In this document: in pieces, positions 1-64,000 of the stretch
Numbering within the stretch: position 1 is the first letter of the stretch
How the letters are laid out: the number at the start of each line of letters is the position of its first letter
Assembly: GCA_947623175.1 (NCBI GenBank)
Contig: CANQGK010000004.1
Span: 1 to 64,000, forward strand
Length of the DNA stretch: 64,000 nucleotides
Source of the DNA: an uncultured Clostridia bacterium
GTDB taxonomy: Bacteria; Bacillota; Clostridia; Oscillospirales; Acutalibacteraceae
Reading direction: 5' to 3'
Notes under the pieces: model-generated
Told to the model about the DNA's origin: nothing
The model's input: the letters and a program-made list of their open reading frames with translations, nothing else
The model's database searches: none
Made by a program: the position numbers and the translations under genes

Positions 1-7
1 TTGACGT

Positions 8-77
8 GCCGCCGCCCGCCAGAAAGCTGTATTGTTCCTACTAATTGGGGATAACACAGCTTATGGCGGGCGGCGGC
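8..77. repeat. Fold-back inverted repeat at the window start
   Basis: Fourteen bases at 8-21 (GCCGCCGCCCGCCA) are the exact reverse complement of 64-77. With a one-base slip the pairing continues inward (AAGCTGT at 24-30 against 56-62), leaving about 25 bases as the loop. The right arm is Maff2 coding sequence; the left arm is its mirror copy and interrupts the gene. Confidence 0.75.
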
Positions 78-131
78 GTTGCCCTGATCGGCATGGTGCT
101 TGTACCGCTTCTTTCCGGCTTGTTCAGCTAA
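45..131 (+). pseudogene. C-terminal end of a Maff2-family small membrane protein
   Basis: The frame ending at the TAA at 129-131 encodes a Gly-rich hydrophobic tail (GITQLMAGGG, then ALIGMVLVPLLSGLFS) typical of Maff2 proteins, which precede the VirB6-like gene in Tn1549-type elements. The same frame is closed by TAA at 42-44, and the bases before 48 do not resemble the family. What is left is therefore only the last 28 or so codons. The break coincides with a fold-back repeat, so this may be real truncation or an assembly edge. The family name is from memory of conserved gene order. Confidence 0.55.
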
Positions 132-203
132 TGCCCCAACCGAACACTACCCGCCGCGCTCTCCCGCACTTGCGGGAGGGCGCGGGAAAGGAGGGATTAA
201 CTT

Positions 204-1067
204 TTGATATGGCAGATGATTGAAGATTGGTTTCGCGGTATTCTGACAGACGGAATACTGTCTAACCTGTCCGGGCTGTTCGACAGCGTAAATACAGAGG
301 TTGGCGGCATTGCCGCCGAACTCGGCACAACTCCCGCAGGGTGGAACGCAGGCATTTTCAATATGATACGAACCCTTTCGGAAAACGTCATTGTTCCGAT
401 TGCGGGGGTTATCATTACCTTTGTTATGTGCTATGAGTTGATACAGCTTGTCATTGAGAAAAACAATATGCACGACTTTGACACATTCATTTTCTTTAAG
501 TGGATTTTCAAAACCTTTGTGGCTGTGCTGCTTGTAACGAATACATGGAATATCGTTATGGGCGTATTTGACATAACCCAAAGCGTCGTCAATCAAAGCG
601 CGGGTGTGATTATCAGAAATACGAGCATTGACATTGCAAGCGTTGTTACCGATATAGAAGCGAGGCTTGACGCTATGAATGTGGGCGCGTTGTTTGGGCT
701 ATGGTTTCAATCGCTTTTTGTGGGGCTTACCATGAAAGCCCTGTCTATCTGCATTATGCTTGTAGTCTACGGGCGCATGATTGAAATATACCTTGTAACG
801 AGCGTCGCGCCTATCCCTATGGCGACAATGGTAAATCACGAATGGGGCAACGTCGGGCAAAACTACTTGAAATCCCTGCTTGCACTCGGTTTTCAAGCCT
901 TTTTGATTATGGTTTGCGTGGGGATTTACGCGGTGTTGGTACAGACAATCGCGGTAACGGGCGATATATCCGGCGCAATCTGGACTTGCATGGGCTATAC
1001 CGTTCTCCTTTGTTTTACCCTCTTTAAGACGGGCAGCCTTGCAAAATCTATTTTCAGCGCACATTAA
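204..1067 (+). CDS. VirB6/TrbL-like conjugation channel membrane protein
   Basis: This 287-residue polytopic membrane protein has about six hydrophobic segments, starting near residues 65-85, and an internal conserved stretch (YLVTSVAPIPMATM) around residues 195-210. It matches the VirB6-like subunit that lies between Maff2 and PrgI in Tn1549-like ICEs. Its presumed role is in the inner-membrane pore of the mating apparatus. The start is TTG at 204, placed 9 bases after a strong GGAGG at about 190-194; an in-frame ATG at 216 is too far from that site. PrgI follows 11 bases downstream, so the two are co-transcribed. Confidence 0.8.
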   Translation: MIWQMIEDWFRGILTDGILSNLSGLFDSVNTEVGGIAAELGTTPAGWNAGIFNMIRTLSENVIVPIAGVIITFVMCYELIQLVIEKNNMHDFDTFIFFKWIFKTFVAVLLVTNTWNIVMGVFDITQSVVNQSAGVIIRNTSIDIASVVTDIEARLDAMNVGALFGLWFQSLFVGLTMKALSICIMLVVYGRMIEIYLVTSVAPIPMATMVNHEWGNVGQNYLKSLLALGFQAFLIMVCVGIYAVLVQTIAVTGDISGAIWTCMGYTVLLCFTLFKTGSLAKSIFSAH

Positions 1068-1078
1068 GGAGGTGGACT

Positions 1079-1471
1079 ATGGCGTATGTAACTGTCCCGA
1101 AGGACTTAACAAAAGTAAAAAGCAAGGTTATGTTTAACCTTACCAAACGGCAGCTTGTTTGTTTCGGCGCAGCGGTGGCAATCGGCTTACCGCTTTTCTT
1201 TTTGATAAAGGGCAGCGCAGGAACGCAGGCGGCGGCTTTGTGCATGGTACTTGCCATGCTACCTATGTTCTTATTTGCCATGTATGAAAAGAACGGGCAG
1301 CCGCTTGAAATTGTAATACGGCAATTTGTGGAGGTAAAGTTTTTACGCCCCAAAGAGCGACCTTATCAGACCAATAATTTTTACGCCGCCCTTGTGCGGC
1401 AGGAGCAATTCGATAAGGAGGTACGGGCGATTGTCAAAGGAAAAAAGAACAACCCAAAACGAAAAAAGTAA
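1079..1471 (+). CDS. PrgI family (VirB3-like) conjugation protein
   Basis: The 130-residue protein begins MAYVTVPKDLTKVKSKVMFN and has two adjacent hydrophobic segments at about residues 27-45 and 49-68, followed by a basic tail ending in KKNNPKRKK. This layout is the PrgI family, the counterpart of VirB3, a small inner-membrane partner of the VirB4 ATPase. A consensus AAGGAGG precedes the ATG. Its last 41 bases overlap the start of virB4 in another frame, as is usual for this pair, which implies translational coupling. Confidence 0.88.
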   Translation: MAYVTVPKDLTKVKSKVMFNLTKRQLVCFGAAVAIGLPLFFLIKGSAGTQAAALCMVLAMLPMFLFAMYEKNGQPLEIVIRQFVEVKFLRPKERPYQTNNFYAALVRQEQFDKEVRAIVKGKKNNPKRKK

Positions 1472-3827
1472 ACTCGGCAGGCAGAAAAAGAAACAGCTTA
1501 CCGACCTGATCCGAAAAACAAAGGGCGACGGAAAGCCCCATACGGCGCAGGACAGCATACCGTTTGAGCGAATGTATAAAGACGGGATTTGCCGCTTGGC
1601 GAATAATCGTTATTCAAAGTGTATTGCTTTTGAAGATATTAACTATCAGCTTGCGCAGCCGGACGACAAAACCGCCATCTTTGAAGCCCTTTGCGATATG
1701 TATAACTCTTTCGACGCTTCTATCAGCGTGCAGTTATCCCTTATCAGCCGTTATGCGAACAAAGAGGATTTCAAACAGACAATCACTATCGCACCGCAGG
1801 GCGACGACTTTGACGGTATCAGAGCCGAATATACCGAAATGCTGCAAAAACAGTTGGAGCGAGGAAATAACGGCTTAATCAAGACAAAGTTTCTTACATT
1901 TACCATCCATGCGGAAAATATCAGAACAGCGCGGGCGCGACTTGCGCGGATTGAAGCGGACACCCTAAACCATTTTAAGGTGATCGGCGCGGCGGCGCAG
2001 ACGCTTGACGGAAAACAGCGGCTTGAAGTGCTGCATGGGATTTTCCACCCGGACGGTGAACGCTTCCGTTTCGCGTGGGAGTGGCTGCCCGAAAGCGGTT
2101 TGTCAGTCAAGGATTTTATCGCCCCGTCCTCTTTCCGTTTTGGCGACGGGCGAATGTTTCAAATGGGCGGCAAATACGGCGCGGCGTCCTTTTTGCAGAT
2201 TGTTGCGCCGGAACTGTCCGACCGTATGCTTGCCGACTTCATGGAAGCGGAAAACGGAATTATCGTCAATCTTCACATTCAAAGTATCGACCATAACGAA
2301 GCAATCAAGACCATTAAGCGCAAGATTACCGATCTTGACCGAATGAAAATTGAGGAACAGAAAAAAGCAATCCGCAGCGGGTACGATATGGATATTATTC
2401 CGTCTGACCTTGCCACCTACGGCGGCGAAGCGAAAAACCTGTTACGGGATTTGCAGAGCCGCAACGAGCGTATGTTTCTTCTGACCCTGCTTGTGGTAAA
2501 CCTTGCGGACACAAAACAAAAACTTGACAACGATGTATTCAGTGCGGCGGGCGTAGCGCAGAAATATAACTGTGTGCTGACCCGCCTTGACTACCGGCAG
2601 GAACAAGGGCTGATGTCCTCTATTCCGCTTGGGGAAAACCTTATCAACATACAGCGGGGGCTGACGACGAGCAGCACCGCTATTTTTGTTCCCTTTACCG
2701 TTCAAGAACTGTTTCAAAGCGGCGAAGCGTTGTACTACGGCTTAAATGCTCTGTCAAACAATATGATACTTTGCGACCGAAAAAAGCTGAAAAATCCTAA
2801 CGGTTTGATACTCGGCACACCGGGCAGCGGCAAGAGTTTTTCAGCAAAACGCGAGATTACAAACGCTTTTTTGATTACAGCGGATGACGTTATCATTTGC
2901 GACCCCGAAGCGGAATATTACCCGCTTGTAAACCGTCTGAAAGGACAGGTTATCAAGGTGTCGCAGACAAGCACGCAGTACATTAACCCAATGGATATTA
3001 ACTTAAATTACAGCGAGGGAGATACGCCGATTGCACTCAAAAGCGATTTTATCCTTTCCCTATGCGAGTTAATCATGGGCGGCAAAACCGGTTTGGAGCC
3101 TGTCGAAAAGACGTTGATTGACCGCGCTGTTATCAGTGTGTACCGCAGCTACCTTGCAGACCCGAAGCCTGAAAATATGCCGATACTCGGAGACCTTTAC
3201 CATGAGATTAAGAAACAGCCGGAAAAGGAAGCGCAGCGGATAGCGGCGGCGTTGGAACTGTATGTAAACGGCAGCTTGAATGTCTTTAATCACAGAACAA
3301 ATGTAGATATTCATAACCGTCTTGTGTGCTTTGATATTAAGGAACTCGGCACGCAGCTTAAAAAAATCGGTATGCTCATTGTGCAGGATCAGGTGTGGAA
3401 CCGCGTTACGCTGAACCGCAGCGCGGGAAAATCCACCCGGTACTATATCGACGAGTTTCATTTGCTGCTCAAAGAGGAACAAACCGCCGCTTACAGCGTT
3501 GAGATTTGGAAGCGTTTCAGAAAATGGGGCGGTATTCCGACGGGGATTACCCAGAATGTCAAAGACCTGCTATCAAGCCGCGAAGTTTCCAACATTTTTG
3601 AAAACAGCGATTTTGTGTATATGCTCAATCAAGCGCAGGGCGACCGGGAAATCCTTGCAAAGCAGCTTAACATTTCTCAACAGCAGATGTCCTATGTAAC
3701 CCACTCCGACGCGGGCGAAGGGCTTATCTTCTTTGGAAACGTGGTATTGCCGTTTATTGACCGCTTCCCGACAGATACGGAACTCTATCGCGTGATGACG
3801 ACCAAACCCGGCGAGGTGTCGGCATGA
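1431..3827 (+). CDS. VirB4-like conjugative ATPase
   Basis: This is the ATPase that powers type IV secretion. A Walker A motif (GTPGSGKSF) lies near residue 461 and a Walker B motif (YYIDEFHLLL) near residue 673; the protein ends in the late AAA+ region typical of VirB4/TraE. I place the start at TTG 1431, 9 bases after AAGGAGG at 1415-1421, giving 798 residues. The frame is open back to a TTG at 1392, but that has no ribosome-binding site and lies deeper inside prgI. The stop overlaps the start of the methyltransferase gene by four bases. Function is certain at family level; the start is inferred. Confidence 0.93.
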   Translation: MSKEKRTTQNEKSKLGRQKKKQLTDLIRKTKGDGKPHTAQDSIPFERMYKDGICRLANNRYSKCIAFEDINYQLAQPDDKTAIFEALCDMYNSFDASISVQLSLISRYANKEDFKQTITIAPQGDDFDGIRAEYTEMLQKQLERGNNGLIKTKFLTFTIHAENIRTARARLARIEADTLNHFKVIGAAAQTLDGKQRLEVLHGIFHPDGERFRFAWEWLPESGLSVKDFIAPSSFRFGDGRMFQMGGKYGAASFLQIVAPELSDRMLADFMEAENGIIVNLHIQSIDHNEAIKTIKRKITDLDRMKIEEQKKAIRSGYDMDIIPSDLATYGGEAKNLLRDLQSRNERMFLLTLLVVNLADTKQKLDNDVFSAAGVAQKYNCVLTRLDYRQEQGLMSSIPLGENLINIQRGLTTSSTAIFVPFTVQELFQSGEALYYGLNALSNNMILCDRKKLKNPNGLILGTPGSGKSFSAKREITNAFLITADDVIICDPEAEYYPLVNRLKGQVIKVSQTSTQYINPMDINLNYSEGDTPIALKSDFILSLCELIMGGKTGLEPVEKTLIDRAVISVYRSYLADPKPENMPILGDLYHEIKKQPEKEAQRIAAALELYVNGSLNVFNHRTNVDIHNRLVCFDIKELGTQLKKIGMLIVQDQVWNRVTLNRSAGKSTRYYIDEFHLLLKEEQTAAYSVEIWKRFRKWGGIPTGITQNVKDLLSSREVSNIFENSDFVYMLNQAQGDREILAKQLNISQQQMSYVTHSDAGEGLIFFGNVVLPFIDRFPTDTELYRVMTTKPGEVSA

Positions 3828-4777
3828 CGGACGCGGGCGTTATCTATTGCGGCGACAGCTTGCAGGTGCTTCAAACTTTCCCCGAAAACAGCGTGGATTG
3901 TTGTGTAACGTCGCCGCCGTATTATGCCTTGCGGGACTACGGTGCAGACGGTCAGATTGGACGGGAAGCAACGCCGGAGGAATACATAGACCGCCTTGTT
4001 TCGGTATTCCATGAGGTTAAGCGTGTGCTTACGCCGCAGGGTACTTGTTGGGTGAATATCGCGGACACTTATTGCGGCACAGGCAGCAAAGCGGAACATT
4101 GCGACCCGAAAAATCCGAAAGGACGCAATGGGCAGCAAGTAGCGGTCAACCACCGCGTCCCCGGCTGCAAGCCGAAAGATTTAATCGGTATCCCGTGGCT
4201 GCTTGCCCTTGCCCTACGCGCCGACGGTTGGTATTTGCGCAGCTCTATCATTTGGCATAAGGCAAACCCAATGCCGGAAAGCGCAAGGGACAGACCGACG
4301 CGCTGCTATGAATATGTGTTTCTGCTGACAAAATCGAAGAAATACTACTACGATTGGCAGGCGGTAGCGGAACCCATAGCCCCGACAACCGCAGCGCGAA
4401 TGAAAGGCGGAAGAACGGAAAAAGGCAAATATGCGGCGGGTACGCCCGGACAGAATAAGCCGCAGAAAATCAATCAAGTCAGAGCAAAGGGTACATATAC
4501 CGACGAAATAATTTCACCTGTCCGAAGCCGCCGCGACGTTTGGCAGATCAATACTGTTTCTTATCGCGGCGGGCATTTTGCCGCCTTTCCGCCGAAATTG
4601 GCGGAAACGTGTATTTTGGCGGGCTGTCCTGTCGGCGGGACTGTGCTTGACCCCTTTTTAGGCAGCGGTACAACGGGCATGGTGGCAAAACAGCTTGGCC
4701 GCCGTTATATCGGCATTGAGTTAAATCCCGAATACTGCACCCTTGCAGAACGGAGGATTGGAGGTGAGAAAAATTGA
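3824..4777 (+). CDS. Orphan site-specific DNA methyltransferase (beta-class amino-MTase)
   Basis: The protein has 317 residues. The catalytic motif TSPPY (motif IV) comes first, near residues 29-33, and the S-adenosylmethionine-binding motif DPFLGSGTTG comes late, near residue 275. This permuted order defines beta-class N4-cytosine or N6-adenine methyltransferases. The region between them should hold target recognition. No restriction endonuclease gene adjoins it. It sits inside the transfer operon between virB4 and the cell-wall hydrolase, overlapping both neighbours, so it is expressed with conjugation genes. A likely role, by inference, is to mark element DNA against recipient restriction. 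The target sequence cannot be read from the protein. Confidence 0.9.
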   Translation: MTDAGVIYCGDSLQVLQTFPENSVDCCVTSPPYYALRDYGADGQIGREATPEEYIDRLVSVFHEVKRVLTPQGTCWVNIADTYCGTGSKAEHCDPKNPKGRNGQQVAVNHRVPGCKPKDLIGIPWLLALALRADGWYLRSSIIWHKANPMPESARDRPTRCYEYVFLLTKSKKYYYDWQAVAEPIAPTTAARMKGGRTEKGKYAAGTPGQNKPQKINQVRAKGTYTDEIISPVRSRRDVWQINTVSYRGGHFAAFPPKLAETCILAGCPVGGTVLDPFLGSGTTGMVAKQLGRRYIGIELNPEYCTLAERRIGGEKN

Positions 4778-6783
4778 GCAAAGAACTGAAAGCCCCGGAC
4801 AAGGTAACACAGAAAATGACCCGCGATGGGGCGGTTACGGAAAACCTTTCAACGGGCGAAGCGTCGCGTATCAGCGAAAGACCGCAGGAAGAAAACTACG
4901 CCGCCGAGCCCACCGTCACAGCGGAAAAGGCAGCGGAGCGTATAGATGCCGGAATTGCCCGCCGTAAATCCAAAAAAGCGGCGAAAAAGGCATATTCCAA
5001 AGCGCAGTCCCAAATCCATGTTTCCCGCTTACAGTTTTCCAAAGCAGAGCGGGAAACGCCGGAACTGCAAAAGGCAATTCAAAAATCCGACAAGGCGGCT
5101 GACCGTTTAGACGCAGCGCAGGCGGCTATCCCAAAACAGACAAAGGTTGTCAAAGAGCGCGTTTTTGACGAAGCCAAAGGCAAAGCAAAAACGCGCCTTG
5201 TCTTTGAAAAAACCGACAAGCCCCCGAACAGCAAATTGCGGCATAATCCTCTTTCCCGTCCGGCGCAGGAACTTGACAATGCCATACATGGGAAAATCTA
5301 TGATGTAGAAAAGGAAAATGTCGGCGTGGAAAGCGGACACAGGATAGAACTTGCGGGCGAAAAAGCAGGCGGCGCGATTGTTCGCATAACAAAGCGCGGT
5401 ATGCGCAGCCATAAGCTGAAACCCTATCGGGCAGCGGCAAAAGCCGAGCAGAAAGCCTTAAAAGCCAACGCCGATTATTTCTATCAAAAGGCATTGCATG
5501 ATAACCCCGCCCTTGCACAGTCTAACCCCTTATCCCGCTTTTTGCAAAAGCAGCGAATAAAACGACAGTACGCAAAGACGCTGAAAAAAGGAAAAACCGC
5601 AAAAAAGGCAGCGGAAAACACCGCGAAGGCGGCAAAGAAAACCGCCGAGGAAACAAGGAGAGCCGCGTCCTTTGCTGTCCGGCATTGGAAAGGCTGTCTG
5701 ATTGTCGCGGGGCTTGTCCTTGTGGTGTATATGATGTTCGGCGGGCTGTCCTCCTGCTCCCTGTTCGGCGGCAACAGCGGCGGCGGGCTAATCGCGTCGT
5801 CCTATCTCTCCAATGACGCAGATATTACGGGCGCGGAAGCCGCCTATACCGCTATGGAAGCGGACTTACAACGGAAGATTGACAATATCGAAAGTGAATA
5901 TCCCGGCTATGATGAATACCGGGTATCTGCCGACAAGATTGAACATGACCCTTATGTGTTAATTTCTATCCTGTCCGCTTGGCATGAGGGCATATTCACC
6001 CTATCCGAAGCGCAAAGCACCCTTGAAATGCTGTTTGAAAAGCAATACATTTTGACGATTACGGAGGAAACCGAGATACGCTATCGGACAGAAACAAGGA
6101 CGGGTACAACAAGCTACACCGACCCCGAAACGGGCGAAACCATTACGGAGGAATACGAATATGAAGTGGAAGTACCCTACGAATACTACATTTTGAATGT
6201 GGATTTGGAAAACTTCAACCTTTCCCATGTTCCCGTCTATATCATGGGCGAGGACGCTTTATCTCTGTACGCCATGTATATGTCAACGCTTGGAAACCGC
6301 CCCGACCTGTTTCCGTCGTCAAGCTATGTTTCAAAGTATGTTACCAACCCGCCCGCCGAATATAAAGTACCCGCCGCGCTGCTTCATTCTGATGAACAGT
6401 TTGCGCGGCTGATTGCGGAAGCGGAAAAGTATCTGAACTTCCCGTATGTGTGGGGCGGCAGCACCCCGGCGACCTCTTTTGATTGCAGCGGCTTTGTCAG
6501 CTATGTTTTAACGAACTCCGGGCTATACAATACGGGCAGGCTTGGGGCGCAGGGGCTTTACAACATTTCTTCCCGTGTTTCCACTCCGCGACCGGGCGAT
6601 TTGGTATTCTTTACGGGTACATACGATACGCCCGGTGTTTCTCATGTGGGGATTTATGTTGGCGAGGACGCAGCCGGAAACCCTGTCATGCTGCATTGCG
6701 GCGACCCTATTCAATATGCAAGGCTGAATACAAGCTATTGGCAATCTCATTTCTACGCCTACGGGCGGCTGAATTATAACTGA
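4774..6783 (+). CDS. Membrane-anchored NlpC/P60 (C40) cell-wall hydrolase of the conjugation machine
   Basis: The protein has 669 residues. About 300 N-terminal residues are highly charged, Lys/Ala/Glu rich and presumably cytoplasmic. One transmembrane helix follows at about 307-325, then an extracellular part. The C-terminal NlpC/P60 domain (from about 545) has the catalytic Cys in DCSGF (near 571), the His in SHVGIY (near 624) and a third polar site in LHCGDP. These enzymes cut peptidoglycan stem peptides to let the mating channel pass. The middle part (about 345-530) is where related ICE proteins carry a lysozyme-like domain; I see no clear catalytic motif there. The start is TTG at 4774 after GGAGGTGAG, overlapping the methyltransferase stop. 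Confidence 0.88.
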   Translation: MSKELKAPDKVTQKMTRDGAVTENLSTGEASRISERPQEENYAAEPTVTAEKAAERIDAGIARRKSKKAAKKAYSKAQSQIHVSRLQFSKAERETPELQKAIQKSDKAADRLDAAQAAIPKQTKVVKERVFDEAKGKAKTRLVFEKTDKPPNSKLRHNPLSRPAQELDNAIHGKIYDVEKENVGVESGHRIELAGEKAGGAIVRITKRGMRSHKLKPYRAAAKAEQKALKANADYFYQKALHDNPALAQSNPLSRFLQKQRIKRQYAKTLKKGKTAKKAAENTAKAAKKTAEETRRAASFAVRHWKGCLIVAGLVLVVYMMFGGLSSCSLFGGNSGGGLIASSYLSNDADITGAEAAYTAMEADLQRKIDNIESEYPGYDEYRVSADKIEHDPYVLISILSAWHEGIFTLSEAQSTLEMLFEKQYILTITEETEIRYRTETRTGTTSYTDPETGETITEEYEYEVEVPYEYYILNVDLENFNLSHVPVYIMGEDALSLYAMYMSTLGNRPDLFPSSSYVSKYVTNPPAEYKVPAALLHSDEQFARLIAEAEKYLNFPYVWGGSTPATSFDCSGFVSYVLTNSGLYNTGRLGAQGLYNISSRVSTPRPGDLVFFTGTYDTPGVSHVGIYVGEDAAGNPVMLHCGDPIQYARLNTSYWQSHFYAYGRLNYN

Positions 6784-6805
6784 TTTTGAAAGGAGTTTAA
6801 GAACT

Positions 6806-7072
6806 ATGACGAACACCAAACTTGACCGTATCGAACGGGACATTGAGAAAACAAGGGCAAAAATCCTTGAACAGCAAAACAGGCTGAAAGCCCTTGAAGC
6901 ACAGAAAACCGAAGAAGAAAACGCGCAGATCGTACAAATGGTAAAGGCAGTACATCTTGACGGGGCGCAGCTTGCCGCGTTCCTTACCGCTTATGCTAAC
7001 GGCGAAATCGTCTTGCCGCAGCCGGACGCAGCGTACCCTATTGAACAGGAGGACAGCAAAGATGAAGAATAA
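6806..7072 (+). CDS. DUF4315 family protein
   Basis: This 88-residue soluble protein has a coiled-coil N-terminal half (residues 5-45, heptads rich in Lys, Glu and Gln) and an acidic end. It matches the DUF4315 family, found between the NlpC/P60 hydrolase and the DUF4366 protein in Tn1549-like elements. A GAAAGGAG sequence precedes the ATG. Its last 11 bases overlap the next gene. The molecular role is unknown; position suggests an accessory of the mating apparatus. Confidence 0.8.
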   Translation: MTNTKLDRIERDIEKTRAKILEQQNRLKALEAQKTEEENAQIVQMVKAVHLDGAQLAAFLTAYANGEIVLPQPDAAYPIEQEDSKDEE

Positions 7073-7790
7073 AAAGCTATTTTGCACGTTTACCGTTTTG
7101 CTTGCCGCACTGGTTGTCATGTGCGGCTTTTCTGTTACCGCTTATGCGGGCGGCGAACCGGAAAGCGAAGAACCGCCCGTACCTGTAACAAAAACCGAAC
7201 CCGAGGAAACGACGGGCGGCTATGAGCCGCAGTCCCTAACGCCGGAGGGCAATATGAGCCTTGTGGACGACATAGAGGGCGAAGCGTCCGGCGATAAGCA
7301 GTTTATTACCGTCGTTTCCAAAAACGGCAACTATTTTTACATTATCATTGACCGCGCCACAGACGGGGAAAATACCGTACATTTTCTAAATCAAGTGGAC
7401 GAAGCCGACCTTTTACAGCTTATGGAGGACGGGCAAATTGAAAAAGTCCCCGCTGTTTGCAGTTGCAGCGATAAATGCGCACCCGGAAGCGTCAACACCG
7501 ATTGTCCTGTTTGCAGCGCCAACATGAGCGAGTGCAGCGGCAAAGAAGCCGCGCCGGAGCCGGAACAGACCGACAAGCCGGAAAAAGAGAAAAGCGGCGG
7601 CGCGGGCGCTATTCTCCTTGTGGTACTGCTGCTCGCGGCAGCGGGCGGCGGCGCATTTTACTATTTTAAGATTATGAAGCCGAAGCGCGACGCGGCAAAA
7701 GGCGGCACAAGCCTTGACGATCTCGATTTTGACGAGGAAACCGAAGAAACGGAAACAGACGACACCGAACAGGAGGACGAGGACGAATGA
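7062..7790 (+). CDS. DUF4366 (CD1107-type) surface membrane protein
   Basis: The protein has 242 residues, with a signal peptide (residues 1-28, ending at about AYA), an extracellular domain and a cluster of Cys in CSCSDKC and CPVCSANMSEC. A transmembrane helix follows at about residues 181-200 (AILLVVLLLAAAGGGAFYYF), then a very acidic cytoplasmic tail. This is the DUF4366 family of ICE-encoded proteins. The ATG at 7062 has CAGGAGGA at 7046-7053; the frame is open further upstream but that stretch lies within the DUF4315 gene and lacks a start signal. The Cys pairs suggest metal binding or disulfides. Its stop overlaps the topoisomerase start by four bases. Confidence 0.85.
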   Translation: MKNKKLFCTFTVLLAALVVMCGFSVTAYAGGEPESEEPPVPVTKTEPEETTGGYEPQSLTPEGNMSLVDDIEGEASGDKQFITVVSKNGNYFYIIIDRATDGENTVHFLNQVDEADLLQLMEDGQIEKVPAVCSCSDKCAPGSVNTDCPVCSANMSECSGKEAAPEPEQTDKPEKEKSGGAGAILLVVLLLAAAGGGAFYYFKIMKPKRDAAKGGTSLDDLDFDEETEETETDDTEQEDEDE

Positions 7791-9868
7791 AATTAGTTAT
7801 AGCAGAAAAGCCGAGTGTCGGGGCGGCGATTGCCGCCGTACTTGGCGCAAGGGAAAAGAAAAACGGATATTATGAGGGCGCGGGCTATCTTGTGTCATGG
7901 TGTATCGGGCATTTAATTAGCCTTGCAGACGCGGCGGCGTATAACGAGAAGTATCGCAAATGGAACTATAACGACATTCCCATTATACCGCAGGAATGGC
8001 ATTTTACCATTGCAAGCGGCAAGGAAGCGCAATTTCACATTCTCAAAGGACTTATGCACCGCACAGACGTTTCCGAGGTAGTCAATGCTTGCGACAGCGG
8101 GCGCGAGGGCGAACTCATTTTTCGCTTTGTCTATGAACAGGCGCATTGTCAAAAGCCCTTTTCCCGCCTTTGGATTAGCAGCATGGAGGAAAGCGCAATC
8201 CGGGAGGGCTTTTCCAATCTCAAAGATGGACGCGGATATGATACCCTCTATCAATCCGCGCTTTGCAGGGCAAAGGCAGATTGGCTAATCGGCATTAACG
8301 CCACCCGCCTTTTCTCTATTCTCTATCACAAAACCCTGAATGTGGGGCGCGTTCAAACGCCGACCCTTTCCATGCTTGTAAACCGGGATTATGCAATCAG
8401 CAGCTTTAAGAAAGAAAAATATCATCTTGTCCGGCTGAACGCGGGCGGCGTTGCCGCACTCTCGGAAAAACAGACAGACGAAGCGGCGGCGCGACAGATA
8501 CAGGCGGCTTGCGAGAAATCGCAGGCCGTTTGTACTTCCCTTAAAAAAGAGAAAAAGAGCGTTTCGCCGCCGAAGCTGTTTGACCTTACCGCATTGCAGC
8601 GGGAGGCAAATCGTCTGTTCGGATTTACCGCGAAACAGACCCTTGATTATGCGCAAGCCCTCTATGAAAAGCGGCTTCTGACCTACCCACGCACCGACAG
8701 CAAATATATTACTTCCGATATGGAGAACTCCACCGAAAAGCTGATAAACGACATCTGCGGTATTCTTCCCTTTATGCAGGGCGTTACGCCGCAAGCTGAC
8801 GCTACGCGGATTATCGACAACAGCAAAGTAACCGACCATCACGCCATTTTGCCGACAGCGGAGTTTATCAAAAAGGGCTTTGCAGGCTTGACGGAGGGCG
8901 AGAAAAAAGTAATTTCCCTTGTGAGCGCAAAGCTACTATGCGCCGTTTCTATTCCTTATGAATATGAAGCGGTTACGGCAGTTTTTGATTGCGGCGGCTA
9001 TTCCTTTACCGCCAAAGGCAAAACAACGCTTTGCGAGGGGTGGCAGGAAATTGACCGCCTATTTCGTTCTTCCTTAAAAGCAAAGGACGAAAGCGAGGAA
9101 ACGAGCGAAGAATGCGAACTGCCCGAACTTGCCGAAGGACAGACTTTTAATGTGGCGGCGATAGAAATTACCGACTATTACACGCAGCCCCCAAAAGCAT
9201 TTACGGAGGATACGCTTCTTTCCGCTATGGAAAACGCGGGCAAGGAGGACACGCCGGAGGACGCTGAAAGGAAAGGCTTGGGAACGACCGCAACGCGGGC
9301 GGGTATCATTGAAAAGCTGATTGGCGCGGGCTTTGTCGAGCGCAAAGGACGAAAGCTGATACCCACAAAAGACGGGTACAACCTTGTTTCCGTTCTGCCC
9401 GATACCCTTGTTTCCCCGCAGCTTACCGCCGAATGGGAAACACGCCTTACCGGGATAGCCAAAGGCGCGGAGGAACCCGCCGACTTCATGCGCGGGATTG
9501 AGGAAATGGCCGTTGGAATTGTCAAGACCTATTCCCATATTCCCGAGGACAGCGCAAAGCTGTTTGCCCCGCAGCGGGAAGCAATCGGCACTTGTCCCCG
9601 TTGCGGCGCAGCGGTTTATGAGGGAAAGAAAAACTACTATTGCGGAAACCGCGCTTGCAGCTTTGTCATGTGGAAGAACGACCGATTTTTTGAGCAGCGG
9701 AAAAAGCCCTTTACAAAAGCGATTGCCGCCGCGCTTCTCAAAGACGGAAAAGTAAAAATCAAGGGTATGCACTCAGCCAAAACGGGCAAGACCTTTGACG
9801 GAGTTGTACTGCTTGCAGACACGGGCGGCAAGTATGTAAACTTCCGTGTCGAGCAAACCCGAACATGA
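7787..9868 (+). CDS. topB: DNA topoisomerase III (type IA)
   Basis: The 693-residue protein begins with the Toprim motif (MKLVIAEKPSVGAAIAAVLG) and contains the acidic Toprim residues in ACDSGREGE. The active-site Tyr is in LLTYPRTDSKYI near residue 299. A C-terminal zinc ribbon (CPRCGAAVYEG, then YYCGNRAC) lies near residues 605-625. Type IA enzymes relax and decatenate single-stranded-containing DNA. The ICE copy presumably resolves strands during rolling-circle transfer or replication. It is embedded in the element operon, overlapping both neighbours by four bases. Confidence 0.96.
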   Translation: MKLVIAEKPSVGAAIAAVLGAREKKNGYYEGAGYLVSWCIGHLISLADAAAYNEKYRKWNYNDIPIIPQEWHFTIASGKEAQFHILKGLMHRTDVSEVVNACDSGREGELIFRFVYEQAHCQKPFSRLWISSMEESAIREGFSNLKDGRGYDTLYQSALCRAKADWLIGINATRLFSILYHKTLNVGRVQTPTLSMLVNRDYAISSFKKEKYHLVRLNAGGVAALSEKQTDEAAARQIQAACEKSQAVCTSLKKEKKSVSPPKLFDLTALQREANRLFGFTAKQTLDYAQALYEKRLLTYPRTDSKYITSDMENSTEKLINDICGILPFMQGVTPQADATRIIDNSKVTDHHAILPTAEFIKKGFAGLTEGEKKVISLVSAKLLCAVSIPYEYEAVTAVFDCGGYSFTAKGKTTLCEGWQEIDRLFRSSLKAKDESEETSEECELPELAEGQTFNVAAIEITDYYTQPPKAFTEDTLLSAMENAGKEDTPEDAERKGLGTTATRAGIIEKLIGAGFVERKGRKLIPTKDGYNLVSVLPDTLVSPQLTAEWETRLTGIAKGAEEPADFMRGIEEMAVGIVKTYSHIPEDSAKLFAPQREAIGTCPRCGAAVYEGKKNYYCGNRACSFVMWKNDRFFEQRKKPFTKAIAAALLKDGKVKIKGMHSAKTGKTFDGVVLLADTGGKYVNFRVEQTRT

Positions 9869-10230
9869 TTAGACTTACCGAAAAGCAGTACCGGGCTGTT
9901 AAGAGAATGACCCGCGCCGCGTGCGCGAACAACGATTGCGGGCATTGCCTGTTACTGGACGACGGAGAGCCTTGTGTTTGCGTGCAGAGTATCAGCTATT
10001 CGCTGATATGCCGCTACTTCCGTGAAGCGGTATTGCCCGCCGACAGGCAGCTTTACGGTGAAATTACCCGCGACCGGGAAATTGACCTGAAGCGTTGCGC
10101 GGTATGCGGCGACACCTTTGCAGCGGGCAGCAACCGGGCGAAATACTGCCCCGCTTGTGCGGGCAAGATACGCCGCAGGCAGAAAGCCGCAAGCGAGAGA
10201 AAACGCCGTTTACGGATAAAGACAACTTGA
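9865..10230 (+). CDS. Cysteine-rich VLP domain protein
   Basis: This 121-residue protein has Cys clusters in the N-terminal half (ACANNDCGHCLLLDDGEPCVC) and a CxxC pair of CxxC motifs near the C-terminus (CAVCGDTF and YCPACAGK), then a basic tail. This matches the 'cysteine-rich VLP' family that follows topB in Tn1549-like ICEs. The Cys pattern suggests a zinc- or iron-sulfur-binding nucleic-acid protein; no function is established. The start ATG overlaps the topB stop. Confidence 0.82.
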   Translation: MIRLTEKQYRAVKRMTRAACANNDCGHCLLLDDGEPCVCVQSISYSLICRYFREAVLPADRQLYGEITRDREIDLKRCAVCGDTFAAGSNRAKYCPACAGKIRRRQKAASERKRRLRIKTT

Positions 10231-10329
10231 TAGCAAGCACAGCAAACGAGTACCCGTTTGCGATTTATCCCCGCATTTCTTTTTGAGATTTGCGGGGATA
10301 TTCCTTGTTGGGATAGTCCCAAACCCTTA
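10229..10329 (+). promoter_or_regulatory. Two-part dyad element, copy A (leader of the ardA-fusion gene)
   Basis: Part 1 (10229-10266) contains the near-perfect dyad CAAACGAGTACCCGTTTG. Part 2 (10304-10329) contains TTGGGATAGTCCCAA, a dyad with 6-base arms. The same two parts recur in inverted orientation at 15454-15521 before mobC. Between them copy A carries an extra hairpin with arms ATCCCCGCA (10267-10275) and TGCGGGGAT (10291-10299). The element ends about 30 bases before the downstream start codon. It could be an operator pair, an RNA attenuator or part of oriT. Confidence 0.7.
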
Positions 10330-10358
10330 ATTACCGAGAAAGGAGCGAGTAAAACAAT

Positions 10359-13300
10359 ATGCCGTATTCTTCATACGACTATGATAAATTGGAAGCCGCC
10401 GAAGCCATGCGGATAGAACGCCGGATATATTTTGAAGCAAAGGACGGGGAAATTGCTCCCTACGTTTCTTTGCCTTTGGAACAGTTACACGCCATGCGCG
10501 AGGAAAGCGCGGCAGCGGAACAGGCGTTATTTGACAGCTTAAAAGCGCAAGCCGCCGCATGGGAGGAACAGGCAGGCAAGACGCTTTTGCTGAACAAAGC
10601 GATTGAATACGCAAGGACAACCGTTGTGCAGCACACTTCTAACGAGTGGGAAAAAGGCAAATATGACCGATATACCCGCAGCAACCGGGTATATCAGATG
10701 AACTACCACATTTACGAGAATACCCGTTACGACAGGGAAAAACAGCAAAGCGTCCCTTATTCTTATTCTCTCACATGGGGCGTTTACACCAACAGCCCCA
10801 ACAGGAACGGGCAAGCGAAAATTGCCGGACAGGACAGAAAAGTTTTTTCCGACAAGGCGGCTATGGAAAAGTATCTGAACGGGCGTATCAAAGCATACGA
10901 CCGCCTTTTTACGGAAATCTCCCCGGCAATCCCGCAGGAATACGCCGGGCATTTCAAAGTAAACGGTATGCTTTTACCGGGTTACACCATAGAGGGCGAG
11001 GAAACCCCGCCGCAGCAACAGGCAGTGGCTATTCTCGATAATACCATGCAGCAAAAGGAGCGTGAACACATGAGCGAACAATTTTCTATTATGATTGGCA
11101 ACCGCAGCCGCTTTGAAGCAGGCGAAGCGGGCGGCTATTGGTTGGATATGCCGGCAACAAAGGAGCAGCTTCACGAAGCTATGAGAAGCGTCGGCATTAC
11201 CGCCGACAACCCACAGGATTTTTCCATTCGCGGTTTTTCCGACGACCCGAAAAAACATATTGCCTTGCCTTATGAAATGGTATGTGCCGCCGACGTGAAC
11301 GAACTCAACTTTCTTGCAGCGCGTCTTGAACAGCTCGACCCCGCCGAGTTCGGCAAACTGAACGCGGCAATGCAGCGTCAAAACGGTTTTGAGAATATCG
11401 GACAGATTATCGACTTTACTTATAACGTGGATTTTTTCGTTCATATTCCCGAAGTACATACGACCCGTGACTTGGGCGATTATTACCTAAATCAATCCGG
11501 CATGGTACAAATGCCGGAGGAATGGAAAAGCGGCGTTGATCTTACCGCCTTTGGCGAAAACGCCGTAAAGCAGGAAAAAGGCAGCTTTACCGAATACGGC
11601 TATATCGTGGAAAGCGGCGACGAATGGGAGCGTCAGTTTGAGGGGCGCGACGTGCCGGAGGAATACCGCATTATAAGTTATCCGCAATCCGAGCGCGGCG
11701 AACAGGACAAGACCTTTCAAGACGCGATTAGCGCAGAACAAACGGCACAGGTGATCGAGCCGCAGCAGCCCCGCCCCGTTGTCCCGATTGTCCTTTCTTC
11801 CGAAAAGCCCGCCGATAAAGTAAAGGAGATTACCGCCCGATTGGAACAGGGCATACAGTCAGTTTTTAACAGCGACCGCTACAAAGAGTTTCTAAACGCT
11901 ATGTCGAAGTTCCATGATTACAGCTTGAACAACACAATTCTAATTGCCATGCAGGGCGGCAACTTGGTAAAAGGCTATACGCAATGGCAAAAGGATTTTG
12001 GGCGACAGGTTAAGGCGAAAGAAAAAGGCATTAAAATCTTTGCTCCCGCGCCCTACAAGGTAAAAAAACAGGTTGATAAACTCGACCCCGATACAAACAA
12101 GCCCATGCTTGACGGCGAGGGAAAGCCGATAAAGGAAGAAATGGAAGTCACCGTACCCGCCTTTAAGGTTGTAACCGTCTTTGATATTTCACAGACCGAG
12201 GGGAAGGAGTTCCCTGACCTTTCCGTTAAGCCGCTGCTTGCCGACGTGGAACAGTACGAGGATTTTTTTGCCGCGCTTGAAAAAGCGTCCCCCGTCCCGA
12301 TTGAATTTGAGCAGATCGCAAACAGCGCAAATGGATATTTCAGCTTGACCGATAAGCGCATTGCTATCAAAGAGGGCGTGAGCGAGTTACAGGCGGTAAA
12401 GACAGCCATCCATGAAATCGCCCATGCGAAGCTGCATGACGTGGACTTGAACGCCCCGCCGGAGGAACAAAACCACATTGACCGCCGCAGCCGGGAGGTA
12501 CAAGCGGAAAGCGTCGCCTATACGGTATGCCAGCATTTTGGCCTTGATACGTCGGATTACTCATTCGGCTATGTCGCCGGGTGGAGCAGCGGCAAGGAAA
12601 TGACCGAATTAAAAGCGTCCCTTGAAACGATACAGAATACCGCAAAGGAACTCATTACCGAGATCGAGGGGCATTTTACCAAATTGCAGAAGCAGCGGGA
12701 AACGGAAAAGCAGTCCCCGGTATTTGATAAACTTCCACCCGAACAGCAGCAAGCCTTGTCCGACACCGTAAAAGGCACTTTGCAAATGCTGGTTGACGCA
12801 GACAAGCGGATTTATGGCGACGTTACGGGCAAGACACTTGAAGCAATCGCCGCGCAGGGCTATTCCTACAAAGACGGACAGCTTGAACAGCAGACGCAGC
12901 CGGAGATGTCGCCCGACAGCCTTATGACAGGCGAAACCGTTAAAACGCCGAGGGGCAATTTTTACATTACCGATATGCGCAAAGAACAAATGGAGGCGGC
13001 GGGCTATGGTTTTCACCATGCGTCAGACGACGGAAAATATCTAATCATGGGAAACGGCACATTGGCTTTTGCTATTGCAGCCGAGCAGAGCCGCGAAGCG
13101 GCAGAAAAGGTCAATCCCTTAAAACACGTCGAGGACACAATCGAGCAGAACGACAACGATTTTGACGGGATTATCAATAATACGCCGCAAACGCCTACCG
13201 TTGCCGACTTGGAGCAGCGGGCAAAGGCGGGCGAGGCAATTTCCGTTACCGACCTTGCAAAAGCCGTTCAAGCGGAAAAGGGAGCACAGCCGACAAAAAA

Positions 13301-13400
13301 GCGTTCTGTCTTAAAGCAGCTTGACGAATACAAGAAGCAGGCGGCGCAGCAGCCAAAAAAGCAGCAGGAAAAAAACATTAAAAAGGATTTGGAGGTATGA
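10359..13400 (+). CDS. Large antirestriction fusion: ArdA domain + ArdC/ImmA-type metallopeptidase
   Basis: The protein has 1013 residues and several modules. Residues 1-235 are unrecognised. Residues 238-395 resemble ArdA, an acidic DNA mimic that inhibits type I restriction enzymes (from FSIMIGNRSRFEAGEAGGYW onward). From about 485 comes an ArdC-like ssDNA-binding segment (FHDYSLNNTILIAMQ). A zinc-metallopeptidase HEIAH motif lies at about 685-689. A C-terminal region (GETVKTPRG, YGFHHASDDGKYLIMGNG) is typical of very large ICE proteins. It follows the dyad element and an AAGGAG site. Its expected role is to protect entering single- and double-stranded element DNA in the recipient. Module assignments are from motif recall, not alignment. 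Confidence 0.8.
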   Translation: MPYSSYDYDKLEAAEAMRIERRIYFEAKDGEIAPYVSLPLEQLHAMREESAAAEQALFDSLKAQAAAWEEQAGKTLLLNKAIEYARTTVVQHTSNEWEKGKYDRYTRSNRVYQMNYHIYENTRYDREKQQSVPYSYSLTWGVYTNSPNRNGQAKIAGQDRKVFSDKAAMEKYLNGRIKAYDRLFTEISPAIPQEYAGHFKVNGMLLPGYTIEGEETPPQQQAVAILDNTMQQKEREHMSEQFSIMIGNRSRFEAGEAGGYWLDMPATKEQLHEAMRSVGITADNPQDFSIRGFSDDPKKHIALPYEMVCAADVNELNFLAARLEQLDPAEFGKLNAAMQRQNGFENIGQIIDFTYNVDFFVHIPEVHTTRDLGDYYLNQSGMVQMPEEWKSGVDLTAFGENAVKQEKGSFTEYGYIVESGDEWERQFEGRDVPEEYRIISYPQSERGEQDKTFQDAISAEQTAQVIEPQQPRPVVPIVLSSEKPADKVKEITARLEQGIQSVFNSDRYKEFLNAMSKFHDYSLNNTILIAMQGGNLVKGYTQWQKDFGRQVKAKEKGIKIFAPAPYKVKKQVDKLDPDTNKPMLDGEGKPIKEEMEVTVPAFKVVTVFDISQTEGKEFPDLSVKPLLADVEQYEDFFAALEKASPVPIEFEQIANSANGYFSLTDKRIAIKEGVSELQAVKTAIHEIAHAKLHDVDLNAPPEEQNHIDRRSREVQAESVAYTVCQHFGLDTSDYSFGYVAGWSSGKEMTELKASLETIQNTAKELITEIEGHFTKLQKQRETEKQSPVFDKLPPEQQQALSDTVKGTLQMLVDADKRIYGDVTGKTLEAIAAQGYSYKDGQLEQQTQPEMSPDSLMTGETVKTPRGNFYITDMRKEQMEAAGYGFHHASDDGKYLIMGNGTLAFAIAAEQSREAAEKVNPLKHVEDTIEQNDNDFDGIINNTPQTPTVADLEQRAKAGEAISVTDLAKAVQAEKGAQPTKKRSVLKQLDEYKKQAAQQPKKQQEKNIKKDLEV

Positions 13401-13609
13401 TGATGAATAGCCGTTTTACCGTCGAAGAAGAAAACATTATTTGCATTTACTATGAGGACAACCGAAACAGCATGATTGAAAATATCCGCGAAGCTGTCCC
13501 ATACATGGACGAGGACATAAAAAACCTTGCCGGCGGCGTGATCCGCAAGCTGCAAGCTATGACCGACGCCGAGTTTGCCGAAGCGCGGTTCACTTTCACC
13601 GACGAATAA
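13397..13609 (+). CDS. Transposon-transfer assisting (TTRAP) family protein
   Basis: This 70-residue protein (MMMNSRFTVEEENIICIYY, then helix-rich sequence) matches the small TTRAP family found at the end of the antirestriction/topoisomerase operon in Tn1549-like elements. Its start overlaps the preceding stop in ATGATGATG, directly after GGAGGT, so translation is coupled. A strong terminator follows 11 bases after the stop, marking the 3' end of the long plus-strand transfer operon. Its biochemical activity is unknown. Confidence 0.75.
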   Translation: MMMNSRFTVEEENIICIYYEDNRNSMIENIREAVPYMDEDIKNLAGGVIRKLQAMTDAEFAEARFTFTDE

Positions 13610-13620
13610 GCCCACCATAA

Positions 13621-13670
13621 AGCAGGGACGCGGAAGCCTATTTTGGGCTGCCGCGTCCCTGCTCTTTTTT
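13621..13670 (+). terminator. Rho-independent terminator of the transfer operon
   Basis: A 13-bp perfect stem (AGCAGGGACGCGG at 13621-13633 with its complement at 13651-13663) is followed by CTTTTTT. The stem is GC-rich and the run of T lies on the plus strand, so it ends the operon that finishes with the TTRAP gene. Confidence 0.92.
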
Positions 13671-13809
13671 GCCCCTTGCGTGGAACATTAGAAAGTCGTT
13701 TTTGGAGGTTTGAATATTCTTTATCGTCTATGACGTTTTCCCGCGCCGCAAGCCTTGTAAAATAGGGCTATATCAGCGCCTATCTTTCCATGCCGCCCCC
13801 TGCTTTTGC

Positions 13810-15144
13810 TTACCGTTCCTGTTCCTTTGCCCTGCTTTGGGAGGGATAAAGAATACTGTCAACATTCTTTTTGATAATGCCGTATTCCTGCATTTGCTTT
13901 TTCGCCTGCCGATAATCCGCGTACAGCTTGCTTTTTCTGTCGTGCAGACCGTCATATTTCCTGCGCAGCGCGGCGAGATCGGGCAACTTCTTTATCTGCA
14001 TTTCTTTTAGTGCCTTTGCCGCCGCTTCAAACAAGAGGATTTCGCTCTCATGCCCGCGCAGATACTTTTCCTTGTCGGAGGATTTTTTATATTCGTCATA
14101 GATAGGCTTTAACTGCCGATACGTCGTTGTGTGCTTAATGAGCAGCGATAAATCCGCCATGCGGTTTTCCACTTCCTTAACCGCCCTTGCCGCCGCGTCG
14201 TGGGCGGTCAGAATATCCGCAATTTTACTTTCAAGGTCGCTGTAATATTCAATCTTGTTTTCCGTCAGAAAGTTCATTGTTTTTGCCGCCTGTTTCAGAT
14301 TGTGCAGTTTTGCCCACCGTTCATACCCTGCCGACTGTCCGGCTTTGATACTGTTTTCAATATCCACCACAAGCCGGATTTTTCTGTCGTCCCGCAGCGG
14401 TTTTGTCTTGGCGATATGCACGCCCTTAATGCGGTCTTTGATTGCTTCTTCCGTATAAGACACGCCGAGCGTTTTACAGCGCGTAAACCGTTCCTGTCCG
14501 GCGGCTCTGAAAGAAATGTATTTGCCCTGTTTGATTTCATATCCCATTTCCTGCAAACGGCGCAGCAGTTCGTCAAAATCTTTTACTTGCGGGATAAGGG
14601 TATCAATGGCAAGTTTTAGCTTTGCTTTGTAGCTTGTACCTTGCTTTTCGGCGTTATACTCTGCATAACTCTTTCCCTTGTCCTGTCCAGGCGTTACGAC
14701 GGACAGCCCATGCTCTTTACATATCCTATCGCTTACGCGCCGGATAAAGTGATAGCTTTGCTTATTGGAATGATATTTTTTGTAATCAACGAAGCTGACC
14801 GCGTTAAAAATCAAGTGATTGTGCAAATGCCCTTTGTCAACGTGGGTTGTTAAAACAAACTCGTACTTGCCGCCTAAAACCTCTTTTGCTAACTCCATAC
14901 CGATTTTGTGCGCTTCTTCCGGGGTGGTTTCTCCCACCGCGAAAGACTGTATCAAATGCCGCCCCAAATGGGTGCCGCGATCTCCCGCAGCTTCCCGCGT
15001 CCATGCGAACTCAATATCCGCAGTTTCTATCCCGCAGCCAAACGATGACGCAAGCAGCTTGCCATCTGTCTTGTCGGGATTTAAGATATAATCTATCGCA
15101 GCCTTTAAGGTTGACTTAATAGGGTGCGTCTTTGTAACCGCCAT
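13810..15144 (-). CDS. mobA: MOB-type relaxase (MobA/VirD2-like) of the ICE
   Basis: The protein has 444 residues. The metal-binding three-His motif is clear: H101-V-D-K-G-H106-L-H108-N-H110 followed by LIFNAV, as in MOBP-type relaxases. The likely catalytic Tyr lies in the N-terminal 25 residues (Tyr19 in AAIDYILNP). Relaxases nick one strand at oriT and lead it through the channel. The C-terminal half is helical and coiled. It overlaps mobC by 40 bases on the same strand and points towards the transfer operon, so the two blocks converge at 13.6-13.8 kb. Confidence 0.93.
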   Translation of the reverse strand: MAVTKTHPIKSTLKAAIDYILNPDKTDGKLLASSFGCGIETADIEFAWTREAAGDRGTHLGRHLIQSFAVGETTPEEAHKIGMELAKEVLGGKYEFVLTTHVDKGHLHNHLIFNAVSFVDYKKYHSNKQSYHFIRRVSDRICKEHGLSVVTPGQDKGKSYAEYNAEKQGTSYKAKLKLAIDTLIPQVKDFDELLRRLQEMGYEIKQGKYISFRAAGQERFTRCKTLGVSYTEEAIKDRIKGVHIAKTKPLRDDRKIRLVVDIENSIKAGQSAGYERWAKLHNLKQAAKTMNFLTENKIEYYSDLESKIADILTAHDAAARAVKEVENRMADLSLLIKHTTTYRQLKPIYDEYKKSSDKEKYLRGHESEILLFEAAAKALKEMQIKKLPDLAALRRKYDGLHDRKSKLYADYRQAKKQMQEYGIIKKNVDSILYPSQSRAKEQER

Positions 15145-15434
15145 ATCTCGTCCACCGCCTTTTTTATATCCTCTATGTCCTGCTCATAAACCGCTCCCGT
15201 CGCATTGGCGCGTTTGGCAATCTGATTGATATTGCGGCTCACTGCCTGTAATTCGCGTATATACTGTTTTGTGTCGCTTCTGTCAACGACAAGGATATAC
15301 CCGTCTATCGCCATTTTGCGAAAATACGCGCCGTACTGCCGGATTGGTAGCTGCTTCATTTTTTCATCAATCAGCCGCTTTTCTTCTTCCGATACCCAAA
15401 ACTTGATTTGTATGTTCCTCTTTCTCTTTTCCAT
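15105..15434 (-). CDS. mobC: Relaxosome accessory protein MobC
   Basis: This 109-residue basic protein (MEKRKRNIQIKFWVSEEEKR) has a ribbon-helix-helix-like N-terminus and the conserved core AVSRNINQIAKRAN typical of MobC. MobC binds near oriT and helps the relaxase open the strands. The ATG at 15434 is preceded by AAAGGCGG. The open frame extends upstream to 15653, but that part crosses the conserved dyad element and runs antisense into other signals, so I reject it. The intergenic element immediately upstream is the best oriT candidate. Confidence 0.88.
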   Translation of the reverse strand: MEKRKRNIQIKFWVSEEEKRLIDEKMKQLPIRQYGAYFRKMAIDGYILVVDRSDTKQYIRELQAVSRNINQIAKRANATGAVYEQDIEDIKKAVDEIWRLQRRTLLSQP

Positions 15435-15453
15435 GCTTGCGCCGCCTTTCGTA

Positions 15454-15521
15454 TAAGGGTTTGGGACTATCCCAACAAGCCGAAAATCGCAAACGAGTAC
15501 TCGTTTGCTGTGCTTGCTATC
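15454..15521 (-). promoter_or_regulatory. Two-part dyad element, copy B (leader of mobC; oriT candidate)
   Basis: Read on the minus strand this repeats copy A. The 38-base part 1 differs at one position, which makes the internal dyad perfect (CAAACGAGTACTCGTTTG, 18 bp). The 26-base part 2 is identical. The parts are 4 bases apart here and 37 apart in copy A. It lies about 20 bases upstream of mobC in the same orientation as copy A has to its own gene. A place directly upstream of mobC/mobA is where oriT is usually found in MOBP systems. Confidence 0.72.
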
Positions 15522-15578
15522 TACTCCATATCCCAAATAAAAGACGGTATTTGTTGCGCGTTTCCTCTCTTTTGACAC

Positions 15579-15611
15579 AAAAAAAGATTGCAGCCGCCTT
15601 GTGCTGCAATC
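15579..15611 (-). terminator. Terminator of the XRE regulator gene
   Basis: On the minus strand a 9-bp stem (GATTGCAGC paired with GCTGCAATC, 8-base loop) is followed by seven T. It lies 22 bases after the XRE stop and separates that gene from mobC. Confidence 0.85.
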
Positions 15612-15633
15612 ATATCTTTCGTATAAAACGGGG

Positions 15634-15987
15634 CTATTCCTCTGTTTTCTCAACTTCCGTTATTTCCCTTGCCGTTGCCGCTACAATCCGCAGACCGCTA
15701 TCGCTCATGCTGTCAAGCAGCGCGTCAAGCTGCCGCCGCTGTGTTGACTTCTCTGCGGTGCTGCTTGGAAAGAAAAATTGATCGACGGAAATATGATACC
15801 GGGTTACAAGGTCATAGAAAACCTGTAAACTCGGCTGTTGTCCTTTATTTTCGATATTCGCAAGGTAGCGCGGAGAAATATATAACTCGTCGCTTACCTT
15901 TTTGCGGCTGTCGCCGCTTGCATTTCTCGCGGCTTTTATGGCTGCCCCGAACGCCTTAAAATCGTATAACGGTATCGGTCTTTTCAT
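15634..15987 (-). CDS. XRE-family transcriptional regulator of the ICE
   Basis: The 117-residue protein has a lambda-repressor-type helix-turn-helix at about residues 10-65 (FGAAIKAARN, then ISPRYLANIENKGQQPS) and a short C-terminal region. I choose ATG 15987, 9 bases after AGGGTGA; the in-frame ATG at 15996 abuts that site with no spacing. Such regulators at the mob boundary usually control transfer or excision genes. It has its own terminator, so it is a monocistronic unit. Targets are unknown; the nearby dyads are plausible operators. Confidence 0.85.
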   Translation of the reverse strand: MKRPIPLYDFKAFGAAIKAARNASGDSRKKVSDELYISPRYLANIENKGQQPSLQVFYDLVTRYHISVDQFFFPSSTAEKSTQRRQLDALLDSMSDSGLRIVAATAREITEVEKTEE

Positions 15988-16130
15988 CTTATTCATTCAC
16001 CCTATTACATTTTACAGTTCATCTTTCTTTTTGGATATGTCTGCACAGTTCATAGTATTAGCCAAAATAAAGCATATTATTTACACTCTGTCCATTGCTT
16101 TTATTTGCTTTTATTCGACCGTCCGTAATA

Positions 16131-16219
16131 AATTCAGTACAGAGCAAAGCTAATATTTATGTTGGGGAAAATGGAGCCTGTCTGCTGTATAATTAAAGGG
16201 GTAATAAAAACCTAATTTA
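16131..16219. repeat. 89-bp direct repeat, copy 1
   Basis: This stretch recurs at 17089-17178 with only a few differences (GTTGGGGAAAATGG here against GTTAGGAAAAAATGG). It contains TATAAT within CTGTATAATTAAAGG, so it probably carries a promoter. The two copies flank the membrane-bound XRE gene. The surrounding 16.0-16.4 kb holds no intact gene. Confidence 0.85.
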
Positions 16220-16223
16220 TGAA

Positions 16224-16283
16224 ATCAATAAAGTGCGTGGTGCGATTATCCTATTATCCTTTTTGGCTCTTGCAGCAATGTGA
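16224..16283 (+). pseudogene. Remnant of a small secreted or membrane protein
   Basis: Directly after repeat copy 1 a short frame reads INKVRGAIILLSFLALAAM and then TGA. It looks like the start of a signal peptide or membrane segment (GTG at 16233) that is cut off after about 16 residues. It occupies the position that the intact membrane gene has after copy 2. The call is tentative because of its length. Confidence 0.3.
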
Positions 16284-16408
16284 TGAAATTAGTTTATATA
16301 AATTTGATAAGCTATTCAAAAACATTTTTGCAGGATTGACAAAAGCATTTGGTAGCTTGCAAATACTGAATCGGGTATAATTCAACTACAGAAAAGGAGG
16401 TTTTTCTC

Positions 16409-17053
16409 ATGAACAAAAAATTTGCAGACAACATGATTGCCCTACGAAAAAAGGCTGGCCTTTCACAAGAACAATTTGCAGAGAGGATTGGTGTTTCCAG
16501 ACAGACGGTTTCTAACTGGGAACGAGGAATGGCAAACCCAGATGTTGAAATGCTTGAGATAATCTCGAAAACCTTTGAAGTAGATTTATCAACTATAATA
16601 AGTGGAGAGAGTGTCGAGCAGGAAAAAGTCAAAAAAACAATTCTGTATCGAATTGTACTGTTAATTGCTGCTATCGTGCTAATGGCTGTTCATTTCGTTC
16701 TTGCTTTTTTTGAGAAGATCGAGCTTTTTCCGGTAGTATTAATCCCAGGTGTTCTTGTTGCACTGTCAGTATTGATTCATTTCATTTTTGTCCACGTTAC
16801 TGCTCAGAATGACTTTTCCATTATTGCTGGATTTGACAAAAAAGAGGACAATATTGAGATTGTAAAGAAACAACTGGCTACTATCGATCTGCTTAATCTC
16901 GCTGTTGTTGTTTTCTTCAATGTTTTGTTTTTTGCAATGTATGCTGGACCAAGAGAGGGACAGATTGTTAGTAGTATATTCTTCTTCGGTGCATATTTCC
17001 TTACATTTATCATTATTGTTGTTGGTGTAAATCTTAAAATAAAATCAAGATAA
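16409..17053 (+). CDS. XRE regulator fused to a four-helix membrane domain
   Basis: The protein has 214 residues. Residues 1-65 are a helix-turn-helix DNA-binding domain (LSQEQFAERIGVSRQTVSNW). The rest contains about four transmembrane helices (near 78-97, 108-130, 163-180 and 190-208). It is preceded by AAAGGAGG and a TATAAT at 16376-16381. Membrane-tethered XRE proteins of this layout often sense envelope conditions in Firmicutes. It is AT-richer than the transfer genes and sits between the 89-bp direct repeats, so it looks like accessory cargo. No partner gene is obvious. Confidence 0.85.
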   Translation: MNKKFADNMIALRKKAGLSQEQFAERIGVSRQTVSNWERGMANPDVEMLEIISKTFEVDLSTIISGESVEQEKVKKTILYRIVLLIAAIVLMAVHFVLAFFEKIELFPVVLIPGVLVALSVLIHFIFVHVTAQNDFSIIAGFDKKEDNIEIVKKQLATIDLLNLAVVVFFNVLFFAMYAGPREGQIVSSIFFFGAYFLTFIIIVVGVNLKIKSR

Positions 17054-17088
17054 TATATACTACCGCCCGGCTATAAATTGTGAAGCGC

Positions 17089-17178
17089 AATTCAGTACAG
17101 AGCAAAGCCAATATTTATGTTAGGAAAAAATGGAGCCTGTCTGCTGTATAATTAAAGGGGTAATAAAAACCTAATTTA
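17089..17178. repeat. 90-bp direct repeat, copy 2
   Basis: This is the second copy of the repeat at 16131-16219, in the same orientation and 958 bp downstream. It ends 13 bases before the ATG of a small membrane-protein gene and probably supplies its promoter (TATAAT in CTGTATAATTAAAGG). Confidence 0.85.
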
Positions 17179-17191
17179 GTGAGGTGTGTAT

Positions 17192-17491
17192 ATGTTTGAT
17201 ATTTGGTTTGGAAAAATTGAAATTACAACGCTTGCAATAATAGTTTCCGTTGTATTCCTTTTTCCTGTTCAGTTATTACTCTGTTTCAAAGTCAAGAGTC
17301 TAACTATTCGTTTGGTCCCCGTCATCACCCTTTCTATCTTAATGGCATTATTTGTTGTCCTTTCGATTTTTTCTCCAAATTGGGAGGGTCTGGGATATGC
17401 TTCTCTATCTATTCTTTCCGGCATTATGCTGCTTGTGTGCGGGATTGGCTGGGGGATTTGGTCGGTCGTACATAGAGTAAGAAAGAAATAA
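17192..17491 (+). CDS. Small three-helix membrane protein, unknown function
   Basis: The 99-residue protein begins MFDIWFGKIEITTLAII and has three hydrophobic segments (about residues 11-32, 38-58 and 66-90) and a basic end (VVHRVRKK). GAGG at 17181-17184 is well spaced from the ATG at 17192; a GTG at 17186 is too close. I do not recognise the family. It follows repeat copy 2, which likely carries its promoter. Confidence 0.65.
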   Translation: MFDIWFGKIEITTLAIIVSVVFLFPVQLLLCFKVKSLTIRLVPVITLSILMALFVVLSIFSPNWEGLGYASLSILSGIMLLVCGIGWGIWSVVHRVRKK

Positions 17492-17519
17492 AAAGAGAGT
17501 AATGTAAAAGGTAGCAACA

Positions 17520-17686
17520 ATGAATAAAACCGAATAGATACTATGTCCCGTTTGTCGAGACGTTGCAAGAAGTTATGCGAAGAAAACCGCATACCTGGTG
17601 TGGCAAAGTTCAGTTATATGTGGCTGATACCAAAGGACGCGGAAAAGTCTGTTGACGGGCAGCGAAAAAATTCCGAAAAAGTTTGA
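17520..17686 (+). pseudogene. Fused gene remnants: Cys-rich KTR start and excisionase-like HTH end
   Basis: From ATG 17520 the frame reads MNKTE, stop, ILCPVC. This resembles the beginning of a cysteine-rich KTR protein with a nonsense codon where an aromatic residue is usual. A different frame beginning at 17543 encodes a piece like the end of a small HTH/excisionase-type protein (CEENRIPGVAKFSYMWLIP, then KDAEKSVDG) and stops at 17684-17686. Both pieces are incomplete and overlap, so I read this as decayed, joined fragments. Family resemblances are from memory. Confidence 0.4.
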
Positions 17687-17695
17687 AAAAACCTA

Positions 17696-17726
17696 TTGAC
17701 TGTTCCCTTGGGGGTTAGCTTATCAT
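17696..17726 (+). promoter_or_regulatory. MerR-type promoter with 19-bp spacer
   Basis: The -35 box TTGACT (17696-17701) and the -10 box TATCAT (17721-17726) are 19 bp apart. The spacer contains the dyad CCCTTGGGG. An over-long spacer with a central dyad is the hallmark of promoters twisted into activity by MerR-family regulators, and the gene it drives is a MerR-like one, so it looks autoregulated. Confidence 0.75.
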
Positions 17727-17745
17727 ATCTCCGGAGGTGAGAACA

Positions 17746-18609
17746 ATGCTCATAAACGAAGTTTGCAAAAAATGCAGGCTGACAAAAAAAGCGGTTGAAT
17801 ACTATATAGAGCAAGGGCTAATCAGTCCTGACATTATGGAAAACGGATACCGCGATTTTTCTCAAGATGACGTAGAATAATTAAAGAAGATTTCTGTTCT
17901 ACGCAAATTGGTGCTGGCCGTTTTGGACATCCGAAAGGCATTGAACGATCATAGCGGAATTGCGTTGCACAGTGTATCTCAATTAAAAGACCTTGAAATT
18001 GAAGATTTGAAACTGAGGCAAGAACTAACGCAAAAATTAGCGCAGGACGGTAACTGGGAATATGTGCGAATGCAGCTTGAAGCACTTGAAAAGAAAAAAA
18101 CCATTCTGCAAAAATTGTTGGACTGTTTTCCGGGATATTATGGAAAATGTATCGCGCTTCACTTTGCCCCATACCTAAATGAGCCTATTACGACTGACGA
18201 ACAGCAAGAAGCATTTGAAACCATTGTCAATTATTTGGATAGCGTGGATTTTATAATCCCGGAAGATTTGCAGGAATATGTTGACGAGGCGACAAAAAAC
18301 TACGATAAGCGTTTGTTAGGGGAAATAACGGCTAATTTAGAAAAAGCAATTCAAAATCCGGAACAATACATGGCCAACAACAAAAAAACTTTGTCCATGT
18401 ATAACCTTGTGAAAAGGACAAAGTTGTACAAACAATCTGCGGCATACCGGCTGCAAGAGTTATTAAAAAAGTTTTGTGAAGAAAGCGGATATAATGACGT
18501 GTTTATTCCTGCCATGCAGAGATTAAGTAACACATACCGTGAATATCATGCCGCTTTGGAAAAAGCCGATAAGGTATTCCGCGAAGAAATGGAGAACGGA
18601 AAACTATAA
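17746..18609 (+). pseudogene. MerR-family regulator interrupted by an in-frame stop
   Basis: The first 44 codons (ATG at 17746 after CCGGAGGTGA) encode a winged helix like MerR (VCKKCRLTKKAVEYYIEQGL, then GYRDFS). TAA at 17878-17880 closes the frame, but it then continues unbroken for another 243 codons with a typical MerR linker helix (LKKISVLRKLVLAVLDIRKA) and a long effector domain. Without the stop it would be a 287-residue TipA-like protein. A restart at TTG 17908 would give an effector domain without DNA-binding head. The promoter is intact, so the mutation may be recent, or it may be a sequencing error. Confidence 0.75.
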
Positions 18610-18723
18610 TGGTATGGAGGTTCTCTTCATCGGTATATTCATGTTAAAATAATCAACAATCTGCCGCACGACGGCAAAAGAAAAAAAGCCGTCGTACAGC
18701 AGTTCTATTAACACGCCTATTAG

Positions 18724-18760
18724 AAACGGCGGCTTTGAAAAATCGAAGCCGCCGTTTTTT
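18724..18760 (+). terminator. Terminator after the MerR-like gene
   Basis: A 12-bp stem (AAACGGCGGCTT at 18724-18735 with its complement at 18746-18757) ends in a run of T. A second hairpin just upstream (ACGACGGC at 18668-18675 with GCCGTCGT at 18688-18695) may assist. Confidence 0.85.
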
Positions 18761-18812
18761 GCAATCAAAAGACGACTTATAGGATTACGGCGGTATTTGT
18801 GGAGGTATCGCC

Positions 18813-18911
18813 ATGTCCATTATTATTTACTCTAACCCGCCTAATGCTCTATGGTCAAAAAAAGTTACCACCCGCCATCGGAACATTCCGGCTATAAGTA
18901 TGAACTTTTAA
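18813..18911 (+). CDS. Possible 32-residue leader peptide upstream of the sigma-factor gene
   Basis: A short frame (MSIIIYSNPPNALWSKK onward) begins at an ATG with a good ribosome-binding site (GGAGGT, 7 bases away). It is followed by a hairpin and T run at 18942-18975, before the sigma-like gene. The order leader peptide, hairpin, regulator gene resembles attenuation leaders in mobile elements. I recognise no homologue, and it may be spurious. Confidence 0.35.
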   Translation: MSIIIYSNPPNALWSKKVTTRHRNIPAISMNF

Positions 18912-18941
18912 TACATCTGAATACATCTTACATTTCATTTG

Positions 18942-18975
18942 CGCTTGTTTGTGTTTTGCAAACAGGCGTATTTTT
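18942..18975 (+). terminator. Hairpin with T-rich tail in the sigma-factor leader (possible attenuator)
   Basis: CGCTTGTTT (18942-18950) pairs with AAACAGGCG (18960-18968) through one G-T wobble and is followed by TATTTTTA. It lies between the short leader frame and the sigma-like gene, so it could act as a conditional terminator. Confidence 0.5.
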
Positions 18976-19106
18976 ATATTCTTTTCGATTTCTTTTTGAA
19001 AAGAGCAACAAACAGCCTTTTCCCACTTGGATAAGGAGCGAAAGGGGCAGAGAGGACAAGCCCAAAACTTACGTCCTCTACTCCACGCGGGGAGGAGGTG
19101 AACTCT

Positions 19107-19544
19107 ATGGAGCTATCTTCTTCCGAAAAGAAAACGATACAACATCAGTACGACGCTTTGGCAAAGAAAACTTTGAAGGGAGCAGCAAAAAACTATCAAA
19201 TTGAACTTGCCAAACGCGCAGCCCGCGAAGTGTCTTTTTCGGATTTGAGCGAAAGCGAACTTGCGCAGCTTTTCACAACGGACGAATACGAAAGCGATTA
19301 TTTCCGTTTTCCAGTGTCCGGCTTTGATGTACTCGTCAAAAATGAACTGCTTGCCGAAGCCCTTAACGCTCTGCCAGAAAGAAAACGCAGCATTATCCTT
19401 ATGTCCTACTTCTTGGATATGAGCGACGCGGAAATAGGCGATTTGCTGAATGTTGTACGCACGACGGTATTCCGGCACAGGAAAACCGCCCTTGCGAAAA
19501 TCAAACAGTATTTGGAGGGAAAAGCAGATGATGAACACCGTTAG
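19107..19544 (+). CDS. Sigma-70-like regulator of the ICE
   Basis: The 145-residue protein has a C-terminal sigma region 4-like helix-turn-helix (ALPERKRSIILMSYFLDMSD, then IGDLLNVVRTTVFRHRKTAL). The N-terminal half is shorter than in full sigma factors. Small sigma-like proteins with this structure are found next to the recombinase in Tn916- and Tn1549-like elements, where they control element genes. ATG 19107 follows GGAGGAGG. It overlaps the next gene by 17 bases. Confidence 0.85.
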   Translation: MELSSSEKKTIQHQYDALAKKTLKGAAKNYQIELAKRAAREVSFSDLSESELAQLFTTDEYESDYFRFPVSGFDVLVKNELLAEALNALPERKRSIILMSYFLDMSDAEIGDLLNVVRTTVFRHRKTALAKIKQYLEGKADDEHR

Positions 19545-19770
19545 CAAAACTGAAAATCTGTTGCCGTTCCCTGTCATTTCCGCAGCGGCAAACGGCGACA
19601 CCGACGCCATGTGTGCGATCTTGAAACATTACGAGGGTTACATAGCGAAACTTTGTACTCGCACTCTGAAAGACGACGCGGGCAATTCCTATTCCTATGT
19701 GGACGAGGAAATGAGGAACAAGCTGCAAGTGCGCTTGATTACCCGTACTCTTGCTTTTCATGTAGGATAA
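19528..19770 (+). CDS. Helix-turn-helix domain protein of the ICE regulatory pair
   Basis: The 80-residue protein (from MMNTVSKTENLLPFPVI) contains the conserved block AAANGDTDAMCAILKHYEGYI. In conjugative elements this block follows the sigma-like gene. The family is annotated as a helix-turn-helix domain protein of unknown target. GGAGGG lies 7 bases before the ATG. The overlap with the sigma-like gene means they are translated together. Confidence 0.8.
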   Translation: MMNTVSKTENLLPFPVISAAANGDTDAMCAILKHYEGYIAKLCTRTLKDDAGNSYSYVDEEMRNKLQVRLITRTLAFHVG

Positions 19771-20269
19771 CTTTTAGCCCATGCGGGGAGCGTGTTCCCC
19801 TTTCCACGCTTCCCGCTATGGGCTATTTGTCGTTCCGTAAAAGCATACCGTTTCCGATATGCTTTTACAGGCCGACAAAGCCGGTTGCTCATTGAAAAAC
19901 ACGCCCGCAAGATAACGGCGGCGCGTCATAAGGTAAACGGACACATTCCGTCTGTGCCGAGCCAAACGGCGGATGCGCCATGACTTCCCGACATGGGAAC
20001 GAGCGACAACCACCGCGCCGGGGAGCAAGTATAGCAGCTTGCGGGCGACGACGCACAGGCGGGACAATGATACTCCCTTATAGCCATAGTCCGAGCGTTA
20101 AAAGCGTCGCAGGCATTGGGTAAGGCTGCCTTAATTGAGCAGGGGTGAAACTCCCGTGGCGTTGTGCTGACAACCGCCCGATTTGCCTATTCTTTTCATC
20201 TATGTTGTAATAGTGGACTTGCCGCTGTTCATATAGTGTATTAGCCATTTCTCGAAAGGGGGCTAATCA
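19771..20269 (+). other. About 500 bp structured non-coding region between the HTH gene and the recombinase genes
   Basis: No credible reading frame is present. The region starts with a long hairpin: TAGCCCATGCGGGGAGCGTG at 19775-19794 pairs with 19806-19825, with one G-T pair. A perfect 11-bp hairpin follows (GTAAAAGCATA at 19837-19847 with 19858-19868). The GC-rich middle has several shorter possible stems, including GGCGTTGT with ACAACCGCC near 20157-20180. The last part contains TTAGCC (20241-20246) and GGCTAA (20261-20266), which bracket the ribosome-binding site of the next small gene. Such density of structure suggests a functional RNA or recombination region. Confidence 0.55.
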
Positions 20270-20422
20270 TTGGAACAAAAAGAACAGCCAAAGACCATTT
20301 GCAAGAGTGTTTTCAAAAGCGGCGAAAACACAACTTCCAAAAAACAATTCACCTGGGCGTGGATTGATTTAATCAATAAAATTGAAAAGGGCAAAAGTGT
20401 GAACTTTGCCAAAAGGCAATGA
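20270..20422 (+). CDS. Small conserved-looking ORF before the serine recombinase
   Basis: A 50-residue frame starts at TTG 20270, about 8 bases after AAAGGGGG, and contains KQFTWAWIDLINKIEKGKSV. Short proteins with a similar 'WIDLINKIEK' segment precede serine recombinases in several ICEs, as far as I recall. Its ribosome-binding site lies between two complementary hexamers (20241-20246 and 20261-20266), which could hide it in a hairpin. Function is unknown; a recombination-directionality role is only a guess from position. Confidence 0.55.
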   Translation: MEQKEQPKTICKSVFKSGENTTSKKQFTWAWIDLINKIEKGKSVNFAKRQ

Positions 20423-20490
20423 CAAGCTGCCTTTCGTATGGTATAATACATACGGAAGCAGCTTGTTCCTATCTCTAAGGAGATACGAAC

Positions 20491-22044
20491 ATGAAAGTAG
20501 CTATTTATTGCCGCTTATCCGAAGAAGATAGAAACAAGCAATTTGAAACCGACGACAGCAACAGCATACAAAATCAAAAGGCTATGCTGCTGCAATACGC
20601 TATGGAACAGGGGTGGGAACTTTACAACATATACAGCGACGACGACTATACAGGTTCAGATCGACGCCGCCCGGAGTTTAACCGCCTGCTTGCGGACGCT
20701 GAACAACACAGATTTGATATTGTCCTCTGCAAAACACAATCGCGTTTTACCCGCGAACTGGAACTTGTCGAAAAGTACATACATGGGCTATTCCCTATTT
20801 GGGGTATTCGCTTTATCAGCATTGTTGATAATGCGGACACCGCCAATAAGGGCAACAAAAAATCCCGTCAAATCAACGGGCTTGTCAATGAATGGTACTT
20901 GGAGGATATGTCAGACAATATCCGCAGCGTATTAACAAACAGACGGCAAAACGGTTTTCATATCGGCGCGTTTGCCCTTTACGGCTATAAGAAAGACCCA
21001 AACCAAAAGGGGCATTTGATTATTGACGAAGAAGCCGCCGCCGTTGTCAGAGAAGTTTTTAGCCTATTCGCACAGGGTTACGGCAAAACCGCTATCGCCC
21101 GTATGCTCAACGACAGGGGCATACCAAATCCAACTGAATATAAGCGTTTGCATGGCTTGCGCTATCAGCAGCCGAAGATGAAAAACAGCACACTTTGGAA
21201 ATACTTTGCTATCTCCGATATGCTGATAAATGAAATCTATATCGGTAACATGGTACAAGGCAAATACGGCAGCATTTCCTATAAGACAAAGCAAAATAAG
21301 CCGCGTCCAAAAAGCGACTGGTACGTTGTCGAGGGAACACATGAACCGATTATTGAACGCGAGTTGTGGGACAGAGTGCAGACGTTAATCGCACAGAGGG
21401 CGAAGCCCTTTGACATTGGCACGATTGGACTATTCGCAAGGAAAGCCCGTTGCGCAAATTGCGGTTACATTATGCGTTCGTCAAAAAACAGGGGCAAGCA
21501 TTATCTTCAATGCTCAAACCGCCATGTAGCAAAAGACGCTTGTATCGGCTCTTTTATTTCAGTTGACAAATTGGAGCAGCTTGTGATTGACGAGTTAAAC
21601 CGATTGTCAGCGGAATACCTTGACAAGGACGAGTTAGAACAGAACATTGAGTTTTGCGGAAACTTGCAAGGTCAAAAGGAGCGTTTGACCGCCGACCTTA
21701 CCGCCTATCAAAAAAAGGTTGCGGAATACTCAAAGGGTATCAGAGAGTTATACATGGATAAGGTAAAAGGGCTTATTTCCGAAAGTGATTATGCGGATAT
21801 GTCAAGAGGATTTTCCACAGAGCGCGACCGCTTGGAGCGCGTGATTGCAGACGGAGAAAAGCAGTTAGCCGAACTCGACGAAAAAATTGCGGCGGGCGAC
21901 AATCGCCGCGAACTGATTGAACAATATACCAACTTGGAACACCTTACCCGCGAAATGGTAGAAACGCTGATCGACTATATATCTGTCGGCAAGCGTATTC
22001 CCGGTACAAAGGACGTTCCCATTGAAATTCACTGGAACTTTTAA
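20491..22044 (+). CDS. Large serine recombinase (ICE integrase/excisionase)
   Basis: The 517-residue protein has an N-terminal resolvase domain with the nucleophile Ser10 in YCRLSEED and conserved Arg in QSRFTRELE. It continues with the Recombinase domain (residues about 160-300), a zinc ribbon (CANCGYIMRS, then YLQCSNRH) and a coiled coil near 370-470. This is the TnpX/Tn1549-type large serine integrase family, which joins and separates the element from the chromosome. AAGGAG lies before the ATG. It is the last strong element gene, so the right attachment site should lie within the next few hundred bases. Confidence 0.95.
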   Translation: MKVAIYCRLSEEDRNKQFETDDSNSIQNQKAMLLQYAMEQGWELYNIYSDDDYTGSDRRRPEFNRLLADAEQHRFDIVLCKTQSRFTRELELVEKYIHGLFPIWGIRFISIVDNADTANKGNKKSRQINGLVNEWYLEDMSDNIRSVLTNRRQNGFHIGAFALYGYKKDPNQKGHLIIDEEAAAVVREVFSLFAQGYGKTAIARMLNDRGIPNPTEYKRLHGLRYQQPKMKNSTLWKYFAISDMLINEIYIGNMVQGKYGSISYKTKQNKPRPKSDWYVVEGTHEPIIERELWDRVQTLIAQRAKPFDIGTIGLFARKARCANCGYIMRSSKNRGKHYLQCSNRHVAKDACIGSFISVDKLEQLVIDELNRLSAEYLDKDELEQNIEFCGNLQGQKERLTADLTAYQKKVAEYSKGIRELYMDKVKGLISESDYADMSRGFSTERDRLERVIADGEKQLAELDEKIAAGDNRRELIEQYTNLEHLTREMVETLIDYISVGKRIPGTKDVPIEIHWNF

Positions 22045-22277
22045 TGAAAAGTTGTTCTTATATGATTGCAGCAGAACAAAAAGCGCGAGTCACCTATGAT
22101 AACCTGATACGGCTCATAGATGACCCGGACATTCTGGACCCGTTAAAGTTTTTGAGGGAAAGAGAGATCGTCCACTATCAACGTTTCGCCGAGGCGATGC
22201 GGCTTACAACCGATAAGCTTAACAGTAAAAATTTTTACGCCTTTAACCCCGGATTTGATACAAAAATCTGCAATTAA
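22044..22277 (+). CDS. CotJC / manganese-catalase-like fragment
   Basis: This 77-residue frame starts at the recombinase stop (TAATG overlap). It contains AAEQKARVTYDNLIRLIDDP, then LKFLREREIVHYQRFAEA, which resemble the last third of CotJC-type manganese catalases including metal-ligand Glu and His (REREIVHYQRF). A full protein would be about 190-280 residues. It could be a small protein carried by the ICE, as seems common beside such recombinases, or a chromosomal gene cut by integration. The overlap with the recombinase stop favours the first. Confidence 0.6.
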   Translation: MKSCSYMIAAEQKARVTYDNLIRLIDDPDILDPLKFLREREIVHYQRFAEAMRLTTDKLNSKNFYAFNPGFDTKICN

Positions 22278-22333
22278 AGCAAATTTTCACAAAACGGCAC
22301 AAAGTTTACAACCGCATAAATCGAACTCTAAAC

Positions 22334-22364
22334 AAAGACCACCCGCACACGTTGGGTGGTCTTT
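22334..22364 (+). terminator. Terminator after the recombinase operon
   Basis: An 11-bp perfect stem (AAAGACCACCC with GGGTGGTCTTT, 9-base loop) follows the CotJC-like frame by 56 bases. The downstream T run is short, but the A-rich 5' arm makes it usable in both directions. Confidence 0.75.
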
Positions 22365-22409
22365 GCGTGTAGAAAAACAGACTTATTTCTTTTTTCCGAA
22401 AAATTACGA

Positions 22410-22453
22410 AAAATCCTTTCAATGTATCACCAAAATCCTTTCAATGTATCACC
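22410..22453. repeat. Perfect tandem duplication of a 22-bp unit
   Basis: The unit ending TTTCAATGTATCACC occurs twice head to tail without mismatch (22410-22431 and 22432-22453). It lies about 130 bp after the last recombinase-linked frame and just before an isolated promoter. It could be a protein-binding site or lie at the ICE end. Confidence 0.85.
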
Positions 22454-22461
22454 GATGCCGC

Positions 22462-22513
22462 TTGACAAAAGGTAATTTCGGTGCTAAAATAAAGTGTACT
22501 TTATTTTAGCACC
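22462..22513 (+). promoter_or_regulatory. Strong promoter overlapped by a 34-bp palindromic operator, no gene downstream
   Basis: TTGACA (22462-22467) and TAAAAT (22485-22490) are exactly 17 bp apart. The -10 box lies inside an inverted repeat with 16-base perfect arms, GGTGCTAAAATAAAGT (22480-22495) and its complement (22498-22513). This is a repressor-operator layout. Reading rightwards, only about 80 bases follow before a terminator at 22592, and the next gene is on the other strand. Confidence 0.75.
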
Positions 22514-22591
22514 ATCTGTGAAATATTTTTCACGACTGCAAAAAATGCATGCTTGAGCTACAGAGTATCCGTTGCCGTTCATAATATTGCA

Positions 22592-22638
22592 AAAAAGACT
22601 GCAATCCTTCCTTTTTCGGATGAGATTGCAGTCTTTTT
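22592..22638. terminator. Bidirectional terminator closing the glycan operon and the orphan transcript
   Basis: A 15-bp stem (AAAAAGACTGCAATC at 22592-22606 with its complement at 22624-22638) has A on the left arm and T on the right, so it functions in both directions. It ends the minus-strand operon at 22680 and any transcript from the promoter at 22462. Confidence 0.85.
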
Positions 22639-22679
22639 GTCTCGCTTTTTAAGGCGATTTTGCATTTATTGTTTTGGTT

Positions 22680-24170
22680 TTATTTTTTCAGCTTTTTCTT
22701 CTTTATAACGGTATAGGTAACCGCGGCGGCGGTAATAAGTATCGCAATGCCGCCCACTACAAAGGAAAGGATTATCGGTAAGGTAAAGAACTTGCTGTAA
22801 TATACCGGAACCTTGCGTTTTACGGTTTCGGTTTCGGTGACTTCCTTGTTTATGGGATCGGGAGTGACGATTATGGGTTCGGGAGTAACGGTGGTTACGT
22901 GCTCGTTTACAACGTATTGACTGCTGCCGCTCGAACCGCCGGAATTACCGCTTTGCGTGTTGGTACTGTTGTTATCATCCTCTTCTTCATCGGGATCGTC
23001 CGCTTCGAAGCTTGCCTGCACCTTATTCCAATCAAGCTTTTGAACCGTTTTGCCGCCGAACATTTTCTGACAGCGGTAATATATCGGCTTGGCTCCATTG
23101 AAAAGACCGTTTTCGCTTGCATACATCATTCCGAAATTTGCTTCGCCGTTCCAGGTATCCTCCTGACGGTATAATTCATCGTAGAACTCATATATCGTAC
23201 AGCCTATGACATGCTCGTCGTTATAAAAATCCTCCAGGCAATATACCAAAGGATCCCAATAAGAGCCGTCCTTCAATTTCGACTTAATAGCAGGATCCGA
23301 AGGATCTATAGGGAATCCTTCGCTGTCGAGTTTACAGCCGCTTAAAGTGTTGGTCCACATATTGCATTCGCAAATAATTATGGGCTTTTTATAGCGATTC
23401 CAAAGCTCCGTGCCCGCGTTAAAGAAATTAAGGCTTCTATCGGTGGGCTTGTAATTCGGGTTGCCGACGGAATACATATCGGAATACCAATCGCTTCCGG
23501 TGACATCCCATTCTATTCCGGCATCCTTTATATAGGTGAGAAAACCGTAGTGAATATAGGCTAAGTTAATTATGATCTTAACGTTGGGATTGCCGCTTCT
23601 GATGCCGCGCTGTGCCGCCCGTATCTGTTCGGCGATAATCCTTAGAGATTCCTGATCGTATTCGCTGACTTCCGTACCTGCTCCCTTGGCGCCGGTCCAG
23701 CCCATAAGTCCGACGTCCATTTCGTTGTCAAGCTGGATATAATCCGCCTTACCGCAGCCGTTTGTGCCGTCGTAACGCTTTGCGATAACCTGGAACCATT
23801 CTTCGATTTCCGTGGTGTCATAATGTACGGTAGGATCGTAGGTCTTGCCCGGAATGTAAACGATAAGCATTACCTTGATGCCGTACGCATTGCAAAGCAT
23901 AACGGTCTTATCAAGCGCGCTGACATTGCCGGTAGCGTCGATACGAAGCAGAGTCGCGCCCATTTCGGCAAGCTGATGAAGCTGTTCTTCGAGATTTCCG
24001 GTACTGTAGGAAGCGCCCCATTCCGGAGCATGCATAACGGATCCCCAATCAAAATCCTTGCGGTAGTTAAGCATAGGATCGCTTTCCGCCGCATTGGTGA
24101 ATACCATTGACGAGGTGACTATGCATACGATGGCGATAACAAGAGATAAAATTTTAATAAAAGTTTTCAT
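22680..24170 (-). CDS. Surface-anchored glycoside hydrolase-like protein (clan GH-A type TIM barrel)
   Basis: The 496-residue protein has a signal peptide (residues 1-28), a TIM-barrel-like catalytic part (about 35-385), a Ser/Gly/Asn-rich linker, and a C-terminal transmembrane helix with a basic end (KKKKLKK). Clan-A hallmarks are visible: an Asn-Glu pair in QLDNEMD as candidate acid/base near residue 157 and a Glu in IIICECNMW as candidate nucleophile near residue 272. The exact GH family and substrate are not clear. It is the last gene of the roughly 16 kb transport operon and would release oligosaccharides at the cell surface. Confidence 0.75.
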   Translation of the reverse strand: MKTFIKILSLVIAIVCIVTSSMVFTNAAESDPMLNYRKDFDWGSVMHAPEWGASYSTGNLEEQLHQLAEMGATLLRIDATGNVSALDKTVMLCNAYGIKVMLIVYIPGKTYDPTVHYDTTEIEEWFQVIAKRYDGTNGCGKADYIQLDNEMDVGLMGWTGAKGAGTEVSEYDQESLRIIAEQIRAAQRGIRSGNPNVKIIINLAYIHYGFLTYIKDAGIEWDVTGSDWYSDMYSVGNPNYKPTDRSLNFFNAGTELWNRYKKPIIICECNMWTNTLSGCKLDSEGFPIDPSDPAIKSKLKDGSYWDPLVYCLEDFYNDEHVIGCTIYEFYDELYRQEDTWNGEANFGMMYASENGLFNGAKPIYYRCQKMFGGKTVQKLDWNKVQASFEADDPDEEEDDNNSTNTQSGNSGGSSGSSQYVVNEHVTTVTPEPIIVTPDPINKEVTETETVKRKVPVYYSKFFTLPIILSFVVGGIAILITAAAVTYTVIKKKKLKK

Positions 24171-24217
24171 ATTTTTTCTCCAGTCTGCCTGATATAAAAT
24201 CAGACGGAAATTTTATT

Positions 24218-25201
24218 TCAGCCCACTATTCCGCTGCGTTCAATACCTTGGATAATTTGTTTTTGAAGCAGGACATAGAAGAGCAAAAGCGGTAATATAG
24301 CCAAAATTGCACCGGCGTTTTGGTTTATGCTTGAGCTGTAATCGCGCAGCTCGGGAGAAACAAGAAGCGAGTTTAATTCGAGTACCAATTGCGATAAGGT
24401 TCCTGTGGTACTGTTGAGAATCGAATAGTAAAAGGTATCGGTCCACTCCCAGGCGAAGGAAAGCGCAAATACAACCACCAGCATCGACCTTGCCATCGGA
24501 AGAATAATGCGAAAGAAGGTGTTCATCACGCCCGAACCGTCAACGTAAGCCGCCTCGATAAGCTCATTCGGAACGCCTGCGTAATACTGTCTGAGCAATA
24601 TTATGAAAATACCCGCGCGGAAGCTCAATCCCGTAAACGAAAGCAAAAGCATTGGCCAAACCGAATCGGTAAGATTTAAGGGCGAGCCGGAAATTGCCTT
24701 TATAATACCAAAAAAATCAAAAAAGCGGAAGGTTGAATAAAGCGGAATTGAAAGCGAAGCGATGGGGATCATCATGGAAACGACAACCAAAACCATAGTA
24801 AGCTTTGCCAACGGAAATTTAAACTTTGCAAGACCGTAGCCTACAAACGCCGCGGAGAAGGTTGCGCCGACGGCTACTATTACCGAAAACATAAAGGTCG
24901 AGCCCATCGCCTTAAAATAGTCGCTGAATCGCAAAATATCGGTATAACGCTCCAGCGTCCATTCCATGGGAATCAATTCAACCAAAACGTTATACAAATC
25001 GTTATCCGACATAAACGAGGAAAGTATTTTAAACAAAAACGGATAAAGAATTATATAAGCAAAGCCGAGAAGTAAAACGAAGGTGAGCAGCTTTACCGAA
25101 TACTCACGAAAAATTCTAATAAAAAACTGCTTGTTAAGTCGCCTTTTGGTTATTCGGCGATTACGCAAAAGCGGTTTTATACCATTTCTGTCGGCAGTCA
25201 T
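24218..25201 (-). CDS. Carbohydrate ABC transporter permease (MalG type), pair 2
   Basis: The 327-residue protein has six transmembrane segments and the ATPase-docking EAA loop ELIEAAYVDGSGVMNTFFRI, followed by LP. A basic N-terminal extension of about 35 residues precedes the first helix. It starts at ATG 25201, overlapping the stop of the MalF-type partner by four bases, with a GGAGG site. Together they form the channel of a type I sugar importer. No ATPase is encoded nearby, so a shared MsmX-like ATPase is expected to serve it. Confidence 0.92.
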   Translation of the reverse strand: MTADRNGIKPLLRNRRITKRRLNKQFFIRIFREYSVKLLTFVLLLGFAYIILYPFLFKILSSFMSDNDLYNVLVELIPMEWTLERYTDILRFSDYFKAMGSTFMFSVIVAVGATFSAAFVGYGLAKFKFPLAKLTMVLVVVSMMIPIASLSIPLYSTFRFFDFFGIIKAISGSPLNLTDSVWPMLLLSFTGLSFRAGIFIILLRQYYAGVPNELIEAAYVDGSGVMNTFFRIILPMARSMLVVVFALSFAWEWTDTFYYSILNSTTGTLSQLVLELNSLLVSPELRDYSSSINQNAGAILAILPLLLFYVLLQKQIIQGIERSGIVG

Positions 25202-26145
25202 AAACGGTACTCCTCCCTCTTAGCACGCTCCGATATTTTGGCGGCTAACACGATTACTCCGAAAATAACGAGCAATATGACGGCTATACACATAAAATAC
25301 ACAAGTGCCATAGCGGCGCCGTGACCGTAATAACCCCGGTTTATCGATATTTCTTTGATATAACCGGCAAGCTCGGTATTGTCTCTTGTAAGGCATTCGA
25401 TCATAGTGTAAATAAGATTTACTACCATGGTGGGAACAATGCTCGGCAGAGTGATCTTCCAGAAAACCTCCCACGAGGAAGCGCCCTCTACCTTTGCGGC
25501 TTCGTAAAGCTGGGGTGAAATCGACTGAATACCCGCAAGGTAGAACAGAATCTGAACGCCGGAGAGATTCATAATATCCATAATATTATTCGCCATATTC
25601 GATACGAATGAAATAAGCTCCGGACTGAAATTAAGGTTCTGCAAAAACTCGGTTATATCCCCTATCGCCGATACGACGGTGGAAGCGTCCGTAGTGGCGG
25701 AGCTGTCGGTCATAAAGGTCATGGCGGAATTGGTCTGGTCGATGGTGCTGAGCATCCCGACGCAAACTATAACCGGTAAAAAGAATATCGCGCGAAAAAC
25801 CGTTCTGCCAGGCACCTTGGAATTTAATATTACCGCGACAAACAGCGCGAATATCAAAATCATCGGCAGAGTTATAACCACGTCCTTGAGGTCATTAAAC
25901 AGTGTGGTCGCGAAGGTAGCGTCTACTCTGAAAATATAACGGAAATTTTCCCATCCGATAAACTTGGTGGTAATGCCGTTTGAAATGCCGACGTCAGAAA
26001 AAGCAAACCGTATTACGGTTACTATCATCTTGATAAGTATAAATACGGTACCGATCCAAAAGGGCAATACAAAAACCATTCCCCAAAGCTGGTTATTTCG
26101 CTTATCGACGGAGAATTTACGTTTTTCGGTCAATTGATTTTTCAT
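25198..26145 (-). CDS. Carbohydrate ABC transporter permease (MalF type), pair 2
   Basis: The protein has 315 residues and six transmembrane helices. An unusual periplasmic-side loop of about 60 residues between helices (around 145-205, ending DIMNLSGVQ) precedes the EAA motif QLYEAAKVEGASSWEVFWKI. It pairs with the MalG-type gene that overlaps its end. An AGGAGG site lies before the ATG, 12 bases after the DUF5696 stop. The inserted loop differs from the pair-1 protein and may contact a different partner than the usual binding protein. Confidence 0.92.
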   Translation of the reverse strand: MKNQLTEKRKFSVDKRNNQLWGMVFVLPFWIGTVFILIKMIVTVIRFAFSDVGISNGITTKFIGWENFRYIFRVDATFATTLFNDLKDVVITLPMILIFALFVAVILNSKVPGRTVFRAIFFLPVIVCVGMLSTIDQTNSAMTFMTDSSATTDASTVVSAIGDITEFLQNLNFSPELISFVSNMANNIMDIMNLSGVQILFYLAGIQSISPQLYEAAKVEGASSWEVFWKITLPSIVPTMVVNLIYTMIECLTRDNTELAGYIKEISINRGYYGHGAAMALVYFMCIAVILLVIFGVIVLAAKISERAKREEYRL

Positions 26146-26157
26146 TTGTAAATCCTC

Positions 26158-28779
26158 CTATTTTAAATTCAAATATCCTAAAGCGGGAACCGTTTTGCCG
26201 TTGTACTTGTAATCGGTGCTTGACTTGTTTACGCAGATTACCGAACCGTTTTCGAAGTAGGAAAGCGAGACGTCTGAGGAAAGCATTTCGTGCTTTACAA
26301 GTCGGGAACCGTCGGTGCCTTTAAGGGCGTCATAAATGTAATTGTAATACTCAACCGCGCGTTTTTTGAGATTTTCAAATCCGCAGGCGTAAAGATAATT
26401 AAAATCGGTAAGCTTTAACAGCTCTATATTGTCATATGCCAATATAAAGGCGGGCGAAGTTGCGGTTTCTATACAGCCGAGCACCTCGCGCATAGGCTCC
26501 TCGCTTAAGTTCACGGGTTCGCCGCTGTAAAAAACCTTGCCGCTTAAAACCAGCTGTAAAAACGGCACCGAAGCGGTTTCGCCTATAAGCGCGGAATTTC
26601 GCATGGGAATTTCCCTTACATAGCTTACGTAAGGCAGTACGTAGGAATTGGCACCCTTTACCGAAAGAGAGTATTCCTCGGAATATTCCTTTAAAATATC
26701 GGTAATATAATTTTTTGCCTGTACACGGTTTGTCGTATTCTTTTTTGAGTTGAAGTCCGAATTCAAATAGGTTCCGAATCCGGCTAAATCAACCGAATTT
26801 ACCCGGTATGATTTGCTTGATTTAAAGAAGCCCTTAAGCAATTTTGCGTATTTTGAAGGGGTGATTGTGAAATTGCTCGTATCTATTTTGCGGGTATTGA
26901 GATCCAAAGACGGAATACCCGAATAGGTCAAATCCAGGCGCTTTGCGGTATCGCGCTTTTTGTTGAAGGAATCGAAAAGCGTATTATTCGCGGTATAAAC
27001 GACGTCCTGCTCGAGATAAACCGGCACCGAACGGTTTTGACATTCGCTCAAAAGCTTTTTTAACTCCTTTTTGCCGCCGAGAGCCGAGGAGGTTTTAATC
27101 TTTTTGTTTAAGGAAGCGTCAAGTCCGTTTTTCTGCCAACCCGAAAGGAGCAAAACTGCGTCTTTTATGCCGTTTTCGGATAAATAATCCAAAATCTCGA
27201 GATTTTGCGCATAGGTGGTAAATTCCGCCTGCGATTTATACTTAAAGCCCAAAAAGGTATTGTCGTAAAGGGCGGTTCCGACGGTATTAAGCACAAATTT
27301 TGTATCGCTCTTGTCGGGATTGTCCTCAGCGCCGCTTTCGGTGAGCTTATCGCGATAAAGCGCCGCCATAGCCGAGTAATTTGCGGAATTGCCCGACAGA
27401 AAATAATACGACAGCGTAAAATCGGTATTGAAAAGATTGGTATCAAAGAGATAAACGGTTCTTGCGGAGCCCATCGACGCGGTCTTTTGATCTATGGTAA
27501 CCGCCATATTCGACGCGTAGGTAAAGGAATTGTAAGCGCAAAAATATCTGCTGTTGGGAGCGCCCAATCTCGTCGTGATCGCGCTTACTTCAGATCCGCT
27601 TTCGATAATCGTAAATATGCCCGAACCGTCATTTTTAACGACGCCGTATACGGGTAAATAGTATTGTTTTGTATCGGAAATAAAATCGTCGGGAATATTG
27701 GACTGATCCTCGCCGTAAACCGTGCCGGTTATTACCGGAGTCCGATTTGCGCCGGTTTGATTGATGTCTATTATCGAGCCCGAACCGTCGGGAATAAAGA
27801 TATAGCCGTTGCCATTCCCCGGTTTATCGGAAACGAAATAGGGCAAAACGTCGATGCCGAGCAGCTTAAAATTATTGCTGTCATAGCTTATGGAGCCGTA
27901 GGGAATATTTACTTTAAGCCCCTCGTCGGTAAGTATGTATTCGAGAGAAAGCTTAAAGTTCGGATGAAAATTAAGATCCTCCTCGAAGCTGTATTTTTCG
28001 GAATCGGCTTTGTACTGCTCCCTGGTATAACCGAGCTTTGCAAAGGTGTCGGTAAGCACCGACTGCTCGCGTTGGCTGAGCTCTGCGGGAACTATGTAAA
28101 GCACTTCCGATTTAAGCAGCGGATAGCTTGCTATAAGCTCCTTCACACGGTTTTCGTCCGAAATTTCCGAAATATCGTTGCGGGTGTAGTAATTTTCGAT
28201 AATATACGCATCCGATTCGGAAAGCTTGCTCATAATTTCCTTGTAATATTCTTCCGAAATTACCTTCGGGTAAAGCGGCTGAGGAATTTCTTCACCGATG
28301 GAATAATCCACCCGCGCGCCGTTTTCAAAGGTTTTAACGGAATATTGCCCCAAAGCCGCGCATTCGGTAGAGGAGAAAATCACCTGCGGCACGTTTTCGG
28401 GATCCACGTAGTTTATTACAAGCTGAGAATCGAGGCGCTCGGCTATCGCTCCGTTATAATACGGATCGGATTTTGCATTATACGGATTACTGCAATGGAA
28501 AACGCCGGATTTTTTGTCCAAAACGGCTATTGAGAGATTTTGCGTATGCAAATACAGCGAATAATTTTCGTTTTCGCATACAAGCTTCATCTCTTTTATC
28601 AAATCGTCCGCCGATTTATAATCGAAGGACGGTTCTTCGGCGGTACCCTCGATCGTAAGTATCGCCTCGCCCGTAAGCAGCGTATTACTCTCCCCGCCGC
28701 TCTTTTCCGCGCTTAAATTAACCGAAAGTCCGGAAAGCATAATCAGAAAAGAGAGAAACAATGCGATTTTTTTCTTCAT
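26158..28779 (-). CDS. DUF5696 domain surface protein, probable carbohydrate-active
   Basis: The 873-residue secreted protein has a signal peptide (residues 1-23) and no C-terminal membrane anchor. Its sequence pattern matches DUF5696, a family tied to sugar ABC operons and suspected to be glycoside-hydrolase-like. The first 400 residues appear beta-rich (for example NYSLYLHTQN, FIPDGSGSIID). The region from about 515 has barrel-type strand-helix alternation (AVLLLSGWQKNGLDASL, then VPVYLEQDVVY). No function is established. It is set between NHL-Yip1 and permease pair 2, with short 15- and 12-base gaps. Confidence 0.82.
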   Translation of the reverse strand: MKKKIALFLSFLIMLSGLSVNLSAEKSGGESNTLLTGEAILTIEGTAEEPSFDYKSADDLIKEMKLVCENENYSLYLHTQNLSIAVLDKKSGVFHCSNPYNAKSDPYYNGAIAERLDSQLVINYVDPENVPQVIFSSTECAALGQYSVKTFENGARVDYSIGEEIPQPLYPKVISEEYYKEIMSKLSESDAYIIENYYTRNDISEISDENRVKELIASYPLLKSEVLYIVPAELSQREQSVLTDTFAKLGYTREQYKADSEKYSFEEDLNFHPNFKLSLEYILTDEGLKVNIPYGSISYDSNNFKLLGIDVLPYFVSDKPGNGNGYIFIPDGSGSIIDINQTGANRTPVITGTVYGEDQSNIPDDFISDTKQYYLPVYGVVKNDGSGIFTIIESGSEVSAITTRLGAPNSRYFCAYNSFTYASNMAVTIDQKTASMGSARTVYLFDTNLFNTDFTLSYYFLSGNSANYSAMAALYRDKLTESGAEDNPDKSDTKFVLNTVGTALYDNTFLGFKYKSQAEFTTYAQNLEILDYLSENGIKDAVLLLSGWQKNGLDASLNKKIKTSSALGGKKELKKLLSECQNRSVPVYLEQDVVYTANNTLFDSFNKKRDTAKRLDLTYSGIPSLDLNTRKIDTSNFTITPSKYAKLLKGFFKSSKSYRVNSVDLAGFGTYLNSDFNSKKNTTNRVQAKNYITDILKEYSEEYSLSVKGANSYVLPYVSYVREIPMRNSALIGETASVPFLQLVLSGKVFYSGEPVNLSEEPMREVLGCIETATSPAFILAYDNIELLKLTDFNYLYACGFENLKKRAVEYYNYIYDALKGTDGSRLVKHEMLSSDVSLSYFENGSVICVNKSSTDYKYNGKTVPALGYLNLK

Positions 28780-28794
28780 GCGGCTCCGTCCTTT

Positions 28795-30924
28795 CTATGA
28801 TCTGTAAGAAATTTCCTGTGAAATATTTATAATAAGCGAAATCATTTTGCCTATTACGTTGGAAAATACCAAAAGTATAAAGAGTATAAATACTATACCG
28901 ATAATAGTAAGCAGGCTTACAAGAATATTTTTGCCCAGCGTATAATCGTGAACGGTCATCATGCCGCAGAAAATCAGCAGCAATACCCAAGCCAAAGTAA
29001 AGGCGGTAAACATAGCGAGTATATTAAGCTCGCTTTCCACCAAAACGTAGCTTATAAGCGTACAGGGTATGGTTAGCAAGGAATAAGGAACCGTAGCGTA
29101 GCCGACGGCTATATAAACGTCCTTAAATGAGCCCTTGCCGTTCATAAGCGTGGTAAAGCATACGTTTGATACGCACCATAACAACAGCGGGAAAAGCGTG
29201 TTTGCCAAGGCGGAAATTATAGTGGCGTCCTGCCCTTTTTGGAGATAGCATGCGCCGAGCGTCGAGAAAATCGCGCTGAAAGAGCCTATCGCATACAAAA
29301 CCGTAGCCGAACGGACGCTTCCGCGTTTTTCGAATTTCAAGCTCCAATAGCCCTTGAACGGGTGCGTCATAAGATAAAATCCGTAGAGCAATTCGTCCTT
29401 AAGCTTTCCCGTTGCCGCCTTTTCGGTCATCTTGTTGTTATACTTGCCTATAAAGCCCCAAAGCTTTATCAAAGCCAAAATCAAAACTACGACGGCGGCA
29501 AGTATGGGCATACCGTACTTATTTAAAAACTTTTTGCGTGAAAGCTCAAACGCCTTGCCCCAATAGGTTTTATTGTTGATAAGCTTGAAATAATGCATGG
29601 CGCGGCTGTAATCGCCTTCCTCGAGGGCAATTTTGCCGAGTCCCAAATAAGCCATATCGAAGTTATTGTTTTTAACGAGAATTTCCTGCCAGAGCTCGTC
29701 GGCTTTATCAAATTCTCGGTTATCCTGATAACCGATAACGCGATCGATCAAAATACCGTATTCGGTCTTAAGCGATACCGTTACGGTGGCGTCGGCGGAA
29801 TCGAGCGTGTAGAGATAATCGCCGTTAAACGCCATACCCTCAAGCTGAGTATAAACTCCGAGACCCGAGCCCTCTCCGCCGAAGGCGTAAAGGAGGTTGC
29901 CGTTTGAGTCGTAAACGAATATTTTGTGACCGCTGCTGTCAAGCAGGGCGTACATACCGTTGTCAAGCAAGGTAACGGCGGTAATTTCCGACGCGGGGGT
30001 ATCGTCATTGCTCGTATAAGCGTCAAATATAACGTCGCCTACCGGCGGAAAAAATCCGTTGCGCACCAAAACGTCGGTACCGGCGGGATTTATCTTTTTT
30101 ATAGGCGCGTACGCGCTGTCACTGCTGCGAGACTGAACCGACGAATAAAGCGAGTAGCGGTCTATCTGAGAGGAGGTCACATATACAAATCCCTTTTGAT
30201 CTACCGTAAGGTCGCTGAATTCCACCGGAACAAACTGAATACTGCGGGATATCTGCTCCTCGGTCATAAAAGCGCGCTTGATAAGCTCAAAAGCGTCCGC
30301 CGTTACCTGCTGTGCGCCGATAAAGCCCTCGAAGCTTCCGTCGCTGTCCAACGCTATGACTCCCATATTTGAGTTTTTGGAAACGACGTAAACGCGGTCC
30401 GCCCTGTCAACCGCGACGGCGATTGGATTGTACTTGAAGCCGTCGGGTAAAATGTCGGACGATAGGGGCGGCAGAATGTTTTTGAAATTAAAATTTTTAT
30501 CGAAGATCACAATACGCGAATTATTGGTATCGGCGACGTACAAATCGCCTTTTCCGGTCACGTATACGCCGGTGGGGGCGTCAAAGGTATCCTCTGCGCC
30601 GTCGGCGCCCTTAAAGCCGGTTATGATCTTAACCGAATTAAAATCGGTATCGGTAACAACAATGCGGTTATTTCCGGTATCGGCAAAAATTATATGCTTA
30701 CCGAGCTCGTCGTAATATATGTCCTTGGGAGCGTTAAGGGTGCCCGCTTCGCCGAATTCGGATATTTCATACAGCGAATCGTAGGCGGCGGGAGAAATTT
30801 GCATTTTGCCCTCATAAGAATAGGTATAGGTTTCGTTATTCGAAACCGCCGCGGCTCCTACGGAGGGTACGGCTATGCACAGCACCGCAAAGAGGACTAT
30901 GCATGATAAAATTTTTCTTTTCAT
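28795..30924 (-). CDS. NHL beta-propeller plus Yip1-domain membrane protein
   Basis: The 709-residue protein starts with a signal peptide (to about residue 26). Five or six NHL-type repeats follow (IIFADTGNNRIVV, LYVADTNNSRIVIF, then later units to about 380), forming an extracellular beta-propeller. A TPR-like helical part comes next (about 395-455, YLGLGKIALEEGDYSRAMHYF), then one transmembrane helix near 470 and a five-helix Yip1-type domain to the end. It starts at ATG 30924 after GGAGG; a TTG two codons earlier is less well spaced. The role is unknown, but the link to paired sugar permeases suggests a membrane scaffold or sensor for the importer. Confidence 0.82.
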   Translation of the reverse strand: MKRKILSCIVLFAVLCIAVPSVGAAAVSNNETYTYSYEGKMQISPAAYDSLYEISEFGEAGTLNAPKDIYYDELGKHIIFADTGNNRIVVTDTDFNSVKIITGFKGADGAEDTFDAPTGVYVTGKGDLYVADTNNSRIVIFDKNFNFKNILPPLSSDILPDGFKYNPIAVAVDRADRVYVVSKNSNMGVIALDSDGSFEGFIGAQQVTADAFELIKRAFMTEEQISRSIQFVPVEFSDLTVDQKGFVYVTSSQIDRYSLYSSVQSRSSDSAYAPIKKINPAGTDVLVRNGFFPPVGDVIFDAYTSNDDTPASEITAVTLLDNGMYALLDSSGHKIFVYDSNGNLLYAFGGEGSGLGVYTQLEGMAFNGDYLYTLDSADATVTVSLKTEYGILIDRVIGYQDNREFDKADELWQEILVKNNNFDMAYLGLGKIALEEGDYSRAMHYFKLINNKTYWGKAFELSRKKFLNKYGMPILAAVVVLILALIKLWGFIGKYNNKMTEKAATGKLKDELLYGFYLMTHPFKGYWSLKFEKRGSVRSATVLYAIGSFSAIFSTLGACYLQKGQDATIISALANTLFPLLLWCVSNVCFTTLMNGKGSFKDVYIAVGYATVPYSLLTIPCTLISYVLVESELNILAMFTAFTLAWVLLLIFCGMMTVHDYTLGKNILVSLLTIIGIVFILFILLVFSNVIGKMISLIINISQEISYRS

Positions 30925-30935
30925 ACACAAGCCTC

Positions 30936-31808
30936 CTAATCCTTCATGCCGGAGGTCGCAACCGTTTCGACAACGTTGCTTTGAACCGTAACGAAGACGA
31001 TTACGGGTACCAGCATCATAATAACGGTAGCCGCCGCCGCGGTGCCCTGACGCGCAATACCGCCCGCCATTATCTGCGAAAGCGCGTAGTTGAGGGTTTT
31101 AAGGTTTTCGCTTTGGATAAAGGTCGTGGCGCCCACTCCCCATAAGGATTGGAAAGAGAAGATAATGAGGGTAAGCCAGGCGGGCTTAACCAGCGGCATA
31201 ACGAGGCGCCAGAAAATGAGGCTGTGACCCGCGCCGTCGATATGAGCGGCTTCAATCAAAACGTCGGGTATGTTTGCCTCTATAAACTGCTTCATAAGGT
31301 ACAAGCCCAAAGAAGAGCCGAACGCCGGAACGATAAGCGCCCATTGGGTATTTATCATATGAAGCTTGCCCATAATCAAATAGTTGGGAATTCCGGTAAC
31401 CGCGGTCGAAAACATAAGCGAAAGAACTATTACCTGAAAAATAAATTCGCGACCCGGAAATTTGATTTTTGCCAATGCGTAGGCGCAAAGAGAGGAAATT
31501 ATAACATGTCCGCCCGTGCCGACTACGGCAACCGTAAGAGTATTTGCAAGGTATCTCGAAAAAGGCACCCAGCTGTCGCCCATCAGGGTAAACAGCGATT
31601 TAAAATTGGATAAATTGGGATTTTGCGGTAAAAAGGTAGGCGGATAAATCCACAATTCCGAAAGGGGCTTGAGCGAATTTGATACGGCGTAAACCATCGG
31701 CAATACCATAAACGCGCCTATAAGCACCAGAAAAATATTGATTACGATATTTCCGCCCAAGGAGCGGTTGAGGTATAATTTTTTATGCTTTCTTTTTTTA
31801 ATCGCCAA
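30936..31808 (-). CDS. Carbohydrate ABC transporter permease (MalG type), pair 1
   Basis: The 290-residue protein has six transmembrane segments and the EAA loop LIEAAHIDGAGHSLIFWRLV, followed by MPL. It starts at TTG 31808, about 10 bases after a strong AGGAGG; no in-frame ATG is near. It is immediately downstream of its MalF-type partner and clearly diverged from the second MalG-type gene of this operon, so the two pairs are not a recent duplication. Confidence 0.92.
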   Translation of the reverse strand: MAIKKRKHKKLYLNRSLGGNIVINIFLVLIGAFMVLPMVYAVSNSLKPLSELWIYPPTFLPQNPNLSNFKSLFTLMGDSWVPFSRYLANTLTVAVVGTGGHVIISSLCAYALAKIKFPGREFIFQVIVLSLMFSTAVTGIPNYLIMGKLHMINTQWALIVPAFGSSLGLYLMKQFIEANIPDVLIEAAHIDGAGHSLIFWRLVMPLVKPAWLTLIIFSFQSLWGVGATTFIQSENLKTLNYALSQIMAGGIARQGTAAAATVIMMLVPVIVFVTVQSNVVETVATSGMKD

Positions 31809-31823
31809 TTTTGCTATACCTCC

Positions 31824-32729
31824 TTAATCTCCCACTCCGGCGAGGAATTTTTGCATTATCTTGTTAAAGCCGATCATCATAAAGAAGAGTACCACGGCAA
31901 TTGCCGACGCATAGCCCATTTCAAAACGGGTTGAGCCGTAGTCGGTCAAATGGTTCATTATGGTGTGGGCGGCATAATCGGTAGTGGGATAACCGCACAA
32001 AGCCGTTATCGCAGGGCCTATGGAGAAGGATGAGGTAATGCTCATAAGCGAGCTGAACATCATTTGAGGGCGCAGCAGCGGCATGGTGATATACCACAGC
32101 TCCTGCCATCTGTTTTTGATGCCGTCAATCGCTCCGGCTTCGTAATAGGTTCTGTCGATCCCCTGAAAAGCCGCAATCAAGCTTAAAAAGCCGGTGCCGA
32201 GGCTGGTCCAAAGGGATATTATGATTATTACCCAGATCATATAATCGGGGTTTGTAAAAAACTGTATCGGCTCGGTAATAAAGCCCAAACGGGTAAGAAT
32301 GCTGTTGGCATAACCGTAATCGTCGCCGCTGAAGAAAATCGACCAGATAAGGTAGGCATTTCCCGAAATGGAGGGCGCGTAAAAAATCAAGGTGACGATC
32401 GATCGTATAACGGGCGAAAGCTCGTTAATAAACCAGGCGCATATAAGGCTCATCAAAAATCCGCCGGGGCCTAAAATGACTGCAAACACAATCGTGTTTT
32501 TTACACCGGTAACAAAAACACTGTCCGAAAAAAACAGTCTGCTGTAGTTGGCAAATCCCACAAATTTGGGCCACTCCAAAACGTTAAAGGAGGTGAAGCT
32601 GAAAATTATGGAAATTATAACGGGCAGAACCGTAAAGGTGAAAAAAATCAAGATATAGGGCAGTATAAATAAATATCCTATCTTTCCCCTGTTCATAGCC
32701 TGAAGTAAATTTTCACGCTTTTTTTTCAT
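31824..32729 (-). CDS. Carbohydrate ABC transporter permease (MalF type), pair 1
   Basis: This is a 301-residue, six-helix permease with an EAA loop (YYEAGAIDGIKNRWQELWYI). I choose ATG 32729, which follows the solute-binding-protein stop by 7 bases. The frame extends upstream to 32792 but that part lies inside the upstream gene. The ribosome-binding site is weak (GGATTGGATTG), which suggests coupling to the preceding gene. It would form a heterodimer with the next permease and receive sugar from the large binding protein. Confidence 0.9.
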   Translation of the reverse strand: MKKKRENLLQAMNRGKIGYLFILPYILIFFTFTVLPVIISIIFSFTSFNVLEWPKFVGFANYSRLFFSDSVFVTGVKNTIVFAVILGPGGFLMSLICAWFINELSPVIRSIVTLIFYAPSISGNAYLIWSIFFSGDDYGYANSILTRLGFITEPIQFFTNPDYMIWVIIIISLWTSLGTGFLSLIAAFQGIDRTYYEAGAIDGIKNRWQELWYITMPLLRPQMMFSSLMSITSSFSIGPAITALCGYPTTDYAAHTIMNHLTDYGSTRFEMGYASAIAVVLFFMMIGFNKIMQKFLAGVGD

Positions 32730-32736
32730 TATAGAA

Positions 32737-35532
32737 TCAATCCAATCCAAATTCTTTGTGCTTGCGTGCGAGTTCCTCGTCCAATTCTTCAACGTAATCG
32801 GTCAAAGTTTCCGAAGGATTTTCCAAATTGTTGTATACGCGGTTAAACGCGAAGTTGATTACACGCGTCAGATAATAACCGCCGGGCATCTGCGGAACGG
32901 CAGTAACGTTATCCATTTGAGCAAGCAGCGCGTTTCTTTCGCTGTTGGTCCACGCCATATTAAACAATGCGTCGGTATTGGCGGTATTGACCTTGGCACA
33001 GCTGCCCAATATACTTTCCATTCGCTGTGCGAAGGAAACCTGAATATCGTCCGACATGTACCATTTGATAAAATTCCAGGCAAGCTCTTTGTTTTTGCTC
33101 GATTTCATCATCATAATATAGGTGATTGTCGAGGATGAAATATTATTGATACTGCCGTCCGGCTGTTCGGTTCCGGGAATGGGAACCATATTCCAACAGC
33201 CTTTGATTTCGGGCGCAAAGGCAACCAGCTGATTGTATTCGGTATAATAAGCAATAGCGCAGGGCATTTCGCCGCTTCTGAAGCGGTTGGAAAAGTTATA
33301 TGTAACCGAGCAGTCGTAAAGGGTGAAATACTCGGTAAAATCGGTAAACTTCTCAAGCGCTTTATTGGAATTGATATTTGATTTTCGCAAATCGTCCGAA
33401 TAAAGCTTGCCGCCGTCTTGATACAAAAGTGTCGAATAGAAAACCAAATCGTGCGGAATACCGATCTCAAGCGCATTTCTCTGCAATGAGGGTATCATAT
33501 CGCAAAGCTCCTGCCAGGTCTTCGGTACCGTGTATCCGTATTCGTCGAAAATATCGGTCCTGTAAAAGAACATAAAGAAGGTGCTCGTCTGCGGAATACC
33601 GTATACCTTTCCGCCGTAGGTGGCAGGCTTGAACGCCGATTCGGGGAAGGATTTTGCAAATTCGTCAAAATCGGGAAATTCGCTAAAATCGACAACCGCG
33701 TTTCTGAGCGCGTAATCCATCGGAACCGACTCCAAATTATCGAGTACCACGTCGGGAGAAATTCCCGCAAGCACCGATTCGAGCAGGGTGCCGGTAACTA
33801 TCTGAAGCTGTACCGCGGCATTGTTGCTTTTGGCAAAATCCTTGTTTATAAGCTCGCGGATGATTTCGCCCTGATCGCGTCCGGTCTGTATCCAGACCTT
33901 TAAGGCGTTCGCGCTTTTTTCGCCGCCTACGGAATCATAATCGGTAATGTAGGAGGACAAAAAGCTTCTCAAGCCGAAAAGGAAATTCTTAAAAAATCCG
34001 ACGTCCGCTTTCGGAGTTTCGCCGCCCTGCGGTATTATATATATGCGGTCGATTTCCAGAGGCTGTTCCGCGGCGGTCAACAGCCATTCGCCCAAGGAAC
34101 CCAGGTTCGATTTAAAGCGCTTGAAATGCTTGGCTATTTTTCGCGGATCCTTGGTCATTTCCTTTATCTGGAAAATGATCTTATCTATGACGGATACGTA
34201 ACTGCCGTTTGCGCCGGCCTGCTTGTTTATATAATCGACGGAAGCCTGCATCCGCTCCCCTATCTGCTCTAAGAGCTCAAGCTCGCCGGGTATAAGCTCG
34301 TCAAAGTGATAATCGCGGTTAACGTCAAGATTGGTACCCGTAATAAGAACTATCTTACGCGCAATATCGTTAAGATCCTTTAAGGTTTCGGATATTGTGG
34401 AAACGATGTCGGCAACGTCGCCCTGAACCGCTTCGAGGCATATCTCGTGACTGCCCTCGGTAAGATAAAAAGCGAAGCTGTCGTCGCCGCCCAATTTATC
34501 GCATTTCCAATCATTGTCGTAATAAAAGCGCAGATTTGCCGCCTCCGCAAAGGGAAGCGTATTATCGATAGTGAGCTTTCGGCTTACGAATATACCGTCC
34601 TTAACGTTTTGAATGGAGCGAAGCGCAATTTCGTACATTCCGCTCTTTTGAACGTCAAATTTCCAAATTACGCGGTCGCCTACCGTTTTCCAGCTGTTGC
34701 CGCCCACGGTGTTGAGCTTTAAATTGCTGTCCGACTGCGGATAGGTTGCGGCGGAGGTTCTGTTGGACTGCGGCAGGAGTGTTACGGAATTTTTGTAATT
34801 GAATTTTTCGCCTTCGATTATAATAGTGTCGGCTTCGGGCGCGGTGTAACCCTTTGCTTTGCATTCCTCGAGATATTCCTTATAGGTTACGGGCTCCTTG
34901 TAGGAGGTAAAGGTGATCTCCCCTACTTTAAACGAACCGCGGACTCCCGAAAGGCGCAGAGTGTGAGCACCCGGCTTTAATACGAATATCAAAGGATGGG
35001 TTATGTAGCCGTCGGCGTCCGAAATTTCGGTGGTTTGCCAATCGGTCACCTGAGTGACCTCCGGCTTAATATCGTTGCCGGTGCCGTCGACCTCAAAATC
35101 GTCCGTGCTTTGCTCGTAAAGCCGCTTAAAGCTGAGTACCGACGCCTCGTCAAAAGGAATTTTTCCGTCTAAAGAAAGGCTGTAGTCGATATCGCCGCCG
35201 GCATTATCGGCAGCGGCATACTTAACCCTGATTATATATGCCGACTCTTTTTGCGTATTAAAGCGCCATTGCGCGTAACCGTTGTCGTTGACGGTAACGC
35301 CCTCCTTATCCGGGCTTGCGGGATATACGACGTCCTTGTTTGTAAGGGTAAATTCCGCACCGAACGAGAGGTCGGGATAGGCTTTGATATAATCGGTATA
35401 ACCGAATTCCTTATCGTTTGACGTTTTGCCGATTTCGTCCGCCGAAACCGAAGCTTCGGCGGAAAAAACCGGTAGCGCAAAACAGGAGGTCAATACCGTT
35501 AATATAACTAAAAGACCGATGAGCTTTTTCAT
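32737..35532 (-). CDS. Giant extracellular solute-binding lipoprotein with N-terminal carbohydrate-binding-like modules
   Basis: The protein has 931 residues, whereas sugar-binding proteins normally have 400-550. A lipobox is plausible (LTSC, Cys at residue 17). Residues about 50-215 and 250-375 look like two jelly-roll modules (YAQWRFNTQKESAYIIRVKY and VIWKFDVQKSGMYEIALRS). A helical stretch (about 380-510) leads to a family-1-type binding domain from about 560 to the end (TYGGKVYGIPQTSTFFMFFY, LAWNFIKWYMSDD). It is expected to hold a glycan chain outside the cell and feed pair-1 permeases. It overlaps nothing and follows the surface protein by 4 bases. Confidence 0.88.
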   Translation of the reverse strand: MKKLIGLLVILTVLTSCFALPVFSAEASVSADEIGKTSNDKEFGYTDYIKAYPDLSFGAEFTLTNKDVVYPASPDKEGVTVNDNGYAQWRFNTQKESAYIIRVKYAAADNAGGDIDYSLSLDGKIPFDEASVLSFKRLYEQSTDDFEVDGTGNDIKPEVTQVTDWQTTEISDADGYITHPLIFVLKPGAHTLRLSGVRGSFKVGEITFTSYKEPVTYKEYLEECKAKGYTAPEADTIIIEGEKFNYKNSVTLLPQSNRTSAATYPQSDSNLKLNTVGGNSWKTVGDRVIWKFDVQKSGMYEIALRSIQNVKDGIFVSRKLTIDNTLPFAEAANLRFYYDNDWKCDKLGGDDSFAFYLTEGSHEICLEAVQGDVADIVSTISETLKDLNDIARKIVLITGTNLDVNRDYHFDELIPGELELLEQIGERMQASVDYINKQAGANGSYVSVIDKIIFQIKEMTKDPRKIAKHFKRFKSNLGSLGEWLLTAAEQPLEIDRIYIIPQGGETPKADVGFFKNFLFGLRSFLSSYITDYDSVGGEKSANALKVWIQTGRDQGEIIRELINKDFAKSNNAAVQLQIVTGTLLESVLAGISPDVVLDNLESVPMDYALRNAVVDFSEFPDFDEFAKSFPESAFKPATYGGKVYGIPQTSTFFMFFYRTDIFDEYGYTVPKTWQELCDMIPSLQRNALEIGIPHDLVFYSTLLYQDGGKLYSDDLRKSNINSNKALEKFTDFTEYFTLYDCSVTYNFSNRFRSGEMPCAIAYYTEYNQLVAFAPEIKGCWNMVPIPGTEQPDGSINNISSSTITYIMMMKSSKNKELAWNFIKWYMSDDIQVSFAQRMESILGSCAKVNTANTDALFNMAWTNSERNALLAQMDNVTAVPQMPGGYYLTRVINFAFNRVYNNLENPSETLTDYVEELDEELARKHKEFGLD

Positions 35533-35536
35533 TATG

Positions 35537-38500
35537 TTAATTTAATCCTCCGCGTTTATTCTTTCGACGGGAAAGAACAACAAGAAGTATACTTCCGCCA
35601 ATCAAAATAACCGATACTATGCAGGTGACTATAAGCACAATCCAATGTTCCTTTGCAATTGTGTCGATCATAACCTTTTGCTTTTTGATTATGCGGTTAT
35701 TGATATATGTGGTGTTTTCCTCGGGAGTGAGAGTAATTATCTCCGCTTCCTCGTAATTGGTAATGTAGGTATCCTGCGTAGGCTGTTTTTGATTATTAAC
35801 CGATGAGTTGTTATTGCCGGTATTTCCACCGGATTGAGGCTCGTCGATAACGGGATTTCCCAAATCTATGTCAAAGGTTTTGGCGATACGTATATTGTCA
35901 AGACCAAAGAGGAAATAATCCTGATAAGGACCGTAAACGGCAAACGGGGTATTCAAAGTTACCTCTATCGCGAAGGACTGAATACTCGACCAATCCGCCG
36001 ACTGCTTGGAGTCTTCCTTTTTAAAGGAGCTTAAAGGAATATCAAAGCTGTTCCAGCCCAATTTAAAGGTCGAAGCCTTTATGTTGTAGATGAAGTTATC
36101 GCGGGAATTACGGGTATCGCTTGAGAGATAAACCTTGAAATCACAGGTTTTTACCAAATCAAGATCGTCGACAAACAAATCAAATCTTATGCTCTTTGAC
36201 GCGGAAAGATCGGCGGGAGCCGCAAAGAGGAATCGGTGAGAATTCATTGCCGCCGTTTCTCTGTTGGTAACCTGTAAAAATGCGGCGCCCTTACCCTCGG
36301 TCTTGTAATCGGTGCTGAAATAAGTGTTGGAGGACGACCAGATACCTACCTCGGAGGTATTGGCGGAATCACAGTCGCTGACGTAGCGCGCGTCTTTATC
36401 GGGCATAGCAGGCTTATCCTTATCGAACGCCAAAGCGGCGCGTTTTCCAAGGCACATATTGGCGATTATCATGCGCTTGCCCCTGAGATTACCGTCTATA
36501 AAGAAGCGGCAAATTGTCGAAGGATCAAAAGCTGTGGCAGTCTGTGAAGCAAAATTCGCTATGGGTATTCTTATATGAGTCCATTCGTTCGTATTTACGG
36601 AGAACGGCGCGGTGCCTCTTCCGTTTTCGGAAGCAAAGAAATCGTAATCGCGGTTGCAAAGCTTGAAGTTGGTATCGAGTACGGGAGTATACTTAGGATC
36701 GCTCTCGTCGCATACAAGATAGGCGTCAAACTCTAAATAATCCGCTTTTGTGGCGTCGTAGGCTTCGCCCTCGGGGCTGTACATTGTTCTGGAGGAGCCG
36801 TCCGGCATTTGTTGTTGATATCTGATATCCGGAAGATCGTCGAATGTAACGTCGTTATCGTAAAATTCGTTATATCTTATGGTTACGTCGCTCCATTTAA
36901 CCAAGAAGTTCGAATCTTTGCCCAAATCCACTACGTCCTTTGTCGGAGCGGCGGGCGCCGTAATTTTTGTAAAGCAGAAATTCTTAATTACATAACGCGA
37001 ATTTGCAATAACGTTATCGAGCAATATGGAGGCAACGTTCTTTTTATCGCCGCCACTCGAGAGCGCCGCGACGAGCATTCTTACATGCTGTACGCTGTTA
37101 TACGAGCAGGCTCTTCTGCCGAGAATTTTCCTGCCGGAAGTATCGACAAAGTAGAGATCCATACTTTCGGGCAATACCGTGGAATCCAATGGAGTATCTA
37201 TATAAATATCAAACTCAACATAGTCGTAATTCTCTAAATTACAGGTTTCGCCCAAAGGAGTAGTCGTATCGGCGGGCACATTATTTGATACGGCGGTATA
37301 GTAATCGATTTTAACGTCGTCAAAGGTTTTTACGGCGTTGTAAGGATAGCCGTCCTTTATATCTATATTCGTATCGGTAAGGTAGAAGTTTGCAAGGAAA
37401 TAGCGGGTATCCTTATATAATTCGGAAATATTTACAGCCGCTACCTTAGTAAAATCAAAACCGTCCTCGGCTTCAAAAGCTTTTACGAAAACCTTAACGT
37501 TTACCCATTCCTCGGGTTTTACGACTATATCGTAAGAGGCGGTTTTGCCGGCGGCGTCTTTAAGGTTTAATTTTAAATTCTGAACGTCGTCGGTTACCGA
37601 AGCGCAGTAAACGTCGACTACCACGTGCTCGTTTTTGGAAATATCGGCAAAGCTCTCAAATTCGTGATATTCCAATGCGGTGCCGTTATCGGTGCTGAAG
37701 TAATTCTCGAGAATACCCTCGGCGGGCTTGCTTGCCGCGTCGTCGGGAATTTTCGGAGCGTCAACCGACGCGGTCTTAAGGAGGAGGTTGCAAAGAACGT
37801 AGCGATAACCGTTTTCGGTGCCCATGATCCTTACGCCGGAAATTTTATCGGTTTTACAGTCCTTAACCTTCAAATAGGTTACGGGTATTTTAATATGGTT
37901 CCAACTGTCGGTTTTGATATGTAATTTATACGAAGCGGTATTGCTGCCGAATTTCGAATCGGAATTACAGTCAATATCGGTAAAAGCGACCGTCGGAGAA
38001 ACGTAGATCGATTCTTCGATGGTATTTAAAACGTAAATGTCAAATTCGATAAAGTCCTTGCTTAAAATATCTACGGTATCTATATCGTCAAAGGCAAAAA
38101 TCCGAGAATTGGCAGAGTTCTTGTCATTGTCCACAAGGTCTATTCTTTCCGCCAGATAGTCGATATTACCCGTCGGAATTTCTTCGGGTCTTTTTATACC
38201 GGTAAGGCAAAGATTTATGCATTGATATTGAATCCACGGTTCGGGATTGTTTATTCTGTAGCCGACAACGTTTTTCATATCGATGCCCTCGGCTTCAAAA
38301 TCGTCGGTGGCAATTTTAATATCGGTCCAACGGTTGCTTGCGATATTAAAAGAATGAGTGGCTATACTGCCGTCGGCGTCGAACAGAGCTATCTGAACCC
38401 TGCCGGAAAAATTAGCGGAGGGGATTATAAGCATATCAAATTCGAAATAATCGTAATCCGCGCTCGTAAAATCAACCGACTGTGAAAACTCGGTTTCGGA

Positions 38501-38692
38501 ATCCTCCGCCTTCGGAGTCATTCCCTGGAAATCAAGATTGGCGTTAAGCTCCAATACGGTTCTCGGCGGATATTCCGTAGGAACGTCCTCCTCGGGGTCT
38601 ACCGCCCCGGTAATAAAGCCTAAGGGTAATTGTGCACAAAGAATTATTGCCGTAAGTAAAATGATGAATAAACTCGTAAACTTCTTTTTCAT
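35537..38692 (-). CDS. Membrane-anchored surface protein with six tandem carbohydrate-binding-like repeats
   Basis: The protein has 1051 residues. A signal peptide (1-30) is followed by about six repeats of 100-120 residues, each with a core such as YDYFEFDMLI, KDFIEFDIYVL, YDYVEFDIYI or ADYLEFDAYL and a later 'W..I.IP' strand (NHIKIPVTYL, THIRIPIANF). Repeats begin near residues 65, 195, 335, 475, 635 and 815. An Asn/Gln-rich stalk, one transmembrane helix near 1015 and a basic tail end the chain. The repeats look like jelly-roll carbohydrate-binding modules. It is the first gene of the operon and presumably catches polysaccharide on the cell surface. I do not recognise a named family. Confidence 0.75.
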   Translation of the reverse strand: MKKKFTSLFIILLTAIILCAQLPLGFITGAVDPEEDVPTEYPPRTVLELNANLDFQGMTPKAEDSETEFSQSVDFTSADYDYFEFDMLIIPSANFSGRVQIALFDADGSIATHSFNIASNRWTDIKIATDDFEAEGIDMKNVVGYRINNPEPWIQYQCINLCLTGIKRPEEIPTGNIDYLAERIDLVDNDKNSANSRIFAFDDIDTVDILSKDFIEFDIYVLNTIEESIYVSPTVAFTDIDCNSDSKFGSNTASYKLHIKTDSWNHIKIPVTYLKVKDCKTDKISGVRIMGTENGYRYVLCNLLLKTASVDAPKIPDDAASKPAEGILENYFSTDNGTALEYHEFESFADISKNEHVVVDVYCASVTDDVQNLKLNLKDAAGKTASYDIVVKPEEWVNVKVFVKAFEAEDGFDFTKVAAVNISELYKDTRYFLANFYLTDTNIDIKDGYPYNAVKTFDDVKIDYYTAVSNNVPADTTTPLGETCNLENYDYVEFDIYIDTPLDSTVLPESMDLYFVDTSGRKILGRRACSYNSVQHVRMLVAALSSGGDKKNVASILLDNVIANSRYVIKNFCFTKITAPAAPTKDVVDLGKDSNFLVKWSDVTIRYNEFYDNDVTFDDLPDIRYQQQMPDGSSRTMYSPEGEAYDATKADYLEFDAYLVCDESDPKYTPVLDTNFKLCNRDYDFFASENGRGTAPFSVNTNEWTHIRIPIANFASQTATAFDPSTICRFFIDGNLRGKRMIIANMCLGKRAALAFDKDKPAMPDKDARYVSDCDSANTSEVGIWSSSNTYFSTDYKTEGKGAAFLQVTNRETAAMNSHRFLFAAPADLSASKSIRFDLFVDDLDLVKTCDFKVYLSSDTRNSRDNFIYNIKASTFKLGWNSFDIPLSSFKKEDSKQSADWSSIQSFAIEVTLNTPFAVYGPYQDYFLFGLDNIRIAKTFDIDLGNPVIDEPQSGGNTGNNNSSVNNQKQPTQDTYITNYEEAEIITLTPEENTTYINNRIIKKQKVMIDTIAKEHWIVLIVTCIVSVILIGGSILLVVLSRRKNKRGGLN

Positions 38693-38747
38693 GGAATTTA
38701 CCTCCGAAATAAATACATATTATAATAATGTACAATTCTCTAACTTT

Positions 38748-38776
38748 ATTTTATACATTATTAGATAAATTTGCAA
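38748..38776 (-). promoter_or_regulatory. Probable promoter of the glycan operon
   Basis: On the minus strand TTGCAA (38771-38776) and TAAAAT (38748-38753) are 17 bp apart, about 55 bases upstream of the first start codon. The whole divergent interval (38693-38912) is AT-rich and must also hold the AraC-type operator. Confidence 0.6.
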
Positions 38777-38842
38777 TACACAATATTTTGTTTTACATAT
38801 ACAGAATTGACTTTTTTGTATAAATATTCTATATTCTTTGTA

Positions 38843-38871
38843 TTGACTGTGCGGTTTTTTTATTATATAAT
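38843..38871 (+). promoter_or_regulatory. Promoter of the AraC-family regulator gene
   Basis: TTGACT (38843-38848) and TATAAT (38866-38871) are 17 bp apart, 41 bases before the regulator's ATG. The match to the sigma-A consensus is strong, so the regulator is probably made constitutively at a low or moderate level. Confidence 0.8.
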
Positions 38872-38912
38872 ACAAGTAAAGACAGAATATCACCCTAAAA
38901 GGAAGTAAACGT

Positions 38913-39764
38913 ATGGATTTCTCGATGGAAGAAATAGAGAACCATTTAAACAAAAGTTATTCGGTTGAGTGGGGCGATTTGGAATTTGCCGAAAATGAAT
39001 GCCTTATAAAACCGCATTGGCATGAAAAGTATGAATTTATTTTCGTAAATAAGGGCAGCGTGAAATTCATTATAGACAATCAGGAATATTTCGCCCCCGA
39101 AAACTCCATCATATCCGTATCGCCCAATATGCTTCATACGGGCTGGGCGGGCAGTACGGGATGCAACATTTTCAACGTGACCTTCAATCATAAATATCTT
39201 TTGGACGATTCGGTTTACGAGCAATCGCTTAAAAACAGCTTTATAAATCATACCATTGAGATCGAGCCGATAATAACCGATCCCACCGCCGTAAGCTATT
39301 TTAAAAATATATGGAACAATCGAAACAACGATATTATATCAAAGCCTATTTTGGAAAAAGGGCTTATATGCATTTTCTTTTCCTATCTTGTTGAAAATTT
39401 TTCTACCAACCATATTCTCAACAAATCCAAAAGCGCCAAATTCAACAGTATTCTCGAATACATAAACCAAAACTACACCAATCAGATAACCACCGAACAA
39501 ATCGCCGAGCATTTTTCATACAACAAATCGTATTTTTGCAGAAAATTTCAGGAAAACACGAAAATCACGCCTACCGAGTATATACTTCGCCTGCGGATAA
39601 ACCACTCGCAAAAGCTTATGACCACAAGCTCGCTTTCGCTTAACAGCATAGCCGCGCAAAGCGGATTTGCTACATATCCGTATTTTTCCGCAAAATTCAA
39701 ACAGCTTGTCGGTATCTCGCCCGTCGAATGGCGAAATAAATTTATAAACAATCAAAAGAGCTGA
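38913..39764 (+). CDS. AraC-family transcriptional regulator with cupin sensor domain
   Basis: The protein has 283 residues. An N-terminal cupin-like beta-barrel (residues about 20-110, with LIKPHWHEKYEFIFVNKGSV) should bind a sugar ligand. The C-terminal pair of helix-turn-helix motifs (about 180-280) has the AraC signature TTEQIAEHFSYNKSYFCRKF and the second helix region ending in SPVEWR. It is transcribed away from the 16 kb glycan operon and shares its intergenic region, which is the usual place for the local activator. The ribosome-binding site is AAAGGAAG. Confidence 0.92.
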   Translation: MDFSMEEIENHLNKSYSVEWGDLEFAENECLIKPHWHEKYEFIFVNKGSVKFIIDNQEYFAPENSIISVSPNMLHTGWAGSTGCNIFNVTFNHKYLLDDSVYEQSLKNSFINHTIEIEPIITDPTAVSYFKNIWNNRNNDIISKPILEKGLICIFFSYLVENFSTNHILNKSKSAKFNSILEYINQNYTNQITTEQIAEHFSYNKSYFCRKFQENTKITPTEYILRLRINHSQKLMTTSSLSLNSIAAQSGFATYPYFSAKFKQLVGISPVEWRNKFINNQKS

Positions 39765-39796
39765 AAAATCCGGGCTGCGTAAGCAGTCCGGATTTT
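39765..39796 (+). terminator. Terminator of the AraC-family gene
   Basis: A 14-bp stem (AAAATCCGGGCTGC with GCAGTCCGGATTTT, one G-T pair, loop GTAA) starts at the base after the stop codon and ends in TTTT. The symmetric A/T ends may also serve the converging minus-strand gene. Confidence 0.85.
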
Positions 39797-39849
39797 AGAC
39801 GTTAGACGTTAGACATTAGACATTAGACATTAGACATTAGACGTTAGAG
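39795..39849. repeat. Heptamer tandem repeat (TTAGACR)n
   Basis: Seven exact units of TTAGACG or TTAGACA run from 39795 to 39843, with a partial eighth. The repeat starts in the terminator's T run and reaches into the 3' end of the PRC-barrel gene (stop at 39844-39846). Confidence 0.9.
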
Positions 39850-40125
39850 TCTGAATCGACCTTTTTTGGGGTATGCGTTGTATATGCCGGGGTCGGTGCT
39901 TACAAGTACGGTTTCCTGTCCGATTACGGTAATGTCGCTCCAGGGAATAATTATATCCTCTTCCCTGCCCAAAATTCCGAAAAGCCGCAATCTTCCCGGA
40001 ATTACGACCGATTGCAGGCTGCCGCTTACCGTATCGAACTGAACGTCGTTTATATAGCCCAATACACATCCGTTTTTGACGCATACAACGTTTTTGTTTC
40101 TGAGCTCCGCTATTCTGCAACACAT
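39844..40125 (-). CDS. YlmC/YmxH family PRC-barrel protein
   Basis: This 93-residue protein has the PRC-barrel pattern RIAELRNKNVVCV, then LGYINDVQFD, and the conserved block LFGILGREEDIIIPWSDI. YlmC/YmxH proteins are typical of spore-forming Firmicutes; their function is unresolved although they are often called sporulation proteins. I use ATG 40125 with GGTGA 5 bases upstream; a GTG at 40134 falls on that site. The last bases merge with a heptamer repeat, so the C-terminal residues may vary. Confidence 0.85.
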   Translation of the reverse strand: MCCRIAELRNKNVVCVKNGCVLGYINDVQFDTVSGSLQSVVIPGRLRLFGILGREEDIIIPWSDITVIGQETVLVSTDPGIYNAYPKKGRFRL

Positions 40126-40167
40126 ATTTATCACCGATAAATATATATGCCGCGCGGGGGCTATTTA

Positions 40168-41061
40168 TTAATCCTCGAAAACCAAATCTCCGTCGTCATC
40201 GTCGCCGTCTTCATTTTCGCCGGCATTTTCGGCGTCTTCTTCGTCTTCGCCATCTTCGTTTTCGTCGTCCTCGCCGGGGATTTCAATTCCCAAATCCCTC
40301 CGTCTTTGAATATCCTCGTCCGGATGCTCGAGATAATATGGATCGATTATATATTTTCTTATTGCCGGGAAGGTAAAGAACTGTATGAGCAAAAACCTAA
40401 ACGCCGGAAAGGTGCAGATATAAAGCATAAATTCGATCGAAATAATAAGCATAAACGCCCTTATGGACATCGAAAAAGCGAGCACGAGTATACCGATATA
40501 AACGGCGTACACCAGCACCAGCGAAAAAAAGCAGCCGAGGTTTTTAAACAGATTGATAAATGTGAACCTGAAGCTGTTGAGGTAGATCTGTTTAAGGGTG
40601 AACTTAAAGGTGATCATCAGCGTCCAAATATAAAAATTCATCACGGTGAATATAAATAAAATCGACAGTGAAATACCCAAGCCCACGGTACCCATTACGC
40701 CGCCCGAGGTCCAGAAAAAATGAATGTCGAACAGCATAATCACATAAATCAGGGCGTTAATAATTCCCGCCGGCAAAGCCTGTTTCCAATTCTTTTTTAC
40801 GGTTTCGAAAAAATCGCTCAGACCGAAGGAATGCTTGTCGCGCGCAATGTTACGGGTGACGTTTGTAATACCGACCGCCGCAAGCCCGCTTGACAAAACG
40901 GGAAGCGATATTAACGAATAGACCAAATTGATTGTAATGAATTTCCAAAAATTACGAAAAAAGGTTTCAAAGAAAACTATAAAAGCCTTCTTTTTGGGAG
41001 CATTCTTATCGATGCCCGGGCCCTCTTTTTCATAATTGAACAAACCGAAAAATCCCGCCAT
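40168..41061 (-). CDS. YesL-like (DUF624) membrane protein with acidic tail
   Basis: The 297-residue protein has about five hydrophobic segments (first near residues 40-62) and the YesL-type sequence VYSLISLPVLSSGLAAVGIT. The last 45 residues are almost entirely Asp and Glu and probably cytoplasmic. YesL proteins are often found near sugar transport genes, but their role is unknown. GGTGATTTT precedes the ATG. It is followed closely upstream by another membrane-protein gene, suggesting an operon. Confidence 0.7.
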   Translation of the reverse strand: MAGFFGLFNYEKEGPGIDKNAPKKKAFIVFFETFFRNFWKFITINLVYSLISLPVLSSGLAAVGITNVTRNIARDKHSFGLSDFFETVKKNWKQALPAGIINALIYVIMLFDIHFFWTSGGVMGTVGLGISLSILFIFTVMNFYIWTLMITFKFTLKQIYLNSFRFTFINLFKNLGCFFSLVLVYAVYIGILVLAFSMSIRAFMLIISIEFMLYICTFPAFRFLLIQFFTFPAIRKYIIDPYYLEHPDEDIQRRRDLGIEIPGEDDENEDGEDEEDAENAGENEDGDDDDGDLVFED

Positions 41062-41076
41062 AAAATCACCTTAATA

Positions 41077-41811
41077 TTATTTTTTATCCTTTTTATCCTT
41101 TTTATAAACTATCAATTCGCTTACGTAAATACCCTTAAAGCCCAAAATATACGAAATATGGCATATTAACGGTATTATAAATTGCAAAATGAATAAAATT
41201 ATAAATCCTATAACCGAAAGCTCGTTTACATAGGTTGCCTTACCCACAACCAGGCTTATAAATCCGAATGACGGCGCGTTGAGCAGCTCGTATAACGACA
41301 ACGGCATTTTAGCCGACAAGCCGTTTTGGGTAATCAGGACGAACAAATACAAAATAAGGGAGGGTATTATCGTAAAAAGCCCGATTTTAAAGCCCTTAAG
41401 CGTGTCCTTGGTCGCGTGCTTAAAGCGTACCAGGTTGCTGTCTTTGAACCCTATGCTCCAAACGGTAGAATATATAAAAGAAGCGAGCAGCATTATACAA
41501 AACAGCTGTGTTACAAGCATTGTAACGGTATCGCCCTTTTTCGACAATTGCTTGAGGACGGATTCCTCTATAGTATAGCCCTCGGCTTCGTATTTTGCGC
41601 GTTCGGTATCCTCGCCGTCGGCATAGTAATATGTATAAAGATTTTCGCGCGTTTCACTGTTTTCCTTGGTACCTACCGCAATATATCCCACTTTTTTGGA
41701 AAAAAGTCCGTTTGCGATGACGGATATCGAAAGTACGACAATAATGCACATAAAGCCTATCATAATAAGCTTTGCGAACAGCTTTGCCGCGGTTTTTATA
41801 ATTTCTTTCAT
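41077..41811 (-). CDS. Polytopic membrane protein, unknown function
   Basis: The 244-residue protein has hydrophobic segments near residues 12-33, 97-118, 148-165, 180-193 and 200-225. A soluble extracellular loop rich in Tyr, Glu and Thr lies after the first segment, and the end is basic (YKKDKKDKK). I do not recognise the family. It lies 15 bases upstream of the YesL-like gene and has a GGGTGA ribosome-binding site. Confidence 0.7.
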   Translation of the reverse strand: MKEIIKTAAKLFAKLIMIGFMCIIVVLSISVIANGLFSKKVGYIAVGTKENSETRENLYTYYYADGEDTERAKYEAEGYTIEESVLKQLSKKGDTVTMLVTQLFCIMLLASFIYSTVWSIGFKDSNLVRFKHATKDTLKGFKIGLFTIIPSLILYLFVLITQNGLSAKMPLSLYELLNAPSFGFISLVVGKATYVNELSVIGFIILFILQFIIPLICHISYILGFKGIYVSELIVYKKDKKDKK

Positions 41812-41867
41812 TTTATCACCCGTTTAATAAATGTCCGAATATCCACTTTATTATATTCCAATATTTT

Positions 41868-41900
41868 AAAAAAAGCAAGAGATAAAAGCTTATCTCCCGC
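41868..41900 (-). terminator. Terminator after the small tail-anchored protein gene
   Basis: On the minus strand GAGATAA and TTATCTC form a 7-bp stem with a 4-base loop, followed by TTGCTTTTTTT. It lies about 17 bases after the stop of the gene at 41917. Confidence 0.75.
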
Positions 41901-41916
41901 ATTTTTAAAACTTTAT

Positions 41917-42195
41917 TCACAGAATTACCGTAAGTGCCGCGGCTCCCGCCGCAATAATCAGCAATAACGCCGCCGCAAAAAGGGCTATTCTTTTATATCT
42001 CAGGCGGTACCCTTTACGACGGCTTTTTTTGTGAACGCCGGTACTGTAATCAAAGGAAAACGAGCTCACGGCTTTTTTTAACTGCTTCGCGCTTAAGGTT
42101 CCGTATTTCGGAGTGACGTAAAAAACCACCTTTTCAAAAAGCTCGCTTCCGGTATTGTTAACCTCGATAACCATTTTGCTTACGCCTTTAACCAT
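41917..42195 (-). CDS. Small tail-anchored membrane protein
   Basis: The 92-residue protein has a soluble N-terminal part, a very basic patch (KKSRRKGYRLRYKR) and a single C-terminal transmembrane helix (from IALFAAALLLIIAAGAAAL). That layout fits a tail-anchored protein facing the cytoplasm. AGGGGC precedes the ATG. It has its own terminator. I do not recognise the family. Confidence 0.65.
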   Translation of the reverse strand: MVKGVSKMVIEVNNTGSELFEKVVFYVTPKYGTLSAKQLKKAVSSFSFDYSTGVHKKSRRKGYRLRYKRIALFAAALLLIIAAGAAALTVIL

Positions 42196-42363
42196 AATCT
42201 TGCCCCTTTTTTTATTCTGAAAAGAGTTTGGACAAAAACGGTAAAAATTATTCGGTTAACATAAAAATGTGGATAACTTGGTGGAAAAGGTGCATAAACC
42301 CCCATTTTACGCGGAAAAAGTTATCAACATATCCACTTTTTTGTCGAATTATGTAAATCCAGA

Positions 42364-43050
42364 TTAATAAATCCTGCCGGTCAAAAAAGCTATCGTACGC
42401 TCTACCGACTCCAAAACCTCCTTGGAACTGTTCTCGGCGCCGGCGGAACGGTAATCGTAAATTTTGCAATAATCGGATAAATTTTCGTAAACCGTTTTGG
42501 AATAATCGGAGGTTATGCGGGTGATATTTTTCAAAAAATCACCGTAGTAGGAGTGCATTTTCCGCTTGTCACAGCCGTTTACAAGCCTTTCGTAATGCGG
42601 CAGACAAAACGCCGGCTGAGAATTAAAAAGCTCCCTGAAATCGCGCTCGTTTTCGTAACAGCGGTAAATTGTATCGATCATACGCGAAATACCGTACTCG
42701 GTTTTATCGCAAATAAAGCAGGTTTCGGTAACGGTTTTGGCTTTCTCCCCCTTTTTTGCGGGAGTGTTAAATAAGCCCTTCGAAAAGACGTTTTTATTGA
42801 TTTCGGCAATGTGAGTCTGGAGCATAAGGGCTAATTGAAGCCGCCCCTTGTGAGCCGTCATTTTATCGTAGTGCGCTTCGCAAAAGCCCGTCCTGTTGGT
42901 TTCTATCCGCACGTCGGGCTCCATCATAGCGTCACCCATAATATAATCGATTATCCTCTCCTCTACCGTGTGGTGCATACGGCAAATCGGGCAGCCGTCT
43001 TTGACTTCGAAAATCTCACTTACGGGGATGGTACAAATATCGTCTCTCAT
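42364..43050 (-). CDS. DUF6062 family protein
   Basis: The 228-residue soluble protein has several Cys-containing motifs: CPICRMHHTVEER near residue 20, FCEAHYDKM near 57, CFICDKTEYG near 112 and FCLPHYERL near 148. Two C-x-x-C-like sites paired with C-x-x-H sites suggest bound metal. It matches DUF6062 as I recall it. The true start is ATG 43050 after AAGGAGCG; the longer open frame upstream covers intergenic sequence. It is divergent from the glycosylase gene. Confidence 0.75.
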   Translation of the reverse strand: MRDDICTIPVSEIFEVKDGCPICRMHHTVEERIIDYIMGDAMMEPDVRIETNRTGFCEAHYDKMTAHKGRLQLALMLQTHIAEINKNVFSKGLFNTPAKKGEKAKTVTETCFICDKTEYGISRMIDTIYRCYENERDFRELFNSQPAFCLPHYERLVNGCDKRKMHSYYGDFLKNITRITSDYSKTVYENLSDYCKIYDYRSAGAENSSKEVLESVERTIAFLTGRIY

Positions 43051-43253
43051 AATACGCTCCTTAAATTTGTTTACATTTTGTCGAAAATAGGTTATAATAT
43101 ACGCGTGACATCGGTTCCACCGCTGTCCAAAACTACGTTTTGCCTCCCTTTCGGGAAGACGCGTGCCTTCACGGCCTCGCAAAAACATCCTTGCGAGCAA
43201 ATGTTTTTGCTTCGTGGTATAATAATAAAATAAAGCTTTCAATCGGTGATAAT

Positions 43254-44090
43254 ATGATAAAATACGAGTATAAAAACGGTAATATTTACGTTTACGGAGT
43301 TGAAAATTTGGATTTGGCTCACACGCTTGACTGCGGTCAGGCATTTCGTTGGAAAGAAATCGCCGACGGCGCCTGGCAGGGAGTCGCCTTTAACAAATAT
43401 TTAAAGCTTGAAAAGCTTCCGGACGGCGCCCTCGTTTTATACGGTACGAGCAAAGCGGATTTTAATAATCTATGGTGTGATTATTTCGATCTGAACCGCG
43501 ATTACAACGGTATTATCGAAGGGATAAGCTCAAACGATATACTCAAAAAAGCGTCCGAATACGGCAGTGGAATAAGGGTACTTAACCAAGAGCCGTGGGA
43601 AACCTTATGCTCCTTTATAATTTCACAAAATAACAATATAAAGCGGATAAAGGGCATAATCGGCAGACTTTGCGAGAATTTCGGCGAGCCGAAGGACGGT
43701 TACTACACTTTTCCGAAAGCCTCAAAAATCGCGGATTTGTCCGTCGACGATTTAGCCGTTTTGCGCGCCGGCTTTCGGGCAAAGTACATACTCGACGCCG
43801 CGAAAAAGGTCGCAAGCGGCGAGGTTGCTTTATCGTCGCTTTATGATATGCCCACCGACGACGCCCGAAACGAGCTTATGAAAATAAGCGGCGTGGGGCC
43901 TAAGGTAGCCGACTGCGTTCTCCTCTTTTCGCTTAAGCATACCGACGCATTTCCGAAAGACGTCTGGATAAAGCGCGCTATGGAGGTGCTCTTTAAGGGT
44001 GAATTGCCGCCGGAAGCGAAAGAATACGCCGGAATAGTCCAGCAGTACATATTCTTTTACGCAAGGGAGACGAAGCTTAAATTTGACTAA
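43254..44090 (+). CDS. ogg: 8-oxoguanine DNA glycosylase/AP lyase, OGG1 type
   Basis: The 278-residue protein has an N-terminal OGG-type domain (HTLDCGQAFRWKEI) and a helix-hairpin-helix/GPD domain. The catalytic Lys is in SGVGPKVADC and the catalytic Asp in FPKDVW, so both glycosylase and lyase activities are expected. It removes oxidised guanine from DNA. The start is ATG 43254 with GGTGAT before it; the frame is open upstream but runs through hairpin-rich non-coding DNA. It converges with the TtcA-family gene with 4 bases of overlap. Confidence 0.92.
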   Translation: MIKYEYKNGNIYVYGVENLDLAHTLDCGQAFRWKEIADGAWQGVAFNKYLKLEKLPDGALVLYGTSKADFNNLWCDYFDLNRDYNGIIEGISSNDILKKASEYGSGIRVLNQEPWETLCSFIISQNNNIKRIKGIIGRLCENFGEPKDGYYTFPKASKIADLSVDDLAVLRAGFRAKYILDAAKKVASGEVALSSLYDMPTDDARNELMKISGVGPKVADCVLLFSLKHTDAFPKDVWIKRAMEVLFKGELPPEAKEYAGIVQQYIFFYARETKLKFD

Positions 44091-44926
44091 TAATTTTCGG
44101 TAAATAAATGTATTTCGCCGCCGTCTTTATCCCGCCATCCGGGGATTGCCGCCGCGTTTACGTTATGCAGGCTTCGAAAAATATTGTCGTCCGCCTGCGG
44201 GTTTTGCTTCTTTATCTCGGCGATAAGCGCCTTTATTTCTTTCCTTTTGGACTCAAGCTCGATATCCGCGCTTTTTGCGGTAAGCTTGCAGGCGCATTGC
44301 AGAAATTTAAGTTCGTTATACTCCGCCCATGAAATTATATCCTTTTCCTTGACCTTGTAAAGCGGGCGGATAAGCTCCATACCCTCAAAATTAGTGCTGT
44401 GAAGCTTGGGAAGCATCGTTTTTATTTCGGACGAATAGGTCATACTCATAAGCAGAGTCTCGATAACGTCGTTAAAATGGTGCCCGAGCGCTATTTTATT
44501 GCAGCCCAGCTCCTGCGCGCTGCTGTATAAAAAACCCCGCCGCATGCGGGCGCAAAGATAGCAGGGCGCTCCGCCCGCCTTGTCGGTCACATCGAAAATA
44601 TCGCTCTCGACAATCTTGGCGTCGATTTGCAAAATTTCTAAATTCTTTTCGATAAGCCTGCGGTTTTCCGCGTTATAGCCGGGATCCATGACAAGGTACT
44701 CAAGCGTAAAGGGAATTTTGCTGTAAAGCTGTAATTCGCGCATACAGCAAGCCAGAAGCGCCGAATCCTTTCCGCCGGATATGCATACGGCGATCCGGTC
44801 GTTTTCGTTTATAAGCTCGTATTCCCGTACGCTGCCTACGAAGTTATTCCATATCTGTTTTCTGTATTTTTTGATAATACTTCTTTGTATTTCCCGATAT
44901 TTTTCCAAAGCTTTAGCCAACTTCAT
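44087..44926 (-). CDS. TtcA/TilS-like PP-loop ATPase (tRNA thiolation family)
   Basis: The protein has 279 residues. The PP-loop SGGKDSALLACCM lies near residue 53, and a CYLCARMRRG CxxC motif near 123 could bind an Fe-S cluster as in TtcA. A GHHFNDVIETLLM segment, typical of TtcA/TilS-like enzymes, follows. Such enzymes activate tRNA bases for sulfur insertion. I start at ATG 44926 because an earlier in-frame ATG (44962) sits in the loop of the terminator at 44938-44990. Sulfur donor and target base cannot be read from the sequence. Confidence 0.85.
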   Translation of the reverse strand: MKLAKALEKYREIQRSIIKKYRKQIWNNFVGSVREYELINENDRIAVCISGGKDSALLACCMRELQLYSKIPFTLEYLVMDPGYNAENRRLIEKNLEILQIDAKIVESDIFDVTDKAGGAPCYLCARMRRGFLYSSAQELGCNKIALGHHFNDVIETLLMSMTYSSEIKTMLPKLHSTNFEGMELIRPLYKVKEKDIISWAEYNELKFLQCACKLTAKSADIELESKRKEIKALIAEIKKQNPQADDNIFRSLHNVNAAAIPGWRDKDGGEIHLFTENY

Positions 44927-44937
44927 CACCGAATAAT

Positions 44938-44990
44938 AAAAATCTCTGCCGCAGTTATACATTTAATTATAACTGCAACAGAGATTTTTT
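44938..44990 (-). terminator. Strong terminator after the hydrogenase operon
   Basis: Two stacked stems (AAAAATCTCTG with CAGAGATTTTT, and GCAGTTATA with TATAACTGC) enclose an 8-base loop, separated by 2-base internal mismatches. The ends are A- and T-rich, so it can work in both directions. It lies 14 bases after the hydA stop. Confidence 0.88.
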
Positions 44991-45003
44991 TCAATAGTTT
45001 TAA

Positions 45004-46755
45004 TTATTTACCGTATTTTTCGCGGGGAACGTAGCTTGTATGAAGGTCATGGTGAGCCTTGTGGCCGCCGAAGCCGTCATACCACTCGCTGTAAAGGGTT
45101 TTGATAACCGGAGATTCGTGCGATTTACGGATAGGCATCGAAGCGTCCTGATCGTAAAGCGCCTTTGCACGGATCGCCTTAAGATCGACCGTATCGCGTA
45201 CCTTTTGCGGTTGTATGGGCTGACCGCCGCCGTTTACACAGCCGCCGGGACATCCCATGATCTCGACAAAGGTCCAACCCTCGGGATTGCCCGCCTTGAT
45301 TTTATCCATAACGACCTTGGCGGCAGCCGCGCCGGAAGCAACGGCAACCTTAATATCGTTTCCGCCGATGTTAACGACAGCCTCTTTAAGACCTGCGGTA
45401 CCGCGAACGGCTTCGAAATCGACCTCGGTATTATCCTTGCCCGTAAGCCAATCGTTGGCGGTACGAAGCGCCGCTTCCATAACGCCGCCGGTAGCGCCGA
45501 ATATAACCGCCGCGCCGGTATCGTCGCCGAGCGGATTGTCGAACTCTTCGTCCGGAAGAGAGGTAAAGCTTATACCCGCGCGCTCTATCATACGCGCAAG
45601 CTCTCTTGTGGTGATGCTGATATCAAGATCCGGAACGCCGGCAGCGGACTGATCCTCTCTGCCGATTTCAAACTTCTTGGCAGTACAGGGCATTACCGAT
45701 ACCGAAACGATATCCTTGGGATCTATACCCGCTTTTTCGGCGTAATAGGTCTTTATAACCGCGCCGCCCATCTGCTGAGGCGATTTGCAGGTAGAAAGAT
45801 GCTTTATCATATCCGGATAGTAGTATTCGCAGAACTTAACCCAGCCGGGCGAGCAGGAGGTTATCATCGGAAGTACGCCGCCGTTTTTAATGCGCTCGAC
45901 AAGCTCGTTTGCCTCCTCGACTATGGTAAGGTCGGCAGAGAAGTCGGTGTCGAAAACCTTGTAAAATCCGAGTCTGTGAAGCGCGGCAACCATTTTGCCC
46001 TCTACGTTGGTGCCTATCGGCATACCGAAGCATTCGCCGAGAGTCGCGCGAACCGAGGGAGCGGTTTGAACGATAACGTACTTCGAAGAGTCCGCCAGAG
46101 CCTCCCAGATTTTATCGGTATCGTCCTTTTCGGTCAAAGCGCCGGTGGGACAAACTACGGTACACTGACCGCAGGAAATACAGGGAACCTTAGAAAGGCC
46201 TACTTCAAACGGAGTGCCTATGCTCGTATCTATACCGCGGTTATTTGCGCCGATAACGCCGACGTACTGCTCGTTGCAGGCGGCTACACAGCGGCGGCAA
46301 AGTATACACTTGTTGTTGTTTCTTACAAGATGCGGCGTGCTGTTGTCAAGCTCATAGGTGGGCTTAAAGCCGCCGAAAGCGTTTTCGTCTACGCCATAAT
46401 CGCGGCAGAGCTTCTGCAATTCACAGTTTGTGGAGCGAACGCAGGAAAGACATTTTTTATCATGGGTGGAAAGTATAAGCTCGAGTGTGGTTTTTCTCGC
46501 TTTTTGGATTTTTTCGGTGTTGGTGAGCACCTCCATACCGTCGCTTGCGGGGTAAACGCAGGCGGTAACAATGCGAAATCCCCTGCCCTCGTTTACTTCT
46601 ACAACGCAAATACGGCAAGCGCCTATTTCGTTTTTATCCTTCATAAAACACAGCGTAGGAACTTCTACACCTGCGGCGCGAGCAGCATCTAAAACAGTAG
46701 AGCCCTTCGGTACGCTGACGCTTATACCGTTAATTTTAACATTAATCATATCCAT
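45004..46755 (-). CDS. hydA: [FeFe] hydrogenase catalytic subunit HydA (NADH-linked, bifurcating type)
   Basis: The 583-residue protein begins with a [2Fe-2S] domain (C36, C47, C50, C66), then a His-Cys3 [4Fe-4S] site (THDKKCLSC), two more [4Fe-4S] clusters (CILCRRC, CISCGQCTVVCP) and the H-cluster domain. The H-cluster motifs are TSCSPGW (299-305), MPCTAKKFE (355-363) and FVEIMGCPGGC (496-506). The residue after the first H-cluster Cys is Ser, where clostridial CpI has the proton-relay Cys. HydA, HydB and HydC form the complex that couples H2 to NAD+ and ferredoxin. It is the last gene of the operon. Confidence 0.96.
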   Translation of the reverse strand: MDMINVKINGISVSVPKGSTVLDAARAAGVEVPTLCFMKDKNEIGACRICVVEVNEGRGFRIVTACVYPASDGMEVLTNTEKIQKARKTTLELILSTHDKKCLSCVRSTNCELQKLCRDYGVDENAFGGFKPTYELDNSTPHLVRNNNKCILCRRCVAACNEQYVGVIGANNRGIDTSIGTPFEVGLSKVPCISCGQCTVVCPTGALTEKDDTDKIWEALADSSKYVIVQTAPSVRATLGECFGMPIGTNVEGKMVAALHRLGFYKVFDTDFSADLTIVEEANELVERIKNGGVLPMITSCSPGWVKFCEYYYPDMIKHLSTCKSPQQMGGAVIKTYYAEKAGIDPKDIVSVSVMPCTAKKFEIGREDQSAAGVPDLDISITTRELARMIERAGISFTSLPDEEFDNPLGDDTGAAVIFGATGGVMEAALRTANDWLTGKDNTEVDFEAVRGTAGLKEAVVNIGGNDIKVAVASGAAAAKVVMDKIKAGNPEGWTFVEIMGCPGGCVNGGGQPIQPQKVRDTVDLKAIRAKALYDQDASMPIRKSHESPVIKTLYSEWYDGFGGHKAHHDLHTSYVPREKYGK

Positions 46756-46773
46756 TTTATCAAGGCTCCTTTC

Positions 46774-48597
46774 TTATATTTTGCTAATTGCTTTAAACTT
46801 ACAGTTGCTCATACAAACGCCGCACTTAACGCACTTCGAAGGATCGATTTCATAAGACGGAAGCTTATGACCGGGAGCAACGTAATCGGTTTTGGATATT
46901 GCATTTGCAGGACAGTTTTTGGCGCACAAGCCGCAGCCGATACATTTATCTTTATCGATGGTGAATGTGAGCAAATTCTTACATACGCCTGCGGGGCACT
47001 TTTTATCAACCACGTGAGCTACGTATTCGTCACGGAAGAAATTAAGGGTTGCAAGCACGGGGTTGGGGGCAGTCTGACCGAGTCCGCACAGAGAATTCTG
47101 CTTGATATAGCGGCACAGCTCCTCGAGCTTGTCAATATCCTCAAGCGTTCCCTTGCCGTCGGTAATTTTATCGAGCATCTCAAGCAGACGCTTGGTACCT
47201 ACGCGGCAGGGAGTACATTTACCGCAAGATTCGTCAACGGTAAATTCGAGGAAGAACTTAGCCATATCGACCATACAAGTGTCTTCGTCCATAACGATAA
47301 GTCCGCCCGAGCCCATCATACAGCCGATAGCCGTAAGGTTATCGTAATCAACCTCGGTATCAATAAGCGAAGCCGGAATACATCCGCCGGAGGGACCGCC
47401 CGTTTGAGCGGCTTTGAACTTTTTGCCGTTCGGAATACCTCCGCCTATTTCCTCAATAATTTTGCGCAAGGTGGTACCCATCGGAATTTCCACAAGGCCC
47501 GTATGCTTGATTTTTCCGCCCAGAGCGAATACCTTCGTGCCCTTCGATTTTTCGGTACCCATCGATGCGAACCAATCGGCGCCGCGAAGAATTATCTGCG
47601 GAATATTGGCAAAGGTTTCAACGTTGTTTTCAACGGTAGGCTTGCCGAAAAGTCCTTTAACCGCAGGATACGGAGGACGGGGTCTCGGCTCGCCGCGGTT
47701 GCCCTCGATAGAGGTCATAAGCGCGGTTTCCTCGCCGCAGACAAAGGCGCCGGCGCCGAGGCGGATATGAAGGTTGAAATCAAATCCGGAATCAAATATA
47801 TTTTTACCCAAAAGTCCGTATTCACGCGCGTCGTCAATCGCTTTTTGCAGACGTTTAACGGCTATCGGATACTCGGCGCGAACGTAAACGTAACCCTCGG
47901 TTGCTCCTATCGCATAACCCGCAATAGCCATAGCCTCTACCAGGCAGTGAGGATCGCCCTCCAAAACCGAACGATCCATAAACGCGCCCGGGTCGCCTTC
48001 GTCGGCGTTGCAGACTATGTACTTTTGATCCGCCTTATTCGGCGCGCAGAGCGACCATTTGAGTCCTGTCGGGAATCCGCCGCCTCCGCGTCCGCGAAGC
48101 CCCGAATCCTTAACTATCTGTATAACCTCGTCGGGAGTCATCTCGGTAAGTACCTTACCGAGCGCCGCATAACCGTCCATCGCGATATATTCCTCGATAT
48201 TTTCGGGGTCTATAACACCGCAGTTGCGAAGTACGACACGGTTTTGAGACTTATAGAAGGTCGTATCGCTGAGAGCTACGGTAGCCGCGTCGGCGATTTC
48301 GGAAGCGGCGTCGGTATCGTTGTATACCAGGCGCTCTACCCGTCTTCCCTTCAAGAGGTGCTCCTCGACTATTTCTTTTACATCCTCTTCGGTTACGCGA
48401 CTGTAGAAGGTTCCGTCCGGATAAACGATAACCACGGGGCCTAACGCACAAAGGCCGAAACAACCCGTCTGTACGATTTTAACCTCGTCGGAAAGCCCGA
48501 AAGCCTCGATATTGGCGGCGAAAGCTTCCTGTATTTTTTTACTTCCCGAAGAAGTACAGCCTGTACCGCCGCAAATAAGGACATGTGCACGAATCAT
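46774..48597 (-). CDS. hydB: NADH/flavin subunit HydB (NuoF-like) of the hydrogenase complex
   Basis: The 607-residue protein has an N-terminal thioredoxin-like [2Fe-2S] domain (CGGTGCTSSG, then CFGLCALGP). The NuoF core carries the FMN/NADH site (SGLRGRGGGGFPTGLKW) and a [4Fe-4S] site (SCGKCTPCRVGTKRL). Two C-terminal ferredoxin motifs follow (CIGCGLCAKNCP and CVKCGVCMSNC). This extended architecture is that of HydB in electron-bifurcating hydrogenases, not of complex I NuoF. GGAGGT precedes the ATG. It lies 18 bases before hydA. Confidence 0.95.
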   Translation of the reverse strand: MIRAHVLICGGTGCTSSGSKKIQEAFAANIEAFGLSDEVKIVQTGCFGLCALGPVVIVYPDGTFYSRVTEEDVKEIVEEHLLKGRRVERLVYNDTDAASEIADAATVALSDTTFYKSQNRVVLRNCGVIDPENIEEYIAMDGYAALGKVLTEMTPDEVIQIVKDSGLRGRGGGGFPTGLKWSLCAPNKADQKYIVCNADEGDPGAFMDRSVLEGDPHCLVEAMAIAGYAIGATEGYVYVRAEYPIAVKRLQKAIDDAREYGLLGKNIFDSGFDFNLHIRLGAGAFVCGEETALMTSIEGNRGEPRPRPPYPAVKGLFGKPTVENNVETFANIPQIILRGADWFASMGTEKSKGTKVFALGGKIKHTGLVEIPMGTTLRKIIEEIGGGIPNGKKFKAAQTGGPSGGCIPASLIDTEVDYDNLTAIGCMMGSGGLIVMDEDTCMVDMAKFFLEFTVDESCGKCTPCRVGTKRLLEMLDKITDGKGTLEDIDKLEELCRYIKQNSLCGLGQTAPNPVLATLNFFRDEYVAHVVDKKCPAGVCKNLLTFTIDKDKCIGCGLCAKNCPANAISKTDYVAPGHKLPSYEIDPSKCVKCGVCMSNCKFKAISKI

Positions 48598-48614
48598 ATA
48601 ACTATACCTCCAAT

Positions 48615-48986
48615 TTATGCATTAAGATCGGAAATAGTGTAATCGGCTACTACTTTTCCACCCTTAATATGCTCTTCGACAACGCGTTTCGCCTTGTCTG
48701 CATCCATTTTCACATAAGTGACCTTTTCCTTGCCGGGTTCAAAAACCTCAACGATGGGCTCGTATTGGCAAAGACCTATACATCCCGTTTGCGAAACGGT
48801 AACCTTATCGGCAAGCCCGCTTTCGTTTACGGCTTCAACAAGCGCGTTAAGCACGGGACGTGCGCCCGCCGCAATACCGCAGGTCGCCATTCCTACTACG
48901 ACGCGAAGCTCATTGCTGCCCTCGCGAAGGACAACTTTATTCTTCATCTTGTCTTTAATTGCCTGTAATTCAGCCAATGATTTCAT
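48615..48986 (-). CDS. Thioredoxin-like [2Fe-2S] ferredoxin
   Basis: The 123-residue protein has four conserved Cys: one in GMATCGIAAG, two in SQTGCIGLCQYEP, and the first pair as in NuoE/HydB N-terminal domains. It resembles a free-standing copy of the HydB N-terminal domain. It may carry electrons or help build the complex. GAAAGGAAG precedes the ATG, and it lies 17 bases upstream of hydB. Confidence 0.85.
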   Translation of the reverse strand: MKSLAELQAIKDKMKNKVVLREGSNELRVVVGMATCGIAAGARPVLNALVEAVNESGLADKVTVSQTGCIGLCQYEPIVEVFEPGKEKVTYVKMDADKAKRVVEEHIKGGKVVADYTISDLNA

Positions 48987-49040
48987 ATATATCTTCCTTT
49001 CGTACTCAAATTTACAATCGTATTTTTTGAATGTAAGTTT

Positions 49041-49583
49041 TTATTTATATTGATCTTTTAAATATTCTTCTATCCACTTTATAACTTCGTAAGTGTTTAA
49101 AGGGACTCCCTCCAAAACCGTTCTCAGCTCTCTCGTATCAAGATGCACCTCTTTATCCCCCGTTTTATGGAAAAAAACAAAATCGGAATCCGGATGCCCC
49201 TGTATTAAAGTGGTAATGCTCGCGACCGCGTCGCCCAAAGGGATACAATCTATATGATTTTTATAAAACTTTGCGGTCACCTTTGTGCCGTGATCCTGCG
49301 GATAATCGGATATATGCCTCGACTCGATATTAAAGCTGCCGCCCGTCATTTCGGCCTCGAGCTTCAAAAGCGATATGCCCATTCCCACCTTTCGCGTGGT
49401 TCGTGTGGTATAAAAAGGGTCGGCGGCGGTTTTCAGAACCTGCTGCGTCATACCGCAACCGTCGTCGGCTATCGTAAGCACAAGGGTTTTGTCATCTTCG
49501 ATTATGGAAATTTCGGTCAGAAGCGCGCCCGCTTTTAACGAATTTTCCGCAATATCAAGGATATTTAAAGATAATTCCTTCAT
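49041..49583 (-). CDS. HATPase_c domain protein (histidine-kinase-like ATPase without HisKA)
   Basis: The 180-residue protein is a GHKL ATPase fold: an N box in LDIAENSLKAGA, a G1 box in DDGCGM and a G2 box in KVGMGISLL. There is no dimerisation/phospho-acceptor domain and no sensor domain. The C-terminal part (from about 110) is unfamiliar. Such proteins recur in operons for sensory hydrogenases. It overlaps the PHP-protein gene by four bases. Confidence 0.82.
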   Translation of the reverse strand: MKELSLNILDIAENSLKAGALLTEISIIEDDKTLVLTIADDGCGMTQQVLKTAADPFYTTRTTRKVGMGISLLKLEAEMTGGSFNIESRHISDYPQDHGTKVTAKFYKNHIDCIPLGDAVASITTLIQGHPDSDFVFFHKTGDKEVHLDTRELRTVLEGVPLNTYEVIKWIEEYLKDQYK

Positions 49584-50314
49584 GACTTCTCCCTTAAATA
49601 TTCAATAACGTATTCGCCCGCGTTAAGGTTGTTCTCCGGAATATCCGGAAGGGTCAAATACTCGCACGGTTCTTTTATATCCCAAAGATAATGCGCGTCG
49701 GAGCTTACAATCATCCGCTCCTTCGGTAATTTGCTCAAAAGCGACATATCCGACAAAAGCTCCTTATTGTGAACCTCCGCACAGGAAAATTCGGGAGTTT
49801 TGGGAAAAGCGCCCAAAACCGCGATTACACTGTTGGAGGAACGATCAATATGCGCGGGATAACAAATTCCGCCGAAGCTTTCCACGAGCGCCGGAGCCTC
49901 CTCAAAAGCCACCGTCGTCGCGTTTATAAGCATATTTTCTTCCGTTGCGATGATATTATCCTCGCTGTCGCAAATTAATTGATTACCGAAAATATCGGCA
50001 CGGTTGGGAATAAGTATTCGCCGCTTTTCGATTTCGCGGTCAAACTCTAAAGACGAATTTATCGACGGAAAAAGGCATACGACATGAATATCCTCCGCAG
50101 TCGTAAGCTCCATACCGGCGACGGGTAAAATCCCATGCCGCACTGCCGCCTCAAAAAAAGCGGGACAGTTTTTGCAGCTGTTATGGTCGGTAAGCGCCAT
50201 AATATTAAGACCGTTAAGCTCTCCCATACCCGCTATGCTGTCCGGCGTGGAAGAGTCATCCCCGCAGGGCGACAGGCAGGAATGTATGTGCAAATCGTAA
50301 AAATACCGTTTCAT
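49580..50314 (-). CDS. PHP-domain metal-dependent phosphoesterase
   Basis: The 244-residue protein has the PHP motifs YDLHIHSCLSPCG, ALTDHNSCKNC, GMELTT and SSDAHYLW, which hold the metal-binding His and Asp residues. The family hydrolyses phosphate esters; a signalling or repair role in this operon is inferred from position only. It overlaps both neighbours by four bases. Confidence 0.9.
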   Translation of the reverse strand: MKRYFYDLHIHSCLSPCGDDSSTPDSIAGMGELNGLNIMALTDHNSCKNCPAFFEAAVRHGILPVAGMELTTAEDIHVVCLFPSINSSLEFDREIEKRRILIPNRADIFGNQLICDSEDNIIATEENMLINATTVAFEEAPALVESFGGICYPAHIDRSSNSVIAVLGAFPKTPEFSCAEVHNKELLSDMSLLSKLPKERMIVSSDAHYLWDIKEPCEYLTLPDIPENNLNAGEYVIEYLREKS

Positions 50315-50637
50315 AATAATGTGCTTAACATTACCGCTGTCTCATACATACCGACGGGCGATGAAATAATATTTATATTTTTTTGCTTTGCGGTCTCGAT
50401 TACGTCCTGCTCCAAAGCGACGTTTTCAGCGAGAATAATGCAGGCGGTGTCTGCGAGAGAGGCTACCGCCAAAATATTGACGTTGGACATTATTGTGATC
50501 CAGGCGTTGCCCGAAGAAGCGCGCCCCATAACCCAGCTCAAAAGATCGCCGATATAAACGCCGTCTATCTCGCGGTTCGGCTCGGTTATAACGACGGGAG
50601 CGAAAAATTCGGTACCCGATAATTTTCCTACCGTCAT
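50311..50637 (-). CDS. DRTGG-domain protein (second copy in operon)
   Basis: This 108-residue protein contains the DRTGG-like fold with GDLLSWVMGRASSGNAWITI and AVASLADTACIILAE. DRTGG domains also occur next to phosphotransacetylase and HPr kinase and are thought to bind a small ligand. Here it is encoded between the HydS-like and PHP genes, with four-base overlaps on both sides. Its role in hydrogenase regulation is suggested by repeated co-occurrence, not shown by the sequence. Confidence 0.75.
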   Translation of the reverse strand: MTVGKLSGTEFFAPVVITEPNREIDGVYIGDLLSWVMGRASSGNAWITIMSNVNILAVASLADTACIILAENVALEQDVIETAKQKNINIISSPVGMYETAVMLSTLL

Positions 50638-51905
50638 CCGTCATCGCCGCCTTTGTGATTTTTATAAGTTTTGATAAGACAGTCCTCTATAGACGCCTGA
50701 TTTTTGATTATATCCTCCGCAAACGCGCGGCAATTCGGAGCGCCGCATGAGCCGCAGTCTATGCCCGGCAGCTCCTGCCGCAGCTTCTGTATTTCGGACA
50801 TCATTCGCATAGATTCCGCCATGCTGTCGCTGAGTCTCGAAATAGGCTTGTACTCGGGCAGGTCGTCGAACAAAATATCCTCCGGTAATTTTCGCTCTTC
50901 CGATTTTGAAAGAAAATTCTGCGATACCGGCAGATATTTTCGCAAGGTTTGCAGCCGCGCCTTGGCGATAAACGGATTTTGAATGGTTAAAACGCCGCCT
51001 ACACAGCCGCCGGCGCAGGCGTTAAGCTCGATAAATTCGAGCGGAGGAATATTGCCGTTTTCAACCTGGTCAAGGACGCGAATAACGTTTTCTATACCGT
51101 CCGCCGCCAAATAACTGTCGTTAAAAATAGCGGTCGCTTCCCCGCCCGTGGCAGCCCAGCCTATTCCTATAATACCGGAATGCGAAAGGGATTTCACCTC
51201 GTCGCCGTATTTCATCGCGGAAATAAGCTGGAAATAAATATCGTTTATGGATACCACAAGGTCAACCTTGCTTTTATAACCGGCAAATCCGTTTTTAACG
51301 TAGCTCACTTTAGCGGGGCATGGCGATATAAAGCATACGCCGATATCCCCGTCAGTAAGCTCCGGGTGCTCCTCGAGCGCTTTTTTACGCGCCATCGCGG
51401 CGGCGACCTCCATGGGAGGCAGTATATGTATAATGTTGGCTTTAAGGGACGGAAACCGCAGTCCTATCAAGCGCAAAATGGCGGGACAAGCCGAGCTTAT
51501 AGCCGGCTTTTTGACGTTTTCATCCTTCAAATAAATTCTCGTATAAGCCGAAACTATTTCGGCGGCGCGCGAAACCTCAAAAACGTCGTCAAAACCGATT
51601 TTCAAAAGACCGTCAAGAACAAAATCAACATCGTCCAGATTATCAAACTGTCCGTAAAGAGTGGGAGCCGGCAGGGCAATTTTCCATTTGAATTTATCCA
51701 TACCGGAAAGCTTGCCGCATTTGGCTTTTTTCGCATTATTCGGGCATACGCGTATACATTCGCCGCAATCGATGCACCGTTCCTGATTGATGACGGCATG
51801 ATTATCGCGAATACGTATAGCTTCTGTGGGACAATGCTTCAAACAGGTGGTACATCCGTTGCATTTATCAAAATCCAAATAAACTGAATGTTCATATATG
51901 TTCAT
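50634..51905 (-). CDS. hydS: HydS-like sensory [FeFe] hydrogenase homologue
   Basis: The 423-residue protein has two N-terminal [4Fe-4S] motifs (CNGCTTCLKHCP, CIDCGECIRVCP), then a degenerate H-cluster domain: SSACPAI at 137-143, ISPCPAK at 193-199 and LNACAGGC at 294-301. The four H-cluster Cys (140, 196, 297, 301) remain but surrounding residues differ from catalytic enzymes. A C-terminal Fe-S domain (GIDCGSCGAPNCRAFAEDI) lies near 381-399, and the PAS domain seen in many group C proteins is absent. This fits a putative H2 or redox sensor. It heads the four-base-overlap block with DRTGG, PHP and HATPase genes. Confidence 0.85.
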   Translation of the reverse strand: MNIYEHSVYLDFDKCNGCTTCLKHCPTEAIRIRDNHAVINQERCIDCGECIRVCPNNAKKAKCGKLSGMDKFKWKIALPAPTLYGQFDNLDDVDFVLDGLLKIGFDDVFEVSRAAEIVSAYTRIYLKDENVKKPAISSACPAILRLIGLRFPSLKANIIHILPPMEVAAAMARKKALEEHPELTDGDIGVCFISPCPAKVSYVKNGFAGYKSKVDLVVSINDIYFQLISAMKYGDEVKSLSHSGIIGIGWAATGGEATAIFNDSYLAADGIENVIRVLDQVENGNIPPLEFIELNACAGGCVGGVLTIQNPFIAKARLQTLRKYLPVSQNFLSKSEERKLPEDILFDDLPEYKPISRLSDSMAESMRMMSEIQKLRQELPGIDCGSCGAPNCRAFAEDIIKNQASIEDCLIKTYKNHKGGDDG

Positions 51906-51924
51906 AAATATACCTGCCGAAAAA

Positions 51925-52350
51925 TCAGTTAATATTAACCCTCATAGTGATATCGGTGCCTTCGCCGACTACAGACTGAACGGTCATATAATCGGTATAC
52001 CGCTTCATATTCGGAAGCCCCATTCCGGCGCCGAAGCCCAAGGAACGAATCGTATCGGTAGCGGTGGAAAAGCCCTCCTGCATAGCCTGATCGATGTCCT
52101 TTATTCCGGGGCCGTGGTCCTTAAGGATTATTTCAATGTAATCTTCGGTTACGTTGACGTCGGCAGTGCCGCCGCCCGCGTGAATAACCATATTGATTTC
52201 GCCTTCGTACATGGCGATGGAAACGCGCCGTATAATTTCGGGCGGAAGCCCTAACTGCCTTAAATTCTTTTTCACCTGAACCGACGCCTGACCTGCCGAG
52301 GTAAAATCCTCATGGTCTACGTCGAAGTGGAAATTAAGTACCTCAGACAT
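51925..52350 (-). CDS. RsbW/SpoIIAB-like ATP-binding protein
   Basis: The 141-residue protein is a small GHKL ATPase (N box region IAMYEGEINMVIHAG, G1 box KDHGPGIKD, G2 box LGFGAGMGLP) of the anti-sigma/serine kinase type. It would phosphorylate or bind a partner protein; no anti-anti-sigma factor is encoded here. The first DRTGG gene overlaps its start by 8 bases. This is the second ATPase of the operon, of a different type from the one at 49041. Confidence 0.85.
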   Translation of the reverse strand: MSEVLNFHFDVDHEDFTSAGQASVQVKKNLRQLGLPPEIIRRVSIAMYEGEINMVIHAGGGTADVNVTEDYIEIILKDHGPGIKDIDQAMQEGFSTATDTIRSLGFGAGMGLPNMKRYTDYMTVQSVVGEGTDITMRVNIN

Positions 52351-52699
52351 TTTTGACTCTGTTTCCTACAAGTCCGTTGGTAAAAAGTATACCGCAGGCC
52401 TCGTACATTCTTTTTTTGGTCGCCATTAAAACAATTCCGCTTTCCTTTGCAAGCTCAATCATTTCGGCAGTCGGGATTTTTGAGCGAACAAAGACTATGC
52501 ATTTCATATCCATCATTTCGGCAGTACGAACCACCTGTGAATTTACAAGACCTGTAAGCAATACCGCCTGATCCTTAACGTAAGCCAAAACGTCGCTCAT
52601 CATGTCGCTTCCGCAAGCGGAGTAAACATGACGCGTAAGCTCTTCCTCACAGCAAATTACGTCTGCTTCCAATAATTCTTTGATAGTACTGATTTTCAT
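52343..52699 (-). CDS. DRTGG-domain protein (first copy in operon)
   Basis: The 118-residue protein has the DRTGG-type sequence GSDMMSDVLAYVKDQAVLLT and CIVFVRSKIPTAEMIELAKE. It begins 36 bases after hydC. It is similar in plan but not closely alike to the second copy (50311), so they may form a heteromeric ligand sensor. Function is inferred from gene order. Confidence 0.78.
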   Translation of the reverse strand: MKISTIKELLEADVICCEEELTRHVYSACGSDMMSDVLAYVKDQAVLLTGLVNSQVVRTAEMMDMKCIVFVRSKIPTAEMIELAKESGIVLMATKKRMYEACGILFTNGLVGNRVKNV

Positions 52700-52734
52700 A
52701 ATACAAGCCTTATCCCTTCGGGAAGAAATTTTAA

Positions 52735-53238
52735 TTAACCGGCAAATCCGTATTTTTCGAGAATACCGTCGACGTCGTCAACCGTAAGGCGACCGTATAC
52801 CTCGTCGTTCACGGTAAGAACGGGAGCCAACCCGCAGGCGCCTATGCAGCGGCAGGCAGTAAGCGAAAACTTACCGTCGGCGGTACATTCATCCGCACCG
52901 ATTCCGAGCTTTTCGCTTAACTTATCGAAAATATCGCCCGAACCCTTCACATAGCAAGCCGTACCGAGACATACGGAAATGTTGTAATCACCCTTGGGTG
53001 AAAGTGAAAACTGAGCATAAAAAGTAGCTACACCGTAAACCTTTTCAAGCGGTACGTCCATACCCTCCGCTATCATGGTCTGCACTTCTATGGGAAGATA
53101 ACCGTAAATTTCCTGAGCTTCCTGCATAACCGTCATCAAAAGACTTTTGTCATGAGCGCTCGATTCGATTATTTCCCTCAGCTTTTTTTCCTGTTCAGCC
53201 GTTCCCTTAAAAGGGAGTTTACTGATCTTCTTCAGCAT
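52735..53238 (-). CDS. hydC: HydC (NuoE-like) [2Fe-2S] subunit of the hydrogenase complex
   Basis: The 167-residue protein has a helical N-terminal domain (IYGYLPIEVQ) and a thioredoxin-like [2Fe-2S] domain with Cys in CLGTACYV and CRCIGACGLAP. It is the NuoE-like partner of HydB. It opens the ten-gene operon; GGAGGA lies 9 bases before the ATG. Separation of hydC from hydB and hydA by seven other genes is notable. Confidence 0.94.
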   Translation of the reverse strand: MLKKISKLPFKGTAEQEKKLREIIESSAHDKSLLMTVMQEAQEIYGYLPIEVQTMIAEGMDVPLEKVYGVATFYAQFSLSPKGDYNISVCLGTACYVKGSGDIFDKLSEKLGIGADECTADGKFSLTACRCIGACGLAPVLTVNDEVYGRLTVDDVDGILEKYGFAG

Positions 53239-53314
53239 GAAACCGAATCCTCCTCTGAATAGTTATATATGCATACCTTACCGAAAATTCAATAAGATAA
53301 TATCATACAAAGTA

Positions 53315-53343
53315 ATTATAACATACAAATTATAATTTGAAAA
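53315..53343 (-). promoter_or_regulatory. Probable promoter of the hydrogenase operon
   Basis: On the minus strand TTTTCA (53338-53343) and TATAAT (53315-53320) are 17 bp apart, 77 bases before the hydC ATG. A partial dyad with TTGTTAA lies about 20 bases further upstream (53361-53378), where a redox repressor could bind. Confidence 0.55.
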
Positions 53344-53402
53344 CCCTTTTTTATTAAAAAAAGTTATTTTTTTAACAAAACCGTCGAAAAAATTAAAATA
53401 CC

Positions 53403-53441
53403 AAAAAAATAAGGCTGCCTACCTTTAAGTAGAACAGCCTT
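53403..53441 (-). terminator. Terminator of the rpsB-tsf operon
   Basis: On the minus strand AAGGCTG and CAGCCTT pair around an inner CTAC/GTAG stem and are followed by ATTTTTTT. It lies 14 bases after the tsf stop. Confidence 0.85.
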
Positions 53442-53454
53442 TTATGCTTTAAAA

Positions 53455-54366
53455 TTATTTAACCATACCGGCAACTTCGGCGGCAAAGTCGTCTACGCGC
53501 TTTTCGATGCCCTCGCCCTTTTCGAAACGAACGAAGGACGCGATTTTAATATCTGCGCCGAGCTCTTTGGCGGTATTTGCAACATACTTGCCGACGTTAA
53601 TGTCGCCGTCCATAACGAATGCCTGCTCAACAAGGCAGTTTTCCTTATAGTATTTGCCGATTTTACCGTCGACGATTTTACCGAGAACAGCCTCGGGCTT
53701 GTTTGCCATTTTGGGATCTTCCTTCATCTGAGCGATAAGAATTTCCTTCTCCTTGGCAAGCACTTCCGCGGGAACGGAAGCCTCGTCCAGATAAGAGGGG
53801 TTCATAGCCGCAACCTGCATGGCGATATTTTTACCCATTGTAACAAAATCCGCATTGTCGGCGTCAAGCGAAGTCTCGAAATTAACGAGAACGCCGATTT
53901 TACCGCCGGCGTGAACGTAAGATACAACCTTACCCTCGACTCTTTCAAAGCGGCGGATTTTAATGTTTTCACGAATGGCGAGGAATAATTCCTGCACCAT
54001 TTCCTCGACGGTCTTTCCGTCCTTTTTACAGGCAAGAAGCGCGTCAACGTCGGCGGGATTTTGCTCCGCAACTATGGCGGCGACATCAGCGGCAAGCGCC
54101 TTAAATCCGTCACCGTTGGCAACAAAGTCGGTTTCGCTGTTAAGCTCGACAATAGCGCCTATATTACCCTTTGTGTATGCGCAAACCGTACCCTCGGCGG
54201 CAATGCGCGAAGCTTTTTTGGCTTGCGAGGCAAGACCTTTCTCTCTCAAATAATCTGCCGCGGCGTCCATATCGCCGTCGGTTTCGGTAAGCGCCTTTTT
54301 ACAGTCCATCATACCGCAGCCGGTCTTTTCTCTTAAAGCCTGAACATCTTTAGCAGTAAAAGCCAT
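53455..54366 (-). CDS. tsf: Elongation factor Ts
   Basis: The 303-residue protein starts MAFTAKDVQALREKTGCGMM, the invariant EF-Ts N-terminus, followed by DCKKALTETDGD. It exchanges GDP for GTP on EF-Tu in the cytoplasm. Core and C-terminal motifs (ELNSETDFVA, NIAMQVAAMNP) are complete and the length is normal. It is co-transcribed with rpsB, 20 bases downstream of it, with a GGAGG site. Confidence 0.98.
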   Translation of the reverse strand: MAFTAKDVQALREKTGCGMMDCKKALTETDGDMDAAADYLREKGLASQAKKASRIAAEGTVCAYTKGNIGAIVELNSETDFVANGDGFKALAADVAAIVAEQNPADVDALLACKKDGKTVEEMVQELFLAIRENIKIRRFERVEGKVVSYVHAGGKIGVLVNFETSLDADNADFVTMGKNIAMQVAAMNPSYLDEASVPAEVLAKEKEILIAQMKEDPKMANKPEAVLGKIVDGKIGKYYKENCLVEQAFVMDGDINVGKYVANTAKELGADIKIASFVRFEKGEGIEKRVDDFAAEVAGMVK

Positions 54367-54386
54367 TTTAGTTTCCTCCGAATAAA

Positions 54387-55175
54387 TTATTCCGCCTCGG
54401 CGGGTGCAGCTTCCTCGGCTGCTTCTTCGACAGCGTCCTCTGCGATTTCTTCCTCGGCTTCGTCCTCGTCGTTAGCCGCAGTACCCATTTCGCTGCCCTG
54501 TCTGCCCTCGATTACGGCAGCCGCCATTGTTTCGGCGATAAGCTTAACCGCGCGAATGGCGTCGTCGTTACCGGGGATTACCGCGTCGATTTCGTCCGGA
54601 TCGCAGTTGGTATCAACGATAGCTACGATCGGAATACCGAGCTTTTTCGCTTCCGCAACGGCAATTCTTTCCTTGCGGGGGTCTACTATAAAGAGCGCTC
54701 CGGGGAGCTTTTTCATATCCTGAATACCGCCGAGGAACTTCTCAAGCTTTTCGATTTCGAGGTTAAGCTTAATAACTTCCTTTTTGGGCAAAAGCTCGAA
54801 GGTGCCGTCGTCACGCATTGCGCGAAGCTGATTAAGACGGGCGATTCTCGTGCGAATGGTTGTAAAGTTTGTGAGCATACCGCCAAGCCAACGTGCGTTA
54901 ACGTAGGGCATGCCGCAATGCTCGGCTTCCTCCTTGATGGAATCCTGAGCCTGCTTTTTGGTTCCTACGAACAGAATTTCGCCGCCTTCTGCGGCAATTT
55001 CGCGAACGAACATATAAGCGTCGTTGAGCTTTTTAACCGTTTTTTGAAGGTCGATGATGTAAATTCCGTTGCGTTCGGTGAAAATGTACTCCGCCATTTT
55101 CGGGTTCCAGCGTCTTGTCTGATGTCCGAAATGAACACCGGCTTCAAGAAGCTGTTTCATTGATACTACTGCCAT
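54387..55175 (-). CDS. rpsB: 30S ribosomal protein S2
   Basis: The 262-residue protein has the S2 hallmarks [34 protein letters not shown] and [20 protein letters not shown]. The last 35 residues form an acidic Ala/Glu tail longer than in many homologues. It binds the 30S subunit head. AGGAGG precedes the ATG. It is the first gene of the rpsB-tsf operon, with a 125-base leader. Confidence 0.98.
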
Positions 55176-55300
55176 AATTTTTCCTCCTGAGGTTTTTCCT
55201 CCATCCCGCCTAACGTCTCAGTAAATCGCCGGGCACGGCAACACCTGTGAAACTCAAACGGAATGTGTGTTTTTATTTGCCGTTTTTCAACAGCCGATAA

Positions 55301-55329
55301 ATTATATCATAAAACCGTTCGTTTTGCAA
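55301..55329 (-). promoter_or_regulatory. Promoter of rpsB-tsf
   Basis: On the minus strand TTGCAA (55324-55329) and TATAAT (55301-55306) are 17 bp apart. The roughly 120-base leader that follows contains short inverted segments and could carry autoregulation by S2, but I cannot define a specific structure. Confidence 0.75.
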
Positions 55330-55362
55330 GCATTATTTTGATTTTTTGCAAAAAATCCGGAT

Positions 55363-55848
55363 TTATATCTGCGCGCGAACGTTTATGAAATATTCCTGTG
55401 AAGAATTGACGACCTTATCTATCATTTCTTTTTTGATTTCAAGCTCCGATTCGCATCTGATTATCTTTAAAACATCCGCTTTGGCGGCTTCGGATTTTCC
55501 CAAAATCAAATTTATGAGCTCCTTGGTAATCGGATTATCGGATTTTGCGGAAAGTGAATTGCAGGCGGAGGCGGCGGATATTAGGATTTTGCCTATTGCC
55601 TTGGCGCCGTACTCAAAATCGGGCGAAGGCTCGGTTTTTGCAGCTTTCGGCGCTTGCGCCGCCTGAGCCGCAGCCTCATCCCGTATTTCGTCAGACGCGT
55701 TTGATTTTAAATCTTCGTTTTCCTTTACAAGCTCCGATACGCGGGATAAAAGGTATTTGTTTTTTTCTTCCAATTCCTTTAAACGGGTATTAAGCTTTTG
55801 CGTTTCGTCTTTTAAATTATCGTATAATTCTTTGAAATCGTCGTTCAT
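55363..55848 (-). CDS. Coiled-coil protein, unknown function
   Basis: The 161-residue soluble protein has an N-terminal coiled coil (about residues 5-50, ELYDNLKDETQKLNTRLKEL), an Ala/Pro-rich linker, and a helical C-terminal half. The layout recalls small division- or wall-associated scaffold proteins, but I do not recognise the family. It follows the VanZ gene by 12 bases and shares its operon. Confidence 0.65.
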   Translation of the reverse strand: MNDDFKELYDNLKDETQKLNTRLKELEEKNKYLLSRVSELVKENEDLKSNASDEIRDEAAAQAAQAPKAAKTEPSPDFEYGAKAIGKILISAASACNSLSAKSDNPITKELINLILGKSEAAKADVLKIIRCESELEIKKEMIDKVVNSSQEYFINVRAQI

Positions 55849-55860
55849 GTAAAACCGCCC

Positions 55861-56337
55861 TTATGAATATTTTTTAAACCGCTTGACTTTTAAAAACAGG
55901 CTTAAAATAAGTATGGCAAAAGCCGAACCGCAAAAATCTATCAACACGTCGCGCACCTCTCCGCTTCTGCCGGGGATAAAAAGCTGATGTATTTCGTCGC
56001 TCGCCGCGTATACTAAGCAAATTGCGGCGGAAAACAATAAGCGCAATTTCAATGGTATTTTCGTATAGGTTATAAGCGTAAAGAAGCTTAAGGCGCCCAA
56101 TACGGCATACAGGGTGAAATGGGCGGCTTTTCGCACCCAAATATGGTAGGGCGCAATAAAGCTTAACTGTTCGGCTTCGGTTAAATTATTGAAATCGGGA
56201 TAAAAAATTTTAACTGCCGTTATTATAAATCCCGTACTCGTATCGGATGAGGTATCGGCATTTTCCGCCGACAGCGAAAATATCAGGCACATCCACAAAA
56301 GCAATAATATTACCGTAACCGTTCTGAAAATTTTCAA
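55861..56337 (-). CDS. VanZ-family membrane protein
   Basis: The 158-residue protein has four transmembrane helices and the VanZ pattern RKAAHFTLYAVLGAL plus SDEIHQLFIPGRSGEVRDVL. Chromosomal VanZ-like proteins are common in Clostridia and are linked to glycopeptide tolerance in one case; here the role is unknown. The start is TTG 56337 after GGGGGAT. Confidence 0.85.
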   Translation of the reverse strand: MKIFRTVTVILLLLWMCLIFSLSAENADTSSDTSTGFIITAVKIFYPDFNNLTEAEQLSFIAPYHIWVRKAAHFTLYAVLGALSFFTLITYTKIPLKLRLLFSAAICLVYAASDEIHQLFIPGRSGEVRDVLIDFCGSAFAILILSLFLKVKRFKKYS

Positions 56338-56360
56338 AATTATCCCCCGTCAATATTTAA

Positions 56361-56390
56361 GCCGACACCGTCGAAAAAACGGTGACGGCT
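56361..56390. terminator. Hairpin between the M23 hydrolase and VanZ genes
   Basis: GCCGACACCGT pairs with ACGGTGACGGC (one A-A mismatch) around a short A-rich loop. The plus-strand side is followed by TTTT, the minus-strand side by TTAAATATT, so it may be a weak terminator of the ftsEX-M23 operon. Confidence 0.6.
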
Positions 56391-56415
56391 TTTAATAATT
56401 GAAGTAAGTTAAAAA

Positions 56416-57618
56416 TCAGGATTTGCTGTAAAATCTCATCGGGTTAACGTAAGTGCCGTTGACCGCTATACCCAAATGCAGATGAAATCCCGTAGACCAG
56501 CCGGTACTGCCGACGTAGCCTATAACCTGACCTTTTTTAACTGTGGCGCCCGTGCTTACCGCGGTAGTCGCCATATGACCGTAAACCGCAACGTAGGTGT
56601 TGCCGTCCTTGGTGCCGTGGTTGATTCGAACGTAATTGCCGAAGCCTCCGCCGCAGCCGTCATAGCCCTTTCCGTAGTTGTGCGGGCAGGAATTGTTGGA
56701 CTGTATAACCACGCCGTCGGCAATGGCGAGAATGGGTTTACCCGAAATTCCGCCGCCCGAAATATCTATACCGTCGTGGTGACCTTTGTGCACCGAGTCG
56801 TTGCTCTGGAAGCCCGCCGTTATATTATAATATCCCGAAACGGGCCACAAGAAGGTACCGCCGGTGTAAACGAAGGAGGTGCCGCCGGCAGACGCCATGG
56901 ACGCTAAGGTGCGCTGATATTCCTTTATCTGCTTCTCGATTTTCGCGTTATCGTTTTCAAGTCCGGACTGTTCGGAATTTATACTGTTGATAACCGACTG
57001 TATGGAGCGGTTGTCCGCCATAAGCTCGTTTTGCTTTTCGGTGGCGATTTTTTTGATTTCGACCTGTTCGTTTAAAAGCTTATCGTTTTCTTTCTGTTTT
57101 TCCTCAAGCTTTTTGATCGCTTCGACAAGGTTTTCTATAAGCTTTTTATCTCTTGCGGAAACGCTTGCCACCATCTGAGACAGCTGTAAAAACGAAGCGA
57201 AATCGTCCGCTCCCAAAAGCACCTGAACGTTGCTTTCGGTATTGCTCATATAAATTGCGCGCAGACGCTTTTTAAAGCTTAATTTATCGGCTTCGATTTG
57301 CTTGTTGTTCTTGTCGATTTCCGTCTTGTTAGCCGCGATTTTAGCGTTGATTTTTGAAATTTCGGCGTTGCATGCGTTTATTTCGCGCTGAACGACGGCG
57401 ATTTTCTTTTCGATAGCTTCCTTAAGCTTTTGCTGTTCGTTGATTTTTCCCTGAAGGCTTTTGATTTCGCTTTCAAGCTTTTTGGACTCCGATTCGAGCC
57501 CGCTTATATTCTGTCTGATTTCCGAAGCGGAAGCGGCGCCTATGCGCAAGGATACCGCCCCGAAAAATATCGAAAACGTTAAAACAAGCGATAATAATCT
57601 GATAATATTTCTTTTCAT
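56416..57618 (-). CDS. EnvC/PcsB-like M23 peptidoglycan hydrolase
   Basis: The 400-residue secreted protein has a signal peptide (to about residue 28), a long coiled coil (about 32-250) and a C-terminal LytM/M23 domain. Zinc ligands are visible in HKGHHDGIDISGG and HLHLGI with YGHMA between. FtsEX proteins bind such coiled coils to switch on wall cutting at division. Here the gene is directly downstream of ftsE-ftsX, which supports that partnership. The length fits EnvC. The coiled coil is strongly charged (KKLESEIKSLQGKINEQQKL). Confidence 0.9.
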   Translation of the reverse strand: MKRNIIRLLSLVLTFSIFFGAVSLRIGAASASEIRQNISGLESESKKLESEIKSLQGKINEQQKLKEAIEKKIAVVQREINACNAEISKINAKIAANKTEIDKNNKQIEADKLSFKKRLRAIYMSNTESNVQVLLGADDFASFLQLSQMVASVSARDKKLIENLVEAIKKLEEKQKENDKLLNEQVEIKKIATEKQNELMADNRSIQSVINSINSEQSGLENDNAKIEKQIKEYQRTLASMASAGGTSFVYTGGTFLWPVSGYYNITAGFQSNDSVHKGHHDGIDISGGGISGKPILAIADGVVIQSNNSCPHNYGKGYDGCGGGFGNYVRINHGTKDGNTYVAVYGHMATTAVSTGATVKKGQVIGYVGSTGWSTGFHLHLGIAVNGTYVNPMRFYSKS

Positions 57619-57646
57619 GCTTATTCCCCTTTAAAGAATAATGCCG

Positions 57647-58705
57647 TTAAATGGCGGCAAATTCACTGCCTTCCTTGCGCAGATATTTGCTTATCATAAT
57701 AACGCTGCCCAAGACGCCGGCAAAAATACCTATGCCTACGAATACCAAAAGCAAAAGCCACGCCATATCGCCGTATTTTACGATATCGGTGGTACCGAGT
57801 GTGGATTTTAAGGTTTCGGTTGCCACCCTGTAGCAGAAGTAGAGAAGCCCCTCGGCTATAACCGCCGAAATAAGACCTATTATAACGCCCTCCACCACAA
57901 ACGGAATTCTTACAAAAGCGTCGGTAGCGCCCACCGCCTTCATAATGCTTATGTCGAGCTTGCGGTTATACATTGTGACGCGTATCGTGTTGGAAACGAT
58001 AACGAGCGAAATTACCATGAGAATAGCGATTATCCATATGCCGGCAACCCCTATTCCGTTTTTTATGGCGTTGATTTTTTCCGCCAGATCGTCCTGCGAC
58101 TGTATGACGTCGATACCCTCGAGCCCCTCTATTTGCTTTACGGTTTCGTCAAAATAAGCCATATCCTTCATTTTTACCTTGGCGGCGCATGACATCGGGT
58201 TTCCGTATTCCTCGTCGAGGAAGGTAAAATACTTTTCCTGTCCTTCGAGCATAGAGCTCTTTACATTATCGAGCCCCTCCTCGCTCGAGACGAAGGTGAC
58301 CTCGGCGACGTTATCGAGCTTTTCGATTTCTTTGCAAAGCGCCTTTGCTTCCTCTTCGTTGTGGATTATATAATCCGAAGGCTTAATGCCGTTTTTATCG
58401 GCGGCGTCGGATTTATCCGTCGAGTCGGACGAGGTGTTTTCGGAAGAATTGCCGGAAGCGGTATCGTCCGCCTGGTTTTCTTCGCTGTAGAGTGCCCAAT
58501 TATAGTCCTTCATATATGCCATGACAACGTTTTGCTGTTCGAGCGCGCCGATGGCTTTGGCTACGTTTTCGGAAATTAAAATGGCGAGACCTATTATTAC
58601 CATGCATGCCACAAGCACGCCTATGGACGCCAATGACATAAGCCGGTTAACCCAGGCGCTTTTTACGCCCTCGCCGGTAAGATACTTAACACTGCCCAAA
58701 TTCAT
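57647..58705 (-). CDS. ftsX: Cell-division ABC transporter permease FtsX
   Basis: The 352-residue protein has four transmembrane helices (first near 25-47, the other three after about 220) and the extracellular domain typical of FtsX. An additional low-complexity insert (about residues 78-115, rich in Ser, Asp and Asn) extends that domain. FtsX passes conformational signals from FtsE to a periplasmic or surface hydrolase. The ATG overlaps the ftsE stop by four bases; GGAGGTGACC is its ribosome-binding site. Confidence 0.94.
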   Translation of the reverse strand: MNLGSVKYLTGEGVKSAWVNRLMSLASIGVLVACMVIIGLAILISENVAKAIGALEQQNVVMAYMKDYNWALYSEENQADDTASGNSSENTSSDSTDKSDAADKNGIKPSDYIIHNEEEAKALCKEIEKLDNVAEVTFVSSEEGLDNVKSSMLEGQEKYFTFLDEEYGNPMSCAAKVKMKDMAYFDETVKQIEGLEGIDVIQSQDDLAEKINAIKNGIGVAGIWIIAILMVISLVIVSNTIRVTMYNRKLDISIMKAVGATDAFVRIPFVVEGVIIGLISAVIAEGLLYFCYRVATETLKSTLGTTDIVKYGDMAWLLLLVFVGIGIFAGVLGSVIMISKYLRKEGSEFAAI

Positions 58706-59427
58706 TGAAGGTCACCTCCGGCGTTATCGGCAATAATTTTACCGCCGTCAAGCATAATCACGCGATGCTGAAAATCGCGCACTAAGTTATGGTCATGCGT
58801 AACCATTAAAACGGTGGTGCCCTGTTTGTTTATTTCGGTAAGCATATTTACTATTTCATAAGACATATTGGGGTCAACGTTGCCGGTAGGCTCGTCCGCG
58901 ATTATCAAATCGGGATGATTTACGAGCGCACGGGCAAGACCGACGCGCTGCTGTTCGCCGCCGGAGAGCTGATTGGGCATCGAACGCGCTTTATCGCCGA
59001 GGCCCACCTTGCTTAACGCCTTGGTCACCTCGCGGCGAACGTCTCTGCCGGTCGCGCCCACGACGTACATTGCGAAAGCGACGTTTTGAAAAACGGTCAT
59101 AGTGGGTATAAGCCGGAAATCCTGAAAAACTATACCCATGGTGCGCCGAAGCATCGGAACCTGCTTGCGCTTCATTTTGGTTAAATTAAAGCCGTTTACG
59201 TTTATAATGCCGGTATTTGCCTTTTCTTCGCGCATAATAAGCTTCATAAACGTGCTTTTGCCCGCGCCCGAAGAACCTACCACAAAAACAAATTCTCCGT
59301 AATTTATCTTAATATTTATATCCTCTAAAGCGTGCGTTCCTCCGGGATAGGTTTTGGAAACGCCGCGAAATTCTATTATGGGCTTACTCGCCTGTGAAAA
59401 ATCGCCGCTTATAATCTGTTCTTCCAT
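58702..59427 (-). CDS. ftsE: Cell-division ATP-binding protein FtsE
   Basis: The 241-residue protein has Walker A VGSSGAGKSTFMKLI, the ABC signature LSGGEQQRVGLARAL and Walker B LIIADEPTGNVDP. FtsE-specific features include PTMTVFQNVAFAM. It is the cytoplasmic ATPase that drives FtsX. The ribosome-binding site is weak (AGGAATGAA), which may limit the amount. It starts the ftsE-ftsX-M23 operon. Confidence 0.96.
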   Translation of the reverse strand: MEEQIISGDFSQASKPIIEFRGVSKTYPGGTHALEDINIKINYGEFVFVVGSSGAGKSTFMKLIMREEKANTGIINVNGFNLTKMKRKQVPMLRRTMGIVFQDFRLIPTMTVFQNVAFAMYVVGATGRDVRREVTKALSKVGLGDKARSMPNQLSGGEQQRVGLARALVNHPDLIIADEPTGNVDPNMSYEIVNMLTEINKQGTTVLMVTHDHNLVRDFQHRVIMLDGGKIIADNAGGDLQ

Positions 59428-59446
59428 TTATTTATAATTCATTCCT

Positions 59447-60529
59447 TTAATACTTTATGGGGTTGTTTTTTAAATATTTGTTTACCATAAGGGCGATTTT
59501 AAATACGATGGCATGATCGAACTCACGAAGATCCAAACCGGTAAGCTTTTTGATTTTTTCGAGTCGGTATACCAAGGTGTTGCGGTGAACAAAGAGCTTT
59601 CTCGAGGTTTCGGATACGTTAAGGTTATTTTCAAAGAAGCGCTGGATTGTAAAGAGGGTTTCCTGATCGAGGCTTTCTATGGAGCCGAGCTTGAAAACCT
59701 CCTTTAAGAAGGTCTCGCAAAGGGTGGTGGGAAGATGATAAATAAGCCTTGCTATTCCGAGCGCGTCGTAAGCTACTATGGTTTTTTCGTTGTCGAATAC
59801 CTTGCCTACCTCCAATGCGGTTTGCGCTTCTTTAAAAGCGCGCGCCAAATCCTTGAGATTGTTTACGGTAGTGCTTATTCCGATATACGGGTGCAGATAA
59901 AATTCGCCCGAAATGGTATCGGCAATGGTGGTGGCAAGCTTTTCAATGGTTTTGGAGTCGATGCCGGACTTGGTCTCCTTTACGAGCACGATATCGGTTT
60001 CATTGATATTGATGATAAAATCCTTCATTTTATCGGGGAATAGATTTTGCATAATATCGTAAACCGAAACGTCGCGATTATCCAGAACTCTGATTAAAAA
60101 TACCGTACGGGATACGTCGCTGTTAAAATAAAGCTCTCTCGCCTTGAGATAAATATCGCCGGGAAGAATATTATCGAGCAATATATTTTTGATAAAGTTA
60201 CTGCGGTCATATTTTTCGTCATAATAGAACTTAATATTGGCGAAGGCTACCGCGATTACCGAAGCGTATTTCGAGGCGATAAGATCGTCGCCGTCGACGA
60301 AAACGTAATAATTGGCTCCCTGGTTTGAGGGAAGCGACTTATATGTATATCCACCGTTTACGAAAAGGTCGCCTGCGCCTAAGGTCATACTCGTAATGGT
60401 CTCGCCTATTTTTGATAACTCACTGCAGGCGATAACGGAAAAGTTCTCATCCGCCACGCCGAAGACGCGGTCTATGGATTCCTTCATTTGATGAATAATA
60501 CCCTGAAACAGCCGATTTGTCATTTTCAC
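59447..60529 (-). CDS. PucR/CdaR-family transcriptional regulator
   Basis: The 360-residue protein has a GGDEF-like middle domain (about 135-290) and a C-terminal helix-turn-helix of the PucR type (TIQRFFENNLNVSETSRKLF, then HRNTLVYRLEKIKKLTG). The N-terminal 120 residues are a possible sensing domain. Family members respond to purines or sugar diacids; the ligand here is unknown. It starts at GTG 60529 (AAGGA 6 bases upstream) or at ATG 60523. It lies 20 bases upstream of ftsE on the same strand, so it may be co-transcribed. Confidence 0.82.
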   Translation of the reverse strand: MKMTNRLFQGIIHQMKESIDRVFGVADENFSVIACSELSKIGETITSMTLGAGDLFVNGGYTYKSLPSNQGANYYVFVDGDDLIASKYASVIAVAFANIKFYYDEKYDRSNFIKNILLDNILPGDIYLKARELYFNSDVSRTVFLIRVLDNRDVSVYDIMQNLFPDKMKDFIININETDIVLVKETKSGIDSKTIEKLATTIADTISGEFYLHPYIGISTTVNNLKDLARAFKEAQTALEVGKVFDNEKTIVAYDALGIARLIYHLPTTLCETFLKEVFKLGSIESLDQETLFTIQRFFENNLNVSETSRKLFVHRNTLVYRLEKIKKLTGLDLREFDHAIVFKIALMVNKYLKNNPIKY

Positions 60530-60680
60530 AGCACATCCTTTAATTTAAAGATAAAACAATTATAAAATAGCATTATATTATATATATTACACAATTACGA
60601 AGCAATTTGCAAGTAATATTAATTAAAATACATAAAAAAGTTACAAATTAGTGTCAAATGCAAAAAATACAGGCTTAAAA

Positions 60681-61247
60681 TCATTCAAAAATCTCAAAAG
60701 TCAGATTGGAATGAATAGTATAATCCTCGCTATTATAGAGGTTAAATACATATTTTTGTTTTTTTACGGCGTAATCGACGGTATTTTTGGTGCCGCCCGC
60801 CTTACCGTCAAACCATGTAAGGACGAAATCGCTGTTATCCACCATAAAACGGTTGCGGTTTTGGAAACAGCCCTTATAATACCGGTCTGCCAAAATCACC
60901 TTTTCGTCCGACTCTTTCAAAACCTTGTCGTAGCGTTCACGCCATTCGGGCGAATAGCCGTCGCTCTGATCGGCATACGGAATTACACATATAAGCTTAA
61001 GCGGAAATTCGGAGGCTTTTTTCAAAAGCAAAATCGTTTCGGCGCAGATTATATCAAACCCCATTGCCATACCTGTGTAAAAGGTTCGGCAGCCTTCGTC
61101 TAAAAGCTGTTTTATTCCGAGTATTAAAGTATTATCGAAATCGATATACGCTTTATCCTCCACTCCGATATCAAAGGGCAGCTTTTCGGGTCTGTAGCCG
61201 GTAAAACAACATTTGTAACCGGCGTCGAAATTTTCGGAATTTTCCAT
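60681..61247 (-). CDS. SLOG-domain (DUF1273/YpsA-like) protein
   Basis: The 188-residue protein has the SLOG pattern CCFTGYRPEKLPF, FYTGMAMGFDIICAE and DFVLTWFDGKAGGTKNTV. SLOG domains are nucleotide-binding folds, known from DprA and from YpsA of Bacillus; the cellular function is open. GGCAGG precedes the ATG. It is divergent from the antiporter gene. Confidence 0.88.
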   Translation of the reverse strand: MENSENFDAGYKCCFTGYRPEKLPFDIGVEDKAYIDFDNTLILGIKQLLDEGCRTFYTGMAMGFDIICAETILLLKKASEFPLKLICVIPYADQSDGYSPEWRERYDKVLKESDEKVILADRYYKGCFQNRNRFMVDNSDFVLTWFDGKAGGTKNTVDYAVKKQKYVFNLYNSEDYTIHSNLTFEIFE

Positions 61248-61292
61248 TTAATTACCTGCCTTTATATATTTTGTTAAAAATTTTAAGAGTCA

Positions 61293-61321
61293 TTGACTTT
61301 TAGCCCGCAAAAGGCTATAAT
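61293..61321 (+). promoter_or_regulatory. Promoter of the Ca2+/Na+ antiporter gene
   Basis: TTGACT (61293-61298) and TATAAT (61316-61321) are exactly 17 bp apart, 28 bases before the ATG. The spacing and boxes are near consensus. Confidence 0.85.
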
Positions 61322-61349
61322 TATTTAAAATACTGTTGCGGGTGAAAAC

Positions 61350-62312
61350 ATGAATCTTTATATTGCGATATTTTTATTTGCGGTAGGACTTTTATTTGTA
61401 GTAAAGGGCGGCGACTACTTTGTCGACGCCGCGTCGTGGATAGCCGAAATAAGCGGAATACCGAAGCTTATTATAGGCGCTACGGTAGTGAGCATCGCGA
61501 CTACCATGCCCGAAATGCTGGTGTCGGTTCTGGCGGCAAAGGAAGGCAAGGTTGATATGTCTATCGGAAACGCCGTAGGCAGCGTTACCGCCAATATCGG
61601 GCTTATTATGGCGCTGGCGCTTATTTTTTTGCCGGGCGTCATAAAGCGAAAGGATTATTTGCTGAAATCGATCATTATGCTTTTTGCGGCGCTGATAATC
61701 GTGCTTTGCGGATTTTCGGGTAAAATAAGTATGCTGTTTTCGTTTATTTTACTCGCAACCTTCGCCTTTTTCACCTTTGACAACGTTATGAGCGCCAAAA
61801 GGACCCTTGCCGCAAAAGCCGAAAGCGACGAGCTTGTCAAGCCCACGAAAAAAACCGTCGTTTTGAATATTATTAAGTTTATCGTGGGGGCCGTAGGTAT
61901 AGTCTGGGGTGCGAATCTGCTCGTCGATAACGGAAGCGAGCTTGCGCGATTTATGGGAATATCCGAGCGAATTATCGGCGTGACTCTTGTGGCGGTGGGA
62001 ACCTCATTACCCGAACTTATAACCACCGTGACCGCAATTTCAAAAAAGCAGGCGTCGCTGTCGGTGGGAAATATTTTGGGCGCGAACATAATGGATTTAA
62101 CCCTCATAATGCCGCTGAGCTCATTAATCGCCGGAAAACCGCTTCCGGTATCTTCAACCTCCGCCGCGATAGACCTGCCGATATGCCTTGTGGTAGGTCT
62201 TATAGCGCTGATACCCGCGCTTATAAAATCCAAGTTTTCAAAATGGCAGGGATTTTTGCTCTTAGCGGTATACATAGCCTATATAGTGATAACATGCTTT
62301 GTGGTTAAATAA
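61350..62312 (+). CDS. CaCA-family calcium/sodium antiporter (YrbG-like)
   Basis: The 320-residue protein has about ten transmembrane helices with two inverted alpha-repeats, seen as GATVVSIATTMPEMLVSVLA (about 43-62) and GVTLVAVGTSLPELITTVTA (about 210-229). The acidic residues in these repeats bind the ions. It likely exports Ca2+ in exchange for Na+ or H+. GGGTGAAAAC precedes the ATG. It is a single-gene unit between its own promoter and terminator. Confidence 0.93.
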   Translation: MNLYIAIFLFAVGLLFVVKGGDYFVDAASWIAEISGIPKLIIGATVVSIATTMPEMLVSVLAAKEGKVDMSIGNAVGSVTANIGLIMALALIFLPGVIKRKDYLLKSIIMLFAALIIVLCGFSGKISMLFSFILLATFAFFTFDNVMSAKRTLAAKAESDELVKPTKKTVVLNIIKFIVGAVGIVWGANLLVDNGSELARFMGISERIIGVTLVAVGTSLPELITTVTAISKKQASLSVGNILGANIMDLTLIMPLSSLIAGKPLPVSSTSAAIDLPICLVVGLIALIPALIKSKFSKWQGFLLLAVYIAYIVITCFVVK

Positions 62313-62342
62313 TCTATGTAAAAAATGCATCGACTAATCCCC

Positions 62343-62378
62343 GCACGGTAACGCCTTACGCGTTACCGTGCTTTTTTT
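62343..62378 (+). terminator. Terminator of the antiporter gene
   Basis: A perfect 12-bp stem (GCACGGTAACGC with GCGTTACCGTGC, 5-base loop) is followed by seven T. It lies 30 bases after the stop codon and close to the end of the converging gene. Confidence 0.93.
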
Positions 62379-62386
62379 GTGTCAAA

Positions 62387-63778
62387 TTATCCGAACAGGG
62401 TGTTGAAAATATTTTTGATATAATCGATCACGCCCGTATTTGCTTCGGCTTGTGAAGTAATAAGGCAATAAATCAATGCCGCTATCGCAATCGCTATTAA
62501 TATCAAAATGATATATATCGTAATATTGGCGAAGTTAGGCTTTTTGTGAAAATCGGACGTTTGTTCGGTGATGATCTCCGAATTTTCAACCGGATAATCG
62601 CTGTAAGCCTCGTTATAAGAGCTTGCCGCACCCTTGCGGATTTTTTCGGCTTCCAAAAAAAGCTCCGGTTCGTTTTCGCCGTTTTGCACCGATTCGGTTC
62701 CCGCACTGCCTTCGGGCGCGGCTTCGGGCATGCTTTCGGGCGAATTTTCGGCTGTCGCGGGTTGGATTTCCGGTACGGTATTTGCCGTATTTTCGGGCGC
62801 GGCAGTATACTGTGCGGCGGCTTCGCCGCCGTAAACCGGGTTTGCACCGTTCGGGTTTTCGGATGTTTCTGCGGCGGTTTCCGAAGAATTGTTTAAATTC
62901 TCCGCATTCGGTGCGGCAACAGGCTCCGTTATAGGCAGTACATCGGGTTCCGCCGGCTGTACCGGCGCAGGTTGTGCCAACGCAGGCTCCGCCAGGGGAG
63001 GTACTTGCGCGGTCGCGGAAGCTACTGCCGGTTCGGCGATCGCGGAGGCTTGTGCAATGCCTGTAGCCGCTTCTGCGGTCGCGGCAGCCGTACCGGCGGT
63101 AACCGCAGAGGCTATTGCGGCGGTCTGCGCGGTTTGTGAGACGACTTCCGCCGCACCGGTCAATATTTCCGCCGCGGCGTTTCCTTGGCCGGCGGTCGGT
63201 TGGGCTTCCGGCGCGGCTTCCGAAGCGGCGTCGGTCGGGTTATCGACAGCGTCGGCTTGCGGTTCGGCGGCGGGAGCGGCGGTTTCATTCGTTTTATCGG
63301 AGTCGGCTGTATTATTCGCGCTTGTGTACAGCTGTGTAATATAGGGGTGAATAAGGCTTTCCATAACCGATTTGCGGATGCTTTTACTCTCCGATACCAA
63401 AATCATAACCTGAGTTCCGCTTTCGATTATACAGCCGCCGAAATATCCGTCCGAATTGACAAGCGGTACCGAGCCGCTTATTATATTGATTTGTTCTTCC
63501 GATTTGATGCCGTACTTTTGATTGTCGGCAACGGTAACCTCTTTGCCGATGGCGCCGGCGATATTCTCTATAATATTGTCCTCGCCGAAAAGGTTGCCCG
63601 CCACTATGATTATTTTACTGCGCGAGACCGCCCGCGTAAGGCTTAAAATCAAGTCTTTTCTGTCGCTGACCTTACTGTTGAGCAAACGCATGCGGCAGCA
63701 GCCGCAAAGATTAAATTCCATTTCAAAATCGGTGTTGGTTTTATAATATACAATATCAACCTTCATGTTTTGAAGCAT
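62387..63778 (-). CDS. CinA/MoaB-like N-terminal domain on a tail-anchored protein with Ala/Pro/Glu linker
   Basis: The 463-residue protein has three parts. Residues 1-165 resemble the molybdopterin-binding fold of CinA (SRSKIIIVAGNLFGEDNIIE, then an S-G-S-V-P and 'GCIIESGTQVMILV' stretch). Residues about 170-405 are low complexity and rich in Ala, Pro, Glu and Thr. A transmembrane helix lies near 420-445, followed by a short end. GGAGG precedes the ATG. I know no described protein with this combination; the domain match is by eye and should be treated as tentative. Confidence 0.65.
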   Translation of the reverse strand: MLQNMKVDIVYYKTNTDFEMEFNLCGCCRMRLLNSKVSDRKDLILSLTRAVSRSKIIIVAGNLFGEDNIIENIAGAIGKEVTVADNQKYGIKSEEQINIISGSVPLVNSDGYFGGCIIESGTQVMILVSESKSIRKSVMESLIHPYITQLYTSANNTADSDKTNETAAPAAEPQADAVDNPTDAASEAAPEAQPTAGQGNAAAEILTGAAEVVSQTAQTAAIASAVTAGTAAATAEAATGIAQASAIAEPAVASATAQVPPLAEPALAQPAPVQPAEPDVLPITEPVAAPNAENLNNSSETAAETSENPNGANPVYGGEAAAQYTAAPENTANTVPEIQPATAENSPESMPEAAPEGSAGTESVQNGENEPELFLEAEKIRKGAASSYNEAYSDYPVENSEIITEQTSDFHKKPNFANITIYIILILIAIAIAALIYCLITSQAEANTGVIDYIKNIFNTLFG

Positions 63779-63889
63779 TTTATTTTCCTCCTTTTTTGTG
63801 CGCGGGCTTTAAGCTTAAAGCGCCGGTTTGTACAAATTAAGTATACCCGTCGTGGCGGGAATGAATAAATTTATTTTAAGTCCGAGGGT

Positions 63890-64000
63890 TTATTTTTTTA
63901 TGCCGCGGTCGCTGTACCATTTTTCGGGATATATGGGATCGGGATTGACCACCGCCGAAGAAGTATCTACGGTATCGTCTTCCCCGCTTCTCACCTCGCG
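63890..64000 (-). CDS. 3' end of an unidentified gene running off the window
   Basis: On the minus strand a frame enters from the right edge and ends at TAA (63890-63892) after 36 codons, including PDPIYPEKWYSDRGIKK. The remainder is outside the window. It lies 111 bases upstream of the CinA-like gene in the same direction. Too short to identify. Confidence 0.5.
   Translation of the reverse strand, partial: REVRSGEDDTVDTSSAVVNPDPIYPEKWYSDRGIKK

Follow-up and report, generated by a model that had tools for sequence, protein, structure and literature searches.

How can a locus that encodes two pairs of MalF/MalG-type permeases work with one visible solute-binding protein (SBP) and no ATPase of its own? 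The locus lies in a 64,000-nucleotide stretch of DNA from an uncultured Clostridia bacterium, the whole of which we refer to as the window. A family profile scan found open frames and the expected families throughout the single minus-strand unit, at 22680-38692, that the first-pass annotation had described from the letters, with a regulator diverging from it.

Gene layout of the locus

Listed in the direction of the unit and ending with the regulator, the genes are:

35537..38692, minus strand: surface protein, 1051 aa, with signal peptide, repeats and C-terminal hydrophobic anchor; variable part of the cassette
32737..35532, minus strand: giant SBP, 931 aa (SBP_bac_8/SBP_bac_1); core gene 1
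31824..32792, minus strand: permease F1, MalF/UgpA type (BPD_transp_1); core gene 2
30936..31808, minus strand: permease G1, MalG/UgpE type (BPD_transp_1, EAA loop); core gene 3
28795..30930, minus strand: NHL-Yip1 protein (NHL and Yip1); core gene 4
26158..28779, minus strand: DUF5696 protein, 873 aa (DUF5696, 495.7 bits); core gene 5
25198..26145, minus strand: permease F2, MalF/UgpA type (BPD_transp_1, EAA loop); core gene 6
24218..25201, minus strand: permease G2, MalG/UgpE type (BPD_transp_1, EAA loop); core gene 7
22680..24170, minus strand: GH53-like clan-A glycoside hydrolase (31.9 bits, cut-off 24); variable part of the cassette
38913..39764, plus strand: divergent AraC-family regulator with a cupin-type sensor domain, from the family profile scan

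The unit is as compact as had been claimed. Its genes are joined by gaps of 4, 15, 5, 15, 12 and 47 bases and by two overlaps, and terminator-like sites are no more frequent than by chance, with 18 in the region 21900-40200 against 24.1 expected from shuffles. Start codons were assigned mechanically, and the 56-base overlap of F1 probably reflects a start called too early, the true start lying downstream of the listed TTG. None of the ten scanned window proteins is an ATPase, as the first-pass annotation had read. A conjugative element (window 1-22 kb) abuts the cassette, and the contig begins inside this element.

All four window permeases exceed the cut-off of PF00528. Across the own-genome cassettes described below, the strict EAA pattern is present in 11/13 G1, 9/14 F2 and 12/13 G2 proteins and in 0/13 F1 proteins; F1 keeps a loop, YEAGAIDG...P, with different spacing and with E197, A198, G203 and P217 invariant. 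With two MalF/MalG-like permeases that have EAA coupling loops, and with extracellular SBPs of the SBP_bac_1/8 families (the giant SBP, and second SBPs in other cassettes), the locus is by its sequence of the CUT1, or type I ABC sugar importer, type, and ATP-dependent transport is predicted.

The giant SBP, about 900-1300 residues long across loci, consists of N-terminal carbohydrate-binding-like modules, a helical stretch and a C-terminal SBP fold (553-837). The presence of such modules, an earlier suggestion, is supported by profile positions 298-397 and 236-396, which match parts of cycloisomaltooligosaccharide glucanotransferases (E 3.6e-8 and 4.5e-6) that we take to be CBM35; positions 432-495 of the family profile match designed coiled coils. 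Its description as a lipoprotein is open to doubt: a lipobox-like Cys17 is present in the window copy, but 66/75 homologues lack a lipobox in a crude pattern test that misses some plausible cases.

Recurrence of the seven-gene core

The seven core genes would form two modules: module 1, the giant SBP with its carbohydrate-binding-like arms and permease pair 1 (F1 and G1), and module 2, NHL-Yip1, DUF5696 and permease pair 2 (F2 and G2), usually with a second, ordinary SBP encoded nearby. The window's own genome holds about 14 cassettes of this core with mostly different neighbouring genes, and the order SBP-F1-G1-NHLYip-DUF5696-F2-G2 is kept in 13/13 complete DUF5696 loci; the assembly is 94% complete in 54 contigs, and cassette counts may be off. 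Fifty-five of the 60 BPD_transp_1 matches of this genome fall inside core cassettes.

Using labelling profiles built from the own-genome cassettes, we observed the full order in 62/80 loci centred on F1, the best 80 of at least 569 confirmed relatives by similarity to one F1 protein and a sample biased to close relatives. This count includes L028 and L073, in which DUF5696 and G1, respectively, are split into two ORFs. Of the remainder, 14 are cut by contig ends, two are rearranged and two lack F2/G2, and both permease pairs occur together in 64/66 judgeable loci. Within this sample, L089 has module 1 but lacks module 2, and the 2 kb that follow DUF5696 in L093 hold neither F2 nor G2.

Loci centred on DUF5696 were sampled in other genomes at one per genome: 20 of the 22 genomes with a match in other families of the order (G075 and G080 left out) and 20 of 24 further genomes over the cut-off elsewhere in the phylum (G276, G301, G302 and G337 left out). 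The full order is present in 31/40 (19/20 and 12/20, respectively), beyond which L147 has G1 in two ORFs and L150 has module 2 first. The pairs are together in 33/40, three loci are cut or limited and four lack module 1; F2 and G2 follow DUF5696 within 27 and 129 bases in 40/40. L142 lacks a second binding protein and has no module 1 directly upstream. A reading of L150 in which the giant SBP serves pair 2 alone was dropped, as F1 and G1 are present in the missing 2.5 kb beyond the slice. Among the matches listed, the core occurs in records named Clostridia, Lachnospiraceae, Paenibacillus, Lederbergia, Thermoanaerobacterium, Butyrivibrio and Treponema, with the core gene order in three Treponema MAG loci (L079, L100, L106).

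Recurrence in all three sets of loci excludes a chance neighbourhood: the giant SBP, both permease pairs, NHL-Yip1 and DUF5696 belong together, as the first-pass annotation had supposed. The genome search that it proposed found DUF5696, NHL-Yip1 and paired permeases mostly co-occurring, with the modules sometimes apart. It had also asked whether the pairs belong, in relatives, to unrelated operons with their own receptors; pair 2 does have its own SBP in relatives, but the pairs stay together in most judgeable loci. Because each module can occur without the other, the two importers could be neighbours merely through shared regulation, with no functional hand-over between them. We consider this decidedly unlikely, given that most loci across the phylum, and the three Treponema loci, preserve the gene order and that the own-genome copies all hold the whole core.

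Receptors and energy supply of the two permease pairs

Pair 2 had been described as lacking a receptor. This holds for the window cassette, the sole one of 14 own-genome cassettes in which no second SBP is visible, but the other 13 have an ordinary second SBP on the same strand, directly beside G2 in six of them. These 13 proteins score 151 to 415 against a second-SBP profile that was seeded with six own-genome proteins and widened once. In L011, L019 and L020 intervening genes put the second SBP at a distance of 5.8-9.4 kb, so its shared transcription is putative there. Among the best 80 of at least 569 relatives, 62 hold each core gene once (a set that omits L028 and L073, adds the rearranged L053 and L086 and differs from the 62 full-order loci), and a second SBP was seen on the same strand in 29 of these and not in 33, the fetched flanks often being short. 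An ordinary SBP lies near DUF5696 in 17/20 phylum loci versus 2/20 same-order loci, whose slices cover less downstream sequence. At four loci outside the own genome (L135, L137, L138, L143) module 2 has its own adjacent SBP and no module 1 is seen. A lipobox is found by the crude pattern test in 29/36 second SBPs versus 9/75 giant SBPs. The receptor question of pair 2 is largely answered by these second ordinary SBPs. For the window cassette a displaced second SBP is possible because the conjugative element abuts the cassette and the contig starts inside it. A lone SBP on contig C32 was considered as the displaced receptor and is unsupported, with 15.5 bits against the second-SBP profile and a flippase-like neighbour.

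Tree-distance partial correlations are 0.31 for F1-G1, 0.44 for F2-G2 and 0.34 for giant SBP-F1; the giant SBP gives -0.09 with F2 and 0.16 with G2. NHL-Yip1 is positive with both modules (0.19-0.28), and DUF5696 shows no clean grouping with module 2 (giant SBP 0.26, NHL-Yip1 0.25, F2 0.22, G2 0.00). The second SBP was left out of this comparison, its distances being saturated (mean 3.06 over 36 sequences). A common distance pattern runs through all seven core proteins (Pearson r 0.68-0.87) and could come from common inheritance alone. Such a pattern, together with the positive values of NHL-Yip1 and the one SBP visible in the window cassette, would also suit a single complex of four permeases forming twin channels, clamped by NHL-Yip1, with the giant SBP feeding both channels and the second SBP optional. 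The giant SBPs may be held by partners, since most lack a lipobox (66/75 by the crude test). We hold this arrangement to be unlikely: 13/14 own-genome cassettes have a second SBP, the correlations of the giant SBP do not extend to F2 and G2 in the way they do to F1, and each module is seen without the other, module 2 at the four loci named above and module 1 in L089.

A role for DUF5696 as the receptor of pair 2, which the first-pass annotation had ventured, now appears very improbable. The protein directly precedes pair 2 in all 40 loci centred on it, its N-terminus is hydrophobic in 75/75 sequences and 18/75 have a lipobox. However, ordinary SBPs lie near most copies, including 13/14 own-genome cassettes and the four loci where pair 2 occurs without module 1, the sequence signature is glycosidase-like and not SBP-like, and the partial correlations are those given above, 0.00 with G2 and 0.22 with F2.

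We regard it as reasonably probable that the locus is one copy of a conserved two-module glycan ABC importer with a shared ATPase. We base this on the observed gene content, order, recurrence, single OB_MalK ATPase gene and second SBPs, from which we infer substrates, division of labour, physical contacts and ATPase sharing. Copy-specific surface proteins and glycoside hydrolases would hold or cut the glycan; pair 1 would receive larger fragments from the giant SBP, and pair 2 another product class from the second SBP. The most likely role of NHL-Yip1 would be in assembly or as a clamp, and that of DUF5696 the binding or trimming of glycans at the surface; one standalone MalK/UgpC/MsmX-type ATPase would power both pairs in all copies. 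In the 94%-complete own genome there is one OB_MalK-type ATPase gene, which exceeds the UgpC-subfamily cut-off and stands alone, its neighbours, as read, being no transporter genes. Because this is the single MalK-type ATPase found, one ATPase is likely common to both pairs and all cassettes, and it would be the natural energiser that had been predicted as a shared MsmX-like ATPase. If the two-module importer is right, DUF5696, NHL-Yip1 and two permease pairs would mark substrate-specific uptake loci in uncultured bacteria, and Gram-positive import of complex glycans would become testable through the core.

Points that we counted against the two-module importer are the window cassette without a visible second SBP, the distant second SBPs of L011, L019 and L020 and the 33/62 relatives without one. 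Further such points are the position of DUF5696 in the trees, not clean with module 2, and the exceptions L089, L093 and L142.

Core proteins, related systems and variable flanks

The DUF5696 profile matches chains of 3,6-anhydro-D-galactosidase (E 7.1e-16) and alpha-N-acetylgalactosaminidase (E 1.2e-9), the homologue in L024 matches chain 5a55, and a diverged homologue in the own genome also matches Glyco_hydro_101. These matches, each partial in length, make DUF5696 by sequence a distant relative of GH129/GH101 (chains 5opq, 5wzn, 5wzq). Searched by itself, the window protein has no match at E 0.1 to PF11308 or to the GH101 model; PF11308, the GH129 Pfam model, has no match in 249 phylum genomes or in the controls and is uninformative. 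The column hand-aligned with the presumed nucleophile of the GH101-like homologue is not conserved in DUF5696, with Asp in 4/65 sequences in a weak local alignment (22 bits). Among acidic residues, E771 is kept in 59/65 and D675 in 54/65, and none is invariant in the 65 sequences.

An active, membrane-bound GH129/GH101-like glycosidase that trims captured glycans before import would be compatible with the two-module importer. We find this possible, if doubtful: the glycosidase matches and the retention of E771 and D675 point towards activity, and the weakly aligned nucleophile column and the absence of an invariant acidic residue point away from it. Somewhat unlikely is a further reading in which both pairs, NHL-Yip1 and DUF5696 form one twin-channel machine in the membrane. 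There the giant SBP would capture long glycans and move them past or through a glycosidase-fold protein that is catalytically dead, and two product classes would enter in parallel, NHL-Yip1 acting as the clamp. If true, this would be an unrecognised glycan-uptake complex, filling in Firmicutes the place that SusCD has in Bacteroidetes.

In Bacteroidetes, SusC/SusD pairs consist of a TonB-dependent porin and the SusD lipoprotein, and this uptake core is repeated beside differing enzymes. The seven-gene core would work alike, as an uptake core in many copies with different enzymes, but its protein families are others, with ABC permeases instead of TonB-dependent porins; the ten scanned window proteins include neither a TonB-dependent porin nor a SusD lipoprotein. 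With type I ABC sugar importers that lack their own ATPase gene the core shares, per module, one SBP and two MalF/MalG-type permeases, and in both the MalK-type ATPase gene stands alone at another genomic site. It differs from them in having two permease pairs in one conserved order, a giant SBP with extra modules and the constant NHL-Yip1 and DUF5696.

NHL-Yip1 consists of an NHL beta-propeller, a weak TPR-like segment (TPR matches below cut-off), a hydrophobic helix at 476-494 and a Yip1 membrane domain. A Yip1-family membrane protein also serves an ABC system in YknWXYZ, where YknW modulates assembly of the YknXYZ complex, according to PMC4887032. YknWXYZ is an efflux pump, whereas the Yip1 domain of the core often carries an NHL ectodomain and accompanies permeases of the importer type. 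Little seems to have been written about the core's key proteins: in the literature searched we found neither 'DUF5696' nor Yip1 together with carbohydrate transport. The name 'YIP1 family protein' does appear in the literature.

Gram-positive polysaccharide utilization loci (gpPULs) are defined in PMC5320581 by a polysaccharide-degrading enzyme, a transport system and a transcriptional regulator together. The locus resembles these in its grouping of such genes, the GH53-like enzyme, with putative polysaccharide degradation, lying together with the transport core and the AraC regulator in the window; here, one genome carries the transport part, a core of seven genes, in about 14 copies. The words NHL and YIP are absent from the main text of PMC5320581, and the portions seen of PMC8990778 and PMC6484121 have no bearing on the core.

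The flanks of the core vary. The surface protein had been read as having six repeats; segment alignment with z-scores supports five related ones, but the sixth is weakly related, and a self-comparison by BLAST missed the repeats that segment alignment did find. The repeats are beta-sandwich-like, with CBM30 and CIA30 matches below cut-off and an Agarase_CBM match of 18.6 bits (cut-off 26.3). The GH53-like hydrolase has a C-terminal hydrophobic anchor and candidate catalytic residues Glu150 (NE motif) and Glu268, whose roles we presume from clan GH-A. Neither protein has another match at E 1e-3 among the ORFs of the window, L011-L024 and L027-L106. The recognised enzymes that flank the core vary as well, and include GH65, GH36 with GH16, GH78, two GH5, GH26 and a pectate-lyase-like protein.

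The window cassette and its surroundings

The first-pass annotation had described one minus-strand glycan-capture unit with two permease pairs, and its main points proved correct when its genes, short gaps and terminator count were checked. The genes and their neighbors are as follows.

Features of the window, the unit's genes in order of transcription
1-22044: conjugative element genes (TraG/VirB4-like ATPase, NlpC/P60 protein, topoisomerase, relaxase, MobC/NikA)
22680-38692 (within), minus: first, surface protein, 1051 residues
22680-38692 (within), minus: second, solute-binding protein (the giant SBP), 931 residues
22680-38692 (within), minus: third and fourth, permeases F1, then G1 (pair 1)
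22680-38692 (within), minus: fifth, NHL-Yip1 protein
22680-38692 (within), minus: sixth, DUF5696 protein
22680-38692 (within), minus: seventh and eighth, permeases F2, then G2 (pair 2)
22680-38692 (within), minus: last, GH53-like hydrolase with a hydrophobic C-terminus
38913-39764, plus: AraC regulator, divergent from the unit

Genes in the unit either overlap (two cases) or lie 4-47 bases apart. The region around it shows no excess of terminator-like sites (18 found versus 24.1 in shuffles). Neither the hydrolase nor the surface protein has another match among the ORFs of the loci from this genome or of the F1-picked loci from named records described below (phmmer, E 1e-3). Also encoded in the conjugative element are a 1013-residue ArdA/ArdC/LPD34 protein and a DUF4368-bearing large serine recombinase, whose gene stops 0.6 kb before the hydrolase gene of the cassette. 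Two proteins are encoded beyond the AraC gene at 40168-41811, on the cassette's strand: one of the DUF624 (YesL-like) family and one of 244 residues whose sole match is a sub-threshold ion-channel one.

A core of seven genes within and between genomes

The host assembly (2.38 Mb, 54 contigs, 94% complete) contains 15 DUF5696 matches, 14 of them spanning nearly the whole model, and 14 Yip1 matches, each immediately upstream of one near-full DUF5696 match. When neighboring genes were labeled by comparison with the window proteins, the order giant SBP, F1, G1, NHL-Yip1, DUF5696, F2, G2 was found in all 13 complete loci. NHL and Yip1 are separate ORFs in two of these (L012, L015), and many loci of other genomes likewise have them either fused or as two adjacent genes. 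The start of contig C2 (L022) carries a partial NHL-Yip1, DUF5696 and F2, then no G2, while contig C3 (L107) carries in its initial 11 kb, all on the minus strand, G2, a second SBP, a 537-residue protein, giant SBP, F1, G1 and a partial NHL-Yip1. We infer that these pieces form one split 14th cassette, in which G2 is displaced from F2 and adjoined by the second SBP. The weak 15th DUF5696 match (L024, 6769-9261) also matches Glyco_hydro_101; core transporter genes are absent from its 17 kb slice, where it sits among large unscanned ORFs.

The copies are diverged, with mean pairwise identities of 46% for F1, 44% for G1, 34% for G2, 32% for F2, 31% for the giant SBP, 28% for NHL-Yip1 and 24% for DUF5696, and their permeases account for 55 of the genome's 60 BPD_transp_1 matches. 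Across 60 other genomes of the genus, many of them incomplete, DUF5696 matches range from 0 to at least 11 per genome, suggesting gain and loss of cassettes within the genus.

When 39 flanking proteins were scanned with Pfam together with the L024 homologue, 12 of the 40 had no match; three of these (L014, L015, L018) are second SBPs by profile. The core is constant and the recognized periphery variable.

Among the Pfam families in the flanks of cassettes from this genome
L011: pectate-lyase-like and esterase genes
L013, L014, L020, L022: dockerin proteins
L017: GH78 and BNR proteins
L018: GH65
L019: GH36 and GH16
L021: two GH5
L022, L023: GDSL proteins
L023: GH26

Named genome records were scanned with an F1 alignment and the best 80 of 569 relatives retained; these lie in records named Clostridia, Oscillospiraceae, Lachnospiraceae, Paenibacillus, Lederbergia, Thermoanaerobacterium, Butyrivibrio, Mahella, an Acholeplasmataceae MAG and three Treponema MAGs, among others. 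The first-pass annotation had proposed a search for co-occurrence of DUF5696, NHL-Yip1 and paired permeases. Scored with profiles of the seven core families, 62 of these 80 loci have the full core order and 14 others are cut by contig ends. Pair 2 is placed in front in L053 and L086, L089 has SBP-F1-G1 alone, and F2/G2 were not found in the 2 kb after DUF5696 in L093. The three Treponema records (L079, L100, L106), outside Firmicutes, hold complete cassettes, suggesting lateral transfer or mis-binned contigs.

Because F1 had defined this sample, DUF5696-centered samples were added. In other families of the same order 19/20 loci have the full core order; a contig end truncates the remaining one (L121). 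Elsewhere in the phylum, where DUF5696 exceeded the cut-off in 26/299 genomes (including two already counted), the full order occurs in 12/20, and additionally in L147 with G1 as two ORFs. All seven genes are present in L150 with module 2 (NHL-Yip1, DUF5696, F2, G2) first, and L134 is cut on its upstream side. L142 lacks a second SBP and shows no gene of module 1 (giant SBP, F1, G1) immediately upstream; its contig stops 1.7 kb past NHL-Yip1. In L135, L137, L138 and L143, module 2 is present and module 1 was not seen, with fewer than 400 bases available for inspection beyond the upstream SBP of L137. F2 and G2 follow DUF5696 in all 40 DUF5696-centered loci, the gaps being no longer than 27 and 129 bases.

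Two proposed modules, DUF5696 and NHL-Yip1

Taken by parts, the system belongs with the CUT1-type ABC importers and its loci are gpPUL-like, following the definition of gpPULs in PMC5320581. As the main explanation we favor, with moderate confidence, a two-module ABC importer core that includes NHL-Yip1 and DUF5696. The searchable literature, which covers few subscription journals and no bioRxiv preprints, yielded no earlier description of this two-pair core, no mention of 'DUF5696' and none of Yip1 combined with carbohydrate-transport terms.

Our confidence is slightly reduced because a tree-distance comparison leaves DUF5696 not cleanly in module 2. Exploratory partial correlations over 75 cassettes recovered the expected permease pairs (F1-G1 0.31, F2-G2 0.44), linked the giant SBP to F1 (0.34) and spread evenly for NHL-Yip1 (0.19-0.28). 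For DUF5696 these exploratory values are 0.26 with the giant SBP, 0.25 with NHL-Yip1, 0.22 with F2 and 0.00 with G2, and its top partner in 200 subsamples was the giant SBP in 90, NHL-Yip1 in 63 and F2 in 47, a pattern that counts against a clean two-module split.

Over partial lengths, DUF5696 profiles match glycosidases of solved structure: 5opq, a 3,6-anhydro-D-galactosidase (E 7.1e-16), and 5wzq, an alpha-N-acetylgalactosaminidase (E 1.2e-9). The enzyme of 5wzn is a GH129 whose catalytic domain resembles GH101 (PMC8106489). No acidic residue is invariant across 65 DUF5696 sequences (D675 is Asp in 54, E771 Glu in 59), and the presumed-nucleophile column, from a weak (22 bits) hand alignment to the GH101-like L024 homologue, is Asp in 4/65. 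For these reasons DUF5696 may be a glycosidase-fold binding protein; an active enzyme is possible. NHL-Yip1 combines a propeller with a hydrophobic helix and a membrane domain of the Yip1 family. The Yip1-family protein YknW modulates ABC complex assembly in Bacillus (PMC4887032), and a Yip1 gene accompanies the ABC genes of the bawcin cluster (PMC10707071).

The ATPase and a probable receptor of pair 2

The OB_MalK model, the only one used to search for ATPases, found one in the assembly. This protein is 380 residues long, its sequence shows Walker A and Walker B motifs and the signature motif on reading, and it exceeds the UgpC-subfamily cut-off (493.5 bits, cut-off 432). Its neighbors read as pseudouridine synthase and isoprenoid genes, and the coupling loop is kept in the cassette permeases. 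MsmX of B. subtilis energizes several importers (PMC5730181, PMC7658222). This single ATPase would serve all cassettes.

Pair 2 had been annotated as lacking an obvious receptor. This stands for the window cassette, the only one in its genome with no visible second SBP, but not for the other cassettes, as 13/14 have a same-strand second SBP. A profile seeded by six of these proteins also matched by Pfam found second SBPs of 477-593 residues in 9/13 complete cassettes in the first slices; wider slices added L011, L019 and L020, where the SBP lies 5.8-9.4 kb away with other genes between, and the split cassette has one too. In six (L012, L014, L015, L016, L021 and the split cassette) it adjoins G2, with 27-141 bases between. 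A second SBP belonging to the window cassette may sit on the unassembled far side of the conjugative element, because the contig begins inside that element.

In the four loci where module 1 was not seen, the gene next after G2 encodes a binding protein (a Pfam SBP_bac_1 match in L135, L138 and L143, by profile only in L137), with a GH42 gene directly beyond it in L137 and L138. By a crude pattern, a lipobox occurs in 29/36 second SBPs, 9/75 giant SBPs and 18/75 DUF5696 proteins. Counts in other genomes are minimum values wherever flanks are short: a same-strand second SBP is in the fetched flanks of 29 of the 62 named relatives that have every core gene in single copy (none seen in 33), and in 2/20 DUF5696-centered slices from the same order and 17/20 from elsewhere in the phylum. 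In L133 and L136, G2 is followed by three or four consecutive second-SBP-like ORFs (some of those in L133 may be fragments of one gene), an arrangement that looks like receptor duplication.
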